Below, one piece after another: positions 1 through 64,000 of a stretch of 64,000 bases of DNA. The stretch is taken from assembly GCF_001426525.1 (NCBI RefSeq), contig NZ_LMEW01000001.1:252978-316977 (forward strand). Direction: 5' to 3'. Numbering within the stretch: the first letter of the stretch is position 1; every line of letters starts with the position of its first letter. The notes beneath the pieces were generated by a model, which was not told the DNA's origin, searched no databases, and saw nothing but the letters and a program-made list of their open reading frames with translations. The DNA comes from Massilia sp. Root133 (GTDB lineage Bacteria; Pseudomonadota; Gammaproteobacteria; Burkholderiales; Burkholderiaceae_D). Both the position numbers and the translations under genes were made by a program.

Positions 1-1046
1 GCCATGGTCGCGATCACCTGGCCGACCACGGCGCCGCCTTCGCCCGCCACCTTCGACGCGGCATGTGACAGCTGGTTCGCTTCCTGCGCATGGCCGGCAT
101 TGCGCTGCACGGTCGAGGTCAGCTCTTCCATCGACGCCGCCGTTTCCTCCAGGGCGCTGGCCTGCTGTTCGGTGCGGCTCGACAGGTCGAGGTTGCCGGC
201 GGAGATTTCTCTGGACGCGGTCGCGATCGTCTCGGTGCCGTCGCGTACGCGGCCGACGATCGCGGCCAGGCTGTCGTTCATGTCGCGCAGCGCGCGCAGC
301 AAGGCCGCGGTCTCGTCCCGGCCGTGCACGGCGATGGCCTGGGTCAGGTCGCCGGCCGCCACCGTACGGGCGATTCCCACGGCCGCGCGCAGCGGGCGCA
401 CGATGCCGGCGGCCAGCAGCCACGCGCAGGCGGCACCCGCCAGCACGCCAGCCGCCGTCAGGGCCATGGACAGGCGAGCGCTGCGGGCCTCGATGGCGAG
501 GATGTCATGGTTTTGCGCATCCATTTGGCGATGCTGCAGGGCCAGCAGCGCCTCCAGCAAGTCCTGGTAGCCTCGCGCCGTCGGCACGAAGGATTCGTTG
601 AGGAGGCGCTCGGCCAGCGCGGTGTCGCCGGCGGCCTTGGCTTTCATCGCCGCGGCCGTGATGGCGCGGTAGCGCTGGCGCTGGGCGTCGATGCGGCGCA
701 GCAGGGCGGTTTCGTCGGGCGTGGTCAGCAGCGGTTCGATCTGGCGTGCGAGATCCGCCGAGCGCTTGATGGCCTCGTCCATCTCACCTTTGAAATATGC
801 GGCGACGCCGGGATCGTTACTCTTGACGATGGCCCCGGTGCGGCGGATCGCGCCGAAGACTTGCATATTCCATTCGGCGATGAGGCGCTCCTTCGCCAGC
901 GGCGCGGCTATCGCCTGCGCCGCCAGGGCGATGTCGTGCATGCGCCAAATGCTGAAGCCCGTGGTCAGTACGCCCAGGCCCAACACCAGCCCGAAGCCCA
1001 CGGCAAGCCGTCCGGCAATGTTCATCTTGGCCAACCATCCCGTCAT
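1..1046 (-). CDS. Methyl-accepting chemotaxis protein, N-terminal part (cut by window edge)
   Basis: This is a transmembrane chemoreceptor that would signal to CheA/CheW. About 348 residues are visible. The start is the ATG at 1046, behind a purine-rich GGTGGGGA stretch. The first membrane segment is at about residues 12-30. A helical periplasmic ligand region of the four-helix-bundle kind follows to about 190. The second membrane segment is at about 192-214, then a HAMP linker (RPLRAAVGIARTVAAGDL) and the start of the methylated signalling domain (SALEETAASMEELT). The C-terminal hairpin tip lies outside the window, so function cannot be confirmed. It is transcribed away from the catabolic island; whether it senses that island's substrate is speculation. 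Confidence 0.93.
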   Translation of the reverse strand, partial: MTGWLAKMNIAGRLAVGFGLVLGLGVLTTGFSIWRMHDIALAAQAIAAPLAKERLIAEWNMQVFGAIRRTGAIVKSNDPGVAAYFKGEMDEAIKRSADLARQIEPLLTTPDETALLRRIDAQRQRYRAITAAAMKAKAAGDTALAERLLNESFVPTARGYQDLLEALLALQHRQMDAQNHDILAIEARSARLSMALTAAGVLAGAACAWLLAAGIVRPLRAAVGIARTVAAGDLTQAIAVHGRDETAALLRALRDMNDSLAAIVGRVRDGTETIATASREISAGNLDLSSRTEQQASALEETAASMEELTSTVQRNAGHAQEANQLSHAASKVAGEGGAVVGQVIATM

Positions 1047-1439
1047 TTCCCCACCTCGACTTATCGAAAAAATCTATCAATTAATAGAAAAAACTTGTTT
1101 CGCGATCCAACAAAAAATTTCTTGTTTGAAATATGAATGATGCCGCAGCGAGCGGTGAAAACGCAAATGCCTCGTATAAATTTTGTGAAAACTGTGGCGC
1201 ACGGGATGCAGACAAAGATTGTGATTATGCGGGTTTTCGGATAAGTCCAAAGGGTAGGTCTTTGATTTGATAGGAGCGATTGTCAAAATTATTCGATTTA
1301 TCAATAGAATCTTTTTGCTTATTCTTGCTTGACTTTTGCCCTATATTGATTCGGCGTCACATGAGGGAAATCGTGGCGACGACCCGCTTGCAACGAGCGC
1401 AGCGACACGAAATGCGTGGGCGGGCCAACGCGACAATCA
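1047..1439. other. Divergent intergenic region between chemoreceptor and porin
   Basis: This 393-bp stretch is much richer in A and T than its surroundings. No convincing gene is visible in it. It must hold the chemoreceptor promoter on the minus strand; an AT-rich tract with a TATCGAAAAAATC stretch lies at 1064-1100. On the plus strand it holds the porin promoter at 1292-1347. Nothing else recognisable was seen. Confidence 0.6.
1292..1347 (+). promoter_or_regulatory. Porin promoter with shared regulon box
   Basis: The box reads TTCGATTTATCAAT at 1292-1305, followed by CTTTTTGCTT ending at 1320. Exactly 21 nt later is a TATATT -10 at 1342-1347. The same order and the same distances recur before the monooxygenase operon (7115-7170) and before ubiD (17740-17685, minus strand). 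No good -35 hexamer sits 17 nt from the -10, which suits an activator-dependent promoter. The regulator is probably the LysR protein at 6126, by inference only. Confidence 0.6.
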
Positions 1440-2570
1440 ATGAAATTGTGCGCAGTTGTTTATAAATACTGGAGACAAATTATCAAACCGAACGTCCTTG
1501 CACTGGTAGCGGGTGTCCTGAGTTGTGGCGCCGCGCTTGCTCAAACCAATGTCCAGCTCTACGGCAGCGTCGATGAAGGCCTGGATTACGTGAACAACGC
1601 CGGCGGCCAATCGCTGAAAGCCGTCAACGCGGGCAAGCGCTCGCCCGACCGCTTCGGCTTTCGCGGCACCGAAGACCTGGGCGGCGGGCTGAACGCTTTC
1701 TTCAAGCTCGAGACCGGCTTCAATTCCGACTTGGGCAACCAGGCCAATCCGAACAAGTTCTTCAACCGCTACGCCCAGGTCGGGCTGTCCAGCACGCGCT
1801 TCGGCACGCTGACCCTCGGCCACATGCCCGACTTCGCCTACGACTACGTGGGCGTGCTGAACAACAGTGTGCCCGGCATCTCGTGGTCGTACTCGCCCGG
1901 CAACCTCGACAATCTGGCCAACATCTTCGGCATGGACAATGCCATCCGCTACGAGACGCCCGTGATGGCGGGCCTGCAGGTGGGTGTGATGAACGGCTTC
2001 GGCGAGGATCCGTCCAATTTCTCGCGGTCGCGTACGTACTCGGTCGGCTTCCGCTACAACAACGCAGCCCTGAAGCTGGCCGGCTCGTACTCGATGTTCC
2101 ACAACCGGACGGCCGACCTGAAATCGATCTTCGGCGTCACGAACGTACTCGGCCAGAGCCTGGCGGGCGCGCAGTTCAATGCCGACCGCTTCAGCACCGG
2201 CGTGCTGGGCGCCAGTTACCAGGTCGGCATCTTCGTCCCGCACGCGACCATTACCCAGGTCCAGCTCGAGAATGCGCGCGGCGAAGTGATCCAGCGTAAC
2301 CTGCAGGCTGGCGTGAACACGGACCTGAGCGGCGGACGCAAGACGCGCATCCTCGGCTTGTCGACGGCGCATTCCACGTTCGAAGCCATCACGTATAACC
2401 AGTACAACGCATTCCTGAGCCAGTATCTGAGCCCGACCGTCCAGATCTACTGTGGCGCGGCTTACGTCCACGCGTCCGGTCCCGGCGCCCGGGCGACGGC
2501 CTTCGGCTACACGCCGTCCAGCGGACGCACCCAGACCCTGACGCGCGCCGGCGTACAAGTGCAGTTCTGA
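1440..2570 (+). CDS. Gram-negative porin (OmpC-like, porin_4 family), start uncertain
   Basis: This is an outer-membrane beta-barrel porin, presumably for uptake of the island's substrate. The mature part starts near QTNVQLYGSVDEGLDYV after a signal peptide ending CGAALAQ. It shows the family's RFGFRGTEDLGGGL segment and ends in a terminal Phe (VQVQF), the BAM recognition signal. The start is odd. The only ATG giving a sensible leader is at 1440 and has no ribosome binding site. A good GGAGAC site at 1471-1476 points instead to ATT (1479) or ATC (1482), giving a compact leader beginning IIKPNVLALVAG. From 1482 the protein would be 362 residues, normal for the family; from 1440 it is 376. The MFS gene follows after 31 nt. 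Confidence 0.9.
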   Translation: MKLCAVVYKYWRQIIKPNVLALVAGVLSCGAALAQTNVQLYGSVDEGLDYVNNAGGQSLKAVNAGKRSPDRFGFRGTEDLGGGLNAFFKLETGFNSDLGNQANPNKFFNRYAQVGLSSTRFGTLTLGHMPDFAYDYVGVLNNSVPGISWSYSPGNLDNLANIFGMDNAIRYETPVMAGLQVGVMNGFGEDPSNFSRSRTYSVGFRYNNAALKLAGSYSMFHNRTADLKSIFGVTNVLGQSLAGAQFNADRFSTGVLGASYQVGIFVPHATITQVQLENARGEVIQRNLQAGVNTDLSGGRKTRILGLSTAHSTFEAITYNQYNAFLSQYLSPTVQIYCGAAYVHASGPGARATAFGYTPSSGRTQTLTRAGVQVQF

Positions 2571-2601
2571 TCCGATTCGTATTCATCACAGAAGGTGCCA
2601 C

Positions 2602-3996
2602 ATGTTATCCAGCATTACCGACGTCAAGGTTTCGTCCAGCCCGGCAGCGGCCGACCAGGACGGCAGGGGCGCCGCCCTCATCGCCCGCATGGAAAGCGTG
2701 CCGATCTCGCGCTGGCACGTCCGGGCCCGTGTCGTCATGGGCAGCGCCACGTTCTTCGACGCCTTTGACGCGCTGTCGCTGGCCTACGTGCTGCCGGTGT
2801 TGATCGGCATGTGGCATTTGGCGCCCGGCCAAATCGGCTTGCTGATCGCCACCGGCTACATCGGCCAACTGGTCGGCGCTATCTTCTTCGGCTGGCTGGC
2901 CGAGCGCATCGGCAGGGTCAAGAGCGAGTTCTGGACGATTCTCCTGATGTCGGTGATGAGCCTGGCGTGCGCCGCGACGGGCAACTTCAACGGACTGATG
3001 GTGTGCCGCTTCATCCAGGGTATCGGCGTGGGCGGCGGCAATCCGGTCGCGGCCGTCTACATCAACGAGTTGTCGGTGGCGCACAACCGCGGCCGCTTCT
3101 TCCTGCTGTACGAACTGATCTTCCCGCTGGGCCTGCTGGCCGCCGCCCAGGCGGGCTCGCTGCTCGTGCCCCACGTCGGCTGGCAGTCGATGTTCCTCGT
3201 GGGCGGGATTCCCGGCCTGCTGATCGTCGGCTTCATCTGGTGCCTGCCCGAGTCGCCGCGCTGGCTGATCGGCAAGGGCCGTTTCGACGAGGCCGAGCGC
3301 ATCATCGAGCGTATCGAGGCGAGCACGGACAAGCGCATCGAGGTCAAGGCACGTCCGCGGGTGCCCGCGCAGGCAGCCAGGAAGGCCGGCGTGCGCGAAC
3401 TGTTTTCCGCGTTCTACCGCAAGCGCACGTTCGTCGTGTGGGCGCTGTGGGGCACCGCCTACTTCGTGGCAAACGGCCTGAACAACTGGATGCCCAGCCT
3501 GTACAAGACCGTGTACCACCTGCCGCTCGGCCAGGCGCTGCGCCTCGCGTCGATGTCGAACGTGCTCAGCGTGATCTTCGTCCTCGCGTGCGCGTTCCTC
3601 GTCGACCGCGTGGGCCGCCGCCGCTGGGTGATGTCGTCGTTCTCGATCGCCGGCGTGCTGCTCGCCGCACTGTACTTTACCGGCGCGCCGTCGGCGTACG
3701 GCGTGATGCTGCTGGGGTCGACCGCATACGCCGTGATCGGCACGACGACCATCCTGCTGTTCCTTTACACGCCGGAGATTTATCCGACCCGGATGCGCGC
3801 CGTCGGCACGGCGCTGGCGACGTCCTGGTTCCGCGCCGCATCGGCGGCCGGCCCTGCGATCGTCGGCGTGGTGCTCGGTACCAAGGGCGTCGCTCCCGTG
3901 TTCCTGATGTTTGCCGGGGTCTGCGTGCTCGGTCTGCTGGCGGCCCTCGGCATGACGGAGACACGCCAGAAATCACTCGAGGAAATCGCACCCTGA
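2602..3996 (+). CDS. MFS transporter, metabolite:H+ symporter type
   Basis: This is an inner-membrane secondary carrier of 464 residues with about 12 predicted membrane helices. The N-terminal half has [15 protein letters not shown] in helix 1 and a [11 protein letters not shown] loop, which is the MFS A-motif position. The central loop carries PESPRWLIG, typical of the sugar/aromatic-acid porter branch. The ATG follows a GAAGG site. It lies between the porin and the leuC-like gene (stop and next ATG share one base), so it probably carries the same small organic acid that the island consumes. Aromatic-acid and dicarboxylate substrates are both possible; sequence alone does not decide. Confidence 0.88.
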
Positions 3997-5414
3997 TGCG
4001 CACCCTGTACGACAAGCTCTGGGACGAGCACCTCGTGGACCTGGACGAGGACGGCGGCGCGCTGCTGTACGTCGACCGCCACCTCGTGTACGAAGTCACC
4101 AGTCCGCAGGCGTTCGCGGGCCTGGCCGCGGGGGCACGCCCGGTATGGCGCCCCGGCGCCACGTTCGGCGTGTGCGACCACAACGTGCCGACCGCGGGCC
4201 GTGCCGGCGGCATCGCCGATCCGCTCTCGCGGCTGCAGGTGGAGACGCTGGCGCGCAATTGCGACGACAACGGGATCCCGCAATTCCGCATGCTGGACCG
4301 GCGCCAGGGCATCGTGCACGTGGTCGCGCCGGAGCAGGGGTTGACCCTGCCGGGGATGGTCGTCGTGTGCGGCGATTCCCATACGAGCACGCACGGCGCG
4401 CTGGCCGCGCTCGCGTTCGGCATCGGCACGTCCGAGGTCGAGCACGTGCTGGCGACGCAGACGCTGGCCACCCGCAAGAGCCGCACCATGCTCGTGCGGA
4501 TCGACGGCGGCCTGGCACCCGGCTGCAGCGCGAAAGACCTCGCGTTGTACCTGATCGGACGCATCGGCACCGCGGGCGCCACCGGGCACGCGCTCGAATT
4601 TACCGGCGCTGCCGTGCGCGCGCTGTCGATGGAAGGCCGCATGACGCTGTGTAACATGGCGATCGAGGCGGGGGCACGCACGGCGCTGGTCGGCGTGGAC
4701 GACACGACGCTCGACTACCTGCGCGGGCGGCCGTACGCACCCGCCGGTGTGCAGTGGGACGCGGCGGTGAAGGTCTGGCGCGGCCTCGTGTCCGATCCCG
4801 GCGCGCGCTTCGACCGCATGCTCGCGTTCGACGCCGCCGCGGTGGCGCCGCAGGTCACCTGGGGCACGTCGCCCGACATGGTGGCGCCGGTGGGCGCCGC
4901 CGTGCCCGACCCGGACGACGAGGGCGACGCCGGGCGGCGCCGCGCGATGGAAGCGGCACTCGACTACATGGCTCTCGTGCCGGGCACCCGCATCGCCGAT
5001 ATCCCGATCGACAGGGTCTTCATCGGCTCCTGCACCAACGGCCGCATCGAGGACCTGCGCGCGGCCGCCGCCGTGCTCGCGGCCGCGGGTGGCCGCATCG
5101 CGCCGAACGTGCGCCAGGCGCTCGTCGTGCCGGGTTCGGGACTCGTGCGCGAGCAGGCCCAACGCGAGGGCCTGGACCGCGTCTTCACGGCGGCCGGCTT
5201 CGAGTGGCGCGAGCCGGGATGCTCGATGTGCCTGGCGATGAACGACGACCGTCTCGCCCCGGGCGAACGCTGCGCGTCGACGTCGAACCGCAATTTCGAA
5301 GGGCGCCAGGGCGCCGGGGGACGCAGCCATCTCGTCAGCCCGGCGATGGCGGCGGCGGCCGCGCTGGCCGGCCGCTTCGTCGACGTGCGCGCCTTCGCGC
5401 GGGGAGGACGGTGA
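3996..5414 (+). CDS. 3-isopropylmalate dehydratase-type large subunit (LeuC-like hydro-lyase)
   Basis: This is a [4Fe-4S] aconitase-superfamily large subunit of 472 residues. Visible signatures are the N-terminal LYDKLWDEH, the histidine-rich [12 protein letters not shown] loop, and the cysteine ligands in [12 protein letters not shown] and [17 protein letters not shown] follows near the C-terminus. These are the LeuC landmarks. The ATG shares one base with the MFS stop, and the small subunit starts within its own stop codon. No leuB or leuA lies nearby, and the setting is a catabolic operon. It may therefore hydrate a degradation product such as maleate or citraconate rather than make leucine. 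That reassignment is inference; the fold and cofactor are secure. Confidence 0.88.
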
Positions 5415-6064
5415 TGGAACCGTTCACCGTCGTCGACGGGTTGGCGGCGCCGCTGCGACGCGACAACGTCGACACCGACGCGATCCTGCCCAAGCAGTTC
5501 ATGAAGTCGGTCGCGCGGACGGGCTTCGGCCCCAATTTGTTCGACAGCTGGCGCTACCTCGATCCGGGCGAACCGGGCCAGGATCCGGCCATGCGCCGGC
5601 CGAACCCGGATTTCGTGCTGAACCAGCCGCGCTACCGCGCTGCGACGATCCTGCTGGCCGGGCGCAATTTCGGCTGCGGCAGCTCGCGCGAACACGCGCC
5701 CTGGGCGCTGCTGCAGTACGGCTTTCGCGTGCTCGTCGCGGTGGGCTTCGCCGACATCTTCCGCCAGAACTGCACGAAGAACGGGGTGCTGCCGGTCGAG
5801 CTGGGCGACGCGGCGCTGGACATATTGTTCGCGGCGGCGGAAAGCGAGGGCGGCTGCCGCCTGCGCGTCGACCTCGAGCACCAGCGCGTGACCGGGCCGG
5901 GCGGTTTCGCGGCATCGTTCGACATCGCACCCGCGGCGCGTCACGCCCTGCTGGGCGGCCAGGACGAGATTGGCCTGACCCTGCGCCGGCGCGAGCGCAT
6001 CGCCGCGTTCGAGCGCGAGCGGCTGGCCCGCTACCCGTGGCTGGCCGCGTCGATCCAGACCTGA
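5414..6064 (+). CDS. 3-isopropylmalate dehydratase-type small subunit (LeuD-like)
   Basis: This is the 216-residue swivelling small subunit that completes the hydro-lyase with the preceding gene. It carries [15 protein letters not shown] near the N-terminus and the substrate-loop [17 protein letters not shown]. The [12 protein letters not shown] segment is also the LeuD pattern. The start ATG overlaps the large-subunit TGA (ATGA), indicating translational coupling. As with the large subunit, leucine biosynthesis is the family default, but the neighbours are transport and ring-degradation genes. A role as maleate/citraconate-type hydratase is equally plausible. Confidence 0.88.
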
Positions 6065-6125
6065 TCCGCGCTGCTAGAATGGGGGCTTCGGAATCCGTTG
6101 CCGGCAGCGGCCGGCGGTATGCGTC

Positions 6126-7079
6126 ATGAACCTCTCCCTCAGGCAGCTCAAGGTCTTCCTCGGCGTTGCGCAGGCCGCCAGCTTCACCAAGACCGCGCAA
6201 CGCCTGCACCTGTCGCAGGCGGCGCTGTCCGCCATCATCCGCGAACTCGAAACCCAGCTGCAGTGCCGCCTGCTCGACCGCACGACGCGCTCGGTCGCCC
6301 TGACCGAGGCGGGGCGCATGTTCCTGCCCACTGCGGCGCATATCGTCGAGACCATCGAGAACGCGGCGCTCGAACTGCGCAAGATCGGGCGCGAAGAACA
6401 GCGCCTGCTGCGCGTGGGCGTGATGCCGCACATCGCCGTGAGCCTGATGCCGGCGGTGCTCGGCCGCTTCGCCACCCTGTGCCCGCTGGTGCGCGTGGAA
6501 ATCGTCGACAGCACGCCGTCCGAGCTGTTGCGCATGGTCGAAGACGGTGCGCTGGACGCCGCCTTCGGCCCGTTCTTCCGCAAGGAATCCGGCGTCGAGC
6601 GGCTGCAGATCTTCCCCACCCAGCTGATGCTCGCCACCGGGTTGCAGGAGACCGACTGGCCGGACTTCAGCGCCGAGCAGGAAACCTGGCGCGCGCTGCA
6701 GGGCGTCCCGCTGATCTGCTTCCTCGGCGACACGCCGATCCAGCGCATGGTCGAAGAAAGCCTCGGCGCGGCCGCCGTCACCACCGGCAAACGCACGTTC
6801 GTCGGCCACCTCGAGACGGCGATCGCGATGGCGGAGGCGGGATTCGGCGTGGCCGTGGTGCCGTCTATCTCGGCGGCGGCGTGCCAGCGCTACCGTGTAC
6901 GCCTGCATCCGATCCGTCCAGCCATCGAGCTGCCGTTCTACTGCATCACGCGCGCCGGCCGCGCCAGCAACGAGACGCTGTCCCAGCTCTCGGCCGTGTT
7001 CGAGCAGGTCGCGCAAGAATTCAGCGGTGGCAATCCCGTGCTGAAGAAGAGCCGCAAGCGCGCCACCCCGGCATCCTGA
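6126..7079 (+). CDS. LysR-family transcriptional regulator
   Basis: This is a 317-residue LTTR. The N-terminal winged helix-turn-helix reads LRQLKVFLGVAQAASFTK, then LSQAALSAIIRELE, followed by LLDRTTRSVALTEAGR. An effector-binding domain follows from about residue 90. The C-terminus is basic (KKSRKRATPAS). It begins 61 nt after the leuD-like stop, with a possible -10 (TAGAAT) at about 6074 that could give separate expression. It lies exactly between the two operons that share the CGAT-box promoter, so it is the best local candidate for their activator. The inducer is unknown. Confidence 0.9.
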   Translation: MNLSLRQLKVFLGVAQAASFTKTAQRLHLSQAALSAIIRELETQLQCRLLDRTTRSVALTEAGRMFLPTAAHIVETIENAALELRKIGREEQRLLRVGVMPHIAVSLMPAVLGRFATLCPLVRVEIVDSTPSELLRMVEDGALDAAFGPFFRKESGVERLQIFPTQLMLATGLQETDWPDFSAEQETWRALQGVPLICFLGDTPIQRMVEESLGAAAVTTGKRTFVGHLETAIAMAEAGFGVAVVPSISAAACQRYRVRLHPIRPAIELPFYCITRAGRASNETLSQLSAVFEQVAQEFSGGNPVLKKSRKRATPAS

Positions 7080-7114
7080 CGCTTCGATACATACTGTTTA
7101 TATTGTTCGATTTT

Positions 7115-7170
7115 CCCGATTAAACGATAAATTCTTTTTGCTTCCGCTCGCCTGGCCCTTTCTTTATATT
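7115..7170 (+). promoter_or_regulatory. Monooxygenase-operon promoter with shared regulon box
   Basis: The box is CCCGATTAAACGAT at 7115-7128, then TTCTTTTTGCTT ending at 7143. A 21-nt gap leads to TATATT at 7165-7170. Box, TTGCTT and -10 distances equal those before the porin and ubiD. Transcription should begin near 7177. This excludes an in-frame TTG at 7138 as the start of the monooxygenase and supports the ATG at 7201. Confidence 0.6.
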
Positions 7171-7200
7171 GGGTCGCACAAGAACTCAGCGAGACAGCAC

Positions 7201-8391
7201 ATGAACATCGTCATCATCGGGGCGGGCCTCGGCGGCCTGACCGCCGCCAATGCCTTGCTCGACCGGGGCTTCCACGTCACCGTCCTCGAACAGGCCGCGC
7301 AACTCAAGGAGATCGGCGCGGGCGTCCAGCTCAGCGCGAACGCCACCGGCGTGCTGTACCGGCTCGGTCTCGGGCCGGCACTGGAACGCATCGCCTCCGA
7401 GCCGGCCGGAAAGCGCGTGCGCCTGTGGAACACCGGCCAGGCCTGGCCGCTGTTCGACCTCGGCGCCGTGTCGCGTGAGCGCTATGGCTATCCTTACTTC
7501 ACGCTGCACCGCGCCGACCTGCACGCCGTGCTGGCCGACGGCGTGCGCCGGCGCAGCCCGGACGCGATCCGGCTCGGCGTCAAGGTCGACGGCCACCGCC
7601 AGCACGACGACGGCCGCGTGACGGTGCATGCGGCCGACGGCACGACCGTGGTCGCGGACCTCGTGATCGGCGCGGACGGCGTTCACTCGCGGACCCGCGA
7701 AGCGCTGTTCGGACCGGACGCGCCGCGCTTCTCCGGCATCATGGCATGGCGCGGCGTGATCCGCGCCTCCGACCTGCCGGCGCACATGCGCGAACCGTAC
7801 GGCAGCAACTGGGTGGGGCCGGGCGCGCACGTGATCCAGTACCCGCTGCGCGGCGGCGAGCTCGTGAACTTCGTCGGCGCCGTCGAGGGCGGCGGTTGGG
7901 AAGTCGAGTCCTGGTCCGAGCGCGGTACGCACGAGGAGTGCCTGCGCGACTTCGCCGGCTGGCACGAGGATGTGCAGGCGATGATCCGCGCCATCGACGT
8001 GCCGTACAAATGGGCCCTGATGGTGCGCGATCCGATGCCGCAATGGTCGCAGGGCAGCGTGACGCTGCTGGGCGACGCCTGCCATCCCACGCTGCCGTTC
8101 CTGGCCCAGGGCGCGGGCATGGCCCTCGAGGACGGCTATGTCCTGGCGCGCGCGCTGGACCAGTACCGCGGTGACGTTCCCCAGGCGCTGCGCAGCTACG
8201 AGGCCGCGCGCCACGAGCGCACCGCGCGCATCGTGCGCGGCTCCGCGGCGAACGCCGCGCGCTTCCACAACCCGGCGCTCGGCCATGCCGAGGGCGCCGC
8301 CGCCTACGTCGGCACCGAATGGAGCGAGGACCGCGTCAAGGAACGCTACGAATGGCTGTTCCAGTACGACGTCGACGCCGTTCCCCTGTAA
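7201..8391 (+). CDS. FAD-dependent aromatic ring monooxygenase (salicylate / 3-hydroxybenzoate hydroxylase family)
   Basis: This is a 396-residue single-component flavoprotein hydroxylase using NAD(P)H and O2. The Rossmann fingerprint IIGAGLGGLTAANAL starts at residue 4. The middle DG motif is IGADGVHSRTRE. The FAD-ribityl site is GDACHPTLPFLAQGAGMALEDG-like, which I give by its edges GDACHP and GMALED. The closest families by pattern are salicylate 1-hydroxylase, 3-hydroxybenzoate 6-hydroxylase and 6-hydroxynicotinate 3-monooxygenase. It heads an operon of tightly packed genes running to about 15960. The likely role is to introduce the hydroxyl that readies the ring for cleavage by the next gene product; the exact substrate is not readable. 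Confidence 0.9.
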   Translation: MNIVIIGAGLGGLTAANALLDRGFHVTVLEQAAQLKEIGAGVQLSANATGVLYRLGLGPALERIASEPAGKRVRLWNTGQAWPLFDLGAVSRERYGYPYFTLHRADLHAVLADGVRRRSPDAIRLGVKVDGHRQHDDGRVTVHAADGTTVVADLVIGADGVHSRTREALFGPDAPRFSGIMAWRGVIRASDLPAHMREPYGSNWVGPGAHVIQYPLRGGELVNFVGAVEGGGWEVESWSERGTHEECLRDFAGWHEDVQAMIRAIDVPYKWALMVRDPMPQWSQGSVTLLGDACHPTLPFLAQGAGMALEDGYVLARALDQYRGDVPQALRSYEAARHERTARIVRGSAANAARFHNPALGHAEGAAAYVGTEWSEDRVKERYEWLFQYDVDAVPL

Positions 8392-8413
8392 GCCAACCGT
8401 ACAAGGAGACATC

Positions 8414-8941
8414 ATGACCAAGCCGCCCGCCGTGCGCGGACTGCATCACTTCGCCTGGCGCTGCCGCGACGCCGAGGAAACCCGGGCCTTCTACGAAGAC
8501 CTGCTCGGCCTGCCGCTGGTGCACGTCATCCGCCTCGACCGCGTGCCCAGCACCGGCGAGTACTGCCCGTACGTTCACCTGTTCTTCGAGATGAGCGACG
8601 GTTCGAACATCGCTTTCTTCGACCTCGGCGACGGCGTCCGCGCCGAGCCCTCGGCCAACACCCCGGCCTGGGTCAACCACATCGCGCTGCGCGTGGACAG
8701 CCTGGCCGGCCTGGAGGACATGAAGGCGCGCCTGCAGGCCGCCGGCGTGGACGTGATCGGGCCGGTCGACCACCACTTCGTCAAGTCGATCTACTTCTTC
8801 GATCCGAACGGCTTCCGCCTCGAGTTCACGACGCCGACCGGCACGCCCGCGCAGCACGCGGCGTTCCGCAGCGAGGCGCGCGGCCAGCTCGACGACTGGA
8901 CCGCGGAAAAGGCGGCGCGCGCCGCCCGGGCGGTGGACTGA
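8414..8941 (+). CDS. VOC-superfamily protein (glyoxalase / extradiol dioxygenase fold)
   Basis: This is a 175-residue metal-dependent vicinal-oxygen-chelate protein with two beta-alpha-beta-beta-beta modules. Candidate metal ligands are the His pair in GLHHFAWRC, the His in VNHIALRV, and the Glu in RLEFTT, matching a His-His-Glu set. The ATG follows a strong AAGGAGAC site. It is placed between a ring hydroxylase and a fumarylacetoacetase, so a ring-cleaving dioxygenase is the most economical role. Small VOC proteins can also be isomerases or lyases. Its short length, close to a one-domain extradiol enzyme, leaves both open. Confidence 0.82.
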   Translation: MTKPPAVRGLHHFAWRCRDAEETRAFYEDLLGLPLVHVIRLDRVPSTGEYCPYVHLFFEMSDGSNIAFFDLGDGVRAEPSANTPAWVNHIALRVDSLAGLEDMKARLQAAGVDVIGPVDHHFVKSIYFFDPNGFRLEFTTPTGTPAQHAAFRSEARGQLDDWTAEKAARAARAVD

Positions 8942-8942
8942 C

Positions 8943-10283
8943 ATGGCGCACCTGAACCCGACCCACGACCCCGCGCGCCGCGCCTGGGTGGCGTCCGCCA
9001 ACGTGCCCGACGCCGAGTTCCCGATCCAGAACCTGCCGTTCGGCGTGTTCTCCGACGCCCGCCGCACGCGCGCCGGCGTCGCGATCGGCGACGAGATCGC
9101 CGACCTCGATGCGCTGCTCGGCGCCGGCCTGCTCGACGGCGACGCCGCCAAGGCCGCGCGTGCCTGCGCCGACGGCCGCCTGAACGGCCTGATGGCGCTC
9201 GGCCCGCATTACGCATCGGCCCTGCGCGCCGCGCTGTCCGAGCTGCTGCGCAGCGACGGGGCACGCCGTGCCCGCGCCGAAGCCATGCGCGAACACATCC
9301 TGGTGCCGATGGCGCGCGCCACGATGCAGCTGCCGTGCGCGATCGGCGACTACAGCGACTTCCTCACGTCGCTGCACCATACGGAACGTCACGGCCGCTA
9401 CAAGGGCCTGAAGGACCCGCTGCCGCCGGCGTTCAAGTCGCTGCCGATCGCCTATCACGGCCGCGCGTCGTCGATCCGCGTCAGCGGGACGCCCGTGCGC
9501 CGTCCGCTCGGCCAGTACCGCAACCCGGACGGCGCGGTCGAATATGGCCCGGCGCCGATGCTCGACTTCGAGCTGGAGCTCGCGGCCTTCGTCGGCCAGG
9601 GTAACGTGCTGGGCCAGCCGATCCCGCTCGGCGCGGCCGCCGACCATATCTTCGGCTACTGCCTGCTGAACGACTGGTCGGCCAAGAGCATCCAGTGGTG
9701 GGAGCAGGTGCTCGGCCCCTTCCTCGGCAAGAGTTTCATCTCGTCGATCTCGCCGTGGATCGTGACCCAGGAAGCGCTGGCACCGTTCCGCCTGCCGGCG
9801 CCGGCGCGCCCGGACGGCGACCCGGCTCCGCTGCCGCATCTGACCGACGCGGGCGACCGGGCCGAAGGCGGCATCGACATCGCGCTGGAAGCCTGGCTGT
9901 CGACGCCGTCCCGGCGCGCGGCCGGCGAGGGACCGCTGCGCATCACGAGCACGCACCTGCAGAACCTGTACTGGACCTTCGGCCAGATGCTGGCCCACCA
10001 TGCGAGCAACGGCTGCAACCTGCGGCCGGGAGACCTGATCGGCAGCGGCACGATTTCCGGCGCCGACGATGCCGCGCGCGCCTGCATCACGGAGCTGACC
10101 AATGCCGGCGCCGATCCGCTGAAGGTGGGGCCGGACGAGTTCCGCACGGCGCTCGAGGATGGCGACGAGATCGTCCTGCGCGCCCGTGCGCAACGGCCGG
10201 GTGCGGTGTCGATCGGGTTTGGCGAATGCCGCGGCCGCATCGAGCCGGCGCTGTCCGTCGCCGCCGCGGGGAGGCCGCGATGA
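8943..10283 (+). CDS. fahA: Fumarylacetoacetase-type C-C bond hydrolase
   Basis: This is a 446-residue full-length FAH protein with the N-terminal SH3-like domain (FPIQNLPFGVF) and the catalytic C-terminal domain. Metal and active-site landmarks are all present: DYSDFLTSLHHT with the catalytic His, the ELELAAFVG acidic pair, and NDWSAKSIQWWE followed by GPFLGKSF. It would hydrolyse a 3,5-diketo ring-fission product such as fumarylacetoacetate into fumarate (or maleate) and a keto acid. It begins one base after the VOC gene and overlaps the next gene by ATGA. No homogentisate dioxygenase gene is seen here, so its substrate in this pathway may differ from fumarylacetoacetate. Confidence 0.9.
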   Translation: MAHLNPTHDPARRAWVASANVPDAEFPIQNLPFGVFSDARRTRAGVAIGDEIADLDALLGAGLLDGDAAKAARACADGRLNGLMALGPHYASALRAALSELLRSDGARRARAEAMREHILVPMARATMQLPCAIGDYSDFLTSLHHTERHGRYKGLKDPLPPAFKSLPIAYHGRASSIRVSGTPVRRPLGQYRNPDGAVEYGPAPMLDFELELAAFVGQGNVLGQPIPLGAAADHIFGYCLLNDWSAKSIQWWEQVLGPFLGKSFISSISPWIVTQEALAPFRLPAPARPDGDPAPLPHLTDAGDRAEGGIDIALEAWLSTPSRRAAGEGPLRITSTHLQNLYWTFGQMLAHHASNGCNLRPGDLIGSGTISGADDAARACITELTNAGADPLKVGPDEFRTALEDGDEIVLRARAQRPGAVSIGFGECRGRIEPALSVAAAGRPR

Positions 10284-11065
10284 CCGCCCCGACGACGACG
10301 CAGCTGGCGCAGTTCGGCCACGAATTCGGGCGCGGACCGCGCAAGGTAATGGTGTTCGGCGGCGCCTTCGGCCATTCCGGCGACTGGCGCGCGTTCTGCG
10401 AAGGGCTCGATCCGGATGCCGCCACCTGGGTGTTCTTCGACTACCGCGGCTACGGCCGTGCCAGGGCCACCCTCGGCAACTATACCTTCGAGGAAGCAGC
10501 CGTGGACGCGCTGGAACTCGCCGCCGCGCTCGGGTGGGGGCGCTTTTCTCTCGTCGGCCATTCGATGGGCGGCGTGGCGATCCAGCGCGTGCTGCTGGCG
10601 GCGGCGCCGGGCCGGATCGAGCGCATGGTCGCGCTCACGGCGGTGCCGGCCTGCGGATCGCGCATGGACGCGCAGCGCCTCGCCATGTTCGACAAGGCCG
10701 CGCACGACGTCGCGCAGCGCCAGTTCATCCTCGATTTCTCGACCGGCCGCCGGCTGCCCGCCGTGTGGCTGCGGCGCCAGGCGCTCGATTCGGCCGCGTG
10801 TACGGCACCGCAGGCGTTTTCCGGCTACCTGCGCGACTGGGGCACGGTCGACTTTTCCGAGCGCGTGCGCGGCAACCCGGTGCCGGTCATGGTGCTGGCG
10901 GGCGCCTGCGACCCGACATTGACGCGCGAGCTGATGGAGCGGACCTGGCTCGCCTGGTACCCGAACGCGACGCTGGAGGTGCTGGACGGATGCGGCCATT
11001 ACCCGATGCTCGAGGTGCCCCTGGCACTGGCGCGCGCCGTCGGCGATTTCTTGCAACAGCCTTGA
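10280..11065 (+). CDS. Alpha/beta-fold hydrolase
   Basis: This is a 261-residue alpha/beta hydrolase. The nucleophile elbow is LVGHSMGG at about residue 92. The acid is probably in the AGACDPTL turn, and the catalytic His is in CGHYPM near the C-terminus, so a complete triad is visible. It starts inside the fumarylacetoacetase stop codon (ATGA), implying coupled translation. Possible jobs are hydrolysis of an enol-lactone, an ester, a formyl-amide or a thioester formed during ring breakdown. Nothing in the sequence chooses between them. Confidence 0.85.
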   Translation: MTAPTTTQLAQFGHEFGRGPRKVMVFGGAFGHSGDWRAFCEGLDPDAATWVFFDYRGYGRARATLGNYTFEEAAVDALELAAALGWGRFSLVGHSMGGVAIQRVLLAAAPGRIERMVALTAVPACGSRMDAQRLAMFDKAAHDVAQRQFILDFSTGRRLPAVWLRRQALDSAACTAPQAFSGYLRDWGTVDFSERVRGNPVPVMVLAGACDPTLTRELMERTWLAWYPNATLEVLDGCGHYPMLEVPLALARAVGDFLQQP

Positions 11066-11075
11066 GAGAGACAAC

Positions 11076-11876
11076 GTGTACGCATTTTCCTATGTCCGGC
11101 CGGCCACGCTCGCGCAGGCGCTGGCCATCCTGGACGAGCATCCCGATGCCAAGGCGCTGTCCGGCGGCATGACGCTCGTGCCGACCCTGAAACAGCGGCT
11201 GGCCGCGCCGGCCTATCTGGTCGACCTGACCCGCCTCGACGAACTGCGCGGCATCACGCTGGAGGGAAACCTGTTGCGCATCGGCGCGGCCACCCGCCAC
11301 GCCGAAGTGGCCGCGAGCGGCGTCGTGCGCGGCGCGATTCCCGCGCTGGCCGGCCTGGCCGGGCTGATCGCCGATCCGCAGGTGCGCAACCGCGGCACCA
11401 TGGGCGGGTCGGTGGCCAACAACGACCCTGCCGCCGATTACCCGGCCGCCGTGCTGGGCCTGGGCGCGACGGTCGTGACCAGCGCGCGCCGCATCCCGGC
11501 CGACGCGTTTTTCGTCGACATGTTCGAGACCGCGCTGGGCCCGGGCGAACTCGTCGTCGCGATCGAATTCCCGCTGCCGCGCCGCGCGGCCTACCGCAAG
11601 TACCGCCATCCGGCGTCGGGCTATGCGCTCGCGGGCGTGTTCGTCGCCGACGGCGATGCCGGCGTGCGGGTCGCCGTGACGGGCGCGGCGCCGTCGGTGT
11701 TCCGCTGGCACGAGGCCGAGCAGGCGCTGGCGCGCGACTGCGCGGTGGACGCGCTGGCCGGCGTGGCGATGGATCCCGGCCGGATGCTCGACGACGAACG
11801 CATTCCCGCGCGCTATCGCGCCAGCCTCGTCGAGGTATTCACCCGCCGCGCGGTCGCGGCCATGACCGGCGCGTGA
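11076..11876 (+). CDS. Molybdenum hydroxylase, FAD-binding medium subunit (CoxM-like)
   Basis: This is the 266-residue FAD subunit of a xanthine-oxidase-family hydroxylase. It shows the family pattern LSGGMTLVPTLKQRL near residue 30 and the FAD-binding RNRGTMGGSVANNDPAADYP at about 107. It starts with GTG at 11076 behind GAGAGAC. It passes electrons between the [2Fe-2S] subunit and an acceptor. Its operon order is M, G, S, L, with the CoxG-like gene inserted between the FAD and iron-sulfur subunits. Confidence 0.92.
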   Translation: MYAFSYVRPATLAQALAILDEHPDAKALSGGMTLVPTLKQRLAAPAYLVDLTRLDELRGITLEGNLLRIGAATRHAEVAASGVVRGAIPALAGLAGLIADPQVRNRGTMGGSVANNDPAADYPAAVLGLGATVVTSARRIPADAFFVDMFETALGPGELVVAIEFPLPRRAAYRKYRHPASGYALAGVFVADGDAGVRVAVTGAAPSVFRWHEAEQALARDCAVDALAGVAMDPGRMLDDERIPARYRASLVEVFTRRAVAAMTGA

Positions 11877-11901
11877 CGCCGGCATCCACAAGGAGACAAG
11901 C

Positions 11902-12411
11902 ATGGAATTCAACGGAACCCAGGTGATCGCGGCGCCGCGTCACGAAGTGTGGGCAGCCCTCAACGACCCGGCGGTGCTGCAGGCCTGCGTGCCGGGCTGC
12001 GAATCGTTCGGCGCGCGCAGCGACGACGAATACGAAGCCGTGGTGCAGGCCGCGGTGGGCCCCGTCAAGGCGCGTTTCAAGGGCAGCCTGACGCTGTCCG
12101 AACGCCGCCCCGACGAGGGCTACCGTATCGCCGGCAAGGGCGAGGGCGGCATCGCCGGCTTCGGCAAGATGCAGGCCGTCGTCACGCTGGCCGACGCGCC
12201 CGACGGCGGCACCGAACTGACCTATGCGGCCACGGCCGAAGTGGGCGGCAAGCTGGCCCAGGTGGGCTCGCGCCTCGTCGCGTCGGTGGCCAACCGCATG
12301 GCGGACGAGTTCTTCAAGCGCTTCGGCGAACAATTGGCGCCCCCCGTCGAAGCGGCCGCGCCGGAAGAGGGGGCCGAAGCGGCACCGAAGAAATGGTGGC
12401 AGCGCGGCTGA
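11902..12411 (+). CDS. CoxG-like SRPBCC protein
   Basis: This 169-residue protein belongs to the CoxG branch of the SRPBCC/START fold. The pattern is MEFNGTQVIAAPRHEVWAAL at the N-terminus, then a beta-rich middle, and KLAQVGSRLVASVANRMADEFF near the C-terminus, given here by its ends KLAQVGS and MADEFF. CoxG of CO dehydrogenase anchors the enzyme to the membrane (established for that family); here the same job for the adjacent hydroxylase is inferred. The tail is Ala/Glu-rich and ends in KKWWQRG, a basic aromatic tip that might touch membranes. A strong AAGGAGACAAGC leads the ATG. Confidence 0.85.
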   Translation: MEFNGTQVIAAPRHEVWAALNDPAVLQACVPGCESFGARSDDEYEAVVQAAVGPVKARFKGSLTLSERRPDEGYRIAGKGEGGIAGFGKMQAVVTLADAPDGGTELTYAATAEVGGKLAQVGSRLVASVANRMADEFFKRFGEQLAPPVEAAAPEEGAEAAPKKWWQRG

Positions 12412-12443
12412 CGCGGCATCGAACACGAACAGGCAGGTGACAA

Positions 12444-12922
<479 letters not shown>

Positions 12923-12926
<4 letters not shown>

Positions 12927-15244
12927 TCGGCCAACCCCTGCCGCGCCTGGAAGACCGGCGCCTGGTGACGGGCAACGGCCGCTACACGGACGACATCGAC
13001 GTGCCGGGCCAGGCGTACGCCGCGTTCCTGCGCTCGCCGCACGCGCATGCGCGCATCGTCTCCATCGACATCGGTGCCGCGCTGGCCGCACCCGGCGTGA
13101 TCGCCGTTCTGACGGGCGCAGACTACCTCGCGGACGGCTTCCAGGGCATGCAGCACGTGCCGATGCCGCTCGACGCGATCGACCCCACGGCGCCGGCGTT
13201 CCGCGATGCGCTGCACGTGCCGGCCTACAGCCGCCTGCACCTGCCGCTCCCCGTGGACAACGTGCGCCACGTCGGCGAGGCCGTGGCGATGGTGGTCGCC
13301 GACACGGCGGCCCGCGCACGCGACGCCGCCGAGATGATCATGGTCGACTACGACGTGCTCGACGCCGTCGTGCGCGCCGACGACGCACTGGCCCCCGGCG
13401 CGCCGCAGCTGTACGACGATGCGCCGGGCAACCTGTGCTTCGAGGTGCAGCTGGGCGACCGCGCGGCCGCGCAGCGGCTGTTCGCCGATGCCCACCTCGT
13501 CGTGCGCCGCGATTTCCATAACAGCCGCGTGGTGAATTGCCAGATGGAGCCGCGCGCCGCGATCGGCGTGTACGATCCCGCCGAGGGCAGTTACACGCTG
13601 ATCTCGGGCAGCCAGGGCGCGGTGCGCCAGAAGATGTCGCTCGTGGGCGCGCTGCGCGCACCGGCCGACAAGGTGCGCGTGATCTGTCCGGACGTCGGCG
13701 GCGGCTTCGGCCCGCGCAGCTCGGTCAACGTCGAGCAGCTGGCGGTGGTCTGGGCGGCGCGCCGCTGCGGCCGCGCGGTCAAGTGGACGAGCGACCGCAG
13801 CGAGGCGTTCCTGGCGGATTACCAGGGCCGCGACGCCGTGCTGCGCGCCGCCATGGCCTTCGACGCCGAGGGCCGCATCCTCGCCACCGACCACGAGTGG
13901 CTGGGCAACGTGGGTGCGCACACCGTGTCGTACGTGCCGATGTCGAACGGCACCCGCATCATGACGACCGTCTACCACGTGCCGGTAGCGGCCGTGCACA
14001 TCCGCGCGGCGCTCAGCAACACGGCGCCGACGGCGCCCTACCGCGGCGCCGGCCGGCCGGAAGCGCACCACATGATGGAGCGCCTGCTCGACCTGGCCGC
14101 GCACCGCCTCGGCATCGACCGGGTCGAGATCCGCCGCCGCAACATGGTGCCGCGCAGCCGGTTGCCGTACCGCAGCGCGATGGGCCTGACGTACGACAGC
14201 GGCGACTTCATCGGCAACATGGAACGCGTGCTGGAACTGGCCGACTGGGACGGCTTCGCGGCGCGCCGCGCCGCGTCGGCCGCGCGCGGCAAGCTGCGCG
14301 GCATCGGCCTGGCCAACTATGTCGAGGCCCCCGTCGGCGCGCCGCGCGAGCGTATCGAGATGCGGGTACTCGCCGAGGGCGTGGTCGACCTGGTGTCCGG
14401 CACGCAGACGCAGGGCCAGGGCCACGCGACCACGTTCGCCCAGGTCGTGGCGGCGCAGCTGGGCGTACCGCCCGAATCCGTGCGGCTGCGCACGGGCGAC
14501 ACCGCTTTCGTGAGCGTCGGCGGCGGTACGCACTCGGACCGCAGCATGCGCCTGGGCGGCACCCTGATCGTGCAGAACGCGGCCCATGTCGTGGGGCAGG
14601 GCAAGGCGGCGCTGGCGGACCTGCTCGGCGTCGACGTGGCAACCGTCCGCTTCGAGGACGGGACGTTCATTGCCGGCGACACGCGCCTGGGCCTGTTCGA
14701 ACTGGCGGCCAGGCTGGAAAGCGCGGGCAAGCCCCCGCTCGCGTCCGACGCCGAGTTCAACGGCCGCATGGCGGCGCATCCGACCGGCGCCGCGGTGATG
14801 GAACTGGAGATCGACCCGGATACGGGCGAGGTCGAACTGTTGCACTATGCGTCCGTGGACGACGTGGGCCAGCCGATCAATCCGCTGATCGTCGAGGGCC
14901 AGGTGCACGGCGGCCTGGCGCAGGGTATCGGGCAGGCGCTGTCGGAGGGGTATTACGTCGACCGCGACAGCGGGCAGGTGATGTCCGGCTCGTACATGGA
15001 CTACGGCGTGCCGCGCGCCGGCCGCGTGCCGCCGGTCTCGCTCGTATTCGCCGAGGACCCGACCGCCGGCAATCCGCTGCGCGTGAAGGGGGGAGGGGAG
15101 AGCGGCATCACGCCAGCCACCGCAGTCATCTTCAACGCCCTGGCCGACGCGCTCGGCGAGGATGCCCCCGAAGAACTGGAGATGCCCGCCACGCCGGCGG
15201 TCATCTGGAATGCCATCCACCGAGAAAGTCATGCACATGAGTGA
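12923..15244 (+). CDS. Molybdenum hydroxylase, molybdopterin-binding large subunit (CoxL-like, form II type)
   Basis: This is a 773-residue catalytic subunit of the xanthine oxidase family, binding molybdopterin-cytosine dinucleotide. Landmarks are GGGFGPRSS, TAPYRGAGRPEAHH, GTQTQGQGHATTF, GGGTHSDRSMR, and the C-terminal KGGGESGITPA with the catalytic Glu. The active-site loop is PYRGAGR and not the AYRCSFR of true CO dehydrogenase, so it is not a CO oxidiser. It should instead hydroxylate a heteroaromatic ring, an aldehyde or an acyl-CoA substrate. A ring nitrogen or oxygen heterocycle fits the neighbouring genes. It overlaps the crotonase gene by 8 nt. Confidence 0.92.
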
Positions 15245-15959
15245 ACACGTCCACATCCGGCGCGACGGCGCCGTCCTCGACATCCTCCTCGACCGCGCCG
15301 ACAAGGGCAACGCGCTGACCGCCCCGATGGGCGCGGCGATCGTCGCCGCGCTGCGCGGCATCGACGATGACGTCAAGCTCGTCCGCCTCGGCGCGGCCGG
15401 CCCCGATTTCTGCACCGGCCGCGATTCGCCGATCCCGACGCTGGGCGCCAGGCCGTCGGCCGAGACGGTGCGCCAGAAGGTCGCGCTGCCGCCACTCGAA
15501 CTCTACGACGCCATCAAGGCGGTGCCGGTGCCCGTCATCGCCGTCGTGCGAGGGCGCGCCGTGGGCGCGGGCTGCGCGCTGGCCTGCGTGGCCGACCTGG
15601 TGGTGTGCGCGGACGACGCCGTCTTCCAGATTTCCGAGATGGAGCGCGACATTCCGCCGACGCTGGTGATGGCGGCGCTGGTGGACCGCGTGCCCGTCAA
15701 GACGCTGGCGCACATGGTATATGGCCGCGCGCCGCTGGACGCTGCGGATGCGCGTACGGCCGGGCTGGTGTCGCACGTGGTCCCCGCGGCCCGGCTGGAT
15801 GCCGCCGCCGCCGCGCTGGCCGACACCATGCTGGGCAACAGCGCGGTCACCCTGCGCGCCGTGAAACAGTTCCTGGCCGTCGCGCCGGGCATGCCGCCGG
15901 CCAGTGCCAGCGCCTTCGCCGGTCACCTGGCGGCGACGGCGCTGTCGATCCGGTTCTAA
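15237..15959 (+). CDS. Enoyl-CoA hydratase/isomerase (crotonase) family protein
   Basis: This is a 240-residue crotonase fold protein. The oxyanion-hole strands are DFCTGRD and RGRAVGAGCALACVADL. At the place where enoyl-CoA hydratase has its first catalytic Glu (GGCELA) this protein has Ala (GAGCALA). The second acidic position is kept in ISEMERDIPP. A simple hydratase mechanism is therefore doubtful; isomerase, hydrolase or decarboxylase chemistry is possible. Two ATGs compete (15231 and 15237). The second is better spaced from GAGAAAG and is used here. It is the last gene of the operon, followed by a terminator. No CoA ligase is found nearby. Confidence 0.8.
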   Translation: MSEHVHIRRDGAVLDILLDRADKGNALTAPMGAAIVAALRGIDDDVKLVRLGAAGPDFCTGRDSPIPTLGARPSAETVRQKVALPPLELYDAIKAVPVPVIAVVRGRAVGAGCALACVADLVVCADDAVFQISEMERDIPPTLVMAALVDRVPVKTLAHMVYGRAPLDAADARTAGLVSHVVPAARLDAAAAALADTMLGNSAVTLRAVKQFLAVAPGMPPASASAFAGHLAATALSIRF

Positions 15960-15980
15960 CTTCCCCCGGTAGTGCCTTGA

Positions 15981-16012
15981 GCCCCGTGCGCGCGAGCGTA
16001 CGGGGCTTTTTT
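15981..16012 (+). terminator. Rho-independent terminator of the monooxygenase operon
   Basis: The stem GCCCCGT (15981-15987) pairs with ACGGGGC (16000-16006) and is followed by TTTTTT. It lies 21 nt after the crotonase stop, so it closes the operon that starts near 7177. Confidence 0.85.
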
Positions 16013-16028
16013 CGTCCCGTGCGGACGC

Positions 16029-16058
16029 AAAAAAGCCGTCCGGTTTTTGCCGGACGGC
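16029..16058 (-). terminator. Rho-independent terminator of ubiD (minus strand)
   Basis: The stem GCCGTCCGG (16035-16043) pairs with CCGGACGGC (16050-16058) around a five-T loop. The A-run at 16029-16034 becomes the U-tract on the minus strand. It stands back to back with the previous terminator, 18 nt after the ubiD stop. Confidence 0.85.
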
Positions 16059-16076
16059 CGAGGCGGGCGGTGGCGG

Positions 16077-17648
16077 TCAGGCGTAGTGGTAGCGGCCCTC
16101 GTCGTCGCGGCCGATGGCGCGGGTCGCGCCCGTGTCTTCGAGCCAGCGCACGATCTCGCGGCCGTCGCGGCTGCCGACGGCAGCCATCAGTTCCGCGAAC
16201 AGCTTGGGACCGTGCCGCAGCGCCGCGTCGAGCGAATCGAAGCGCGCGCCATCGAAGGTCGGCGCAGCGGGCACGCGGTGCTCGATCGAGCGGCTCGTGC
16301 CCGGGCGCAGGAAGGGCAGGGTCAGGTCGAAGCCGGCCTTCGCCGTGTGATGGGTGCCGGCGAGCGACGGGTCGAGCGGCATCGCGCGCATGCGGTCCTG
16401 CACGACCAGGTCGCGGTCGGCCTGGAAGCGCGTGGCCAGCGCCCAGTCCATTTGCCGGTCCGAGAAGACGTCGATGTCGGGATCCACGACGAACACGTGC
16501 TTGACGTTGGCGAGGCATGCGAACACGGCGGCGATGGCGTTGCGCGCCTCGCCCGGGACGCGCTGCCGCATGGCGATGCGCACGTTGAACATGCCGCCGT
16601 TGGCGGCGCTGGCGTACACCGCCTTCACTTCGCGCACGGCGACTTCCAGCGCGCGCCACACGGTCACCTCGGTGCGCAGGGCGCACAGCTGGGCGGTATC
16701 GGTGGTGTCCATGTCGCGGCCGCTGATCGTGGAGGTCTGGAACACGGCGTCGCGGCGATGGGTGATCGCGGTCAGGTGAAAGAGCGGGTTGCGCTTGACG
16801 CCGCCGTAGTAGCCCAGGAACTCGCCGTACGGGCCTTCCGGTTCGACGTGGCCGTTCGGGTCAAGGTAGCCTTCGAGGATGAATTGCGCGTCGGCCGGTA
16901 CCAGCAGGTCGTTGGTCACGCACTTGACGACGCCCAGCGTCTCGCCGCGCAGGGAAGCCAGCAGTTCGAGTTCGTCGGTCGGCAAGCGCATCGTCGCCGC
17001 GACGTGGTCGATCGGGTGCGTGCCGACGGCGAAGGCGATCGGCAGCGGTTCCCCGCGCGCGGCGTGCTCGAGGTAGATCGCGCGCAGGTCCGACGGTGCG
17101 ATCAGGTCGATGCCGGCGGTGCGGCGGCCGCGCAGCATCAGGCGACGCACGCCGACGTTGGTCCAGCCCGTCGTCCTGTCGACCGTGAAGTCGATCGAGG
17201 AGGAGATGTAGGGGGCGCCGTCGAGCCCGTGCTGCAGGTGGACGGGCAGCTTCGTGAAATCGCAGTCGCCGCCGGTCAGGACCACTTGCTGGACCGGCGC
17301 CGCCGTGCGCGACACCTGCTCGATGGCGGCTTTCTTGCGCAAGCGTGCGAGCACTTCCGCCAGCAGCTTGTCGGTGGTCGTGCCGAAGGCGGCGGCGAGG
17401 CGCTGCCGGCTGCCCGCGAGGTTGCCGCACAGCGGGATCGCGTCGGCGCCGGGTTGTTCGAACAGCACGGCTTTCGGGTTGCCTTCGAGGAGGCGGGCAA
17501 CGTCGGCCAGCTCGACCGGCCCGGCATGGCGCTCGAACTCGCTCGCATCGAGCGAGGCGGCGAAGCGGCGCAGGTCGAAGCGCTCGAGGTCCGGACCGGG
17601 GCCGGCCGGCCGTTGAGCGGACGTGCTGAAATCGGAATGGGAATTCAC
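16077..17648 (-). CDS. UbiD-family prFMN-dependent decarboxylase
   Basis: This is a 523-residue reversible (de)carboxylase of the UbiD family, using prenylated FMN made by UbiX. The signature NVGVRRLML contributes the conserved Arg. EPEGPYGEFLGYY contributes the acidic residues that with the Arg make the catalytic set. ISGRDMDTTDTAQL is a further conserved stretch. Members act on aromatic, heteroaromatic and furan acids (4-hydroxybenzoate, gallate, pyrrole-2-carboxylate, furan-dicarboxylate). Being inside a catabolic island and sharing the regulon promoter, it is more likely catabolic than part of ubiquinone synthesis. It starts at GTG 17648 behind CTGGAGACCACA. Confidence 0.9.
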   Translation of the reverse strand: MNSHSDFSTSAQRPAGPGPDLERFDLRRFAASLDASEFERHAGPVELADVARLLEGNPKAVLFEQPGADAIPLCGNLAGSRQRLAAAFGTTTDKLLAEVLARLRKKAAIEQVSRTAAPVQQVVLTGGDCDFTKLPVHLQHGLDGAPYISSSIDFTVDRTTGWTNVGVRRLMLRGRRTAGIDLIAPSDLRAIYLEHAARGEPLPIAFAVGTHPIDHVAATMRLPTDELELLASLRGETLGVVKCVTNDLLVPADAQFILEGYLDPNGHVEPEGPYGEFLGYYGGVKRNPLFHLTAITHRRDAVFQTSTISGRDMDTTDTAQLCALRTEVTVWRALEVAVREVKAVYASAANGGMFNVRIAMRQRVPGEARNAIAAVFACLANVKHVFVVDPDIDVFSDRQMDWALATRFQADRDLVVQDRMRAMPLDPSLAGTHHTAKAGFDLTLPFLRPGTSRSIEHRVPAAPTFDGARFDSLDAALRHGPKLFAELMAAVGSRDGREIVRWLEDTGATRAIGRDDEGRYHYA

Positions 17649-17684
17649 TGTGGTCTCCAGAGGGTCATGGTGGCTATCACAGCG

Positions 17685-17740
17685 AATCTAATGCACCCGC
17701 GCATAGAACTGAAGCAACAATAAATGATCGATTCATCGAA
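17685..17740 (-). promoter_or_regulatory. ubiD promoter with shared regulon box
   Basis: Read on the minus strand, the box is TTCGATGAATCGAT from 17740. TTGCTT ends at 17712, and 21 nt later comes TAGATT (17690-17685). Distances match those of the porin and monooxygenase promoters exactly. Transcription would begin about 30 nt before the GTG. The box (CGATGAATCG) is the most nearly perfect palindrome of the three. Confidence 0.6.
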
Positions 17741-17830
17741 AAATCTAATTAATTTCGGTGGTCGTCCGTGGTGTGCAACGGTCTGCTACCATCGGCGCTT
17801 CCATCGATTATTCACCAGCGATCATCAATC

Positions 17831-18436
17831 ATGCATGCGTCAACCCGTCCCCGTTTCATCGTCGGCATCAGCGGCGCCTCTGGCGTGGTGTACGGCATCC
17901 GCCTGCTGCAGTTGTTGCGCGAACTCGACGTCGAAACACACCTCGTGATGAGCAAGTCGGCCCAGGTCACGCTGGCCTATGAATCGGACCTGAGCGTGGC
18001 CGACGTGCGGGCGCTCGCCGACGTCACCCACGCGAACACCGACATCGGCGCGGCGATCTCCAGCGGTTCGTTCAAGGTGCAAGGGATGATCGTGGCGCCT
18101 TGTTCGATCAAGACGATGTCGGAGATCGCCACCGGCGTGACGGGCAGCCTGCTGGCGCGCGCGGCCGACGTGATGCTGAAGGAGCGCAAGCGCCTCGTCC
18201 TGATGCTGCGCGAAACCCCGCTGCACCTTGGTCACTTGCGCACCATGACGACGGTCACCGAAGCCGGCGCCATCGTGTATCCCCCGGTGCCGGCCTTCTA
18301 TGCGCGGCCGCAGTCGCTCGACCAGATGGTCGACCATACCCTGGGACGCGTGCTCGACCTGTTCGGCCTCGACACGCAGACGGTGACGCGCTGGAACCCG
18401 CCGCGCAACCATCCCGCCCGCGAGGGTGACCGATAA
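17831..18436 (+). CDS. ubiX: UbiX flavin prenyltransferase
   Basis: This is a 201-residue homododecamer-type flavin prenyltransferase. It joins dimethylallyl phosphate to FMN to give the prFMN cofactor needed by UbiD proteins. The FMN-binding GISGASGVVYG begins at residue 12. Later conserved parts are APCSIKTMSEIATG and LMLRETPLHLGHL. The start is the first ATG of ATGCATGCG at 17831, which puts the N-terminus at the usual distance from the glycine loop. It is divergent from ubiD, so cofactor maker and user are paired. Confidence 0.93.
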   Translation: MHASTRPRFIVGISGASGVVYGIRLLQLLRELDVETHLVMSKSAQVTLAYESDLSVADVRALADVTHANTDIGAAISSGSFKVQGMIVAPCSIKTMSEIATGVTGSLLARAADVMLKERKRLVLMLRETPLHLGHLRTMTTVTEAGAIVYPPVPAFYARPQSLDQMVDHTLGRVLDLFGLDTQTVTRWNPPRNHPAREGDR

Positions 18437-18440
18437 AACA

Positions 18441-18462
18441 AAAGGCACCCGAAGGTGCCTTT
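18441..18462. terminator. Bidirectional terminator between ubiX and rpoH
   Basis: AAAGGCACC (18441-18449) pairs with GGTGCCTTT (18454-18462) around a four-base loop. A-rich flanks on the left and T-rich on the right let it serve both ubiX (plus) and rpoH (minus). Confidence 0.75.
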
Positions 18463-18483
18463 GTTGGTAGCCGACAGGATGGC

Positions 18484-19374
18484 TTACACGTAAGCCGCCA
18501 GTGCGGTTTTCATCTTCTTCAGCGCGGCCGATTCGATCTGGCGGATGCGCTCGGCCGACACGCCGAATTCCTCGGCCAGCGTGTGCAGCGTGGCGCCCGA
18601 GCCGTCGTCGTTGGCCAGCCAGCGCGCTTCCACGATGCGGCGCGAGCGCGGGTCGAGTTTCGACAGGGCCGTTTCCAGGCCTTCCGATTGCAGGCGCACC
18701 ACTTCTTCGGCTTCCAGGACCTTGGTCGGTTCCTGCTGGTCCGAGGACAGGTAGGCGATCGGCGAGAACTTGTCGTCTTCGTCGTCGGTCGGCGCTTCCA
18801 GCGCGATGTCGCGGCCGGACAGGCGCGTTTCCATCTCGATCACTTCTTCGCGCTTCACGTCGAGCATCTTGGCCAGGTCGTCGACTTGCTGCGGCGACAT
18901 GGCGTCCAGGCCCTGCTTGTTGCTGCGCAGATTGAAGAACAGCTTGCGCTGCGCCTTGGTCGTTGCAACCTTGACCAGACGCCAGTTCTTCAAGATGTAT
19001 TCGTGCATCTCGGCCTTGATCCAGTGCATGGCGTAAGACACCAGGCGGACGCCCTGGTTTGGGTCGAAACGCTTGACTGCCTTCATCAGGCCGATATTGC
19101 CTTCCTGGATCAGGTCGGCGTGCGGCAGGCCATAGCCCAGGTAGCCGCGCGCGATCGACACGACCAGGCGCAGGTGCGACAGCACCAGTTTCTGGGCCGC
19201 GTCCAGGTCATTCTTTTCCTGCAAACGCGTAGCCAGGGAAACTTCTTCCTCGTGGGACAGCATCGGCAGGCGGTTCACCGCCGAGATATAGGCGTCGATA
19301 TTACCGAGATTGCCACTGAAACCCAGTCCCAGTGCACGATTGCCGGCCGGAACCAATGCGGATTGTGCGGACAT
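18484..19374 (-). CDS. rpoH: RNA polymerase sigma factor RpoH (sigma-32)
   Basis: This is a 296-residue heat-shock sigma factor. It has region 2 (LVVSIARGYLGYGLPHADLIQEG-type, edges LVVSIAR and LIQEGNIGLMKA), the diagnostic RpoH box QRKLFFNLR, and the region 4 helix-turn-helix TLAEEFGVSAERIRQIE. The start is ATG 19374 behind CGAGGGAG; an upstream in-frame extension has no family support. A CIRCE operator lies about 130 nt upstream. ftsY, ftsE and ftsX lie on the same strand upstream, the classic synteny, but one foreign-looking gene interrupts it. Confidence 0.96.
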   Translation of the reverse strand: MSAQSALVPAGNRALGLGFSGNLGNIDAYISAVNRLPMLSHEEEVSLATRLQEKNDLDAAQKLVLSHLRLVVSIARGYLGYGLPHADLIQEGNIGLMKAVKRFDPNQGVRLVSYAMHWIKAEMHEYILKNWRLVKVATTKAQRKLFFNLRSNKQGLDAMSPQQVDDLAKMLDVKREEVIEMETRLSGRDIALEAPTDDEDDKFSPIAYLSSDQQEPTKVLEAEEVVRLQSEGLETALSKLDPRSRRIVEARWLANDDGSGATLHTLAEEFGVSAERIRQIESAALKKMKTALAAYV

Positions 19375-19503
19375 AGTCACTCCCTCGTAGATAAACTGCT
19401 GCATCGTCTCGCCATCTCCAGAGCCCCGAAGGCGCAGCTGGCTGGCTTGTTGTCGGGATGCTGACGGTGCTATCAAAACCATTTCCCGCGATAGTCTGAC
19501 GTA

Positions 19504-19533
19504 ATATTAGCACTCTCTTGAGGTGAGTGCTAG
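19504..19533 (-). promoter_or_regulatory. CIRCE (HrcA operator) with overlapping -10 upstream of rpoH
   Basis: The plus strand shows TTAGCACTC (19507-19515), nine bases, then GAGTGCTAG (19525-19533). This matches the CIRCE consensus TTAGCACTC-N9-GAGTGCTAA in 17 of 18 arm bases. On the minus strand TAATAT (19509-19504) can be a -10, with TAGCAC 17 nt before it as a weak -35. Bound HrcA would then sit in the promoter spacer and repress rpoH. Confidence 0.85.
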
Positions 19534-19570
19534 GCGCCACCATATCCCTTACGATGGGTTTAAGTTTCAT

Positions 19571-19794
19571 TAAAGTATTGCCCGCAGGAATCAGAAAAAC
19601 GGGTTCGATTCAACTGTAGAGCAGGTACGAGCGGTTCAGTTGATGCGGCTCAAATGTGGCGTTCGTATCGTTTGAAATCGGTAGAAGACAGGTTAGGCGA
19701 CACGTGCTGCGCTTTCTGTTGGCTGGCGCACGTTGCCATGTAGGTGAATGCCTCGCGTCCGCTGCCGGATTTGACTGGCCAGCAGCGGACGGGT
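19571..19794. other. Intergenic stretch upstream of the rpoH promoter
   Basis: Together with the rpoH leader this makes about 420 bp between the rpoH start and the Abi-like gene. Short open frames exist on the minus strand (for example 19610-19798), but none has a ribosome site or recognisable protein pattern. No gene is called here. Confidence 0.4.
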
Positions 19795-20475
19795 TCACGG
19801 AACGGGCCTCGATATTCCTGAATGGTTGACTTGGATCGGCTGGATGGCGGCCCAGGTAGTGGGAAGACGATCATAACTGGCAAGCCACGGCGGTAGCTTT
19901 GGATCGATCCACGCGACGACCTCGATAGCTTTACCGTGCAAGTCAATGAGAGAAGGGCTTAGCCAAAGTAATTGCTCGTGATGGAAAACACGGTTGCGCA
20001 GTTCCCGTATCTGGTTAAGTGCCGACGAGACAGTATGGCGCTGACGCTGTGGCTTCGGGCAGCGCGGGAAAATCAGCCGCAGGTCTTTCCAAAGGATGGT
20101 CTGGAACTGGACGTTGAATAACGAACTCCAGAAGCCGAAGGGTAGTTCGGCAATAATCTTGTCCGGGGTAAGCGCTTCGGCTCGGCGTTGCAGTTTTGCT
20201 TTCGCACTGACTACCTCACGAACCTGCCAGGCAAACGATGGGTCGCTCACCCAAGAGTCCCACCAGTCGGATCGTTTGTACAGGGTAATCAGGCGTTGAT
20301 GTACGCCATTTTCCAGAGCGATTTCAAGCACGTTCAACATCGGCATTGTCGCTTCTGCCAGAAGCATGTTGTTCACATATGCTTTTGCTGCCCTGGCGAC
20401 GTCGCCATTGCACGAGGCCCGATAACGGCCCAACCGTGCTGCGGAAAAGTGCTTTTCGAGGTCGCTCTAGTCCAT
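19795..20475 (-). pseudogene. Abi-like (Abi_2-type) protein with in-frame stop at codon 3
   Basis: The readable part from TTG 20433 gives 212 residues with the look of Abi_2-type abortive-infection proteins: LGRYRASC at the N-terminus, AKAYVNNMLLAEATMPMLNVLEIAL, ELPFGFWSSLF, and the conserved RNRVFHHE. The natural start seems to be ATG 20475, reading M-D-stop-S-D-L-E-K-H-F-S-A-A-R and then into the conserved region. The stop is TAG at 20469-20467. TTG at 20433 could rescue a protein shorter by 14 residues. Base composition is lower in GC than the neighbours, and the gene splits the ftsX-rpoH pair, both signs of transfer. It may be a decayed phage-defence gene or still partly active. Confidence 0.65.
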
Positions 20476-20614
20476 CGCGCATCATTTTTGATCAGGCATG
20501 CTCACGATGATATACTCTGAACGCAGCCCTAGGTTTTGTCCTCTCCCAGCCTCCATACTGGTGATGACGCTAGGTCAGTTTTCGGTCCCGTTCCGCGGGA
20601 CCACCCCGAATTCA

Positions 20615-20649
20615 AAACAAAACCCGCCTTCGTGGCGGGTTTTGTTTTT
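20615..20649. terminator. Bidirectional terminator after ftsX
   Basis: AAACCCGCC (20620-20628) pairs with GGCGGGTTT (20634-20642) around TTCGT. It is A-rich to the left and T-rich to the right (TTTGTTTTT). On the minus strand it ends the ftsY-ftsE-ftsX transcript 18 nt after the ftsX stop and separates it from the Abi-like gene. Confidence 0.85.
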
Positions 20650-20666
20650 GGCCCAGCGTCGAGGAG

Positions 20667-21583
20667 TTATTTCAGACGCGCCAGATGCCTCTGCACCGAC
20701 AACATGGCCCCGACCAGCCCCAGGCCGGCACTGATCGCCAGCAAGGCCGCCATGCCCAGCGGCGGCAGGGGCGTCAGCTGGAATTCCGACGCATACAGCC
20801 GGGCGAACTCGGCGATGGCCGTGTTCAGCGGACGCAGCGCCAGCGCAACGGCCCCCAGCGCCACCGCCCCCGCGCACAGGCCCAGCAGGGCGCCCGTGTA
20901 GTAGAACGGGCGGTGGATGAAGTTGTCGGTCGCGCCCAGCAGTTTCGACACGGCGATTTCCTCGCGCTGCGTCAGCACCTGCAAACGGATCGTGTTGAAC
21001 ACGACGGCGATCACGACGACGCCCAGCGTGATCGCGAGCAGCAGCAGCGCCAGGCGCAGCACGCCCAGCAGGGCGGCGAGGCGCTTGACCCAGGCCGAGT
21101 CGACCTGCACGGAGTCGACATCCGGCAGGGCGCGCATCTGCTCGGCCAGGCCGTCCACGCGCGCGGCGTCGGCGCCGCTGGCGAAGCCTTCCAGCTTCAT
21201 CACATAGCTGTCCGGCAGCGGGTTGTCGCCCAGCGTTTCGATCACGTCGGTGAGACCGCTCTTTTCCTTGAGGCTGGCCAGCGCCTGTTCGCGCGGCACG
21301 AAGCTGACTTTCGCATGGCTGCCGTGCAGGATCTGCTGCAGCTGCGGCGCGAGGGCCTGGGCCTGGTCGCGCGGGGTGTCGGTCTTGAGGAACAGGCTGA
21401 TTTCCGGATCGACGGACAGTTCTTCCGATAACGGGCGCGCGTTGTCGAGCAGGGTGACGCCCGCGAAGGGCAGGGCCAGCGCGACGGCGACGACGAGCAC
21501 GTTGAACAAAAAACTGCCCGGCGCCTTGCGCACGTGGGACAGCGCGGCGCCGAAGGCGAAGCGGTGCTGGCGGAACCAGACGT

Positions 21584-21587
<4 letters not shown>
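20667..21587 (-). CDS. ftsX: Cell division protein FtsX
   Basis: This is the 306-residue membrane partner of FtsE. The complex regulates septal peptidoglycan hydrolases during division. The first membrane helix is at about residues 25-45 (FNVLVVAVALALPFAGV). A periplasmic domain follows to about 165, then three more helices (LLLLAITLGVVVIAVVF-type, edges LLLLAITL and VFNTIRL). The conserved TQREEIAVSKLLGATD lies just after the second helix. The ATG at 21587 overlaps the ftsE stop. Confidence 0.94.
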
Positions 21588-22249
<662 letters not shown>

Positions 22250-22257
22250 CGTGCGTG

Positions 22258-23412
22258 TTATCCCAGCAGCGCCTCGGCGAATTCGTCGGCGCTGAAGGGT
22301 TGCAGGTCCTCCAGCTTTTCGCCCACGCCGATGAAGTACACCGGCACCGGACGGGTGCGTGCGATGGCGGCCAGGATGCCGCCCTTGGCCGTGCCGTCCA
22401 GCTTCGTGATCACGAGGCCGGTCAGCTGCAGCGCGTCGTCGAACGCCTTCACTTGCGCCAGCGCGTTCTGGCCCGTGTTGCCGTCGATGACGAGCAGGAT
22501 TTCGTGCGGCGCGTCTTCCATGCCCTTGCCGATCACGCGCCTGATCTTCTTGAGCTCTTCCATCAGGTGCAGCTGCGTGGGCAGGCGGCCGGCGGTGTCG
22601 ACCATGACGACGTCGACGCCGCGCGCCTTGCCCGACTGGACGGCGTCGAACGCGACGGCGGCCGGATCGCCCGACTGCTGCGAGATCACGGTGACGTTAT
22701 TTCTCTGGCCCCAGACCATCAGCTGCTCGCGCGCGGCGGCGCGGAACGTGTCGCCGGCGGCCAGCAGCACGGATTGTTCATGGCGCTGCATGTGCTTGGC
22801 CAGCTTGCCGATGGTCGTCGTCTTGCCGGCGCCGTTGACGCCCGCGATCATCATCACGAGCGGCTCATGGCGGCCCAGCTCGAGCGGCTTTTCCAGCGGA
22901 CGCAACAGGTCGACCAGCAGGCCCTTCAGCGCCACCTTGACGGCGGCCGCGTCGAGCAGCTTGTCTTCCTTCACCTTGCGGCGCAGGTTGTCCAGCAGGA
23001 ATTGCGTGGCGTCCATGCCGGCGTCGGACATCAGCAGGGCGGATTCGAGTTCCTCGTACAGGTCTTCGTCGATGCGCGCGCCGACGAACAGCAGCGACAG
23101 GTTGCTCGACGTCTTGGCCAGGCCGGCCTTCAGGCGCGACATCCAGGAACGCCTGGCTTCCGCTTCGCTGACGGGACGTTCGGCGGTTTCGGGGAACAGC
23201 TGGCCTTCGTAGGCCGTCGAAGCGCCCGCAACAACTTCCTCGGGCGCGGCGGGTGCGTCATCGCCACCGCCGAACAGGCGGCGCAGGAAACCCGGCTGCT
23301 CGGCTGGCGTGGCGACGCCCGGCGCTTCAGCCTCCGGGGCCACGGGCACTGCGGGTTCGACCGCAGCCGGCGTCTCGGCTTCAGGTTTTTTCTTTTTGAA
23401 GAAACTAAACAT
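22258..23412 (-). CDS. ftsY: Signal recognition particle receptor FtsY
   Basis: This is a 384-residue SRP GTPase that docks ribosome-nascent-chain complexes at the membrane. The N-terminal MFSFFKKKKPEAE is a basic, membrane-binding start followed by an acidic Ala/Pro/Glu-rich A domain of about 80 residues. The NG domain carries GVNGAGKTTTIGKL (G1), DTAGRLPTQ (G3) and TKLDGTAKGG (G4). It is the first gene of the ftsY-ftsE-ftsX operon. A 68-residue gene of unknown role lies divergent from it. Confidence 0.95.
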   Translation of the reverse strand: MFSFFKKKKPEAETPAAVEPAVPVAPEAEAPGVATPAEQPGFLRRLFGGGDDAPAAPEEVVAGASTAYEGQLFPETAERPVSEAEARRSWMSRLKAGLAKTSSNLSLLFVGARIDEDLYEELESALLMSDAGMDATQFLLDNLRRKVKEDKLLDAAAVKVALKGLLVDLLRPLEKPLELGRHEPLVMMIAGVNGAGKTTTIGKLAKHMQRHEQSVLLAAGDTFRAAAREQLMVWGQRNNVTVISQQSGDPAAVAFDAVQSGKARGVDVVMVDTAGRLPTQLHLMEELKKIRRVIGKGMEDAPHEILLVIDGNTGQNALAQVKAFDDALQLTGLVITKLDGTAKGGILAAIARTRPVPVYFIGVGEKLEDLQPFSADEFAEALLG

Positions 23413-23618
23413 TGTGTATTCGGGAGGGCGGCGGAATGCCGGATAGGGTCGCGCGTATTCTACCAGAGCGGGAACACACTTCTGAGGTGCGCCTGCTCGA
23501 CCATATTGTGGCTAGAATACAGCTCAACAATGCCAATCCGCTCATCGTGCTGGAATTTAGTACGTAACGGGTGTAGATTGTGAGCATCGATAAGAAGACG
23601 CGTCACCGAGGGACGATC

Positions 23619-23825
23619 GTGAACGTATCCAGGTTTATCAAGAGGCTCATCGCCGGCGATCACGTGGTGGGCAGCTCGGCGCCATCGCTGCGCAATGTCA
23701 TCGTCTGGCTCTTCATCGCCCTTGTCGCCCTGTTCCTGACCCATCCATCCAGTCCCGCCAGCGCCTTCGACGCGCCCGTGCCGTGGCCGGCCGAACTGGG
23801 ACTCGACACCAACCTCGGCATGTAA
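23619..23825 (+). CDS. Small single-span membrane protein, unknown
   Basis: This is a 68-residue frame that I do not recognise. The GTG at 23619 follows GAGGGA at a six-base spacing, better than the in-frame GTG at 23580. The sequence is a basic N-terminus (NVSRFIKRLIAGD), one hydrophobic helix (VIVWLFIALVALFL), then a short tail with PVPWPAELG. It is divergent from ftsY and followed 54 nt later by the nucleotidase gene. A small inner-membrane or secreted peptide is possible. The protein may not be real. Confidence 0.45.
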   Translation: MNVSRFIKRLIAGDHVVGSSAPSLRNVIVWLFIALVALFLTHPSSPASAFDAPVPWPAELGLDTNLGM

Positions 23826-23879
23826 TCTGCGCTGCTGGTATCCTGTTATTTCCGAAGGACACCTTGCGGTTGCAGCGCC

Positions 23880-24581
23880 ATGAAACACAGACTTTTTCTT
23901 TTCGACCTCGACGACACCCTGCTCGACTTCAAAGCTTCCGAACAATTATCGTTCGACCGCACGATGCGCGCGCTGGGCCTGGCCGCGCTTCCCGACGGGC
24001 TGTTTGCCCGCTACCAGGCCATCAATACGGCACTGTGGCGAAGCTTCGAGACGGGCACTGTCTCGAAGGATTTCCTGAAGGTGGACCGCTTCCGCCAGAC
24101 CTTCGCCGCCAGCGGTCTCGACCTCGATCCCGAAGCGGCCAGCCGCCTGTACCTCGAATCGCTGTCGGACACGGTCGTCCTCATCGACGGCGCGAAGGAA
24201 CTCTGCGCGACGCTGGCCGCCATCGGCGAAGTGGGCATCATCACCAATGGTGTCGAGCAGATCCAGCACCGCCGCATCGTCAGTGCCGGGCTGCGCGACC
24301 ATGTGTCGTTCGTGGCGACGTCGGAGGCGTGCGGCCATGCGAAGCCGGACAGCCGCTTCTTCGACTACACTGTCAGGATGGCGCGCGCGTTCACGCATGC
24401 GGAAACGATCATCGTGGGCGACCGCCTCGATGCCGACATCCTCGGCGCCAACCGCTTCGGCATCGAAAGCTGCTGGTTCAATCCCGGCGGCCTCGCCAAC
24501 GACACGCATGCGCTACCCACCTTCGAAGTGGCGCGACTGCACGACGTCGTCCCCGCGCTGCGCGGCCTCGCTATTGCCTGA
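23880..24581 (+). CDS. yjjG: HAD-superfamily pyrimidine 5'-nucleotidase (YjjG-like)
   Basis: This is a 233-residue haloacid dehalogenase-type phosphatase. Motif I is LFDLDDTLLDF with the nucleophile Asp. Motif II is GIITNG, the Lys of motif III is in ACGHAKPD, and motif IV is IVGDRLDADILGANRFGIESCW-like (edges VGDRLDADI and GIESCW). The YjjG branch dephosphorylates pyrimidine nucleotides, including non-canonical ones, limiting their entry into DNA. The assignment rests on the DFKASE stretch after motif I and the WFNP near motif IV. It converges on the ThDP enzyme gene. Confidence 0.82.
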   Translation: MKHRLFLFDLDDTLLDFKASEQLSFDRTMRALGLAALPDGLFARYQAINTALWRSFETGTVSKDFLKVDRFRQTFAASGLDLDPEAASRLYLESLSDTVVLIDGAKELCATLAAIGEVGIITNGVEQIQHRRIVSAGLRDHVSFVATSEACGHAKPDSRFFDYTVRMARAFTHAETIIVGDRLDADILGANRFGIESCWFNPGGLANDTHALPTFEVARLHDVVPALRGLAIA

Positions 24582-24634
24582 GGAACAGGCCGTCACATAT
24601 CGATGTGAGCAGCCCGCCCGCGTCGCGCCGAGCT

Positions 24635-26335
24635 TCAGCCGCCTTTCGCCGCCTGGGCGTTGCGGCGGATCGTGTCCAGGGTGGCGCCCGGCGTGATCAG
24701 GTTGCCGTCGTAGCGCAGCTCGATCAGCGCCGGCAGCTTGTGCGTGCGCGTGAACGCGATGGCGCGCTCGAGCGCCGGGCCGAAATCGGCCGTCGTCTCG
24801 ACCGCCTCGCCGTGGCCGCCGTACGCTTGCGCCAGCGCGGCGAAGTCCGGATTGTGCAGCTGCGTGCCCGACACGCGGCCAGGATATTCGCGTTCCTGGT
24901 GCATGCGGATCGTGCCGAACATGCCGTTGTTGAAGACCAGGAAGATGACGCCGGCGCCGTATTGCACCGCGGTCGCCAGTTCCTGGCCCGTCATCATGAA
25001 TTCGCCGTCGCCGGCGAAGGTGACGACGGTGCGCTCCGGCCGCACGATCTTGGCTGCCACGCCGGCCGGCACCGCATACCCCATCGCGCCGCTCGTCGGG
25101 GCGAGCTGCGTGCGCATGGCGCCGTAGCGCCAGAAGCGGTGTGCCCACGTGGCGTAGTTGCCGGCGCCGTTCGTGATGATCGTGTCGCGCGGCAGGGCGG
25201 CCTGCAGGTCCTGCACCATCTGCCATAAATCGAGCGGCGCGCTGCCGTCCTTGAAGATCGGCGGCTGTTCCTGCCACGCGCGCAGCTCGGCCTTCGCTTC
25301 CTCGACCGTGTGGCGCCATGCCGATGCATCGACCGGTTCCATCGCCGCCAGCATCGATGCGGCCTGCGGCGCGCCGCTCGCGATCATCAACTCGGCCTGG
25401 TAGACGCTGCCCAGTTCTTCCGGATCCGGATGGATGTGCACGAGGCGCTGGCGCGGCACGGGCGCTGCCAGCAGCGAGTAGCCGCTCGTCGTCATCTCGC
25501 CCAGGCGCGGGCCGAACGCGATCAGCACGTCGGCTTCCTTGACGCGCGCGGCCAGCTTCGGATTGATGCCGATGCCGACGTCGCCCACGTAGTGCGGGTG
25601 CTCGTTGTCCAGCAGGTCCTGGAAGCGGAACGCGCACGCGACGGGCAGGGCGTTCGCCTCCGCGAACCTCTGCACGTCCGCGCACGCTTGGTCCGTCCAC
25701 GTGCCGCCGCCCAGCAGCAGCAGCGGCTTTTTCGCTTGTGCCAGCATGGCGCGCAGCTGGTCGATTTGCGCAGACGACGGCGCGCCCTGCGTGGGCTGGT
25801 AGCGGCGCGTATCCGCCACTTCCGCGCGGGCCACGAGCATGTCTTCCGGCAACGCGAGGACGACGGGGCCGGGACGGCCGCTCGTCGCCACCTGGAACGC
25901 ACGCGCCATGTATTCGGGGATGCGCTCGGCGCGGTCGATCTGCGCGACCCACTTCGCCATCTGGCCGTACATGCGGCGGTAGTCGATTTCCTGGAAGGCT
26001 TCGCGGTCCATGAAGTCGGTGCCGACCTGGCCGATGAACAGGATCATCGGCGTGGAATCCTGGTACGCGGTGTGCACGCCGATGGAGGCGTTCGTTGCGC
26101 CGGGGCCGCGCGTGACGAAGCAGATGCCGGGCTTGCCCGTCAGCTTGCCGTAGGCCTCGGCCATGAACGCCGCGCCGCCTTCCTGGCGATTGATGACGAA
26201 GCGGATGTTCGAGTCGTGCAGCGCGTCGAGCACGTCGAGATAGCTTTCGCCGGGCACGCCGAAGGCGGTGTCCACGCCGTGGACCTGGAGCGCATCGACC
26301 AGGATCTGGCCGCCGCTGCGGGAGGGGTGCGTCAT
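24635..26335 (-). CDS. Thiamine-diphosphate-dependent enzyme (acetolactate synthase / 2-oxoacid decarboxylase family)
   Basis: This is a 566-residue ThDP enzyme with three domains: N-terminal Pyr (INRQEGGAAFMAEAYGK with the catalytic Glu), middle (LLLLGGGTWTDQA), and C-terminal PP with the GDGEFMM...FLVFNN metal-ThDP motif. By pattern it belongs to the acetolactate synthase-like group that includes benzoylformate decarboxylase, glyoxylate carboligase and IlvB paralogues. No small regulatory subunit gene is adjacent, so it is unlikely to be the main biosynthetic acetolactate synthase. The ATG at 26335 begins MTHPSRSGGQILVDAL; an upstream in-frame start adds a tail without family support. It is a monocistronic gene by appearance. 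Confidence 0.85.
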   Translation of the reverse strand: MTHPSRSGGQILVDALQVHGVDTAFGVPGESYLDVLDALHDSNIRFVINRQEGGAAFMAEAYGKLTGKPGICFVTRGPGATNASIGVHTAYQDSTPMILFIGQVGTDFMDREAFQEIDYRRMYGQMAKWVAQIDRAERIPEYMARAFQVATSGRPGPVVLALPEDMLVARAEVADTRRYQPTQGAPSSAQIDQLRAMLAQAKKPLLLLGGGTWTDQACADVQRFAEANALPVACAFRFQDLLDNEHPHYVGDVGIGINPKLAARVKEADVLIAFGPRLGEMTTSGYSLLAAPVPRQRLVHIHPDPEELGSVYQAELMIASGAPQAASMLAAMEPVDASAWRHTVEEAKAELRAWQEQPPIFKDGSAPLDLWQMVQDLQAALPRDTIITNGAGNYATWAHRFWRYGAMRTQLAPTSGAMGYAVPAGVAAKIVRPERTVVTFAGDGEFMMTGQELATAVQYGAGVIFLVFNNGMFGTIRMHQEREYPGRVSGTQLHNPDFAALAQAYGGHGEAVETTADFGPALERAIAFTRTHKLPALIELRYDGNLITPGATLDTIRRNAQAAKGG

Positions 26336-26444
26336 GGTGAGGTCATCCTTATCACGATGGAATCCGGGCATTCTATGCAACTCGCCCTGAGCTGGCTTTT
26401 CAAATAGCGACACGACCTTTCACAAAAGGCAGCGGCGTATCCTG

Positions 26445-26450
26445 TACAAT
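26445..26450 (+). promoter_or_regulatory. -10 element of rnpB
   Basis: TACAAT lies 9 nt before the predicted 5' end of RNase P RNA at 26460. No clear -35 hexamer was seen at the usual distance. Housekeeping RNA promoters in this group often have a strong -10 only. Confidence 0.5.
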
Positions 26451-26459
26451 GCAGCCCGT

Positions 26460-26799
26460 GAAGCAGGCCAGACAGCCGCTGGTCCACGCCGCAAGGTCGT
26501 GGGCGGGAGGAAGGTCCGGACTCCACAGAGCGGGGTGACGGTTAACGGCCGTCCGCCGAAAGCCCGGCGCAAGCCGGGTATAAGGCGAGGAATAGGGCCA
26601 CAGAGACGAGCGTATTAAGTTACGGTGAAACGCGGTAACCTCCACCTGGAGCAATTCCAAATAGGCACGCGTTGAGGTTGCTCGCGGAGCGTGCGGGTAG
26701 GAAGCTTGAGCGCCGGAGTAATTCGGCGCCTAGAGGAATGGCTGTCATAGCGTCCGCAAGGACGTTACACAGAATCCGGCCTATCGGCCTGCTTTACAC
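26460..26799 (+). ncRNA. rnpB: RNase P RNA component (class A)
   Basis: This is the catalytic RNA that trims tRNA 5' ends. The 5' GAAGCAGGCC pairs with GGCCTGCTTT at 26786-26795, forming the terminal P1-type stem. Conserved cores are visible: GAGGAAGGTCCGGACTCC with CACAGAG, then AGGCGAGGAATAGGGCCACA and CGCGGTAACCTCCACC. AGAGGAATGGCTGTCAT and ACAGAATCCGGC come near the 3' end. Length (about 340 nt) and order of motifs fit bacterial type A. glpK starts about 30 nt downstream with no terminator visible in between. Confidence 0.97.
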
Positions 26800-26829
26800 A
26801 TGATTCACGGCCCGGGGAGCTCGACGACG

Positions 26830-28323
<1,494 letters not shown>

Positions 28324-28404
28324 CGCTCGCGTGCGGCCGCGCCGGCGCGGTTCGGGCACAATCGATGCAATATTGTCATCGATGCGTTGCGACCGGAGGC
28401 GTCC

Positions 28405-28908
28405 TTGAAACTCCTGAAGTTTTTCTTTTCGACCGCGCACGCGGTGCTCGGCTTCCTGTTCGTGCTCGTGTCCGTGCTGATCACGGTATTGGCCGTGCAG
28501 ACCGGCTGGCAGGCGGTCGGCGTCGAGGCCGAAGAGAGCGCCGAATTGGCCATCGAGGCGATCGGCCTGCTGGCCATCGCCGTCGTCTCGCTGCAGATCG
28601 CCCAGACCATCACCGAGGAAGAAGTCGTGCGCGACGCCCACATCAGCGCACCCACGCGCGTGCGCCGCTACCTGTCGCGCTTCATGGTCGTCGTCGTGGT
28701 CGCACTGTCGATCGAAGGGCTGGTCGGCACGTTCAAGGCCTTGCACGAGGAACCGGAACTGCTGCCGCACGCGGCGTCGGTGCTCGTCGCGGCGGGGCTG
28801 CTGATGGCCGGCTGGGGCGTGTTCATCCGCATGAACAAATCGGCGGAAGTGCTCGAGCCGGAGGCGATGGAAGCGGCCAAGAGCGAGGATGCGAAGGTGG
28901 ACGAGTAG
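28405..28908 (+). CDS. Four-helix membrane protein, unknown function
   Basis: I do not recognise a named family. The 167-residue protein has four hydrophobic segments at roughly residues 9-31, 46-64, 91-108 and 120-137. A charged cytoplasmic loop (ITEEEVVRDAHIS) lies in the middle, and the tail is Glu/Ala/Lys-rich. TTG at 28405 stands five bases after GGAGG and starts right before the first helix, so it is preferred over the TTG at 28387. It converges on the HipA-like gene with a two-base gap. Confidence 0.65.
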   Translation: MKLLKFFFSTAHAVLGFLFVLVSVLITVLAVQTGWQAVGVEAEESAELAIEAIGLLAIAVVSLQIAQTITEEEVVRDAHISAPTRVRRYLSRFMVVVVVALSIEGLVGTFKALHEEPELLPHAASVLVAAGLLMAGWGVFIRMNKSAEVLEPEAMEAAKSEDAKVDE

Positions 28909-28910
28909 GG

Positions 28911-29858
28911 CTACGTGCCGCGCAGGATCGCGAGGTTCGCCGTCATCCGCGCGTGCAGCGTCGCGCGCCAGTCGTCCGTGAGCCACGCGGCGGCCAGCGG
29001 AAACGCCGCCTCGATGCGCGCCAGCAGCGCGTCGAGATACGCCGCGCAGGCGTCGCGTGCTGTGAAGCCGAAGCGGACGGCGTCGCCGAGGACGGCGTCC
29101 CGCGCGATGTCGAAGCGCGCCCTGGACAGTTGCATGGCCAGGCGGCGCGGCGTTTCTGCCGGATTCGGCACGACGTCGAATGCCGGTGCGAGGCGCCAGC
29201 CCTTGCGGCCTTGCCCATGGACGATCGCGTGGTTGCGCACATGGTCGTCGTCATTGCCGCAGACGGCGTTGAAGACCATGCGGCCGAACAGTTCGATACC
29301 ATCCTCCGGCGGTGCGCCGACCCGGCGCAGTTCCTCGGCCAGGCGCGGGTAACTCCAGCGGTCGGTGCGCGCCGGATTGTCCGGATATTCCGCCTGCAGC
29401 AGGGACGCCGCGCTGGCGCACATGAAGCGCCGGTCGCCGGCGCGATCGAAGCGGCGCACGCGCAGGACGCTGCGGCCGCCCGGCCCCGGATGCAGGACGG
29501 TTTCCGCCACATCCAGCCCGCTCGCCGCGCCCCATTCGCGGGCGAAGTGTTCGAGGCGCGGGATGTCGGCCGGGTCCATGAGCATCCGCGGCTTGACCAG
29601 CCAGAAGGCGCCGGCGTCGTCGCGTACGGTCGTCTTCGGACGCGCGCCGCCGATGCTGGCCGTCTGCACCAGCCGCCGCCGGATGGCGGGCCGGACCGGC
29701 GGCCGGTGTTCCGCCAGCGCGGCCAGTTCCTCGACCAGCTGGTCGAGCAGGGGCAAGGGAGGACTGTTCAGCGCCGCGCCGGAAAACCGGGGGGCTCCGT
29801 ATGCGATCTGAACAGTGCGATTCCTTTTAATGTGAAATTGTGAGAGCTTTTCGTTCAC
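28911..29858 (-). CDS. HipA-like serine/threonine kinase lacking the N-terminal subdomain, orphan
   Basis: This 315-residue protein matches the kinase core of HipA toxins. It has the SIGGARPKT nucleotide loop (HipA has SVAGAQ-like), a FDRAGDRRFMCASA stretch, the catalytic GNDDDHVRNHA, and the metal-binding APAFDVVP. HipA is about 440 residues; the N-subdomain 1 and the PDRWGR-type hinge are missing, as in short HipT kinases. No HipB or HipS gene is next to it. The GTG at 29858 is the only reasonable start, because a stop lies 11 codons upstream. It may be a solitary kinase, a remnant, or the toxin of a divided system. Targets of HipA/HipT are aminoacyl-tRNA synthetases in known cases. Confidence 0.75.
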   Translation of the reverse strand: MNEKLSQFHIKRNRTVQIAYGAPRFSGAALNSPPLPLLDQLVEELAALAEHRPPVRPAIRRRLVQTASIGGARPKTTVRDDAGAFWLVKPRMLMDPADIPRLEHFAREWGAASGLDVAETVLHPGPGGRSVLRVRRFDRAGDRRFMCASAASLLQAEYPDNPARTDRWSYPRLAEELRRVGAPPEDGIELFGRMVFNAVCGNDDDHVRNHAIVHGQGRKGWRLAPAFDVVPNPAETPRRLAMQLSRARFDIARDAVLGDAVRFGFTARDACAAYLDALLARIEAAFPLAAAWLTDDWRATLHARMTANLAILRGT

Positions 29859-29901
29859 TTTGATCGATATACTGCCCGGTAATATTTCTTACCTTTCTTT
29901 T

Positions 29902-30318
29902 ATGTTTGATGGGCAAATCATCCTTCCCGAACATGCCGATTTCGCGTGCCTGCTGAACCAGGTACTCGCCTGGTGGCCGGAGGAATTGACGGGAGATGCC
30001 GGCGACGACGCCGAGGCACGGCAATCGTCGGTGGCCCGGCTGTACGAAACGAGCATTGCGCCGCGGGCGATCCAGTCGGCCAGCATGCTGCTGTTGCAGC
30101 TCGACTGGATCCTGTTCGGGATCGTGATGGATTTATCGCGCAAGGTGTCGCGGGTGCGCGTCCGCGACATCCGGCCGCAACTCATCAAGGACAGATTCCA
30201 CGCGTTGCTGACCCATAGCGCATTGCCGCAACTGCTCGGCGAAAAACAATGGGATGGATCGTTCGAGCGCGATGAACTGGTGAATTATCTGCGCGTCGAG
30301 GAAATGGCCTCGGTGTGA
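29902..30318 (+). CDS. Hypothetical protein, divergent from the HipA-like gene
   Basis: This is a 138-residue soluble protein that I do not recognise. It starts MFDGQIILPEHADFACLLNQ and is mostly alpha-helical by look, with a hydrophobic stretch SMLLLQLDWILFGIVMDL around residue 65 and a basic RVRVRDIRPQLIKDRF after it. The 5' flank is AT-rich and shows no good ribosome site. An in-frame TTG at 29860 is the alternative start. It abuts the kinase gene head to head, so the two could share a promoter region. No toxin or antitoxin motif is evident. Confidence 0.55.
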   Translation: MFDGQIILPEHADFACLLNQVLAWWPEELTGDAGDDAEARQSSVARLYETSIAPRAIQSASMLLLQLDWILFGIVMDLSRKVSRVRVRDIRPQLIKDRFHALLTHSALPQLLGEKQWDGSFERDELVNYLRVEEMASV

Positions 30319-30336
30319 AAAATCGATGAGGACCCG

Positions 30337-30765
30337 ATGACGATCATGACCCGCCCCGAGGATGCGCCCCTGGCGTTCCAGGCCGCCTGGAACCGCCACG
30401 ACATGGAAGCCTTGCGCACATTGTTCCACGACGATGCGACCTTCGTGAACCGGTTCGGTCGCTACGTACGCGGCATCGACGCGATCGTCGAGATGCATGA
30501 GCCTATCCACGCCACTGTCTACAGCGATTCCACGCTCGACAACGCGTTGATCGACGTGATCCCGATCGGCGCCGATGCGGCGGTCGTGCACTTCTGGAGC
30601 CGCCTCGCGGCCGGTCCGGCGCATCCGGCCGGTCCCCACGCCGTCGACACGCTGATTCTTGCCGTGCTGACGCGGCAGGCCGGCGCCTGGCGCATCAAAG
30701 CGCTCGAGAACGTCACGCTGACGAATCCCAGGACGGGGGAACCGGTCTTGAGGGACGGCGTCTGA
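30337..30765 (+). CDS. SnoaL-like / SgcJ-type NTF2-fold protein
   Basis: This is a 142-residue protein of the DUF4440/SnoaL-like group. The pattern AFQAAWNRHDMEALRTLFHDDATFVNRFG at the N-terminus (edges AFQAAWNRHD and DDATFVN) and IKALENVTLTNP at the C-terminus is typical of small cone-shaped NTF2-fold proteins. Function in this group is varied and mostly unassigned. ATG 30337 follows GATGAGGA. It lies 18 nt after the previous gene and 90 nt before a chemoreceptor gene. Confidence 0.75.
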   Translation: MTIMTRPEDAPLAFQAAWNRHDMEALRTLFHDDATFVNRFGRYVRGIDAIVEMHEPIHATVYSDSTLDNALIDVIPIGADAAVVHFWSRLAAGPAHPAGPHAVDTLILAVLTRQAGAWRIKALENVTLTNPRTGEPVLRDGV

Positions 30766-30855
30766 AGACTTTCGTGCCCGCAACATCGACCGACATCAAA
30801 CAATGCTCCGGTGCAATCACGTAAGCTGCCCGCTGGTTCCATGAATGGAGGCGGC

Positions 30856-32571
30856 ATGAACATCAAACACTGGAAAATCGGTACCCGGCTGGGCGGCGCG
30901 TTCGGGCTGCTGCTCGTGTTGCTGGCGGCATGCATCTGGTTCGGTATCGCCAGCCTGCACCGGCTGAACGATGGAACGTCGAAGATCGTCGACGAGGATT
31001 ATCCGAAAACGGTCCTTGCCTACGAAAGCCTGGATGTCGTGAACCGCAATGCCCGCGCCATGCGCAACATGCTGTTGTGGGACAAACCGGAGGAAGTGGC
31101 GCGGGAACGGCAGGCCGTGCTCCAGAACAGGCAGGAAAACACCGTCAATCTCGACAAGCTGGCGGCACTGATCAAATCCGACGAAGGCAAGGTCAAGCTG
31201 AAAGCCGTGCAGGATGCGCGGGAGGTGTACCGCACGTCGCAGCAGGCCTTTCTCGACATGATGGATGCCGGTAAAAAACCGGAAGCCGCGGCCTTTCTGC
31301 TGACCCAGGTGCGCAAGGACCAGCGCGGCTATGTCGATGCCGTGCGCGAATTGATCAAGTTTCAGGATAGGCGCGTGCTCGACAGCGGCCACCGGGCCGA
31401 GGAGACATATCAGGCGACGGTTGCGTGGCTGATGGGATTGGCGGCCATCGCGCTCGTGCTCGGCTCGATCGTGGCCGTCTGGATCACGCGTTCGATCACG
31501 CGGCCGCTGCGGCAAGCCGTCGACGTGGCGCGCACCGTGGCCACCGGCGACCTCGGCACGCGGATCGAGGTGCACTCGGCGGACGAAACCGGCCAGTTGC
31601 TGCAAGCCTTGCGCGACATGAACGAAGCGCTGGTGGGCATCGTCGGCGAGGTGCGCAGCGGCACCGAGACCATCGCGTCCGCGTCGCAGCAGATCGCGTC
31701 TGGCAACGCCGACCTGTCGTCGCGCACCGAGGAGCAGGCGTCGTCGCTGGAAGAAACGGCATCGTCGATGGAAGAACTGACGTCGACGGTGAAACAGAAT
31801 GCGGACAATGCGCGCCAGGCGAACCAGTTCGCCGTGTCCGCATCGGAAGTGGCGGAGAAGGGCGGCGCGGTGATGGCGGAAGTGGTCGACACCATGGGCG
31901 CGATCAACGAATCGGCGCGCAAGATCGTCGACATCATCGCGGTCATCGACGGCATCGCCTTCCAGACCAATATTCTCGCGCTGAACGCGGCCGTCGAAGC
32001 GGCGCGCGCCGGCGAGCAGGGACGGGGCTTTGCGGTGGTGGCGTCGGAAGTGCGCAGCCTGGCGCAGCGCAGCGCGGCGGCCGCGAAGGAAATCAAGGCG
32101 CTGATCGACAACTCTGTCCAGAAGGCGGACGACGGCAGCAGGCTTGTCGACCAAGCCGGCACGACGATGCGCGACGTCGTCGAGAGTATCCGCCGCGTGG
32201 CCGACATCATGGGCGAGATCAGCGCCGCGAGCCAGGAACAGACCGACGGCATCGGACAGGTGCAGCTCGCGATTTCCCAGATGGACCAGGCCACGCAGCA
32301 GAATGCCGCGCTCGTCGAGGAAGCGGCCGCCGCGTCCGAGCAGTTGCGCGAGCAGGCGTCCAAGCTGTCGCAGACCGTCGCCGTGTTCCGGCTGGGCGGT
32401 GCGCACGACCGGGCCGCGACCGTACCCGCCGCGCAGCCGAAACAGGCGGCGCCGGCCATCGTGCCGCCGGTGCGGAAAACACCTGTCGCGCCGGCCCGGG
32501 CGCCAGCGAAGCCGCCGCGCGCCAGGCATCTGGCCAGTGCCGGCGCGGACGAGGAGTGGCAAGAGTTTTGA
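30856..32571 (+). CDS. Methyl-accepting chemotaxis protein with CheR/CheB docking tail
   Basis: This is a complete 571-residue chemoreceptor. Membrane helices are near residues 12-32 and 190-212. Between them is a helical four-helix-bundle-type sensor. Then come HAMP ([20 protein letters not shown], given by edges ITRPLRQ and VATGDL) and the signalling domain with the hairpin tip [20 protein letters not shown] (edges IDGIAFQTN and NAAVEAA). A Pro/Ala-rich linker of about 55 residues leads to the last five residues EWQEF, a CheR/CheB tether like Tar's NWETF. ATG 30856 follows GGAGG. The ligand is not readable. It ends 7 nt from the convergent channel gene. Confidence 0.95.
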
Positions 32572-32578
32572 CCGGCCT

Positions 32579-33568
32579 TCAGCCGCCCAGCAGTTTGCCA
32601 TTCACCAGGATACGCAGCGTACGCACGAACAGCACGACAATGGCAATCGTCACGATGGCCAGGAGCGCACCCGCCAGGTACTCCAGGACGATTGTTTGTC
32701 GTGCCGCCGCATATTTCAACGCCGCGTTCGACAGCGCAGCCATGGGGAAGCTGATGGCCCACCACGCGGTCGCGAACGCGATCGAACGCCGGAAAATCCG
32801 GGTGGCCAGGATCGCGAAGAAGAACAGGCCGACATAGAACAGCAAGGCCGCAAATGCGTCGATGCGGTGTACGACGTTGACATAAGCGAGGAACCCGACC
32901 TCGAACGGTGCGATGAGGATCATCATCGACGGCATCATCCCCGATGCGAGCGGCGCTTGGTGGACGAGCCGGGAAAAGATCATCGTGAAGAATACGATAG
33001 CCACGACCGCACCGGCGCTTGCAGCGAACAGATTGACCTCATGCGCCCAGGCCATCGGCAAGGTCCCGCCTGCTACCGCGATATCGAGTGTGGCAACGCC
33101 AGAGATGAGCAAGGAGGGCGTCGCGTGGGCGACATCCATATTTCCCTTGAGAAGTCGAGTCAGACTGATAAAGCTCAATGCGATTGTCAAGATCGTGCCA
33201 ATCGCCCAAACGATCTCCTGCAGCAATGTGCTGTAGGTTGCCACCACGGTTGACAGCAGCAAGATGCCGATCGTAATCGTGCCGAAGAAATTGCCGGCGA
33301 TTGGATGGGTGAATTCATCTTTCACGGCGGACGGATATTTTGCCCACTTTGCGCCATAGCCAAGTGCAAGCGCAATGAACACGACGATTGCCGTCATCCC
33401 GGCGGCGTCCGCAATCATCGTCCCGGCGCCAAACACAGTCGAGGCGACCCGCCACGCCAGCGACAGGCCTGCCAGGCCCATCACGGCGCCGAACAGATTG
33501 ACGGGCAGGTGCTTGAGCGAACCCCATGGAGCGGTCAGTGCCGGCCGTTTGTCGATACTGGTTTCCAT
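32579..33568 (-). CDS. TDT/SLAC1-family anion channel (TehA-like)
   Basis: This is a 329-residue inner-membrane protein with about ten hydrophobic helices, the tellurite-resistance/dicarboxylate transporter (TehA/SLAC1) layout. The N-terminal LKHLPVNLFGAVMGLAGLSLAW and central GNFFGTITIGILLLSTV (edges) contain helix-breaking glycines and the helix 5 Phe region that gates SLAC1 proteins. Substrates of this family include chloride, nitrate, sulfite and dicarboxylates; none can be chosen. It is coupled (4 nt) to the small gene upstream, and both face a divergent LysR gene. Confidence 0.85.
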   Translation of the reverse strand: METSIDKRPALTAPWGSLKHLPVNLFGAVMGLAGLSLAWRVASTVFGAGTMIADAAGMTAIVVFIALALGYGAKWAKYPSAVKDEFTHPIAGNFFGTITIGILLLSTVVATYSTLLQEIVWAIGTILTIALSFISLTRLLKGNMDVAHATPSLLISGVATLDIAVAGGTLPMAWAHEVNLFAASAGAVVAIVFFTMIFSRLVHQAPLASGMMPSMMILIAPFEVGFLAYVNVVHRIDAFAALLFYVGLFFFAILATRIFRRSIAFATAWWAISFPMAALSNAALKYAAARQTIVLEYLAGALLAIVTIAIVVLFVRTLRILVNGKLLGG

Positions 33569-33572
33569 TCGG

Positions 33573-33824
33573 TTATCCCGGTCGTGATGAATCAGCGTTT
33601 TCCGATGCCGGCCGTATCATGTCCAGCTTGACGCGCGCCAGCGCAAAGACCTCCCGTAATACCGCCATATCGCCAATTTGGTTGGCGAGCAGTAGTACGA
33701 CTTGGCTATCGAGAATTCGGCGCCGGGCCGGGTCGAGCCCGGCGTGGGAGTCGTCCAGCATGCTGTAGAAAGTCTCGAAGTCGTCCAGGTTCTGTCGTAG
33801 CTGCATCAGGGGCAGGGTGTTCAT
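33573..33824 (-). CDS. Small protein co-operonic with the TehA-like channel
   Basis: This is an 83-residue protein with no recognised family. Start ATG 33824 follows CGAGGAGAG, a strong ribosome site. The sequence is helical and charged (LRQNLDDFETFYSMLDD, RRRILDSQVVLLLANQIGD), without a membrane segment. The TehA-like gene follows after 4 nt and has no good ribosome site of its own, so it probably depends on translation of this gene. A partner or regulator of the channel is a fair guess only. Confidence 0.6.
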   Translation of the reverse strand: MNTLPLMQLRQNLDDFETFYSMLDDSHAGLDPARRRILDSQVVLLLANQIGDMAVLREVFALARVKLDMIRPASENADSSRPG

Positions 33825-33890
33825 AATCTCTCCTCGGGATTGGTGAAATGAGAGTCTATGAAGTTGCAGCCGTAAAGAGAATCCCATAGT

Positions 33891-33911
33891 ATTGAAAGTC
33901 ATTCTTTCAAT
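33891..33911. promoter_or_regulatory. Palindromic operator in the LysR/TehA divergent region
   Basis: ATTGAAAG (33891-33898), five bases, then CTTTCAAT (33904-33911): a perfect 8-bp inverted repeat 15 bases before the LysR ATG at 33926 and 67 bases before the small gene's start. It has the T-N11-A form usual for LysR binding. Autoregulation and control of the channel operon are inferred. Confidence 0.6.
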
Positions 33912-33925
33912 AATCGAGAGTATCG

Positions 33926-34831
33926 ATGGATCGCCTCGAGGCCATGTCCATTCTGCTGGCCGTGGTCGATGCCGGTAGCCTGTCGGCTGCGGCACGCCGT
34001 CTCGGCATGCCGCTCCCTACGGTCAGTCGCAAGGTCGCGGAGCTGGAAGCGCATCTGCGCGCGCGCCTGCTGCACCGGACGACCCGGCAGTTGTCGCTGA
34101 CCGAAGCAGGCGCTGCCTACGTCGCGGCGTGCCGGCGCATCCTCGACGACGTCGGTGAAGCCGAGCGGATCGCGACCGGCGAGTACGGTGCACCCAAGGG
34201 TGAGCTCGCGGTAACGGCACCGATCGTTTTTGGACGGCTGCACATCGTCCCGGTGGTGGCGGAATTCCTCGCGCAGTATCCGGAGATCAGGATCAAGCTG
34301 CTGCTTACGGACCGCGTCGTCCACTTGATGGAAGAGCAGATCGATGTCGCGCTGCGCATCGGCGAACTTCCCGACAGCACCCTGGTGGCGAGTCGGGTGG
34401 GCACGGTGCGCTCGGTTGTCTGCGCGAGCCCTGCCTATCTGGCGCAACGCGGCGTGCCGGCCGGGCCGGAGGCACTGGCGGGGCACGACTGCATCGGTTT
34501 CGATGTGCTGGAATCCCGGCGCGCCTGGGTATTTGGCGACGGCAAGTCCACGGTGTCGGTGCCGGTGATCCCGCGTCTCGAGGTCAACACGGCGGAGGCG
34601 GCGATCGCCGCGGCGACATTGGGCGTGGGATTGATACGGGTGCTGTCCTACCAGGTGGCGGACGCCGTCGGCAACGGCGCGCTCGGCGTCATTCTGCGGG
34701 ACTACGAGCCGGCGCCGTTGCCGGTCAGCCTGGTGCACAAGGGGCAGACGCCGCTGCCGCGCAAGCTTCGGGTCTTCCTCGATTTCGCGGCGCCACGCCT
34801 GCGCGCCCGCATCACGCAGGCGCCCGGCTAG
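33926..34831 (+). CDS. LysR-family transcriptional regulator
   Basis: This is a 301-residue LTTR of the CrgA/AaeR-like branch. The HTH region is MDRLEAMSILLAVVDAGSLS and then MPLPTVSRKVAELE, followed by RLLHRTTRQLSLTEAG. The effector domain starts near residue 90 (GELAVTAPIVFGRLH). It is transcribed divergently from the small-gene/TehA operon and likely regulates it. Its stop overlaps the convergent AAA ATPase stop by four bases. Confidence 0.92.
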   Translation: MDRLEAMSILLAVVDAGSLSAAARRLGMPLPTVSRKVAELEAHLRARLLHRTTRQLSLTEAGAAYVAACRRILDDVGEAERIATGEYGAPKGELAVTAPIVFGRLHIVPVVAEFLAQYPEIRIKLLLTDRVVHLMEEQIDVALRIGELPDSTLVASRVGTVRSVVCASPAYLAQRGVPAGPEALAGHDCIGFDVLESRRAWVFGDGKSTVSVPVIPRLEVNTAEAAIAAATLGVGLIRVLSYQVADAVGNGALGVILRDYEPAPLPVSLVHKGQTPLPRKLRVFLDFAAPRLRARITQAPG

Positions 34832-35778
34832 AACCCGATCCGCCCCTTGCCCGGCGTGGGCTTGAGGCGGATGTCGTCCACCTTCACGTGCGCGCGCCCA
34901 TCCGCGACCGCATAGCCAAGCCCATCCAGTAACGTCTTGCGCAGGTCGCGCGGCGATACGCCCGCGAGCTTGTCCAGCACGACGTCGCCCAGGAACGGAT
35001 CGAACGCCGCCAGGTTCAGCTCGCGCAGCAGCCCGGCATACATGCGCTGGGCGATGCCGGCGGCCTGTTCCGGCGTCGGTGCCGGGACTTCGTAGACGGC
35101 CATCCGGTTCAGCAGCGGGTGCGGGATGCCTTCGGTGGAGTTCGCCGTCAGCACCCAGAAGATCTGCGAGGCGTCGATGTCGACGTCGATGAATTCGTCG
35201 CGGAACGCGCTGGCCGTTTCCGGCTCCAGCAATTGATACAGCGCCGCGAGCGGGTCGGATTGCGAGGAGCCCGTCGCCTTTTCCACCTCGTCCAGCACGA
35301 TCACCGGATTCGCGAACTGGCCGCGCACGAGGCGTTCGGCCACCTTGCCGCACTTGGCGCCGCGCCAGCTGGCCGAGCTGCCCGTGATGACGAAGCCGGC
35401 CGACAGCGCATTCATGCTGATCAGCTCGCAGTCCGTGTGCATGACCTTCGCCAGGCGCTTGGCGAAATGGGTCTTGCCCACGCCCGGGCCGCCCAGCAGC
35501 AGGATCGGCATGACGTTGAAGCCTTTATCGCCGGCATGGGCCAGGCGCAAATAGCGCGCGAGGTCGTCCAGCACTTCGTCGAAATTCGGACATTCCTCGA
35601 ACAGCGGGTCGAGGGCGTCGGTGGAAGAGGGAGTGGTGACGAAACGCTCGGCGCCGGTCTCGAGCATGCGTTCGTAGAACGCTTCGAGTTCGGGCGAACG
35701 TCCGCGGCTACGGTCGAGCGCGCCCTGTACTTCATTGAGATCGTAGACGGCACGGCTGCGGGCCAAGGTAATGCTCAT
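34828..35778 (-). CDS. Stand-alone Lon-like AAA+ ATPase
   Basis: This 316-residue protein is essentially one AAA+ module. Walker A is LLLGGPGVGKTHFAKRLAK (about residue 97), and Walker B is PVIVLDEVEKA. A sensor-1 Asn is in VLTANSTEG, and an arginine finger probably lies in PLLNRMAVYEV. The LDEVEKA and GxPGVGKTH patterns resemble Lon, but both the Lon N-domain and the Ser-Lys protease domain are absent. Its N-terminal 90 residues are helical and specific to this group. A chaperone or remodelling role is likely; a partner is not evident. It lies just upstream of the dcw cluster in the opposite direction. Confidence 0.82.
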   Translation of the reverse strand: MSITLARSRAVYDLNEVQGALDRSRGRSPELEAFYERMLETGAERFVTTPSSTDALDPLFEECPNFDEVLDDLARYLRLAHAGDKGFNVMPILLLGGPGVGKTHFAKRLAKVMHTDCELISMNALSAGFVITGSSASWRGAKCGKVAERLVRGQFANPVIVLDEVEKATGSSQSDPLAALYQLLEPETASAFRDEFIDVDIDASQIFWVLTANSTEGIPHPLLNRMAVYEVPAPTPEQAAGIAQRMYAGLLRELNLAAFDPFLGDVVLDKLAGVSPRDLRKTLLDGLGYAVADGRAHVKVDDIRLKPTPGKGRIGF

Positions 35779-36255
35779 GGCAAAACTCCTGCGCGATAGT
35801 ACGGACTCACTTATACTACTGGGCTCCCCGAAAAAACCGTCAAGCGAGCCGGAAACGGCCGGGTGATCGCCTCGTCTTCATTCTAACGCGCACGGGATGA
35901 AATCGTCGTTCCGGCCGTGTTGCTTCTGTTGCCATATGGCAACCTACCGATAGTCAGGTCTTGTCTTTTATCAAGGGTAAAACACATGTGTGCAGATGAG
36001 GTGGCACATGCATTGTTTTACCTAAGTCCCTAATTTTGCTCAACATTTTTACTTGAGGTTCCGTCAAGTAAGTTCGCTAAGTCATTGGTTTCATTGGCAA
36101 TTTCGCCGTTTTCAAAACGTGAATTCGCTTGACCACAGACAACGCTTCCTCTAAAGTGGGAAACGGTGGCAAAAAGTGCAGTTTTGTGGGAGATCGGTGT
36201 ATCTCCCGGCGCCTAAAAATAATCAGACTGATAACTCTCCAAAACTAGGTACAAC
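35779..36255. other. 477-bp regulatory region between the AAA ATPase and mraZ
   Basis: No gene is visible. The left half must hold the AAA ATPase promoter. An inverted repeat TTACTTGA-N7-TCAAGTAA is at 36049-36071. A sigma70 promoter and four MraZ boxes are at 36129-36190. The rest is AT-rich and unassigned; a leader of about 90 nt precedes mraZ. Confidence 0.6.
36129..36190 (+). promoter_or_regulatory. dcw (mra) promoter with four MraZ boxes
   Basis: TTGACC (36129-36134), 17 nt, TAAAGT (36152-36157) forms a good sigma70 promoter. Overlapping its -10 are four direct repeats at exact 10-bp steps: GTGGG at 36156, GTGGC at 36166, GTGCA at 36176 and GTGGG at 36186. MraZ is known to bind GTGGG-type repeats spaced 10 bp, so MraZ should repress its own cluster from here. 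Confidence 0.85.
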
Positions 36256-36684
36256 GTGTTTCAGGGCGCGTCAGCGATCAATCTCGATGCCAAAGGACGG
36301 ATGTCAATACCGGCCAAGCATCGCGACGCCTTGATGCAGCAATGTGAAGGCCGTATGACGCTCACGAAACACCCACATGGTTGCCTGTTGTTCTTCCCGC
36401 GCCCGGTGTGGGAAGAGCATCGCGAACAGATCGCCGCCTGGCCGATGTCGGCGCGGGCGTGGCAACGCATTTTCCTGGGGAACGCCTGCGATGTCGAGAT
36501 GGACGGCGCGGGTCGGGTGCTCATTTCGCCCGAGCTGCGCAATGCAGTTGGTTTGGAGAAGGAAGTGATGATGCTCGGGATGGGGACCCATTTCGAGATC
36601 TGGGACGCCGCCAAGCTGGCAGAAAACGAGGCCCAAGCCGTCGCGGGTGGCATGCCCGATGTCCTTTCCAATTTCTCCTTCTAA
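36256..36684 (+). CDS. mraZ: Transcriptional regulator MraZ
   Basis: This is a 142-residue AbrB-fold DNA-binding protein and repressor of the dcw cluster. Two tandem SpoVT/AbrB modules are seen: [17 protein letters not shown] near residue 7 and [17 protein letters not shown] near residue 80. The start is GTG 36256. It is the first gene of the cluster, and its binding repeats lie about 65-100 nt upstream. Confidence 0.96.
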
Positions 36685-36692
36685 GGCGCCGC

Positions 36693-37667
36693 ATGAATGT
36701 GACTCAGCCGGTGCCCGGTTTGCAGCATCGTACGGTGCTGCTGGATGAAGCAGTCGATGCACTCGCCCTCGAAGGCGAGCGCGCTGCGGGTACTTATATA
36801 GATGGCACGTTCGGCCGCGGCGGTCATAGCCGGCTGATCCTGTCGAAACTGGCGCCCGAGGGGCGCCTGATCGGTTTCGACAAGGATCCCCAGGCGATCG
36901 CGACGGCCGAGCAGATGAACGATCCGCGCTTCTCGATCGTGCACGACAGCTTCGCGACGATGCGCGAAGCGCTGGCGGCACGGGGTGTGCACCAGGTCGA
37001 CGGCATCCTGCTGGACCTGGGCATCTCCTCGCCCCAGGTCGACGATGCGAGCCGTGGGTTCAGCTTCCGCAACGATGGTCCCCTGGACATGCGGATGGAT
37101 ACGACACGGGGCATTTCCGCCGCCGCCTGGCTGGCCGAAGTGCCGGAGAGACAACTGGAAAAGGTGATTCGGGATTATGGGGAAGAACGGTTTGCTTTTC
37201 AGATTGCAAAGGCGATTGTTGCTGGCCGGGCAGTCGAACCAATTTCAAGCACACGACAGCTTGCCGCAATCGTGGCAAACGCGGTCAAAACCCGGGAGAA
37301 AGGCAAGGATCCGGCAACCCGCACCTTTCAGGCTGTCCGGATTTTCATCAATCAAGAGCTTGAGGACCTTGAAGCAGGTCTGAACGCCGCCTTCGAACTG
37401 CTGAAGCCCGGCGCTCGCCTGTCGGTGATCAGCTTCCACTCGCTGGAAGACCGCATGGTCAAGCAGTTCCTGGCGTCGAAGGCCAAGGTCGAGCAACCGG
37501 ATCGCCGGTTGCCGATCCGCGCCGTCGATTTGCCCAAGCCCTTGATGAAGTTGATCAGCAAGACGAAACCCTCCGACGTGGAAGTCGGCGCCAATCCGCG
37601 CGCCCGTTCGGCGGTGCTGCGCGTGGCCGAGCGGCTGGCAGTGGACGCGCCGGAGGGGGGCCGATGA
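36693..37667 (+). CDS. rsmH: 16S rRNA (cytosine1402-N4)-methyltransferase RsmH
   Basis: This is a 324-residue SAM-dependent methyltransferase. Landmarks are [13 protein letters not shown], the SAM loop [11 protein letters not shown], the [13 protein letters not shown] segment, and DMRMD. The C-terminal [12 protein letters not shown] is the family ending. It starts 8 nt after mraZ and overlaps ftsL by four bases. Confidence 0.96.
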
Positions 37668-37936
37668 GCGGCAAGCTGAACGTCGTGCTGACCGTGCTCC
37701 TCGTCGGCTGCGCGCTGTCGGTCGTGAACGCGCGCTACCAGGCACGCCACCTGTTCATCGACCAGGAAAAGCTGCTGCAGCAGCAGCGCCAGCTCGAGAT
37801 CGACTGGGCGCAGCTCCAGCTCGACCAATCCACCCTCGGCAAGAACGAGCGCATCGACCAGATCGCGCGCTCGCAGCTGGACATGGCACCGCTGTCTCCG
37901 GCGCGTACCCAATACCTGACGGAAGGCGGTAAATGA
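37664..37936 (+). CDS. ftsL: Cell division protein FtsL
   Basis: This is a 90-residue bitopic protein. A short N-terminus is followed by one membrane helix ([15 protein letters not shown], residues 7-21). A periplasmic coiled coil comes next ([20 protein letters not shown]). It forms the FtsQLB complex. It is placed by synteny between rsmH and ftsI and overlaps both neighbours by ATGA. Confidence 0.92.
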
Positions 37937-39702
37937 AGGCCGGCACCAACGGATCCCGCGTCGCCGCCGCCAAGGGCGTAGCATTTTCCAAGAGCCCCGT
38001 GCTGGCCGTGCGCCTGCCGGACTGGCGCTCGCGCGTCGTCCTGTTCGTGCTGTTCGCCGCGTTCCTCGCGCTGGCCGGACGCGCGCTGTGGCTGCAGGGC
38101 GTCTCCAACCGCTTCCTGCAGAAGCAGGGCGCGAGCCGCTACGAGCGCACGCTCGAACTGCCGGCCACGCGCGGCAAGATCTTCGATCGCAACGGCATCG
38201 TGCTCGCGTCGTCGCTGCCGGTGAAGGCCGTGTGGGCGATCCCCGAGGACGTGCTGGATTCCCCGCGGCCCAAGCTGCGCGAACTGGCGCAGCTGCTCGA
38301 CCTGCCGGAAGCCGACCTGCTCAAGAAGCTCGACTCGGACCGCACCTTCGTCTACCTGAAGCGCCAGGTGGAGATGGACGTCATCGCCAAGATCGAAAAG
38401 CTCGGCATCGACGGCATCGACACGCGCAAGGAATACAAGCGCTATTACCCGCAGAACGAGGTGATGGCGCACATCGTCGGCTTCACGAACGTCGAGGACG
38501 CGGGCCAGGAAGGCATCGAACTCGCGCAGCAGAAGAACCTCGTGGGCCAGACGGGCAGCCGGCGCGTGATCAAGGACCGCCTGGGCCGCATCGTCGAGGA
38601 CGTGGGCCTGTCGCGCGAGCCGCATGACGGCAAGGACATCACGCTGTCCGTGGATTCCAAGCTGCAGTACATCGCCTTCAACAGCATCAAGGACGCGGTG
38701 GAGAAGTTCCACGCCAAGGCCGGCGCCGCCGTCGTGCTGGACGTGCACACGGGCGAGGTGCTGGCGTTGGCCAACTGGCCCACGTACAACCCGAACGACC
38801 GCTCGCACCTGACCGGCGAGCAGCTGCGCAACCGCGTCATCACCGATACCTTCGAGCCGGGTTCCACCTTGAAGCCGTTCACCGTCGCGCTGGCGCTGGA
38901 CAAGGGCCTGATCAAGCCGACCACGCTGTTCGACACGGGCAATGGCCGTTACCAGACCGGCGGCCACACGATCCGCGACACGCACCCGCACGGCGTCATC
39001 GACGTCACCACGATCATCCAGAAGTCGTCCAACATCGGCACGACCAAGATCTCCGAGCTGCTGTCGGCCCAGGAGATGTGGGAGATGTTCACCAAGGTCG
39101 GCTTCGGCCAGGCGCCGCGCTACGGTTTCCCGGGCGCCGCGGCCGGCCGCGTGCGTCCCTACAAATCGTGGCCGATCGTCGCCAAGGCCAACATGTCGTT
39201 CGGCCAGGGCATCTCGATGTCGCTGCTGCAGCTGGCGCATGCCTGGCTGATCTTCGCGCGCGACGGCGACGTCATCCCGCTGTCGTTCCAGAAGGTGACC
39301 GAGAAGCCGGTCGGCCAGCAGATCATCTCGCCGAAGACCGCGGCCCAGGTCCGGACGATGGTGGAATCGGTGGTGAGCCCGCAAGGTACGGCGTCGCAGG
39401 CGCAGGTGGCCGGTTACCGCGTCGGCGGCAAGACCGGCACGGCGCAGAAAGTCATCAACGGCCGCTATTCGCAGACGCACTACGTCGGCAACTTCGTCGG
39501 CATCGCGCCGATGTCGAACCCGCGCTTCGTCATCGCCGTGATGATCGACGATCCGTCCGGACCGTTCCACACCGGCGGCGCGGTCGCGGCGCCGACGTTC
39601 GCGGCGCTGGCCGCGAATGCACTACGGGCCGCCAACGTGCCGCCCGACTCCACGGTCACCGACATCATCATTCCCGAACATCCTCTCGAGGAGAGTAATT
39701 GA
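37933..39702 (+). CDS. ftsI: Septal peptidoglycan transpeptidase FtsI (PBP3)
   Basis: This is a 589-residue class B penicillin-binding protein. A membrane anchor lies at about residues 35-55 (VVLFVLFAAFLALAGRA). The dimerisation domain contains RGKIFDRNG. Transpeptidase motifs are complete: GSTLKPF (Ser nucleophile, SxxK), KSSNIGT (SxN), and GKTGTAQK (KTG). It crosslinks septal peptidoglycan with FtsW. Its TGA shares one base with the murE ATG. Confidence 0.96.
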   Translation: MKAGTNGSRVAAAKGVAFSKSPVLAVRLPDWRSRVVLFVLFAAFLALAGRALWLQGVSNRFLQKQGASRYERTLELPATRGKIFDRNGIVLASSLPVKAVWAIPEDVLDSPRPKLRELAQLLDLPEADLLKKLDSDRTFVYLKRQVEMDVIAKIEKLGIDGIDTRKEYKRYYPQNEVMAHIVGFTNVEDAGQEGIELAQQKNLVGQTGSRRVIKDRLGRIVEDVGLSREPHDGKDITLSVDSKLQYIAFNSIKDAVEKFHAKAGAAVVLDVHTGEVLALANWPTYNPNDRSHLTGEQLRNRVITDTFEPGSTLKPFTVALALDKGLIKPTTLFDTGNGRYQTGGHTIRDTHPHGVIDVTTIIQKSSNIGTTKISELLSAQEMWEMFTKVGFGQAPRYGFPGAAAGRVRPYKSWPIVAKANMSFGQGISMSLLQLAHAWLIFARDGDVIPLSFQKVTEKPVGQQIISPKTAAQVRTMVESVVSPQGTASQAQVAGYRVGGKTGTAQKVINGRYSQTHYVGNFVGIAPMSNPRFVIAVMIDDPSGPFHTGGAVAAPTFAALAANALRAANVPPDSTVTDIIIPEHPLEESN

Positions 39703-41234
39703 TGGCCGAGACGCCGAACATCGTCCAGTGGATTCAGGCCGCCGCCCCAGGCGGCCGTCTCGTTTCCGACTCCCGCCGCGTGCGCAGCGGCGACGTGTTC
39801 TTCGCCTATCCGGGCGAGGCCGCCGACGGCCGCCGTTTCATCCGCTCCGCCATCGAGAACGGCGCCGCCGCCGTCGTGTACGACGGCCGCGATTTCGCCT
39901 GGGATCCCGCGCTGGATGTGCCGCATCTCGCTGCGCAGGACCTGAAAAAGAATGTCGGCCCGATCGCGCACGCGGTCTACGGCACGCCGGATGCGGCCAT
40001 GTTCACCGTCGGCGTCACGGGCACCAACGGCAAGACCTCGTGCGCGTTGTGGACCGCGCAGGCGCTCGCGCATCTTCACGAGACGGCGGCCGTCATCGGC
40101 ACCCTGGGCGTGGGCCTCGTGCGCGGCCGCGCCGAGCCGGAATTCGACGCGACCGGCTACACGACGCCGGACGCCGTGCTGCTGGCGACCGAACTCGCCC
40201 GGCTGCGCGACGCGGGCGCGACGTCGCTCGCGATCGAGGTGTCGTCGATCGGCCTCGTGGAGCACCGCACGGCCGGCATGCACTTTGACGTGGCCGTGTT
40301 CACGAACCTCACGCGCGACCACCTGGACTACCACGGCGACATGGCCGCGTACGAAGCGGCCAAGCGCCAGCTGTTCGACTGGCCGGGCCTGAAAACGGCC
40401 GTCGTCAACCTGGACGACGAAGCGGGCGTGCGCATCGCGCAGCACCTGCGTTGCGCGCGTCCCGAAGTCGCCGTCCTCGGCTACACCTTGCGCGCGGTGC
40501 ACGAACAGCCCGTGCTCGACGGCGTGGCCGTGCTGCGCGCAACTAACCTGCGCAGCCGCCCGAACGGCAGCGAATTCCACATCGAGTCGCCATACGGCAG
40601 CGCGGTCGCGCGCACGCACATGGTCGGCCACTTCAACGCGAGCAACGTGCTGGCTGTGCTGGGCGCGCTGCTGGCGAAAGGCGTCGAATTGCGCGCCGCG
40701 CTCGACGCCGTCGAGGCACTCGTGCCCGCGCCGGGCCGCATGCAGCAACTCGGCGGCCACGATGCGCCGATGGTCGTGATCGACTATGCGCACACGCCGG
40801 ACGCGCTGGACAAGACGCTCGAAGCGCTGCGCCAGGTCGCGCAGGAGCGGGGCGGCCAGCTGTGGTGCGTGTTCGGCTGCGGTGGCGACCGCGATCCGGG
40901 CAAGCGTCCGCAGATGGGCCGCATCTCCCAGATGGCCGAGCACGTGCTCGTGACAAGCGACAATCCGCGCAGCGAAGAGCCGCGCGCGATCATCGAGCAG
41001 ATCGTGGCCGGCATGGACCCGCATCATCCGACGTCGACGCACCAGGCCATCGAGGACCGCGCCGCCGCGATCCTGTCGGCCGTGAAGCATGCCGCCAAGC
41101 CGGACGTGATCCTGCTGGCGGGGAAGGGCCATGAGCCGTACCAGGAAATCAAGGGCCGGAAGATTCCGTTTTCCGATGCCGACCACGCCGCGCTGGCGCT
41201 GACCGCGCGGCTCACCATGATGAGGACTGTCTGA
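39702..41234 (+). CDS. murE: UDP-MurNAc-L-Ala-D-Glu:meso-DAP ligase MurE
   Basis: This is a 510-residue Mur ligase adding the third stem residue. The P-loop is VTGTNGKTSCALW, the middle-domain His motif is GHFNASNVLAV, and the C-terminal DNPRSEEP is the meso-diaminopimelate selector, so DAP and not lysine is predicted. ATG 39702 is used. A TTG three bases earlier is in frame but lies within the ftsI stop region. It abuts murF by one base. Confidence 0.96.
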   Translation: MAETPNIVQWIQAAAPGGRLVSDSRRVRSGDVFFAYPGEAADGRRFIRSAIENGAAAVVYDGRDFAWDPALDVPHLAAQDLKKNVGPIAHAVYGTPDAAMFTVGVTGTNGKTSCALWTAQALAHLHETAAVIGTLGVGLVRGRAEPEFDATGYTTPDAVLLATELARLRDAGATSLAIEVSSIGLVEHRTAGMHFDVAVFTNLTRDHLDYHGDMAAYEAAKRQLFDWPGLKTAVVNLDDEAGVRIAQHLRCARPEVAVLGYTLRAVHEQPVLDGVAVLRATNLRSRPNGSEFHIESPYGSAVARTHMVGHFNASNVLAVLGALLAKGVELRAALDAVEALVPAPGRMQQLGGHDAPMVVIDYAHTPDALDKTLEALRQVAQERGGQLWCVFGCGGDRDPGKRPQMGRISQMAEHVLVTSDNPRSEEPRAIIEQIVAGMDPHHPTSTHQAIEDRAAAILSAVKHAAKPDVILLAGKGHEPYQEIKGRKIPFSDADHAALALTARLTMMRTV

Positions 41235-42700
41235 TGATTCGTGGCTCGCTCGAGCAAGTGCTGGCATCGATCGAAGGCGCGCGCGTCACGCGCGACGCGT
41301 ACTTCCAGGGTGTGTCGACCGACAGCCGGCAGGTGATGCCGGGGTCGCTGTTCGTCGCCCTGCGCGGCGACCGCTTCGATGCGCACGACTTCCTCGGCCA
41401 GCTGGTCGACAAGCCCGTCGCCGCCGTCGTCGTCGAAAAGCTCCCCGACCACTATCCGCTGCCGGCCATCGTCGTGCCGGACACGCTCGTCGCGCTGGGC
41501 CGCATCGGCAACTTCTGGCGCCGCCGCTTCGCCATTCCCGTCATCGGCGTCACCGGCAGCAACGGCAAGACGACGGTCAAGGAAATGATCTCGTCCATCC
41601 TCGTCGCCGCCTTCGGCGCGGAGGGCCGCCTGGCCACGCAGGGCAACCTGAATAACGAGATCGGCGTGCCGCTGACGGTGACGCGCCTGACGGACGCGCA
41701 CAAGGCCGCCGTCGTGGAACTGGGCATGAACCACCCGGGCGAGATCGCGCGCCTGGCCGCCATCGCCGAGCCGACCGTCGCCCTCGTCAACAACGCGCAG
41801 CGCGAGCACCAGGAATTCATGCACACCGTGGAAGCGGTGGCGCGCGAGAACGGCGCCGTGCTGCAGGCGCTGCCGGCGGACGGCGTGGCCGTGTTCCCGG
41901 GCGATGATGAATACACCGACCTGTGGCGCGGCCTGGCGGGCGAGCGTGAAGTGCTGACGTTCGGCCTGACCGACGATTGCGATGTGCGCGCGACGTACAC
42001 GACGACAGATTTCGGCAGCGAACTCAAAGTTACGTCGTTCCCGCGGAAGCGGGAACCCATGCCGGGCGCGCAGGACCAGCAAAATGCGCCTCAACGCGAC
42101 GTCGGCATGGCCCCCCGTTTTCACGGGGGCGACGTGGCTGAGTTCACGATCAAGTTGAACGCCGCCGGCGTCCACAACGTCCGCAACGCGCTGGCCGCCA
42201 CCGCCTGCGCGCTCGCGGCGGGCATCCCCGTCGATGCCGTCGTGCGCGGCCTGGAAACCTTCGCGCCCGTGAGCGGCCGCCTGCAGCGCAAGCAGGCCGC
42301 GAACGGCGCCACGATCATCGACGATACGTATAACGCCAACCCCGACTCAGTGCGCGCCGCCATCGACGTGCTCGCGCAGTACCCGTCGCCGCGCATCCTC
42401 GTGCTGGGCGACATGGGCGAGGTTGGCACGCAAGGACCTGAGTTTCACCAGGAAATCGGTGCGTATGCCGCAAGTCGCGGCATCGACACCGTGCTCGCGA
42501 CCGGCGAACTGGCTCGCCACATGACCGGATCGGGAGCGCAACACCACGAGCAGTTCGACGAATTATTGGCAGCACTGGATCAAAAACTGGGCAGCAAATC
42601 TGACGCAACTGTGTTGGTGAAGGGCTCGCGCTTCATGAAGATGGAACGCGTGGTCCAACACCTGACCGCATCAACCAACACCGGCAAGGAAGCCCACTAG
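41234..42700 (+). CDS. murF: UDP-MurNAc-tripeptide:D-Ala-D-Ala ligase MurF, with a repeat-derived insertion
   Basis: This is a 488-residue Mur ligase. The P-loop is [13 protein letters not shown], and [11 protein letters not shown] and [12 protein letters not shown] are MurF hallmarks. The protein is about 30 residues longer than usual because a 102-bp palindromic repeat (42033-42134) sits in frame at residues 267-300. It adds a [13 protein letters not shown]...RFHGGD segment in a loop just before the [14 protein letters not shown] motif. No frameshift or stop results, so the enzyme is presumably functional, as it is essential and flanked by intact dcw genes. Confidence 0.95.
42033..42134. 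repeat. 102-bp palindromic repeat inside murF
   Basis: The element begins CGTCGTTCCCGC, forms a hairpin with GCGGGAAC, and ends with CCCCCGTTTTCACGGGGG followed by CGACG. Its ends are inverted copies (CGTCG/CGACG). Length 102 is divisible by three, which keeps murF open. The same plan recurs at 56624-56725 (also 102 bp) and 63390-63475. Confidence 0.8.
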
Positions 42701-42704
42701 ACTT

Positions 42705-43874
42705 ATGCTGCTTTGGCTCGCACAATATTTTCAGGACTATCTCGGTCCGCTGCGCGTTTTTAACTACATCACGTTCCGCGCCGTCTTCGCGACCATCACC
42801 GCGATCAGCATCGGCATGCTGTGCGGTCCGGCCGTGATCCGCAAGCTCACCGAGATGAAGGTCGGCCAGGCCGTACGCACCTACGGTCCGCAGACGCACC
42901 TGTCCAAGCACGGCACCCCGACCATGGGCGGCGTGCTCGTGCTGATCGCGATCGGCGTCTCGACGCTGCTGTGGTGCGACCTCTCGAACCGCCTGATCTG
43001 GCCAGTCCTCGTCGTCACGCTGGGCTTCGGCGCCATCGGCTGGGTCGACGATTACCGCAAGGTCGTCTACAAGGACCCCGAGGGCATGCGCTCGGGCGAA
43101 AAATACTTCTGGATGTCGCTGATCGGCATCACCTCGTCGCTGTACCTCGCGTTCTCCGTGTCGGCCGCGACGCCGTGGGAAGTGTGGCAGCTGTTCTTCG
43201 CATGGGTGCAGTCCGGCTTCTCGATGGACCTGCCGCCGAAGGCCGACCTGATCGTCCCGTTCTTCAAGACCATCAGCTATCCGCTGGGCGTGTGGGGCTT
43301 CATCGCGCTCACGTACTGCGTGATCGTGGGTGCCTCCAACGCCGTCAATTTCACCGATGGCCTCGACGGCCTCGCCATCATGCCGACCGTGATGGTCGGC
43401 GGCGCGCTGGGCCTGTTCGCTTATCTCACCGGTAACGCGACGTATTCGAAATACCTGTTCATCCCGCACATCCCGGGCGCCGGCGAACTGCTGATCTTCT
43501 GCGGCGCGATGGCGGGCGCGGGCCTGGCTTTCCTCTGGTATAACGCGCACCCCGCGCAGATGTTCATGGGCGACGTGGGCGCGCTGGCGCTGGGCGGCGC
43601 GCTCGGCACCATCGCCGTCATCGTGCGCCAGGAGATCGTCCTGTTCATCATGGGCGGCGTGTTCGTGGCCGAGACGCTGTCCGTGATCATCCAGGTCAGC
43701 TGGTTCAAGTACACCAAGAAGCGCTATGGCACTGGGCGCCGCGTGTTCCTCATGGCGCCGCTGCACCACCATTTCGAACAGAAGGGCTGGAAGGAGACCA
43801 AGGTCGTCGTGCGGTTCTGGATCGTGACGATGATTCTGGTCCTCGTCGGTTTCTCCACCCTCAAACTGCGCTGA
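42705..43874 (+). CDS. mraY: Phospho-MurNAc-pentapeptide transferase MraY
   Basis: This is a 389-residue membrane enzyme that transfers phospho-MurNAc-pentapeptide to undecaprenyl phosphate, making lipid I. It has about ten helices. Conserved cytoplasmic loops carry [18 protein letters not shown] (Mg-binding Asp pair), [21 protein letters not shown] and [12 protein letters not shown]. It starts 4 nt after murF. Confidence 0.96.
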
Positions 43875-43889
43875 TAACGGGTAACCGAG

Positions 43890-45386
43890 ATGAACTACGA
43901 CGGCAAAACCGCACTGGTACTGGGACTCGGCGAATCGGGCCTGGCGATCGCGCTGTGGCTCGCGCGCTGCGGCGCGCGCGTGCGCGTGGCCGACACGCGC
44001 GCCGAACCCGCGCGCCTGCCCGCGCTGCGCGCTGCGGTGTCGGATGCGGACTTCGTCGCCGGCCCGTTCGCCGCGAACCTGCTGGACGGCGTGGACTTCG
44101 TCGCCGTCAGCCCGGGCCTCGCCCCGAACCGCGAACTGGCCGAGATCGCGCCTGCCGCCGCCGCACGCCATGTGCCGCTGTGGGGTGAGATCGAGTTGTT
44201 CGCGCAGGCGCTGTCGGCGCTGAAGGCGGACCGGAACTACGCGCCGAAGGTCATCGCCATCACGGGCACCAACGGCAAGACGACGGTGACGAGCCTCACC
44301 GGTCTGCTGTGCCGCCGCGCCGGTCTCACGACTAAGGTCGCAGGCAACATCAGCCCCGCCGCGCTGGACGTGCTGCGCGAAGTGCTTGATGCGGATGCGC
44401 TCCCGCAGGCCTGGGTACTGGAACTCTCCAGCTTCCAGCTGCACACGACGTACAGCCTGAACCCGGACGCGGCGACGGTCCTGAACATCACGCAGGACCA
44501 CCTCGACTGGCACGGCAGCATGGCCGCCTACGCCGCCGACAAGGCCCGCATCTTCGGCGCCGACACCGTCCGTGTGCTGAACCGCGACGACAGCGTCGTG
44601 ATGGGCATGACGGCGCCGGGCGCGACGATCACCACGTTCGGCACGGGCGAACCGGATGCGCCGGGCAGCTTCGGCCTCGTGAACGAGCGCGGCGTGCTGT
44701 GGCTTGCGAATGCGAATCCGGGTGAAGAACCCGAGAAGAAGAAAAAGAAGAACGAGCCGGTAGAGCCGATCGACGTGATCGTCAATCGATTGATGCCGGC
44801 CGACGCGCTGCGCATCCGCGGGCTGCACAACGCTTCCAACGCACTGGCCGCGCTCGCGCTGTGCCGCGCTTGTGGCCTGCCGCTGGCGCCGCTGCTGCAC
44901 GGCCTGCGCGACTACCAGGGCGAGCCGCACCGCGTCGAACTGGTCACCAGCATCGACAACGTGGAGTACTACGACGACTCCAAGGGCACGAACGTGGGCG
45001 CCACCGTCGCCGCGCTGGAGGGTCTCGGTAAAACGTTCGGCGAGACGGACCGCCAGATCCTGCTCATCGCGGGCGGCGACGGCAAGGGCCAGGATTTCAG
45101 CCCGCTGGCCGGCCCGTGCGCGCGCTACGTGCGCGCCGTGCTGCTGATCGGCCGCGACGGCCCCGCCATCGGCGCCGCATTGGCCTCCACCGGCGTGCCG
45201 TGCTTCGGCCTGCCGGGATTGCCGGAAGCCGTGCGCCGCGCGAGCGGTCTGGCGAAATCCGGTGACGTCGTGCTGCTGTCGCCCGCGTGCGCGAGCCTGG
45301 ACATGTTCACGAACTACGCGCACCGCGCCCAGGTCTTCGTCGACGCCGTGCGCGACATCGCGCTCGAGAAGGGACAGGAGCTCTGA
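43890..45386 (+). CDS. murD: UDP-MurNAc-L-Ala:D-Glu ligase MurD
   Basis: This is a 498-residue Mur ligase adding D-glutamate. The N-terminal Rossmann part is [15 protein letters not shown], the P-loop is [13 protein letters not shown], and later conserved parts are [12 protein letters not shown] and [11 protein letters not shown]. It is about 50-60 residues longer than E. coli MurD. Part of the extra length is a Lys/Glu-rich insert ([15 protein letters not shown], 44721-44768) before the [11 protein letters not shown] motif. The stop overlaps the ftsW ATG by one base. Confidence 0.95.
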
Positions 45387-46603
45387 TGGCTTTCCAGATT
45401 CCCTTCAAGTTCGGCGGCAGCTCGAGCGACGCGACCATCGCGACGCGCGCACGCCCGTCGCGCATGATGGAATACGACCAGCCGCTCGTGTGGGTCGTGC
45501 TGCTGCTGATGCTGTTCGGGATGGTGATGGTGTACTCGGCGTCGATCGCGCTGCCGGACTCGCCCAAGTTCGCCTACCTCGCCGGCAAGAACAACTACTT
45601 CCTGGTGCGCCAGGCCATGTTCATCGTGATCTCGATGGTGACGGGCCTGTTCGTCTTCCGTATTCCCGTCGCGACGTGGCAGCGCTTCGCGCCGCTGATG
45701 TTCGTCGCCACGCTGGTCCTGCTGGCGCTCGTGCTGATCCCCGGCGTCGGCGTCGTCGTCAACGGCGCGCGCCGCTGGCTGTCGCTGAAGATCTTCAATT
45801 TGCAGCCGTCCGAGATCATGAAGGTGGTGTCCGTGCTGTACGCGGCCGACTTCACGGTGCGCAAGCAGCAGTACATGCACAAGCTGACAAAGGGCTTCAT
45901 GCCGATGGCCGCCGCGATGGCGCTCGTCGGCGCGCTGCTGATGCTGGAACCCGACCTCGGCGCGTTCGGCGTCGTCGTCTGCATCTCGATGGGCATCCTG
46001 TTTCTCGGCGGCTTCAACATGATCTGGTTCGGCGGCATCGGCGCCGTGCTGGTACTCGTGTTCTCGACCATCATCGCGCTGTCGCCGTTCCGCCGCGCGC
46101 GTATGTTCGCGTACATGAACCCGTGGGAAGAGGGCAATGCGCTGGACAAGGCGTACCAGCTGACGCACTCGCTGATCGCATTCGGCCGCGGCGAGTTCTT
46201 CGGCGTGGGCCTGGGCGGTTCCGTCGAAAAGCTGCACTACCTGCCGGAAGCGCACACCGACTTCATCATGGCCGTCATCGGCGAGGAGCTGGGTCTCGTC
46301 GGCGTGCTCGTCGTGATCGGCCTGTTCTACTGGCTCGTCAAGCGCGCGTTCGACATCGGCCGCCAGGCCATCGCGCTGGAACAGCACTTCGCCGGCCTCA
46401 CCGCGAAAGGCATCGGTATCTGGATCGGCGTGCAGGTGTTCATCAACATGGGCGTGAACCTGGGCCTGCTGCCCACCAAGGGCCTGACGTTGCCGCTGAT
46501 GAGCTATGGCGGTTCCGGCGTGCTGTTCAACTGCGTCGGTCTCGCGATCCTGCTGCGGATCGACTACGAGAACCGGGTCAGGATGCGGGGAGGCCGCCAG
46601 TGA
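45386..46603 (+). CDS. ftsW: Septal peptidoglycan glycosyltransferase FtsW
   Basis: This is a 405-residue SEDS-family polymerase with about ten membrane helices that partners FtsI. After a 30-residue cytoplasmic start come helix 1 ([14 protein letters not shown]), [26 protein letters not shown], and the C-terminal [16 protein letters not shown] 45386 shares a base with the murD stop. Confidence 0.95.
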
Positions 46604-47694
46604 GTGAGCAAATGAGGAAACGCTTGATGATCATGGCCGCCGGCACCGGTGGCCACATCTTCCCCGGCATCGCCATCGCCCAATCGATGCGCGAGCGCGG
46701 CTGGGAAGTCTCCTGGCTGGGCACGATGTACGGCATGGAAAAGGATATCGTGCCGAAGCACGGCATCCCGATGGACTCGATCGACTTCGCCGGCTTGCGC
46801 GGCAAGGGCCTGGCGCACACGGTGTCGGGCGCATTCAAGCTCGTCGCCAGCTTCGCCTCGTGCCGCAAGTACCTCGCCTTGCGCCGCCCGGACGTCGTGC
46901 TGGGCATGGGCGGCTACGTGACGGTGCCGGGCGGGATGATGGCGCGTTCGCGCGGCATTCCGCTCGCGCTGGTGAACGCGGATGCCGCGCTGCTCCTGTC
47001 GAACAAGACGCTGACGCCGCTCGCGCAGCGCGTGCTGTTCGGCTTCCCGGCCGATTTCGGCAAGGCGGCGGGTAAAGCGGTCGTCACCGGCAACCCGGTG
47101 CGCAAGGAAATCCTCGAGATGCCGTCGCCGGGCCACCGCTTCGCCGGCCGCACCGGTCCGCTGAACATCCTCGTCGTGGGCGGCAGCCTCGGTGCGAAGG
47201 TGCTCAACGACAGCGTGCCGGCCGCGCTGGCGCTGATCCCGGAAGGCCTGCGCCCGACCGTGACCCACCAGTCGGGCAAGAAAAACATCGATGCGCTGCG
47301 CGCCGCGTACGCGCAGGCGGGCGTGCAGGCGAACGTCGTCGACTTCATCGACGACATGGCGGCGGAATACGCGAACGCGGACCTCGTGATCTGCCGCGCC
47401 GGTGCGATCACCGTGTCGGAACTGACGGCGGCCGGTGTCGCGAGCGTGCTCGTGCCGTTCGTCGCCAGCACGACGAGTCACCAGCGCGACAACGCGGCCT
47501 GGATGGCGGGGCAGAAGGCGGCGGTGCACCTGCCGCAAGGCGAACTGAATCCGCAGCAGCTGGCAAGGCTGCTGCAAACCACCACGCGCGACGACTGCCT
47601 GGCGATGGCCGAGGCGGCGCAGGCCGTGGGACGGCGCGACGCCAATGCGGAGATCGCGCGCGTACTTGAAGAACTGGCGAACGGCGGACAATGA
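46600..47694 (+). CDS. murG: UDP-GlcNAc transferase MurG
   Basis: This is a 364-residue GT28 enzyme that converts lipid I to lipid II at the inner membrane face. The N-terminal [11 protein letters not shown] is the G-loop, [10 protein letters not shown] follows, then [12 protein letters not shown] and [18 protein letters not shown] 46600 is preferred: a strong GGGGAGG lies six bases before it and it overlaps the ftsW stop. ATG 46612 is the alternative and lacks a clear site. Confidence 0.95.
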
Positions 47695-49088
47695 AACACA
47701 AGATCAAACACATTCACTTCGTCGGCATCGGCGGCAGCGGCATGAGCGGCATCGCGGAAGTGCTGCTGAACCTCGGCTATAAAGTGTCGGGCTCGGACCT
47801 CGCGTCGAACGCGGCCAGCCAGCGCCTGCAGCAGCTGGGCGCCGACGTGCGCATCGGCCACGCGGCGGACAACATCGCCGGCGCGGACGCCGTCGTCACC
47901 TCGACCGCCGTCAACGAAGCGAATCCCGAAGTCGTCGCCGCGCGCGCCGCGAAAGTCCCCATCGTCCCGCGCGCGATCATGCTGGGTGAGCTGATGCGCC
48001 TGAAGCGCGGCATCGCGATCGCCGGCACGCATGGCAAGACGACGACGACGAGTCTCGTCGCCTCCGTGCTCGCGCAGGGCGGCCTCGATCCGACGTTCGT
48101 CATCGGCGGGCGCCTGAACAGCGCCGGCGCCAACGCGAAGCTGGGCACGGGCGACTACATCGTGGCCGAGGCGGACGAATCGGATGCGTCCTTCCTGAAC
48201 CTGTCGCCGATGATCGAGGTGATCACGAACATCGACGCCGACCACATGGACACGTACGAGCACGACTTCGAGAAGCTGAAGGGCGCGTTCGTCAACTTCA
48301 CGCACCGCCTGCCGTTCTACGGCCGCGCCATGATGTGCATCGACGACGCGAACGTGCGCGCGATCCTGCCTCAGGTAACGAAACCGGTGACGACCTACGG
48401 CTTCTCGGAAGACGCCGAAGTGCGCGCCCTGAACGCGCGCGCCCAGGGCATCCAGATGCATTTCACGGTGCGCCAGCAGGGCTATCCGGACAAGGACTTC
48501 GTGCTGAACCAGCCGGGCATGCACAACGTGCTGAATGCCTGCTCCGCGATCGCGATCGCGCGCGAGATCGGCGTGCCGGACGAGGCGACGGCGCAGGGCC
48601 TGCGCGAATTCAACGGCGTCGGCCGCCGCTTCACGCGCTACGGCGAGATCGAACTGCCGCAGGGCGGCAGCTTCACGCTCGTCGACGACTATGGCCACCA
48701 CCCGGTGGAAGCCCAGGTCACGCTGGCCGCCGCGCGCGCCGCGTATCCGGGCCGCCGCCTCGTGCTGGCGTTCCAGCCGCACCGCTATAGTCGCACCCGC
48801 GACCTGTTCGAGGACTTCGTCAAGGTGCTGGCCGCGCCGGACTTGCTGCTGCTGGCCGAGGTGTATCCGGCCGGCGAAGCCCCGATCGTGGCGGCGGACG
48901 GCCGCGCGCTCGCGCGTGCGCTGCGCGCGGGGGGCCAGGTCGAACCGATTTTCGTGGAAGCGATCGCCGACATGCCGGCGACGATCCTCAAGGTGGCGCG
49001 CGACGGCGACGTCGTGCTCACCATGGGCGCCGGCTCCATCGGCGGCGTCCCCCATCAACTGACATCGAATCAAAAGGTAACATCGTGA
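47691..49088 (+). CDS. murC: UDP-MurNAc:L-alanine ligase MurC
   Basis: This is a 465-residue Mur ligase starting stem-peptide synthesis. It has [16 protein letters not shown] at the N-terminus, the P-loop [25 protein letters not shown], and [13 protein letters not shown] near residue 330. The start overlaps murG by ATGA and the stop overlaps ddlB likewise. Confidence 0.96.
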
Positions 49089-50059
49089 GCATTACGGAAA
49101 CCGACGCAAAAGCCCTGGGCAAGGTCGGCGTGCTGTTCGGCGGCCGGTCCGCCGAGCGCGAGATTTCGCTGATTTCGGGCAACGGCGTGCTGCAGGCGCT
49201 GAAATCGAAAGGCATAGACGCGCATGCGTTCGACCCGGCCGAGCGCTCGCTGGCCGAACTGGCGGCGGAAGACTTCGACCGCGTGTTCATCGCGCTGCAC
49301 GGCCGCTACGGCGAGGACGGCACGCTGCAGGGCGCGCTGGAACTGCTGGGCATCCCGTACACGGGCAGCGGCGTGATGGCATCGAGCGTCGGCATGGACA
49401 AGGTCACGACCAAGATCGTGTGGCTGGCGGCCGGCGTGCCGACGCCGCGTTACGTCACCATCGCGGCCGGTGCGAACGTCGACACGGACGCCATCGTCGC
49501 CGAACTGGGCCTGCCGCTGATCGTCAAGCCGCCGCTGGAAGGTTCCACCATCGGCATCACCAAGGTGCTTGATGCCGCCGGCCTGCAGGCCGCCGTCGAC
49601 CTGGCGCGCCAGTACGACAAGGTGGTGCTGGTCGAGCAGTTCATCCAGGGCCGCGAATTTTCCGTGCCGGTGCTGGGCAGCGGCCCGACCGCGCGCGCGC
49701 TGCCGATCGTGGAGATCGTCGCGCCCGAGGGCAATTACGACTACCAGAACAAGTACTTCACGGACGACACCAAGTACCACTGCCCGGCGCCGCTCGACGC
49801 GGCGACGACGGCCGCGATCCAGGCGCACGTGGTGAACGCGTACCGCGCGCTCGGCTGCGACGGCTGGAGCCGCATCGACGTGCTGCTGCGCGCGTCGGAC
49901 AATGCGCCGTTCCTGCTGGAGGTGAACACGTCGCCGGGCATGACGACGCACTCGCTCGTGCCGATGGCGGCTCGCGCCGAGGGCACGAGCTACGAAGACC
50001 TGTGCGTGGACATCCTGCGCTCCGCCAGCTTGAAAGCTGGTCAGGTGAAGAAGGGATAA
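49085..50059 (+). CDS. ddlB: D-alanine:D-alanine ligase
   Basis: This is a 324-residue ATP-grasp ligase that makes the D-Ala-D-Ala used by MurF. It shows [49 protein letters not shown] and [20 protein letters not shown] 49085 overlaps the murC stop. It stands in its usual place between murC and ftsQ. Confidence 0.96.
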
Positions 50060-50068
50060 GGAAGCAAA

Positions 50069-50896
50069 ATGTGGCATGACGTGCGAGCTCTGAATGCAAC
50101 CGCCAGCGCGCTCACCGCGCTGGTGGCGCTCGCGTGCGTGGCGTCGGGATTGTGGTGGCTGTCGCAGCGCCCGATGTTCACCTTGCGCGCGGTGCGGGTC
50201 GAGAGCATGTACGGGCTGGACCTGCAGCACGTGAACGAGCTGACGGTGCGTAACGGGGTGCTCGGGAAGATCAGCGGTAACTTCTTCACGACCGACCTCG
50301 AACAGGTACGCACCACCTTCGAGGCCGTGCCGTGGGTGCGCAAGGCGAGCGTACGCCGCGAGTGGCCGAACCAGTTGATCGTGCAGGTGGAAGAGCACGA
50401 GGCGCTCGGCACCTGGGGCGAGGACGGCAAGCTGTTGTCGGTGAAGGGCGATGTGTTCACGGCCAACCTTGGCGAGGCCGAGACCGACGAGGACCACGCA
50501 CTGCCTGCGTTCGATGGTCCTCCCGGCAGCGAGAAGGAAGTGCTCACGCGCTTCGCGGAACTGCGCCGCTGGTTCGCGCCGATCCGCCTGGTGCCGGAGT
50601 CGATCAACCTGTCGAACCGTTACGCCTGGACCGTGAAGCTGAACAACGGCATGAGCGTGGAGCTGGGACGCGAGAAGGACAAGGACACGCTGCACGGGCG
50701 CGTGCAGCGGCTGGTGAGCATTTACCCCCAGCTGGTGGCTAGACTGCAGGAGGGGCGCATCGATACGATCGACATGCGCTATCCGAACGGTCTGGCGCTG
50801 TCCTCGGCGGCATTGACCGTGCCGGCGGATGCGACCAAGCCCGTGAAGGCGGCAGTGAAGAAAAAAACAAATACCAAAACTACAAAGCAGATCTAA
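50069..50896 (+). CDS. ftsQ: Cell division protein FtsQ
   Basis: This is a 275-residue bitopic divisome scaffold. A short cytoplasmic part is followed by a membrane helix at about residues 12-32 (LTALVALACVASGLWWL). The POTRA domain reads FTLRAVRVESMYGLDLQHV and PWVRKASVRREWPNQLIVQV (edges). The beta domain ends about residue 245, and the last residues are Lys/Thr-rich (VKKKTNTKTTKQI). It starts 9 nt after ddlB. Confidence 0.94.
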   Translation: MWHDVRALNATASALTALVALACVASGLWWLSQRPMFTLRAVRVESMYGLDLQHVNELTVRNGVLGKISGNFFTTDLEQVRTTFEAVPWVRKASVRREWPNQLIVQVEEHEALGTWGEDGKLLSVKGDVFTANLGEAETDEDHALPAFDGPPGSEKEVLTRFAELRRWFAPIRLVPESINLSNRYAWTVKLNNGMSVELGREKDKDTLHGRVQRLVSIYPQLVARLQEGRIDTIDMRYPNGLALSSAALTVPADATKPVKAAVKKKTNTKTTKQI

Positions 50897-50917
50897 TTTA
50901 AGCAGGCGACAGCAAAC

Positions 50918-52150
50918 ATGACAAAAGACGCGAAGAACCTGATCGTCGGCCTCGACATCGGTACCTCGAAGGTAGTGGCGGTGGTGGCCGAGGTGATGGC
51001 CGACGGGCGCCACGAGGTGATCGGACTGGGCCAGCACGAGTCCAAGGGTTTGAAGAAGGGCGTTGTCGTCAACATCGAAGCGACCGTCGAATCCATCCAG
51101 CGCGCGCTCGAGGAAGCCGAGCTGATGGCCGACTGCAAGATCCGCAACGTGTATGCGGGGATCGCCGGCAGCCATATCCGCTCGTTCAACTCGAGCGGGA
51201 TGGTCGCCATCAAGGACAAGGAAGTGACGGCCACGGACGTGGCGCGCGTGATCGAGACGGCGAAGGCCGTGAACATCCCGACCGACCAGCAGCTGCTGCA
51301 CACGGTGCCGCAGGAATTCATCGTCGACAACCAGGAAGACGTGCGCGAGCCGATCGGCATGAGCGGCATCCGCCTCGAGGTGCGCGTGCACATCGTCACC
51401 GGTGCGGTGTCCGCGGTCCAGAATATTGTAAAGTGCGTGCGCCGCTGCGGCCTCGAGGTCTCGGACCTGATCCTGCAGCCGATGGCGTCGGCCGATTCCG
51501 TGCTGACGAACGACGAGAAGGAACTGGGCGTCGTGCTGATCGACATCGGCGGCGGCACCACCGACATCGCGGTGTTCAGCGACGGCGCGATCCGCCACAC
51601 GGCCGTGCTGCCGATCGCCGGCGACCAGATCACGAGCGACATCGCGATGGCGCTGCGCACGCCGACGGGCGAGGCGGAAGAGATCAAGATCCGCTACGGC
51701 GTGGCCAAGCAGGTGCTGGCCGATCCGGGCGAGTCGCTGGAAGTGCCGGGCCTCGGCGACCGCGGTCCGCGTTCGCTGTCGCGCCAGGCGCTGGCTGCCG
51801 TGATCGAGCCGCGCGTGGAAGAACTGTTCGCGATGGTGCACCAGGTCGTGCGCGAGTCCGGCTACGAAGGCGTGCTCTCGTCGGGCATCGTGCTGACGGG
51901 CGGTTCGTCGATCATGCCGGGCATGATCGAAATGGCGGAAGACATCTTCCTGAAGCCGGCGCGCCTCGGCACGCCGGAATACCGCGGCCAACTGGCGGAC
52001 GTCGTGCGCAGCCCGCGCTACGCGACGGTCCTCGGTCTGCTGCTGGAAGCGAAAAAACAGTACCTGCGCGGTCATATCGTCACCCGTCAGGACGGGTCGG
52101 TGAAGGCAGTGTGGCAACGAATGAAAGAGTGGTTCCTCGGGAATTTCTGA
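50918..52150 (+). CDS. ftsA: Cell division protein FtsA
   Basis: This is a 410-residue actin-like ATPase that tethers FtsZ to the membrane. It has LIVGLDIGTSKVVAVV at the N-terminus, LIDIGGGTTDIAVF in the middle (phosphate loop), and GIVLTGGSSIMPGM. The amphipathic C-terminal anchor is WQRMKEWFLGNF. It starts 21 nt after ftsQ; a 217-nt leader separates it from ftsZ. Confidence 0.96.
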   Translation: MTKDAKNLIVGLDIGTSKVVAVVAEVMADGRHEVIGLGQHESKGLKKGVVVNIEATVESIQRALEEAELMADCKIRNVYAGIAGSHIRSFNSSGMVAIKDKEVTATDVARVIETAKAVNIPTDQQLLHTVPQEFIVDNQEDVREPIGMSGIRLEVRVHIVTGAVSAVQNIVKCVRRCGLEVSDLILQPMASADSVLTNDEKELGVVLIDIGGGTTDIAVFSDGAIRHTAVLPIAGDQITSDIAMALRTPTGEAEEIKIRYGVAKQVLADPGESLEVPGLGDRGPRSLSRQALAAVIEPRVEELFAMVHQVVRESGYEGVLSSGIVLTGGSSIMPGMIEMAEDIFLKPARLGTPEYRGQLADVVRSPRYATVLGLLLEAKKQYLRGHIVTRQDGSVKAVWQRMKEWFLGNF

Positions 52151-52291
52151 GGCGGCGGAGGACCGCAGCGCGCGTGAGCCAGGATGGGAACAACGTAAAC
52201 GCAACGGGTGGCGGGTTTTTCGGAGTTGTTGTAACAGCTAGTAGCAGATTTGCTTGGTAACGGACACGAAACATTTTTAAAATAGTGGCGC

Positions 52292-52361
52292 GTTTCCAAT
52301 CTCGAGCCCTGGCTTCTTGTGCGAGGATTCGGGCTTGGAAACGGCTCATCGAGATTAGGAG
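52292..52361 (+). promoter_or_regulatory. Structured leader before ftsZ with two competing pairings
   Basis: GTTTCCAA (52292-52299) can pair with TTGGAAAC (52335-52342), with GCCC/GGGC inside. Alternatively AATCTCGA (52298-52305) can pair with TCGAGATT (52349-52356), which touches the AGGAG ribosome site at 52357-52361. The two pairings cross and share bases, so only one can form at a time. A regulatory effect on ftsZ translation is inferred. Confidence 0.4.
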
Positions 52362-52367
52362 TTCATC

Positions 52368-53567
52368 ATGGAGTTCGATATGGTCGATAACGCAGCATTG
52401 GGCACGGTCATCAAGGTCGTCGGCGTTGGCGGCGCGGGTGGCAATGCGGTCCAGCATATGATCAACAAGGGCGTCGCCGGCGTGGAGTTCATCGCGGCGA
52501 ATACCGACGCCCAGGCGCTGGCCGCATCCAGCGCCCACAACATCATCCAGATCGGCGAGTCCGGCCTGGGTGCGGGCATGCGTCCGGAAATCGGCCGCCA
52601 GCTGGCCGAGCAATCGCGCATGCGCATCGAAGACGCGCTGCGCGGTGCGCACATGGTCTTCATCGCCGCCGGCATGGGCGGCGGCACGGGCACCGGCGCC
52701 GCGCCGATCGTCGCGGAAGTCGCCAAGAGCCTGGGCGCGCTGACCGTGGCCGTCGTCTCGAAGCCGTTCTCGTACGAAGGCCAGAAGTGCATGGACGTCG
52801 CGGAAAACGGCCTGAACGAACTGACCAAGCACGTCGACTCCTTGATCGTCATCCTGAACGAGAAGCTGGAAGACATCTATGAAGACGAATCGATGCTGGA
52901 CTGGATGAAGCATGCGGACGATGTGCTGAACAACGCCGTCGCCGGTATCGCCGAGATCATCAACGTCCCGGGCCACATCAACGTCGACTTCAACGACGTG
53001 AAGACCATCATGAGCGAGCAGGGCAAGGCCATGATGGGCACCGCGACCGCGTCGGGCGTCGACCGCGCACGCATCGCCGCCGAACAGGCCGTCGCTTCGC
53101 CGCTGCTGGACGGCATCGACCTGTCGGGCGCGAAGGGCGTGCTGGTGAACGTCACCGCATCGCGCGGCCTGAAAGGCAAGGAGATCAAGGAAGTCATGGC
53201 CGCCGTGCGCGCCTTCGCTGCACCGGACGCCGCGATCGCACAAGGCATTGCCTACGACGACGAGATGGGCGACGAACTGCGCGTGACCGTCGTCGCGACG
53301 GGCCTGGGCAAGAACAAGGCCAACATCTCGCTGGTGCAGCCGCAGCAGGTGCTGCGCACCGGCACGTACGGCGCGCCGATGATGTCGGGCACCCCGGGCG
53401 TGACGGCCGGCGTGACCATGGGTACGGCGACCGCCGGCGCAATGGACGGCATGAAGCAGCCGGCCGTGTGGCGCCGCGAGCAGGCCTCCGAGCAGGTGCG
53501 CGCGATGCAGAACAACGGTGTCGAGACCTACGACATCCCGGCGTTCCTGCGCAAGCAGGCCGACTGA
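52368..53567 (+). CDS. ftsZ: Cell division protein FtsZ
   Basis: This is a 399-residue tubulin-like GTPase that forms the Z ring. It has VIKVVGVGGAGGNAVQHM at the N-terminus, the tubulin signature GGGTGTGAAPIVAE, and the T7 loop NVDFNDVKTIM with the catalytic Asp. A variable Gly/Met-rich linker follows. The conserved C-terminal peptide DIPAFLRKQAD binds FtsA. ATG 52368 follows AGGAG. A terminator follows at 53614, ending the dcw transcript. Confidence 0.97.
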   Translation: MEFDMVDNAALGTVIKVVGVGGAGGNAVQHMINKGVAGVEFIAANTDAQALAASSAHNIIQIGESGLGAGMRPEIGRQLAEQSRMRIEDALRGAHMVFIAAGMGGGTGTGAAPIVAEVAKSLGALTVAVVSKPFSYEGQKCMDVAENGLNELTKHVDSLIVILNEKLEDIYEDESMLDWMKHADDVLNNAVAGIAEIINVPGHINVDFNDVKTIMSEQGKAMMGTATASGVDRARIAAEQAVASPLLDGIDLSGAKGVLVNVTASRGLKGKEIKEVMAAVRAFAAPDAAIAQGIAYDDEMGDELRVTVVATGLGKNKANISLVQPQQVLRTGTYGAPMMSGTPGVTAGVTMGTATAGAMDGMKQPAVWRREQASEQVRAMQNNGVETYDIPAFLRKQAD

Positions 53568-53613
53568 GTAGCAGACTCCAACGCCGGCTGACCACCGGCG
53601 CTCCATGATGCGG

Positions 53614-53650
53614 GGCCAGGCTGTTCCAAGCAGCCTGGCCTTTCGTTTTT
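53614..53650 (+). terminator. Rho-independent terminator after ftsZ
   Basis: GGCCAGGCTG (53614-53623) pairs with CAGCCTGGCC (53631-53640) around seven bases, followed by TTTCGTTTTT. It marks the end of the dcw cluster. Confidence 0.88.
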
Positions 53651-53653
53651 GAG

Positions 53654-53725
53654 AACCGGGGTCAGAGCCCGATTTTTGGAAACAGCTCCCAGGCAGTTGC
53701 CAAAATAAGGGCTCTGACCCCGGTT
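53654..53725. repeat. Long inverted repeat with perfect 17-bp arms between ftsZ and peroxiredoxin
   Basis: AACCGGGGTCAGAGCCC (53654-53670) is the exact reverse complement of the bases at 53709-53725, with 38 bases between them. The element is 72 bp. The GGGGTCAGAGCCC core resembles repeats widely scattered in betaproteobacteria (recalled, not checked). It could be a non-autonomous element, and read as RNA it would form a strong hairpin before the peroxiredoxin gene. Confidence 0.75.
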
Positions 53726-53778
53726 TGGTCTGGATCGGGCATACTTGCGGGTTCTTGAAACTTGAAAGGAATACCACC

Positions 53779-54282
53779 ATGACGATCCAGATCGGCGACC
53801 GCCTGCCGGAAGGCGCCCTGCAAGAATTCATCGACATCGAAACCGAAGGCTGCGCGCTCGGTCCGAACACGTTCAACGTGGCCGACCTGGTGAAGGGCAA
53901 GACCATCGCCATCTTCGGCCTGCCGGGCGCCTTCACCCCGACCTGCTCCGCGCAGCACCTGCCCGGCTACATCCAGCTGGCCGACCAGCTGAAAGCCAAG
54001 GGCGTCGACGAGATCTGGTGCATCTCGGTGAACGACGCGTTCGTGATGGGCGCCTGGGGCCGCGACCAGAAGGCCACCGGCATCGTCCGCATGATGGCCG
54101 ACGGCAGCGCCACGTTCACCAAGGCGCTGGGCCTGGAATTCGACCTCGTCGCCAAGGGCTTCGGCGTGCGCTCCAAGCGCTACTCGATGCTGGTGCAGGA
54201 CGGCGTCGTCAAGCAGCTGAACATCGAGAGCGGCGGCTTCGACGTGTCGTCGGCCGAAACGCTCCTGAAGCAACTGGGCTGA
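53779..54282 (+). CDS. Peroxiredoxin, Prx5 type
   Basis: This is a 167-residue thiol peroxidase reducing H2O2 and organic peroxides. The active-site loop is PGAFTPTCS with the peroxidatic Cys. Conserved EIWCISVNDAFVMGAWG is characteristic of the Prx5/glutaredoxin-linked group. The ATG at 53779 follows AAAGGA. Its place after ftsZ is common in Burkholderiales, so this is not an insertion. Confidence 0.92.
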   Translation: MTIQIGDRLPEGALQEFIDIETEGCALGPNTFNVADLVKGKTIAIFGLPGAFTPTCSAQHLPGYIQLADQLKAKGVDEIWCISVNDAFVMGAWGRDQKATGIVRMMADGSATFTKALGLEFDLVAKGFGVRSKRYSMLVQDGVVKQLNIESGGFDVSSAETLLKQLG

Positions 54283-54284
54283 TC

Positions 54285-54734
54285 TTGATCGTCAACGCCG
54301 AAACGCCGGACCAGCCCGAGGTGCGCGACATGCTCGCGCGTCTCGACGCGTACTGCGCCGCGCTGTATCCGGCCGAGAGCAACCACCTGATGGACATCGC
54401 GTCGCTGATGCAGGGCGACGCGCTGTTCCTCGTCGCGCGCGACGTCGACGGCGCGGCGGTCGGGTGCGCGGCCCTCGTCAACAAGCAGGAGTATGGTGAG
54501 GTCAAGCGCATGTTCGTGGACGAGCGCAAGCGCGGCCTCGGGACGGGCCGCAAGCTGCTCGAGCACCTCGTGATGTTCGCGCGGATGTCCGGCCTGTCGG
54601 TGTTGCGCCTGGAGACGGGCATTCACCAGCCGGAAGCCATCGGTTTGTACGAGCGTCTCGGCTTCGAGCGCCGCGCGCCGTTCGGCGATTACCGGGAGGA
54701 TCCGCTGTCGCTGTTCATGGAGATGCGCCTTTGA
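54285..54734 (+). CDS. GNAT-family N-acetyltransferase
   Basis: This is a 149-residue GNAT protein. The acetyl-CoA pyrophosphate loop is RKRGLGTGRKLLEHL, preceded by VKRMFVDE. The C-terminal GLYERLGFERRAPFGDY is typical of small-molecule acetyltransferases (YiiD/PhnO-like). TTG at 54285, two bases after the peroxiredoxin stop, is the likely start; the ribosome site is weak and translational coupling is possible. It overlaps the exporter gene by four bases. Confidence 0.82.
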   Translation: MIVNAETPDQPEVRDMLARLDAYCAALYPAESNHLMDIASLMQGDALFLVARDVDGAAVGCAALVNKQEYGEVKRMFVDERKRGLGTGRKLLEHLVMFARMSGLSVLRLETGIHQPEAIGLYERLGFERRAPFGDYREDPLSLFMEMRL

Positions 54735-55612
54735 GTCGCCTCGCCGGCAACATGCGGAGCATCCGCGCGATGCTGGTCTGCGTCGCCATGTTCTCCATCA
54801 TGGACATGACGATGAAGCTGCTGTCCGCGCACTTCCCGGCGCTGCAGGTGGCGGCGATCCGCGCGCTGTCCGCGCTGCCGCTCGTCGGTGCGTACCTGTT
54901 CTGGCGCGGCGGGCAGCGGTCGCTGCTGCGCATCCGCTGGCCGCTGCACCTGCTGCGCGGCGCCATCGGCATCGCGATGCTGGCGCTGTTCACGTACGGC
55001 CTCAAGACGCTGTCGCTGGCCGAGGCGTATTCGATCTTCTTCATCGGCCCGATCCTGATCACCGTGCTGTCCGTGTTCGTGCTGGGCGAGCGCGTGAACG
55101 GCGCGCGCTGGATCGCGATCGGCGTCGGCATGGCGGGCGTGCTCGTCGTGCTGCGGCCGACCGGCGCCGGCTTTTTCTCGCTGGGCGGACTCGCCGTGCT
55201 GACCGCGGCCGTGTGCTATGCCGTGTCGGCCGTCGCCGGACGCGTGCTCGCGCGCACGGACCGGGGCGAGCACATGATGTTCTGGCTGATGGTGCTGATG
55301 GCCATCGGTGCAACGCCCATGGCCGCGCCCGCGTGGGTGCCCGTGCAGGCCGAGCACTGGCTGCTGATCCTGATGCTGGCCGTGAGCGGCTTTTTCGGCC
55401 AGCTGGCGCTGACGGAGGCGTTCAGCCACGGCGAGGCGTCCGTGGTGGCGCCGTTCGAGTACACGGCGCTGGCCTGGGGCGTGGCCATCGACTGGCTCAT
55501 GTGGAAAACCTTGCCAGATGAATACACTTTATTGGGTGCCGCCATCATCGTCGGCAGTGGCCTGTACCTGATCCGCCACGAAACCACCCACGCGGAAGCC
55601 GAGCATCCTTGA
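54731..55612 (+). CDS. EamA/DMT-family transporter
   Basis: This is a 293-residue membrane protein with ten predicted helices in two EamA halves, the RhaT/RarD-like drug/metabolite exporter plan. The first half has SIMDMTMKLLSAHFPALQ and SLAEAYSIFFIGPILITV (edges). The second half repeats the layout with FFGQLALTEAFSHGEASVV. TTG 54731 lies within the GNAT stop. The exported compound is unknown. Confidence 0.87.
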   Translation: MSRLAGNMRSIRAMLVCVAMFSIMDMTMKLLSAHFPALQVAAIRALSALPLVGAYLFWRGGQRSLLRIRWPLHLLRGAIGIAMLALFTYGLKTLSLAEAYSIFFIGPILITVLSVFVLGERVNGARWIAIGVGMAGVLVVLRPTGAGFFSLGGLAVLTAAVCYAVSAVAGRVLARTDRGEHMMFWLMVLMAIGATPMAAPAWVPVQAEHWLLILMLAVSGFFGQLALTEAFSHGEASVVAPFEYTALAWGVAIDWLMWKTLPDEYTLLGAAIIVGSGLYLIRHETTHAEAEHP

Positions 55613-55671
55613 AAACGTGGTGTTCCTGCCACCGGGGGCGGCGGTCCCCGGCAAGGCTGTAAACGCTACGA

Positions 55672-55677
55672 TATAAT
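55672..55677 (+). promoter_or_regulatory. Consensus -10 (TATAAT) immediately before lpxC
   Basis: A perfect TATAAT ends 6 bases before the lpxC ATG. Transcription from it would start at or within a base or two of the ATG. No Shine-Dalgarno sequence is present before the ATG, and no good -35 was seen. Confidence 0.45.
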
Positions 55678-55683
55678 CGAACG

Positions 55684-56619
55684 ATGCTCAAACAACGAAC
55701 CATCAAACAACTGGTGCGCACGACAGGTGTCGGTTTGCACTCCGGCACCAAGGTCGAGCTGACCCTGCGTCCGGCGGCCGCCGATACGGGTATCGTGTTC
55801 CGCCGCGTCGATCTCGATCCCATCGTCGAGTTCCCGTCGAATGCCGATATCGTGGGCGATACGCGCATGGCGTCGGTGCTCACACAGGGCGATGCGCGCG
55901 TCTCGACCGTCGAGCACCTGATGTCGGCCTGCGCCGGCCTCGGCATCGACAACCTGTACGTCGACGTCACGGCCGAAGAGATCCCGATCATGGACGGTTC
56001 CGCGTCGTCGTTCGTCTTCCTGCTGCAGCAGGCGGGCGTGCAGGAGCAGGCCGTACCCAAGAAATTCATCCGCGTGCTGAAACCCGTGGAAGTCCGTCAG
56101 GGCAGCGGTGCCAACGAGAAATGGGCGCGCCTGAGCCCGTACGACGGCTTCAAGCTCGACTTCTTCATCGAATTCAACCACCCGGCCGTGGACGGCACGA
56201 CGCAGCGCGCGATCGTCGACTTCGGCAAGGTCTCGTACGTGCACGACGTGGCGCGCGCCCGCACGTTCGGCTTCATGCAGGACGTGGAAAGCCTGCGCGG
56301 CATGGGTCTGGCGCGCGGCGGCTCGCTGGAAAACGCGATCGTGATGGACGAGTACCGCATCCTGAATGCGGACGGCCTGCGCTACGACGACGAGTTCGTG
56401 CGCCATAAAATCCTCGACGCGATCGGCGACCTGTATCTCGTCGGCTCGCCGCTGCTGGCCAGCTACGAGGCGCACAAGTCGGGCCACGGCCTGAACAACC
56501 TGCTGCTGCGCGAGCTGCTGGCGCATCCGGATTCGTACGAGATCGTGACGTTCGATGCGCAGGAGCGGGCGCCGGTGTCCTACGGCGCGCAGATGGAAAG
56601 GGAGTGGGCGCTGACCTAA
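55684..56619 (+). CDS. lpxC: UDP-3-O-acyl-N-acetylglucosamine deacetylase LpxC
   Basis: This is a 311-residue zinc deacetylase committing carbon to lipid A. It has [21 protein letters not shown] at the N-terminus (edges MLKQRT and GVGLHSG) and the zinc-ligand His in STVEHLMSA. It also has IPIMDGSAS, then [12 protein letters not shown] with His and Asp ligands, and [12 protein letters not shown] with the catalytic His. The N-terminus matches the family exactly, so the ATG is firm even though it lacks a ribosome site. Confidence 0.96.
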
Positions 56620-56623
56620 CTGC

Positions 56624-56725
56624 CGTCATTCCCGCTCAGGCGGGAATAGTGCCACTGGCACTATTCCCTCCATACGCCGTGTGCTCGCTGGCTCAGCATG
56701 GGTTCCCGCTTCCGCGGGAACGACG
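56624..56725. repeat. 102-bp palindromic repeat, second copy, after lpxC
   Basis: It begins CGTCATTCCCGCTCAGGCGGGAA and ends TTCCCGCTTCCGCGGGAACGACG, each arm a hairpin (named by edges CGTCATTCCCGC and GCGGGAACGACG). The centre has its own stem AATAGTGCC/GGCACTATT. It lies between the convergent lpxC and DUF721 genes and may end both transcripts. Length equals the murF copy. Confidence 0.8.
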
Positions 56726-56728
56726 TTG

Positions 56729-57229
56729 CTATTTCTTCCGTCTCTCCGCCAGCCTCTTGATTGCCGCGATCAGCGCCGCGTTCTGCGGCGTTTCCGGCAA
56801 CGTTTCCCCCAACTGCTCGAACGCATCCACCGCCGTCGGCGGCAAGGTCAGCGAGGACGGCTTCAGCTCCTCGCGCACGGGCACGTTCGGCCGCATCTGG
56901 ATCTTGATACGCACGTTCTCCACCTGCCATCCCTTTTTCTGCAAACCCGCCTGCAGCTTGGGCAGCTGCTGCTTGAGCTTGGCCGCGACGGCGGAAGAGG
57001 GCACGGCGAGGGTCAGCACGGCATCCTGGAACGACAGCACGTCGCAGCCGGCGTACATCGGCGGCAGGATCACCTTGACGTCGCGCTGCAAATTGCCCAC
57101 GCGCAGGGCGGTCGGCATCAGGGCGGCGAGGCGGTCGTTGGCGCGCAGGAAGTCGGTCGCCACGAACGACGTCTTGCGGTCGCGGGTGCCGTAGATGTGG
57201 AAGGGGCGCTGGTTCGAAGAGGACTGCAT
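56729..57229 (-). CDS. DUF721 family protein
   Basis: This is a 166-residue protein of the DciA-like/DUF721 group common before secA in proteobacteria. The pattern is FLRANDRLAALMPTALRVGNLQRDV near the N-terminus (edges FLRAND and NLQRDV), then LSFQDAVLTLAVPSSAVAAKLKQ and QLPKLQAGLQ, the compact KH-like domain. The C-terminus is basic (AIKRLAERRKK). DciA members help load replicative helicase in bacteria lacking DnaC (established for DciA); whether this protein does so is inferred. ATG 57229 gives the usual length. Confidence 0.8.
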   Translation of the reverse strand: MQSSSNQRPFHIYGTRDRKTSFVATDFLRANDRLAALMPTALRVGNLQRDVKVILPPMYAGCDVLSFQDAVLTLAVPSSAVAAKLKQQLPKLQAGLQKKGWQVENVRIKIQMRPNVPVREELKPSSLTLPPTAVDAFEQLGETLPETPQNAALIAAIKRLAERRKK

Positions 57230-57475
57230 GCTTGGAACATACCACAGCCGCGCCCCCTGTCGCGAAGAATCGTGTGCGCCTGTGTGAAATCGAATGCAGT
57301 TTGATAACATTTTTTGCCAGCCGCACTTGTGATCCGCCGGGCGACCCCCAAGTGTGGCCGGATCGCATGATAAAATCGGTGGCTTTTTGCCATTGGCGCT
57401 CTCGGGGAGATATGTTTTTGCTATCATCCTGGGCTCCTCGGACCTTTTTCGCGGCGTACTTTTGAAGAACACAGC

Positions 57476-60259
57476 ATGTCATTCCTGACCAAGATTTTCG
57501 GCAGCCGTAACCAGCGTCTGCTCAAGCAATACCAAAAATCCGTACGCGAGATCAACGCGCTCGAGCCGCAGATGGAAGCGCTGTCCGATGCCGATCTCCA
57601 GGCAAAGACAAACGAATTCAAGCAACGCCTGGCCGGGGGCGCCACCCTGGACGACATCCTCGTGGAAGCCTTCGCCGTCTGCCGCGAAGCCGCCAAGCGC
57701 GTCATGAAGATGCGCCACTTCGACGTGCAGCTGATCGGCGGCATGGTCCTCCACTACGGCAAGATCGCCGAGATGGGCACCGGCGAGGGTAAAACGCTGA
57801 TGGCGACCCTGCCCGTGTACCTGAACGCGCTGTCCGGCAAGGGCGTGCACGTCGTGACGGTCAACGATTACCTGGCCCAGCGCGACGCCGAGCAGATGGG
57901 CCGCCTGTACGGCTGGCTCGGTTTGACGACGGGCGTGAACCTGTCGCAGATGGATCACGACAGCAAGCAGAAAGCCTACGGTTCCGACATCACGTACGGC
58001 ACCAACAACGAATACGGCTTCGACTACCTGCGCGACAACATGGTCTACGAGATGCGCGAGCGCGTGCAGCGTGGCCTGAACTTCGCCGTGGTCGACGAGG
58101 TGGACTCGATCCTGATCGACGAAGCGCGTACCCCGCTGATCATTTCCGGCCAGGCCGAGAACCACACGGAGCTGTACCACAAGATCAACGAAGTCCCGCC
58201 GCTGCTGACCCTGCAGATCGGCGAGGAGACCCCGGACGGCAAGGGCAACATCGAAGTCCCGGGCGACTACACGAAGGACGAGAAGGCGCACACCGTGCTG
58301 CTGACCGAGGCCGGCCACGAAAAGGCCGAGTCCATCCTGACGAAGATGGGCCTGCTGCCGGAAGGCGCGTCGCTGTACGACGCCGCCAACATCACGCTGA
58401 TCCACCACCTGTACGCCGCCCTGCGCGCGCACGTGCTGTACCACAAGGACCAGCACTACGTCGTGCAAAACAACGAGGTCGTGATCGTCGACGAATTCAC
58501 GGGCCGCCTGATGACGGGCCGCCGCTGGTCCGACGGCCTGCACCAGGCCGTGGAAGCGAAAGAGGGTGTGCGCATCCAGAACGAGAACCAGACGCTCGCG
58601 TCGATCACGTTCCAGAACTACTTCCGCATGTACAGCAAGCTGTCCGGCATGACCGGTACGGCGGACACCGAAGCGTACGAATTCCAGGAGATCTACGGCC
58701 TGGAAACCGTCGTCGTCCCGCCGAACCGTCCGTCGCAGCGCAAGGACCGCCAGGACCAGGTGTACAAGACGGCGCAGGAAAAATACCAGGCGATGGTGAA
58801 CGACATCCGCGACTGCTACGAGCGCGGCCAGCCGGTCCTCGTCGGCACGACGTCGATCGAGAACTCGGAACTGCTGTCGGGTATCCTGGACCAGGCCAAG
58901 CTGCCGCACAACGTGCTGAACGCGAAGCAGCACGCCCGCGAGGCGGAGATCATCGCGCAGGCGGGTCGTCCGAAGATGATCACCATCGCCACCAACATGG
59001 CCGGCCGCGGTACCGACATCGTCCTGGGCGGCAACGTCGAGAAGCAGATCCAGTTCATCGAGGCCGACGAGGCGCTGACGCCGGAGCAGAAGGCCGAGCA
59101 GTCGGCCAAGCTGCGCGAGGAATGGCAGTCGCTGCACGACCATGTCGTCGCGCAGGGCGGCCTGCACATCATCGGCACCGAACGCCATGAATCGCGCCGC
59201 GTCGACAACCAGCTGCGCGGCCGTTCCGGTCGCCAGGGTGACCCGGGTTCGTCGCGCTTCTACCTGTCGCTGGACGACCCCCTGCTGCGCATCTTCGCGG
59301 GCGACCGCGTGCGCGCCGTGATGGACCGTCTCAAGATGCCGGAAGGCGAGCCGATCGAAGCGGGCATGGTCACGCGCTCGATCGAAGGCGCGCAGCGCAA
59401 GGTCGAGGCGCGCAACTTCGACATCCGCAAGCAGCTGCTGGAATACGACGACGTCGCCAACGACCAGCGCAAGGTGATCTACACCCAGCGTAACGAGTTG
59501 CTGGAAGCGGCCGACATCTCCGAGCTGATCGCCAGCCTGCGCATCGGCGTGTTCACCGACGTCGTGCGCACCTATGTGCCGGCGGAGTCGGTGGAAGAGC
59601 AGTGGGACATCCCGTCGCTGGAACGCGTGCTGGCCGACGAATGGGCCCTCCCGGTGCCGCTGGCGAAGATGCTGGAGGAAGAGCCGAACCTGAACGACGA
59701 CGACATCCTCGAGCGTGTGCTGGCCGCGGCGGAAAGCTCGTACGAAGCGAAGGTCGGCATCGTCGGCAAGGAAGCGTTCGGCGGCTTCGAGCGCAACGTC
59801 ATGCTGCAGAACATCGACACGCACTGGCGCGAGCACCTGGCCGCGCTGGACCACCTGCGCCAGGGCATCCACCTGCGCGGCTATGCGCAGAAGAACCCGA
59901 AGCAGGAATACAAGCGCGAAGCGTTCGAACTGTTCGGCGCCATGCTGGACCAGATCAAGAACGAAGTCATCCGCACCATCATGACCGTCCGCATCCAGAC
60001 CCGCGAGGAAGTCGAGGCGGCGGAAGCGGCAATGCAGGCAGCGGCTGCACACCTGGAAAACATCAACTACCAGCACGCCGACTTCGACCCGACGGCGGCG
60101 CCGGAAGAACTGATGGCGCCGCTCGCGGCGACCCCGGGCACGACGGCGATGGCGGACGATCCGGCCACCACCTACATGGGCGTGAAGGTCGGCCGCAACG
60201 ACCCATGCCCGTGCGGCAGCGGCAAGAAGTTCAAGGCTTGCCACGGCAAGCTGGCGTGA
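57476..60259 (+). CDS. secA: Preprotein translocase ATPase SecA
   Basis: This is the 927-residue motor that drives proteins through SecYEG. Walker A is [11 protein letters not shown] (about residue 102), Walker B is [15 protein letters not shown], and the second nucleotide domain has [14 protein letters not shown]. The [17 protein letters not shown] stretch contains the arginine finger. The C-terminal zinc knuckle [14 protein letters not shown] binds SecB. The upstream 246 bp carry a possible -10 TAAAAT at 57372. Confidence 0.97.
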
Positions 60260-60278
60260 TGCCGTAACCCCCAACGAA

Positions 60279-60308
60279 AAAAGGCAGTCCAGTGGACTGC
60301 CTTTTTTT
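60279..60308 (+). terminator. Rho-independent terminator after secA
   Basis: AAGGCAGTCC (60281-60290) pairs with GGACTGCCTT (60294-60303) around AGT, followed by a run of T to 60308. Confidence 0.9.
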
Positions 60309-60358
60309 ATGAGCGTTTCGTAATGCGTGCGCCCGGCCGGGTGCGCTAGGATGGTGGG

Positions 60359-61138
60359 ATGCCGATCTCGACCTCCCACAACGCTTTCGCCAAGGTCCCG
60401 GCCGTGACCCTCGGCTTCTGGATCATCAAGATTCTCGCGACGACGCTCGGCGAGACGGCCGGCGACGCCGTGACGATGTCGATGGAACTCGGCTACCTGG
60501 CAGGCACGGCGATCTTTGCGGCGCTGCTGGCCGTGATGCTGACGGCGCAGATCCGCGCCACGCGCTTTCACCCGTTGCTGTTCTGGGCCGTGATCGTCGC
60601 CACGACGACGGTCGGCACGACGCTGGCCGACCTGTGCGACCGCTCGCTGGGCATCGGCTACCTGGGCGGCTCCGCATTGCTGGCAGCACTGCTGGCGGCG
60701 ACATTGTATGGCTGGCACCGCACGCTCGGCTCGGTGTCGATCAACCGGCTCGATACGCGCGATGCGGAAGTCTTCTACTGGATCACGATCCTGTTTTCCC
60801 AGACCCTCGGCACGGCCCTCGGCGACTGGGTGGCCGACCCGGAGGCCAGCTGGGGTCTGGGCTACGGCGGCGGCGCCGTGCTGTTCGCGGCGGGCCTCGC
60901 CGCCGTAATCGCGCTGTATTTGTGGACACGTACCTCGCGTACGGCCCTGTTCTGGGCCGCGTTCATCCTCACGCGGCCGCTGGGGGCGACGGTCGGCGAC
61001 TTCCTCGACAAACCCGTCGCCGCCGGCGGCCTCGCGTGGAGCCGCTACACGGCATCCGGTGCACTCGTCGCCGCCATGCTGCTGCTCGTGCTGCTGTTGC
61101 CGCAGCGCGCCGAGCGGCTCGTGCCGTCGCGTGACTAG
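60359..61138 (+). CDS. COG4705-like membrane protein with fourfold internal repeats
   Basis: This is a 259-residue protein with about eight hydrophobic helices arranged as four similar units. Each unit has a T-x-G-x-x-x-x-D signature: TTLGETAGD, TTVGTTLAD, QTLGTALGD and RPLGATVGD. Each is followed by a second helix with GYLAG, GYLGG, GYGGG or AWSRY. This is the COG4705 membrane-anchored protein pattern; function is unknown, though the repeated Asp in membrane helices suggests ion or small-solute handling. Its stop overlaps the convergent MerR stop by four bases. Confidence 0.8.
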   Translation: MPISTSHNAFAKVPAVTLGFWIIKILATTLGETAGDAVTMSMELGYLAGTAIFAALLAVMLTAQIRATRFHPLLFWAVIVATTTVGTTLADLCDRSLGIGYLGGSALLAALLAATLYGWHRTLGSVSINRLDTRDAEVFYWITILFSQTLGTALGDWVADPEASWGLGYGGGAVLFAAGLAAVIALYLWTRTSRTALFWAAFILTRPLGATVGDFLDKPVAAGGLAWSRYTASGALVAAMLLLVLLLPQRAERLVPSRD

Positions 61139-62145
61139 GCGCTCAGCGCCTTGCGCAGCCAGGCCAATGTCGCGTCGCCGATGCCCGGCCCCATGCGCAG
61201 CAGGGGTTCCGTCGCGGTGGCCTTGCGGAAGGCGTCGACGTCCTGCGGGTCGGTGCCGACCATGTCGTGGAACAGGTCCATCCACTGGCGTCCGAGTTCA
61301 CGCGCCCGCGGGCCCGTCGCATCCGGATCGGCCTTGATTTCGGCCTGCACCTGCGCGATCAGGGGCGTCCACTCCTCGCCGCGCGTGGCGATGTGGCGGC
61401 GCATGCGGTCGAGGACTTCTGGCCGCAGATACTTCGCCCACGTGTCGAATTTCAGTTCGCCGACGGCGGCCTTCACGTAGCCGAAAATCTGCGCCGGCAT
61501 GCCGACGGCGTCCTGTTCGCGCTCGACCATCGCGTTCAGCTTCGCCTGCAGCGCCGAGTCGCCGCCGGTGTCGCGGTCGAACGTCTGCAGCCAGCGCAGG
61601 GCGAACGCCTTGGCGGCATCCGAGTTCGGCGGCACCTGCGATTCGATCAGGCCGCGCACCTGTTCGACCATCGCCTGCCATTGCGCCTGGGCGGCGTCGC
61701 TGCGGACCATCGGCAGGCGCTCCAGTTCCTCCTTGGTGAAATAGCGTTCATATACGTTGATCATGTCCATGGTGTTCTCCAATGTGGTGAGCCACGTGGA
61801 CAGGTCCGGCGCGCTGCCGCGCACGAGTTCTGCGCGCACGCGCAGCAGCTGGTCGCGCAGGCGCCTGGCTTCCGCCATGCGCGTTTCGAGCGCTTCCAGC
61901 TGGCGGTCGACGATCGCCAGCGGCGAGCCGGCCGGACTGTCCAGCGTGAGGGCGATGTCGGCGAGGCTCAGACCGAACGCGCGCAGGGCCTGGATGCGGT
62001 GCAGGCGGGCCACGTCGTCGCGGTCGTAGAGCCGGTAGCCGGCATCGGAACGCGCCGAAGGGCGGAGCAGGCCGATGTTGTCGTAGTGGTGCAGGGTGCG
62101 CACCGTCAGGTTGGCCAGCGCGGCCAGCTCTCCCACTTTCAGCAT
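61135..62145 (-). CDS. MerR-family regulator with long C-terminal effector domain
   Basis: This is a 336-residue protein. The MerR DNA-binding domain is KVGELAALANLTVRTLHHYD and then GYRLYDRDDVARLHRI, followed by a coiled coil to about residue 110. The C-terminal 220 residues contain a TipAS-like helical domain (INVYERYFTKEELERLP) and further helical repeats. TipAS domains bind thiopeptide-like drugs in TipAL; a drug- or metabolite-responsive activator is inferred. A target promoter is not evident. Confidence 0.85.
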   Translation of the reverse strand: MLKVGELAALANLTVRTLHHYDNIGLLRPSARSDAGYRLYDRDDVARLHRIQALRAFGLSLADIALTLDSPAGSPLAIVDRQLEALETRMAEARRLRDQLLRVRAELVRGSAPDLSTWLTTLENTMDMINVYERYFTKEELERLPMVRSDAAQAQWQAMVEQVRGLIESQVPPNSDAAKAFALRWLQTFDRDTGGDSALQAKLNAMVEREQDAVGMPAQIFGYVKAAVGELKFDTWAKYLRPEVLDRMRRHIATRGEEWTPLIAQVQAEIKADPDATGPRARELGRQWMDLFHDMVGTDPQDVDAFRKATATEPLLRMGPGIGDATLAWLRKALSA

Positions 62146-62201
62146 CGTTCGTCTCCGTTCTTCAGCGTGCGGCCAGTCTCGGGCCTCACGTTAGGTGAGG
62201 G

Positions 62202-63263
62202 TCAAGCGGTATGCGCCTCGCGCAACGCGCGCGCCTCATGCCACAGCGTGACGAACAAGGTCATCACGACAGGCCCGACGAACAGCCCGATGAGACCCAG
62301 CGTCTCGACGCCGCCGAGGATGCCCAGCAGGACGGCGACGAACGGCAGCTGCGTCGCATTGCCGATCATCGCCGGCCGCACGAAGTGATCCGCGATGAAC
62401 AGGATGACGGCGCCCCAGGCGAGGATCGCGATCGCCGCGATCGTCGCGCCCTGGTACGCGAGCAGCGCGGCGGCGGCGCCGAAGGCGAGCGGGGCGCCGA
62501 ACGGGATGATGGCGAGGATGCCCGTGGCGGCGGCCCACAGCACGGCCGACGGCAGGCCCGCGACCTGGTAGCCGATGCCCAGCAGGACGCCTTCCGCGAG
62601 GCCGACGAGCACGAGCCCGTTGACGGTGGCGCGCACCGCGACGGGCACCTTCAGCGAGAACAAGGTCCAGCGCCGCGTGCCGATCAGGTGGGCGCCGATG
62701 GCGTCCGTCTGGCGCTGCAATGCGGCGCCATCCTTGTAGAAGAAGAACAGGCACAGGAAGGCGAACAGCATGTCGACGAGGCGGTGCATGACGCCGCTGC
62801 CGACGCGCTTGAGGACTTCGCTCGCGGTCTGCATGCGGCCGACGGAGCCGTCCTGCAGCAGGTGCGCAAGGCCGTGCGGCTGGCCGAGCGTGGCCAGCCA
62901 CCAGTTGTAGATGGCGTCGCCGGCGAACGGGATGCGGTGCAGCCACTCGGGCGCAGCGAGGCCTTCCGTATTGGCGCTCGCGACCAGCTGCGCCAGTGCG
63001 GGCGCCTGGCGCGCGGCCGACGTGACGCCCAGCGCGAGGGGCGCGATGAACACGATGGCGACGATGAGGGTGACGAGGGCCGCCGCGGCGATCGTGCGCC
63101 CGCCCAGCGCCGTGCGGACGCGCGCGTACAGCGGCCACGTGGCGATGCACAGGATCGCGGCCCACAGCAGCGGCAGGATGAAGCGCTGCGTCACGAACAG
63201 GGCACACAGGACGATCGCCAGCGAAAAGCCGGCGCTCATTACATCGCGTTGGTTGTCGGTCAT
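62202..63263 (-). CDS. AI-2E family (PerM-like) transporter
   Basis: This is a 353-residue membrane protein with about eight helices, PerM/UPF0118 fold. It has an N-terminal helix pair, a periplasmic region with two helices (LAQLVASANTEGLAAPEWL), then DMLFAFLCLFFFYKDG. The C-terminal core has GILAIIPFGAPLAFG and ADHFVRPAMIGNATQLPFV, with the family's HFVRPxxIG. Members are proposed to export AI-2 or act as Na+/H+ antiporters; neither can be read here. Confidence 0.87.
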   Translation of the reverse strand: MTDNQRDVMSAGFSLAIVLCALFVTQRFILPLLWAAILCIATWPLYARVRTALGGRTIAAAALVTLIVAIVFIAPLALGVTSAARQAPALAQLVASANTEGLAAPEWLHRIPFAGDAIYNWWLATLGQPHGLAHLLQDGSVGRMQTASEVLKRVGSGVMHRLVDMLFAFLCLFFFYKDGAALQRQTDAIGAHLIGTRRWTLFSLKVPVAVRATVNGLVLVGLAEGVLLGIGYQVAGLPSAVLWAAATGILAIIPFGAPLAFGAAAALLAYQGATIAAIAILAWGAVILFIADHFVRPAMIGNATQLPFVAVLLGILGGVETLGLIGLFVGPVVMTLFVTLWHEARALREAHTA

Positions 63264-63572
63264 TGCTTCTCCAGTGGATGGGCCATCTTACCAAAGCGTC
63301 ATCGCCGGGCAAGTAGTGTTGCCGATTATTAAGTGGTCAACTTAAGCGTGTATTAACAGCAGGCGTCCGTGAGCTCGGCGCATATGAACCGTCGCCCCCA
63401 CGGAGGCGGGGCCCAATTTTGCATGCACAGCGGCAGCGCATAGAAACTTGGATCCCCGCCTGCGCGGGGATGACGTATTCGGCGGCCGCGGACAGCAGGC
63501 TCGCGAACGTGCGTGTCGTCTGCAGGCGTTACAATACCGGACCTTCTTTCCATCTTTTCATTAGAGAACGCC
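63264..63572. other. Intergenic region between AI-2E permease and argJ
   Basis: No gene is visible. It holds the 86-bp repeat at 63390-63475 and a possible argJ -10 (TACAAT, 63530-63535). The permease promoter must lie at its left end on the minus strand. Confidence 0.55.
63390..63475. repeat. 86-bp palindromic repeat, third and shorter copy
   Basis: It starts CGTCGCCCCCACGGAGGCGGGG and ends ATCCCCGCCTGCGCGGGGATGACG (edges CGTCGCCCCC and GGGGATGACG). Two terminal hairpins and inverted CGTCG/TGACG ends match the plan of the two 102-bp copies; the interior differs and is shorter. Confidence 0.7.
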
Positions 63573-64000
63573 ATGGCCGTCAATTCCCCCCTGCCCGTCG
63601 CCGCCGACCTGAAACCCGTCGCCGGCATCGAACTCGGTTACGCCGAAGCCGGCATCAAGAAGCCGAACCGCAAGGATGTGCTGGTGATGAAGCTCGCCGA
63701 AGGGGCGACCGTCGCCGGCGTGTTCACGAAGAACCGCTTCTGCGCGGCGCCGGTCCAGGTCAGCAAGGCAAACCTCGAGGCTGTGAAGGGCGGCGGCAAA
63801 GCGATCCGCGCGCTGGTCGTCAACACGGGCAACGCGAACGCGGGTACCGGCGAGCCAGGCCTGCAGAACGCGCAGGCCACGTGCGCCGAAGTGGCGCGCC
63901 TGCTCGGCCTCGACGCGCAGCAGGTGCTGCCGTTCTCCACCGGCGTGATCCTGGAACCGCTGCCGGTGCAAAAGATCGTCGCGGGCCTGCCGGCCGCCAT
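63573..64000 (+). CDS. argJ: Glutamate N-acetyltransferase / amino-acid acetyltransferase ArgJ, 5' part
   Basis: About 142 N-terminal residues are visible before the window ends. ArgJ recycles the acetyl group from N-acetylornithine to glutamate in arginine synthesis. The pattern is [22 protein letters not shown], then [13 protein letters not shown] and [17 protein letters not shown], which is the oxyanion/substrate region ahead of the self-cleavage Thr (not in view). ATG 63573 gives the standard N-terminus. It normally follows secA in Burkholderiales; here three genes lie between. Confidence 0.93.

What the first reader, a model, noticed from the sequence alone, without database searches (positions are those of the whole stretch)
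1292..17740. Three promoters in the catabolic island share an identical, precisely spaced architecture
At 1292-1347 (porin, +), 7115-7170 (monooxygenase operon, +) and 17740-17685 (ubiD, -) the order is CGAT-N2-A(T/A)C(G/A)AT, then TTGCTT ending 29 nt from the box window start, then exactly 21 nt, then TATATT, TATATT and TAGATT. The surrounding bases differ, so this is not a recent duplication. It ties transport, ring hydroxylation and decarboxylation into one regulon and gives a concrete operator sequence. The local LysR gene (6126-7079) lies between two of the targets.
Basis: seen in the sequence. Interest (0 to 1): 0.75.

Follow-up and report, generated by a model that had tools for sequence, protein, structure and literature searches.

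The report
LysR regulon of an aromatic-catabolism island
Three promoters in a bacterial gene cluster for breaking down an aromatic acid carry the same switch sequence, kept in the same layout in related bacteria, most likely where one regulator protein turns the whole pathway on; this is a new example of a well-known type of control.

Summary
The pattern occurs three times in the 7.1-Mb genome, even with 3 mismatches allowed. A model built only from two other genera finds the same three sites as the best places in the genome.

The architecture is kept in four island lineages (Massilia, two unnamed genera, Paraburkholderia) in front of genes of the same pathway: porin, monooxygenase operon, ubiD where it has its own promoter, in some a transporter and xdhC.

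TTGCTT is not the -35 hexamer; "exactly 21 nt" is a 17-nt spacer plus 4 bases behind a poor -35 (TTC...).

The LysR orthologue (63% identity or more) was found in 4 of 392 family genomes, the same four with two or more sites. Its presumed recognition helix is identical there and in Paraburkholderia.

Best reading: an inducer-responsive LysR activator switching on the pathway, probably its own gene too. New member of a known kind. Binding, start sites and inducer are untested.

The parts
1279..1321 (+). Operator of the porin promoter (predicted -75 to -33)
   Evidence: one of the 2 of 14 sites without the exact T(-70)-N11-A(-58)
1342..1347 (+). TATATT, predicted -10 hexamer of the porin promoter (predicted start of transcription about 1354, ATG at 1440)
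   Evidence: inferred, not mapped
7102..7144 (+). Operator of the monooxygenase-operon promoter (predicted -75 to -33)
   Evidence: best hit of the genome
7165..7170 (+). TATATT, predicted -10 hexamer of the monooxygenase operon (predicted start about 7177, ATG at 7201)
   Evidence: inferred, not mapped
17711..17753 (-). Operator of the ubiD promoter (predicted -75 to -33)
17685..17690 (-). TAGATT, predicted -10 hexamer of ubiD (predicted start about 17678; GTG start codon at 17648)
   Evidence: inferred, not mapped
6126..7079 (+). LysR-family regulator, proposed activator of the three promoters
   Evidence: Pfam HTH_1 4.8e-20 and LysR_substrate 3e-29; orthologue distribution; conserved DNA-binding domain
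1440..2570 (+). Outer-membrane porin (target 1, first gene)
   Evidence: Porin_4 9e-40
2602..3996 (+). MFS transporter, nearest to aromatic-acid/H+ symporters
   Evidence: TIGR00895 best, below its cut-off
3996..5414 (+). LeuC-like aconitase-family large subunit (hydratase)
5414..6064 (+). LeuD-like small subunit
7201..8391 (+). FAD monooxygenase (target 2, first gene of the operon)
   Evidence: FAD_binding_3 3.3e-30; nearest solved relatives tropone 2-monooxygenase, 4-hydroxybenzoate decarboxylase, 6-hydroxynicotinate 3-monooxygenase
8405..15959 (+). Rest of the operon: VOC protein, fumarylacetoacetase-like hydrolase, alpha/beta hydrolase, CoxM-, CoxG-, FeS- and Mo-binding subunits of a xanthine-dehydrogenase-type enzyme, enoyl-CoA-hydratase-like protein
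   Evidence: terminator-like stem at 15979-16008
16077..17648 (-). UbiD-family decarboxylase (target 3)
   Evidence: UbiD 3.8e-55
17831..18436 (+). UbiX flavin prenyltransferase, divergent from ubiD; no site of its own found

Best explanation
The three promoters are activator-dependent sigma-70-type promoters of one LysR-type regulon. A tetramer of the LysR protein (6126-7079) binds a site from about -75 to -33: one dimer on the recognition half, ATTGTTCR-N7-CGAT (T-N11-A centred at -64), the other on the half that reaches the -35 region and ends in TTKTTGCTTC. When a pathway compound binds the effector domain, the second dimer is placed to recruit RNA polymerase to a promoter with a good -10 (TAKATT) and a poor -35 (TTC..., 17 nt upstream). 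Uptake (porin, transporter), hydroxylation and ring opening (monooxygenase operon) and decarboxylation (ubiD) are thus switched on together. lysR follows leuD on the same strand without a predicted terminator, so the porin promoter probably also raises the regulator's own level (positive feedback). Shown by computation: the shared site, its uniqueness in the genome, its conservation with the LysR and the pathway. Inferred: binding by this LysR, the split into two half-sites, activation rather than repression, the start sites, the inducer and the feedback.
For: Three sites in the own genome; with the ten-site model R1 they score 49.6-60.9 bits and the next place 14.3. A model from two other genera finds them as top three. 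The three corresponding promoters (ubiD, porin, monooxygenase) carry the site in G096 and G294, and G294 has a fourth in front of xdhC. In Paraburkholderia the four best places of each 36.9-kb island, scored ungapped over 77 columns including the -10, are the MFS, porin, monooxygenase and xdhC promoters (28.4, 20.1, 17.6, 14.3 bits and 28.4, 20.1, 18.0, 11.0; next -11.0 and -10.7). Over the whole replicons R1 reports only places in the islands (3 and 2; stricter filters). LysR orthologue in 4 of 392 family genomes, exactly those with two or more sites. Residues 30-45 of the LysR (taken as the recognition helix, recalled) are identical in the 6 co-occurring proteins compared, 81% identical in Pigmentiphaga and 56-75% in 12 of 12 more distant LysRs; the effector domain is only 47-60% identical between lineages. 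T(-70)-N11-A(-58) in 12 of 14 sites, the best of the offsets tried, where LysR sites are expected (PMC4834489, PMC5603801, passages seen).
Against: No binding or transcription data. Co-occurrence cannot separate LysR from the rest of the island, which travels with it. Dyad symmetry is weak: no inverted repeat is significant after correction over all centres, and the porin site here lacks the exact T-N11-A. Unlike the usual layout, lysR is not divergent from a target. G000 and G031 are near-duplicates and count as one lineage. The Paraburkholderia sites are diverged (R1 12.6-16.5 bits), and a second LysR gene lies beside xdhC there (no match to it in the window). The own-genome xdhC homologue has no site. 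One ordinary promoter-like match (7076-7104, CTGACG-17-TATATT, 9 of 12) lies just upstream of the monooxygenase operator, at the chance level of the scan (1 found, 1.1 expected); it could start transcription instead. Genes flanking the islands were not all scanned for regulators.
Confidence: 0.85

Rival explanations
1. The site is real but read by another regulator (for example an IclR-, MarR- or TetR-type protein encoded elsewhere), and the LysR acts on something else.
For: The CGAT-N2-ATCG core is palindromic in the ubiD site and resembles IclR-type operators (recalled, no call). G294 has an IclR gene and a TetR gene within about 10 kb of the island; Paraburkholderia has a second LysR and a GntR-type gene nearby. 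Flanking genes were not all scanned.
Against: LysR is the only transcription factor among the 16 island proteins scanned, and it is kept in all four lineages with a strongly conserved DNA-binding domain. T-N11-A lies at -64 in 12 of 14 sites. The site length (-75 to -33) fits a LysR tetramer.
Confidence: 0.1
2. TTGCTT-N21-TAKATT is the promoter of an alternative sigma factor, perhaps the RpoH-like sigma encoded next door (18484-19482), not an activator site.
For: A sigma-factor gene with Sigma70_r2 and r4 flanks the island; TTGCTT and TAKATT are among the tightest blocks.
Against: Conservation extends 36 bases upstream of TTGCTT to -75, too far for a sigma factor alone. Only 3 sites in 7.1 Mb. 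No rpoH match in the G096 and G294 stretches or the Paraburkholderia stretches. The RpoH consensus is different (recalled).
Confidence: 0.02
3. The three promoters are recent copies of one another, similar by descent without function.
For: All three lie within 16.5 kb.
Against: Across ten sites the flanks and most of the -32 to -13 spacer carry at most 1 bit per column (one spacer column 1.5), while many block columns carry 1.5-2 bits; the same blocks are kept in four lineages.
Confidence: 0.01
4. The LysR works mainly as a repressor, relieved by the inducer.
For: The site ends at -33 and touches the -35 region.
Against: Most of the site lies upstream of the promoter, the -35 is poor, and the layout resembles known LysR-activated promoters (PMC5603801, passages).
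Confidence: 0.05

Closest known systems
PnpR/PnpM regulon of para-nitrophenol degradation, Pseudomonas sp. WBC-3 (PMC5603801; passages including part of the abstract seen)
   Same: One LysR-type regulator activating several separate operons of one aromatic pathway and its own gene, through T-N11-A type sites upstream of the -35.
   Different: Its sites are GTT-N11-AAC, and one promoter has 20 instead of 9-10 nt between site and -35; here the whole site and its distance to the -10 are constant, the sequence is different, and so is the pathway.
ThnR-controlled tetralin promoters (PMC4834489; passages seen)
   Same: LysR-type activation with a primary site near -65 and a secondary site near the -35.
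   Different: Divergent close promoters with cooperative activation; [quoted passage not shown]
BenM/CatM of Acinetobacter (best-scoring solved relatives of the LysR by sequence)
   Same: LysR-type activators of aromatic-acid catabolism (function recalled).
   Different: Only distant similarity (E 3.6e-19 at best); their operator ATAC-N7-GTAT (recalled) is not this one.

Membership tests
LysR-type transcriptional regulator (protein) | N-terminal HTH_1 and C-terminal LysR_substrate domains | tested here: met
   HTH_1 4.8e-20 (residues 5-64), LysR_substrate 3e-29 (89-294), both above cut-off
LysR-type regulated promoter | Recognition site with T-N11-A centred near -65 | tested here: met
   T(-70)-N11-A(-58), centre -64, in 12 of 14 sites, best of the offsets tried; numbering assumes TAKATT is the -10; symmetry not significant after correction
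LysR-type regulated promoter | Second contact site near the -35 of the target promoter | tested here: inconclusive
   A conserved element lies at -46 to -33, the right place, but contact by the protein is not shown
LysR-type regulated promoter | Common (not obligatory) layout: regulator gene divergent from its target and repressing itself through the shared site | tested here: not met
   lysR is on the same strand as leuD and the monooxygenase gene here and in G096/G294; no site in front of lysR
LysR-type regulated promoter | Binding by the tetramer and inducer-dependent activation | not testable with these tools
   needs EMSA, footprint and reporter assays
IclR-type (PobR/PcaU-like) regulon | An IclR-family gene kept with the island | tested here: not met
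   No IclR domain among the 18 window proteins scanned; found near the G294 island and not in the annotated Paraburkholderia stretch

The most novel reading that the evidence does not exclude
An uncharacterised catabolic pathway (FAD monooxygenase, VOC protein, fumarylacetoacetase-like hydrolase, Mo-hydroxylase, UbiD) has its own self-amplifying LysR regulon in which the half next to the -35 (TTKTTGCTTC) is read as a specific sequence and is at least as conserved as the recognition half, with a fixed 77-base register kept from Massilia to Paraburkholderia. The regulon also recruits the molybdoenzyme's maturation factor XdhC.
Probability: 0.45. Interest if true: 0.55.

Novelty: new member of a known kind. 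Interest (0 to 1): 0.42.

Why it matters
It gives a concrete, testable operator and regulator for a conserved aromatic or heteroaromatic acid pathway that my paper searches did not find described. The site can serve as a tag to find further pathway genes (it already picked out xdhC and a transporter gene) and, through the regulator, the inducer. The conserved element beside the -35 offers a good case for asking what a LysR tetramer reads there.

Tried and rejected
Other homologous FMO loci (13 fetched): apart from Massilia sp. PDC64 (L010), none of the other 12 (L011-L022) has the pattern at 6 mismatches or fewer. With R1, one of these 12, Pigmentiphaga L013, gives a weak hit over model positions 11-75 (10.6 bits, E 0.13 in 364 kb) in front of its TctC-FMO-VOC-FAH operon, where a 50% identical LysR follows: suggestive, not used in the counts.

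Symmetry: neither inverted nor direct repeats in the 10-site profile are significant after correction. I do not claim a palindromic operator.

A fourth own-genome site: the next-best places were a partial match at window 1067-1095 (-), 13.2-13.5 bits, and C31:543859 (14.3 bits). I do not count them. The own-genome xdhC homologue (C7:3406-4413) has no site (best of the 2.2 kb scanned -22.3 bits).

The five single hits with 2 mismatches in family genomes without the orthologue (G178, G206, G145, G061, G185) and the 3-mismatch hits in G017, G032 and G055 were treated as background; their gene contexts were not examined.

Limits of the LysR counts: the family search scored the best 5 candidates per genome and had a cut-off of 1e-55; 392 genomes were drawn from a larger group. 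each drew 392; the 32 handles that one search lists are all, the other 360 are not shown.

Left out of the 14-site counts: the 3 G031 sites (near-duplicates of G000) and the 4 of the second Paraburkholderia record.

Substrate: paper searches for this gene combination or regulon found nothing on point (no papers; 67, 75 and 77 one listing each, none opened; open-licence PMC only). PMC5343134 reconstructs regulons of 33 regulator groups and was seen only as a listing. NCBIfam equivalog cut-offs were not reached by the monooxygenase, the Mo subunit or UbiD; fumarylacetoacetase and leuCD models were. I name no substrate.

Not done: no structure prediction. The R1 scores of its own ten training sites are not evidence.
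Full report
What was checked. The three stretches were read and match the finding letter for letter. In the whole own genome (7,145,183 bases in 36 contigs) the complete pattern occurs three times with up to 3 mismatches, and all three are exact. Because the pattern was drawn from the sites, chance was tested in two other ways. First, the best ungapped 54-nt match between the three 250-nt upstream regions has 26 columns identical in all three, against a mean of 15.0 (sd 0.86, maximum 18) in 221 dinucleotide shuffles. Second, a sequence model made only from seven sites of two other genera (R2) was run on the whole own genome: its three best places are these three (E 5.7e-11, 1.6e-7, 7.9e-4), and the fourth has E 0.33.

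Who else has it. Of 62 genus genomes only the own genome and G031 have a close LysR (98%); the next is 37% (cut-off 1e-30). G031 matches Massilia sp. PDC64 in its contig length (177,577) and protein identities, which suggests the window's genus. In 392 family genomes the pattern with up to 2 mismatches occurs in nine: three times each in G000 and G031, twice each in G096 and G294, once each in five others; the reversed control gave none. The LysR at 63% identity or more occurs in G000, G031, G096 and G294; the next best is 41%. In G096 and G294 the island was fetched. It holds ubiX, ubiD, a porin gene, leuC, leuD, lysR and the operon from the monooxygenase to the enoyl-CoA-hydratase-like gene; the MFS gene of the window was not found there. 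The site stands in front of ubiD, of the porin and of the monooxygenase operon in both (G096 porin and G294 ubiD with 3 mismatches). In G294 a TctC-type gene lies between site and monooxygenase.

A fourth lineage. LysR relatives on plasmid records led to Paraburkholderia (56% identity in 4 of 9 records). Two of the four records were read. They hold the same pathway in another order: ubiD at the end of the main operon, then lysR, then xdhC on the other strand, and no leuCD match. A profile from the ten sites of the other lineages, scored without gaps over 77 columns including the -10, gives as its four best places in each island the promoters of an MFS transporter, the porin, the monooxygenase operon and xdhC: 28.4, 20.1, 17.6, 14.3 bits in one and 28.4, 20.1, 18.0, 11.0 in the other; the next values are -11.0 and -10.7. 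Over the whole replicons the only reported hits of R1 are inside the islands (3 and 2; stricter filters). Held-out tests in both directions agree. Sites of the other lineages without any ubiD site give the three window sites at 49.5, 39.7 and 36.0 bits, next 6.2 in the 64-kb window. The three window sites give all three G096 sites (34.9-38.1, next 3.7), all four G294 sites (20.6-45.9, next 8.3) and, more weakly, the four of one Paraburkholderia island as its top four (8.2-23.0).

What the site is. Over 14 sites (three G000, three G096, four G294, four Paraburkholderia; near-duplicates left out) the conserved blocks, numbered with TAKATT as -12 to -7, are ATTGTTC at -75 to -69, TT at -65/-64, AT at -58/-57 and -50/-49, A at -46, TT at -42/-41, and TTGCTTC at -39 to -33, with G-37, T-35 and T-34 in 14 of 14. 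The stretch from -32 to -18 is little conserved. T-N11-A at -70/-58 is present in 12 of 14, more than at any other offset tried. Its centre, -64, is where LysR recognition sites lie, with a second contact near -35 (PMC4834489 and PMC5603801, passages seen). TTGCTT is badly placed for a -35 hexamer; a 17-nt spacer puts the -35 at the TTC that ends TTGCTTC, a poor match to TTGACA. That explains the constant 21 nt. A consensus scan of 1000-18600 does not list the three as ordinary sigma-70 promoters, as expected for activator-dependent ones. Its single match, 7076-7104, lies just upstream of the monooxygenase operator and is at chance level (1.1 expected).

Which protein reads it. Among the 16 proteins of 1440-18436 the only transcription factor is the LysR. 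Its first 60 residues are 92% identical in G096 and G294 and 85% in Paraburkholderia, and residues 30-45 (taken as the recognition helix, recalled) are identical in all six, while the effector domain is 47-60% identical between lineages. In 12 more distant LysRs that stretch is 56-75% identical; in Pigmentiphaga, with a barely recognisable site, 81%. This is what a conserved operator needs, but it is not proof of binding, since the island travels as a unit. Paraburkholderia has a second LysR gene beside xdhC, with no match in the window.

How it probably works. LysR-type activation of uptake, hydroxylation and ring opening, and decarboxylation together, in response to an unidentified pathway compound. 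lysR follows leuD by 61 bp with no terminator-like site on its strand between 1440 and 7079, so it is probably fed by the porin promoter. Convergent terminator-like stems at 15979-16008 and 16059-16034 close the monooxygenase operon and ubiD (the scan as a whole finds no more stems than chance, 9 against 8.8). The substrate is not identified. The monooxygenase is nearest to tropone 2-, 4-hydroxybenzoate and 6-hydroxynicotinate enzymes among solved proteins, and UbiD to two entries named 3-polyprenyl-4-hydroxybenzoate decarboxylase and related.

Verdict. It is a new member of a known kind of regulon, with one less usual trait: the half next to the -35 is well conserved, although the activation site is described as lacking a conserved motif (PMC5603801, introduction passage).

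Noticed in passing
window 3-1046 (-): A chemotaxis-receptor gene (4HB_MCP_1, HAMP; cut by the window start) begins at about 1046 on the minus strand beside the porin promoter. Chemotaxis receptors also lie beside or near the island in G096 and G294 and Paraburkholderia, so chemotaxis to the substrate may belong to the system.
   Followed up: partly
window 1067-1095 (-): A partial match to the operator (13 bits, fourth in the genome with R2), 21-49 nt before the chemotaxis start codon and about 200 nt upstream of the porin site; also present in G031. It could be an auxiliary site or AT-rich chance.
   Followed up: partly
L054:15580-15653 and L092:20016-20092: The operator also stands in front of xdhC (molybdoenzyme maturation) in G294 and Paraburkholderia, but the own-genome xdhC homologue (G000:C7:3406-4413) has no site.
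   Followed up: yes
L092:7341-8527: In Paraburkholderia record AP028202 the monooxygenase is annotated as two short hypothetical proteins, while the match is one stretch in the sister record L093.
   Followed up: no
window 18484-19482 (-): An RpoH-like sigma factor gene borders the island here and in G031, but no match was found in the G096, G294 or Paraburkholderia stretches.
   Followed up: partly
L013:8756-8820: Pigmentiphaga litoralis has a related TctC-FMO-VOC-FAH operon with a 50% identical LysR and a weak, diverged operator in the expected place.
   Followed up: partly
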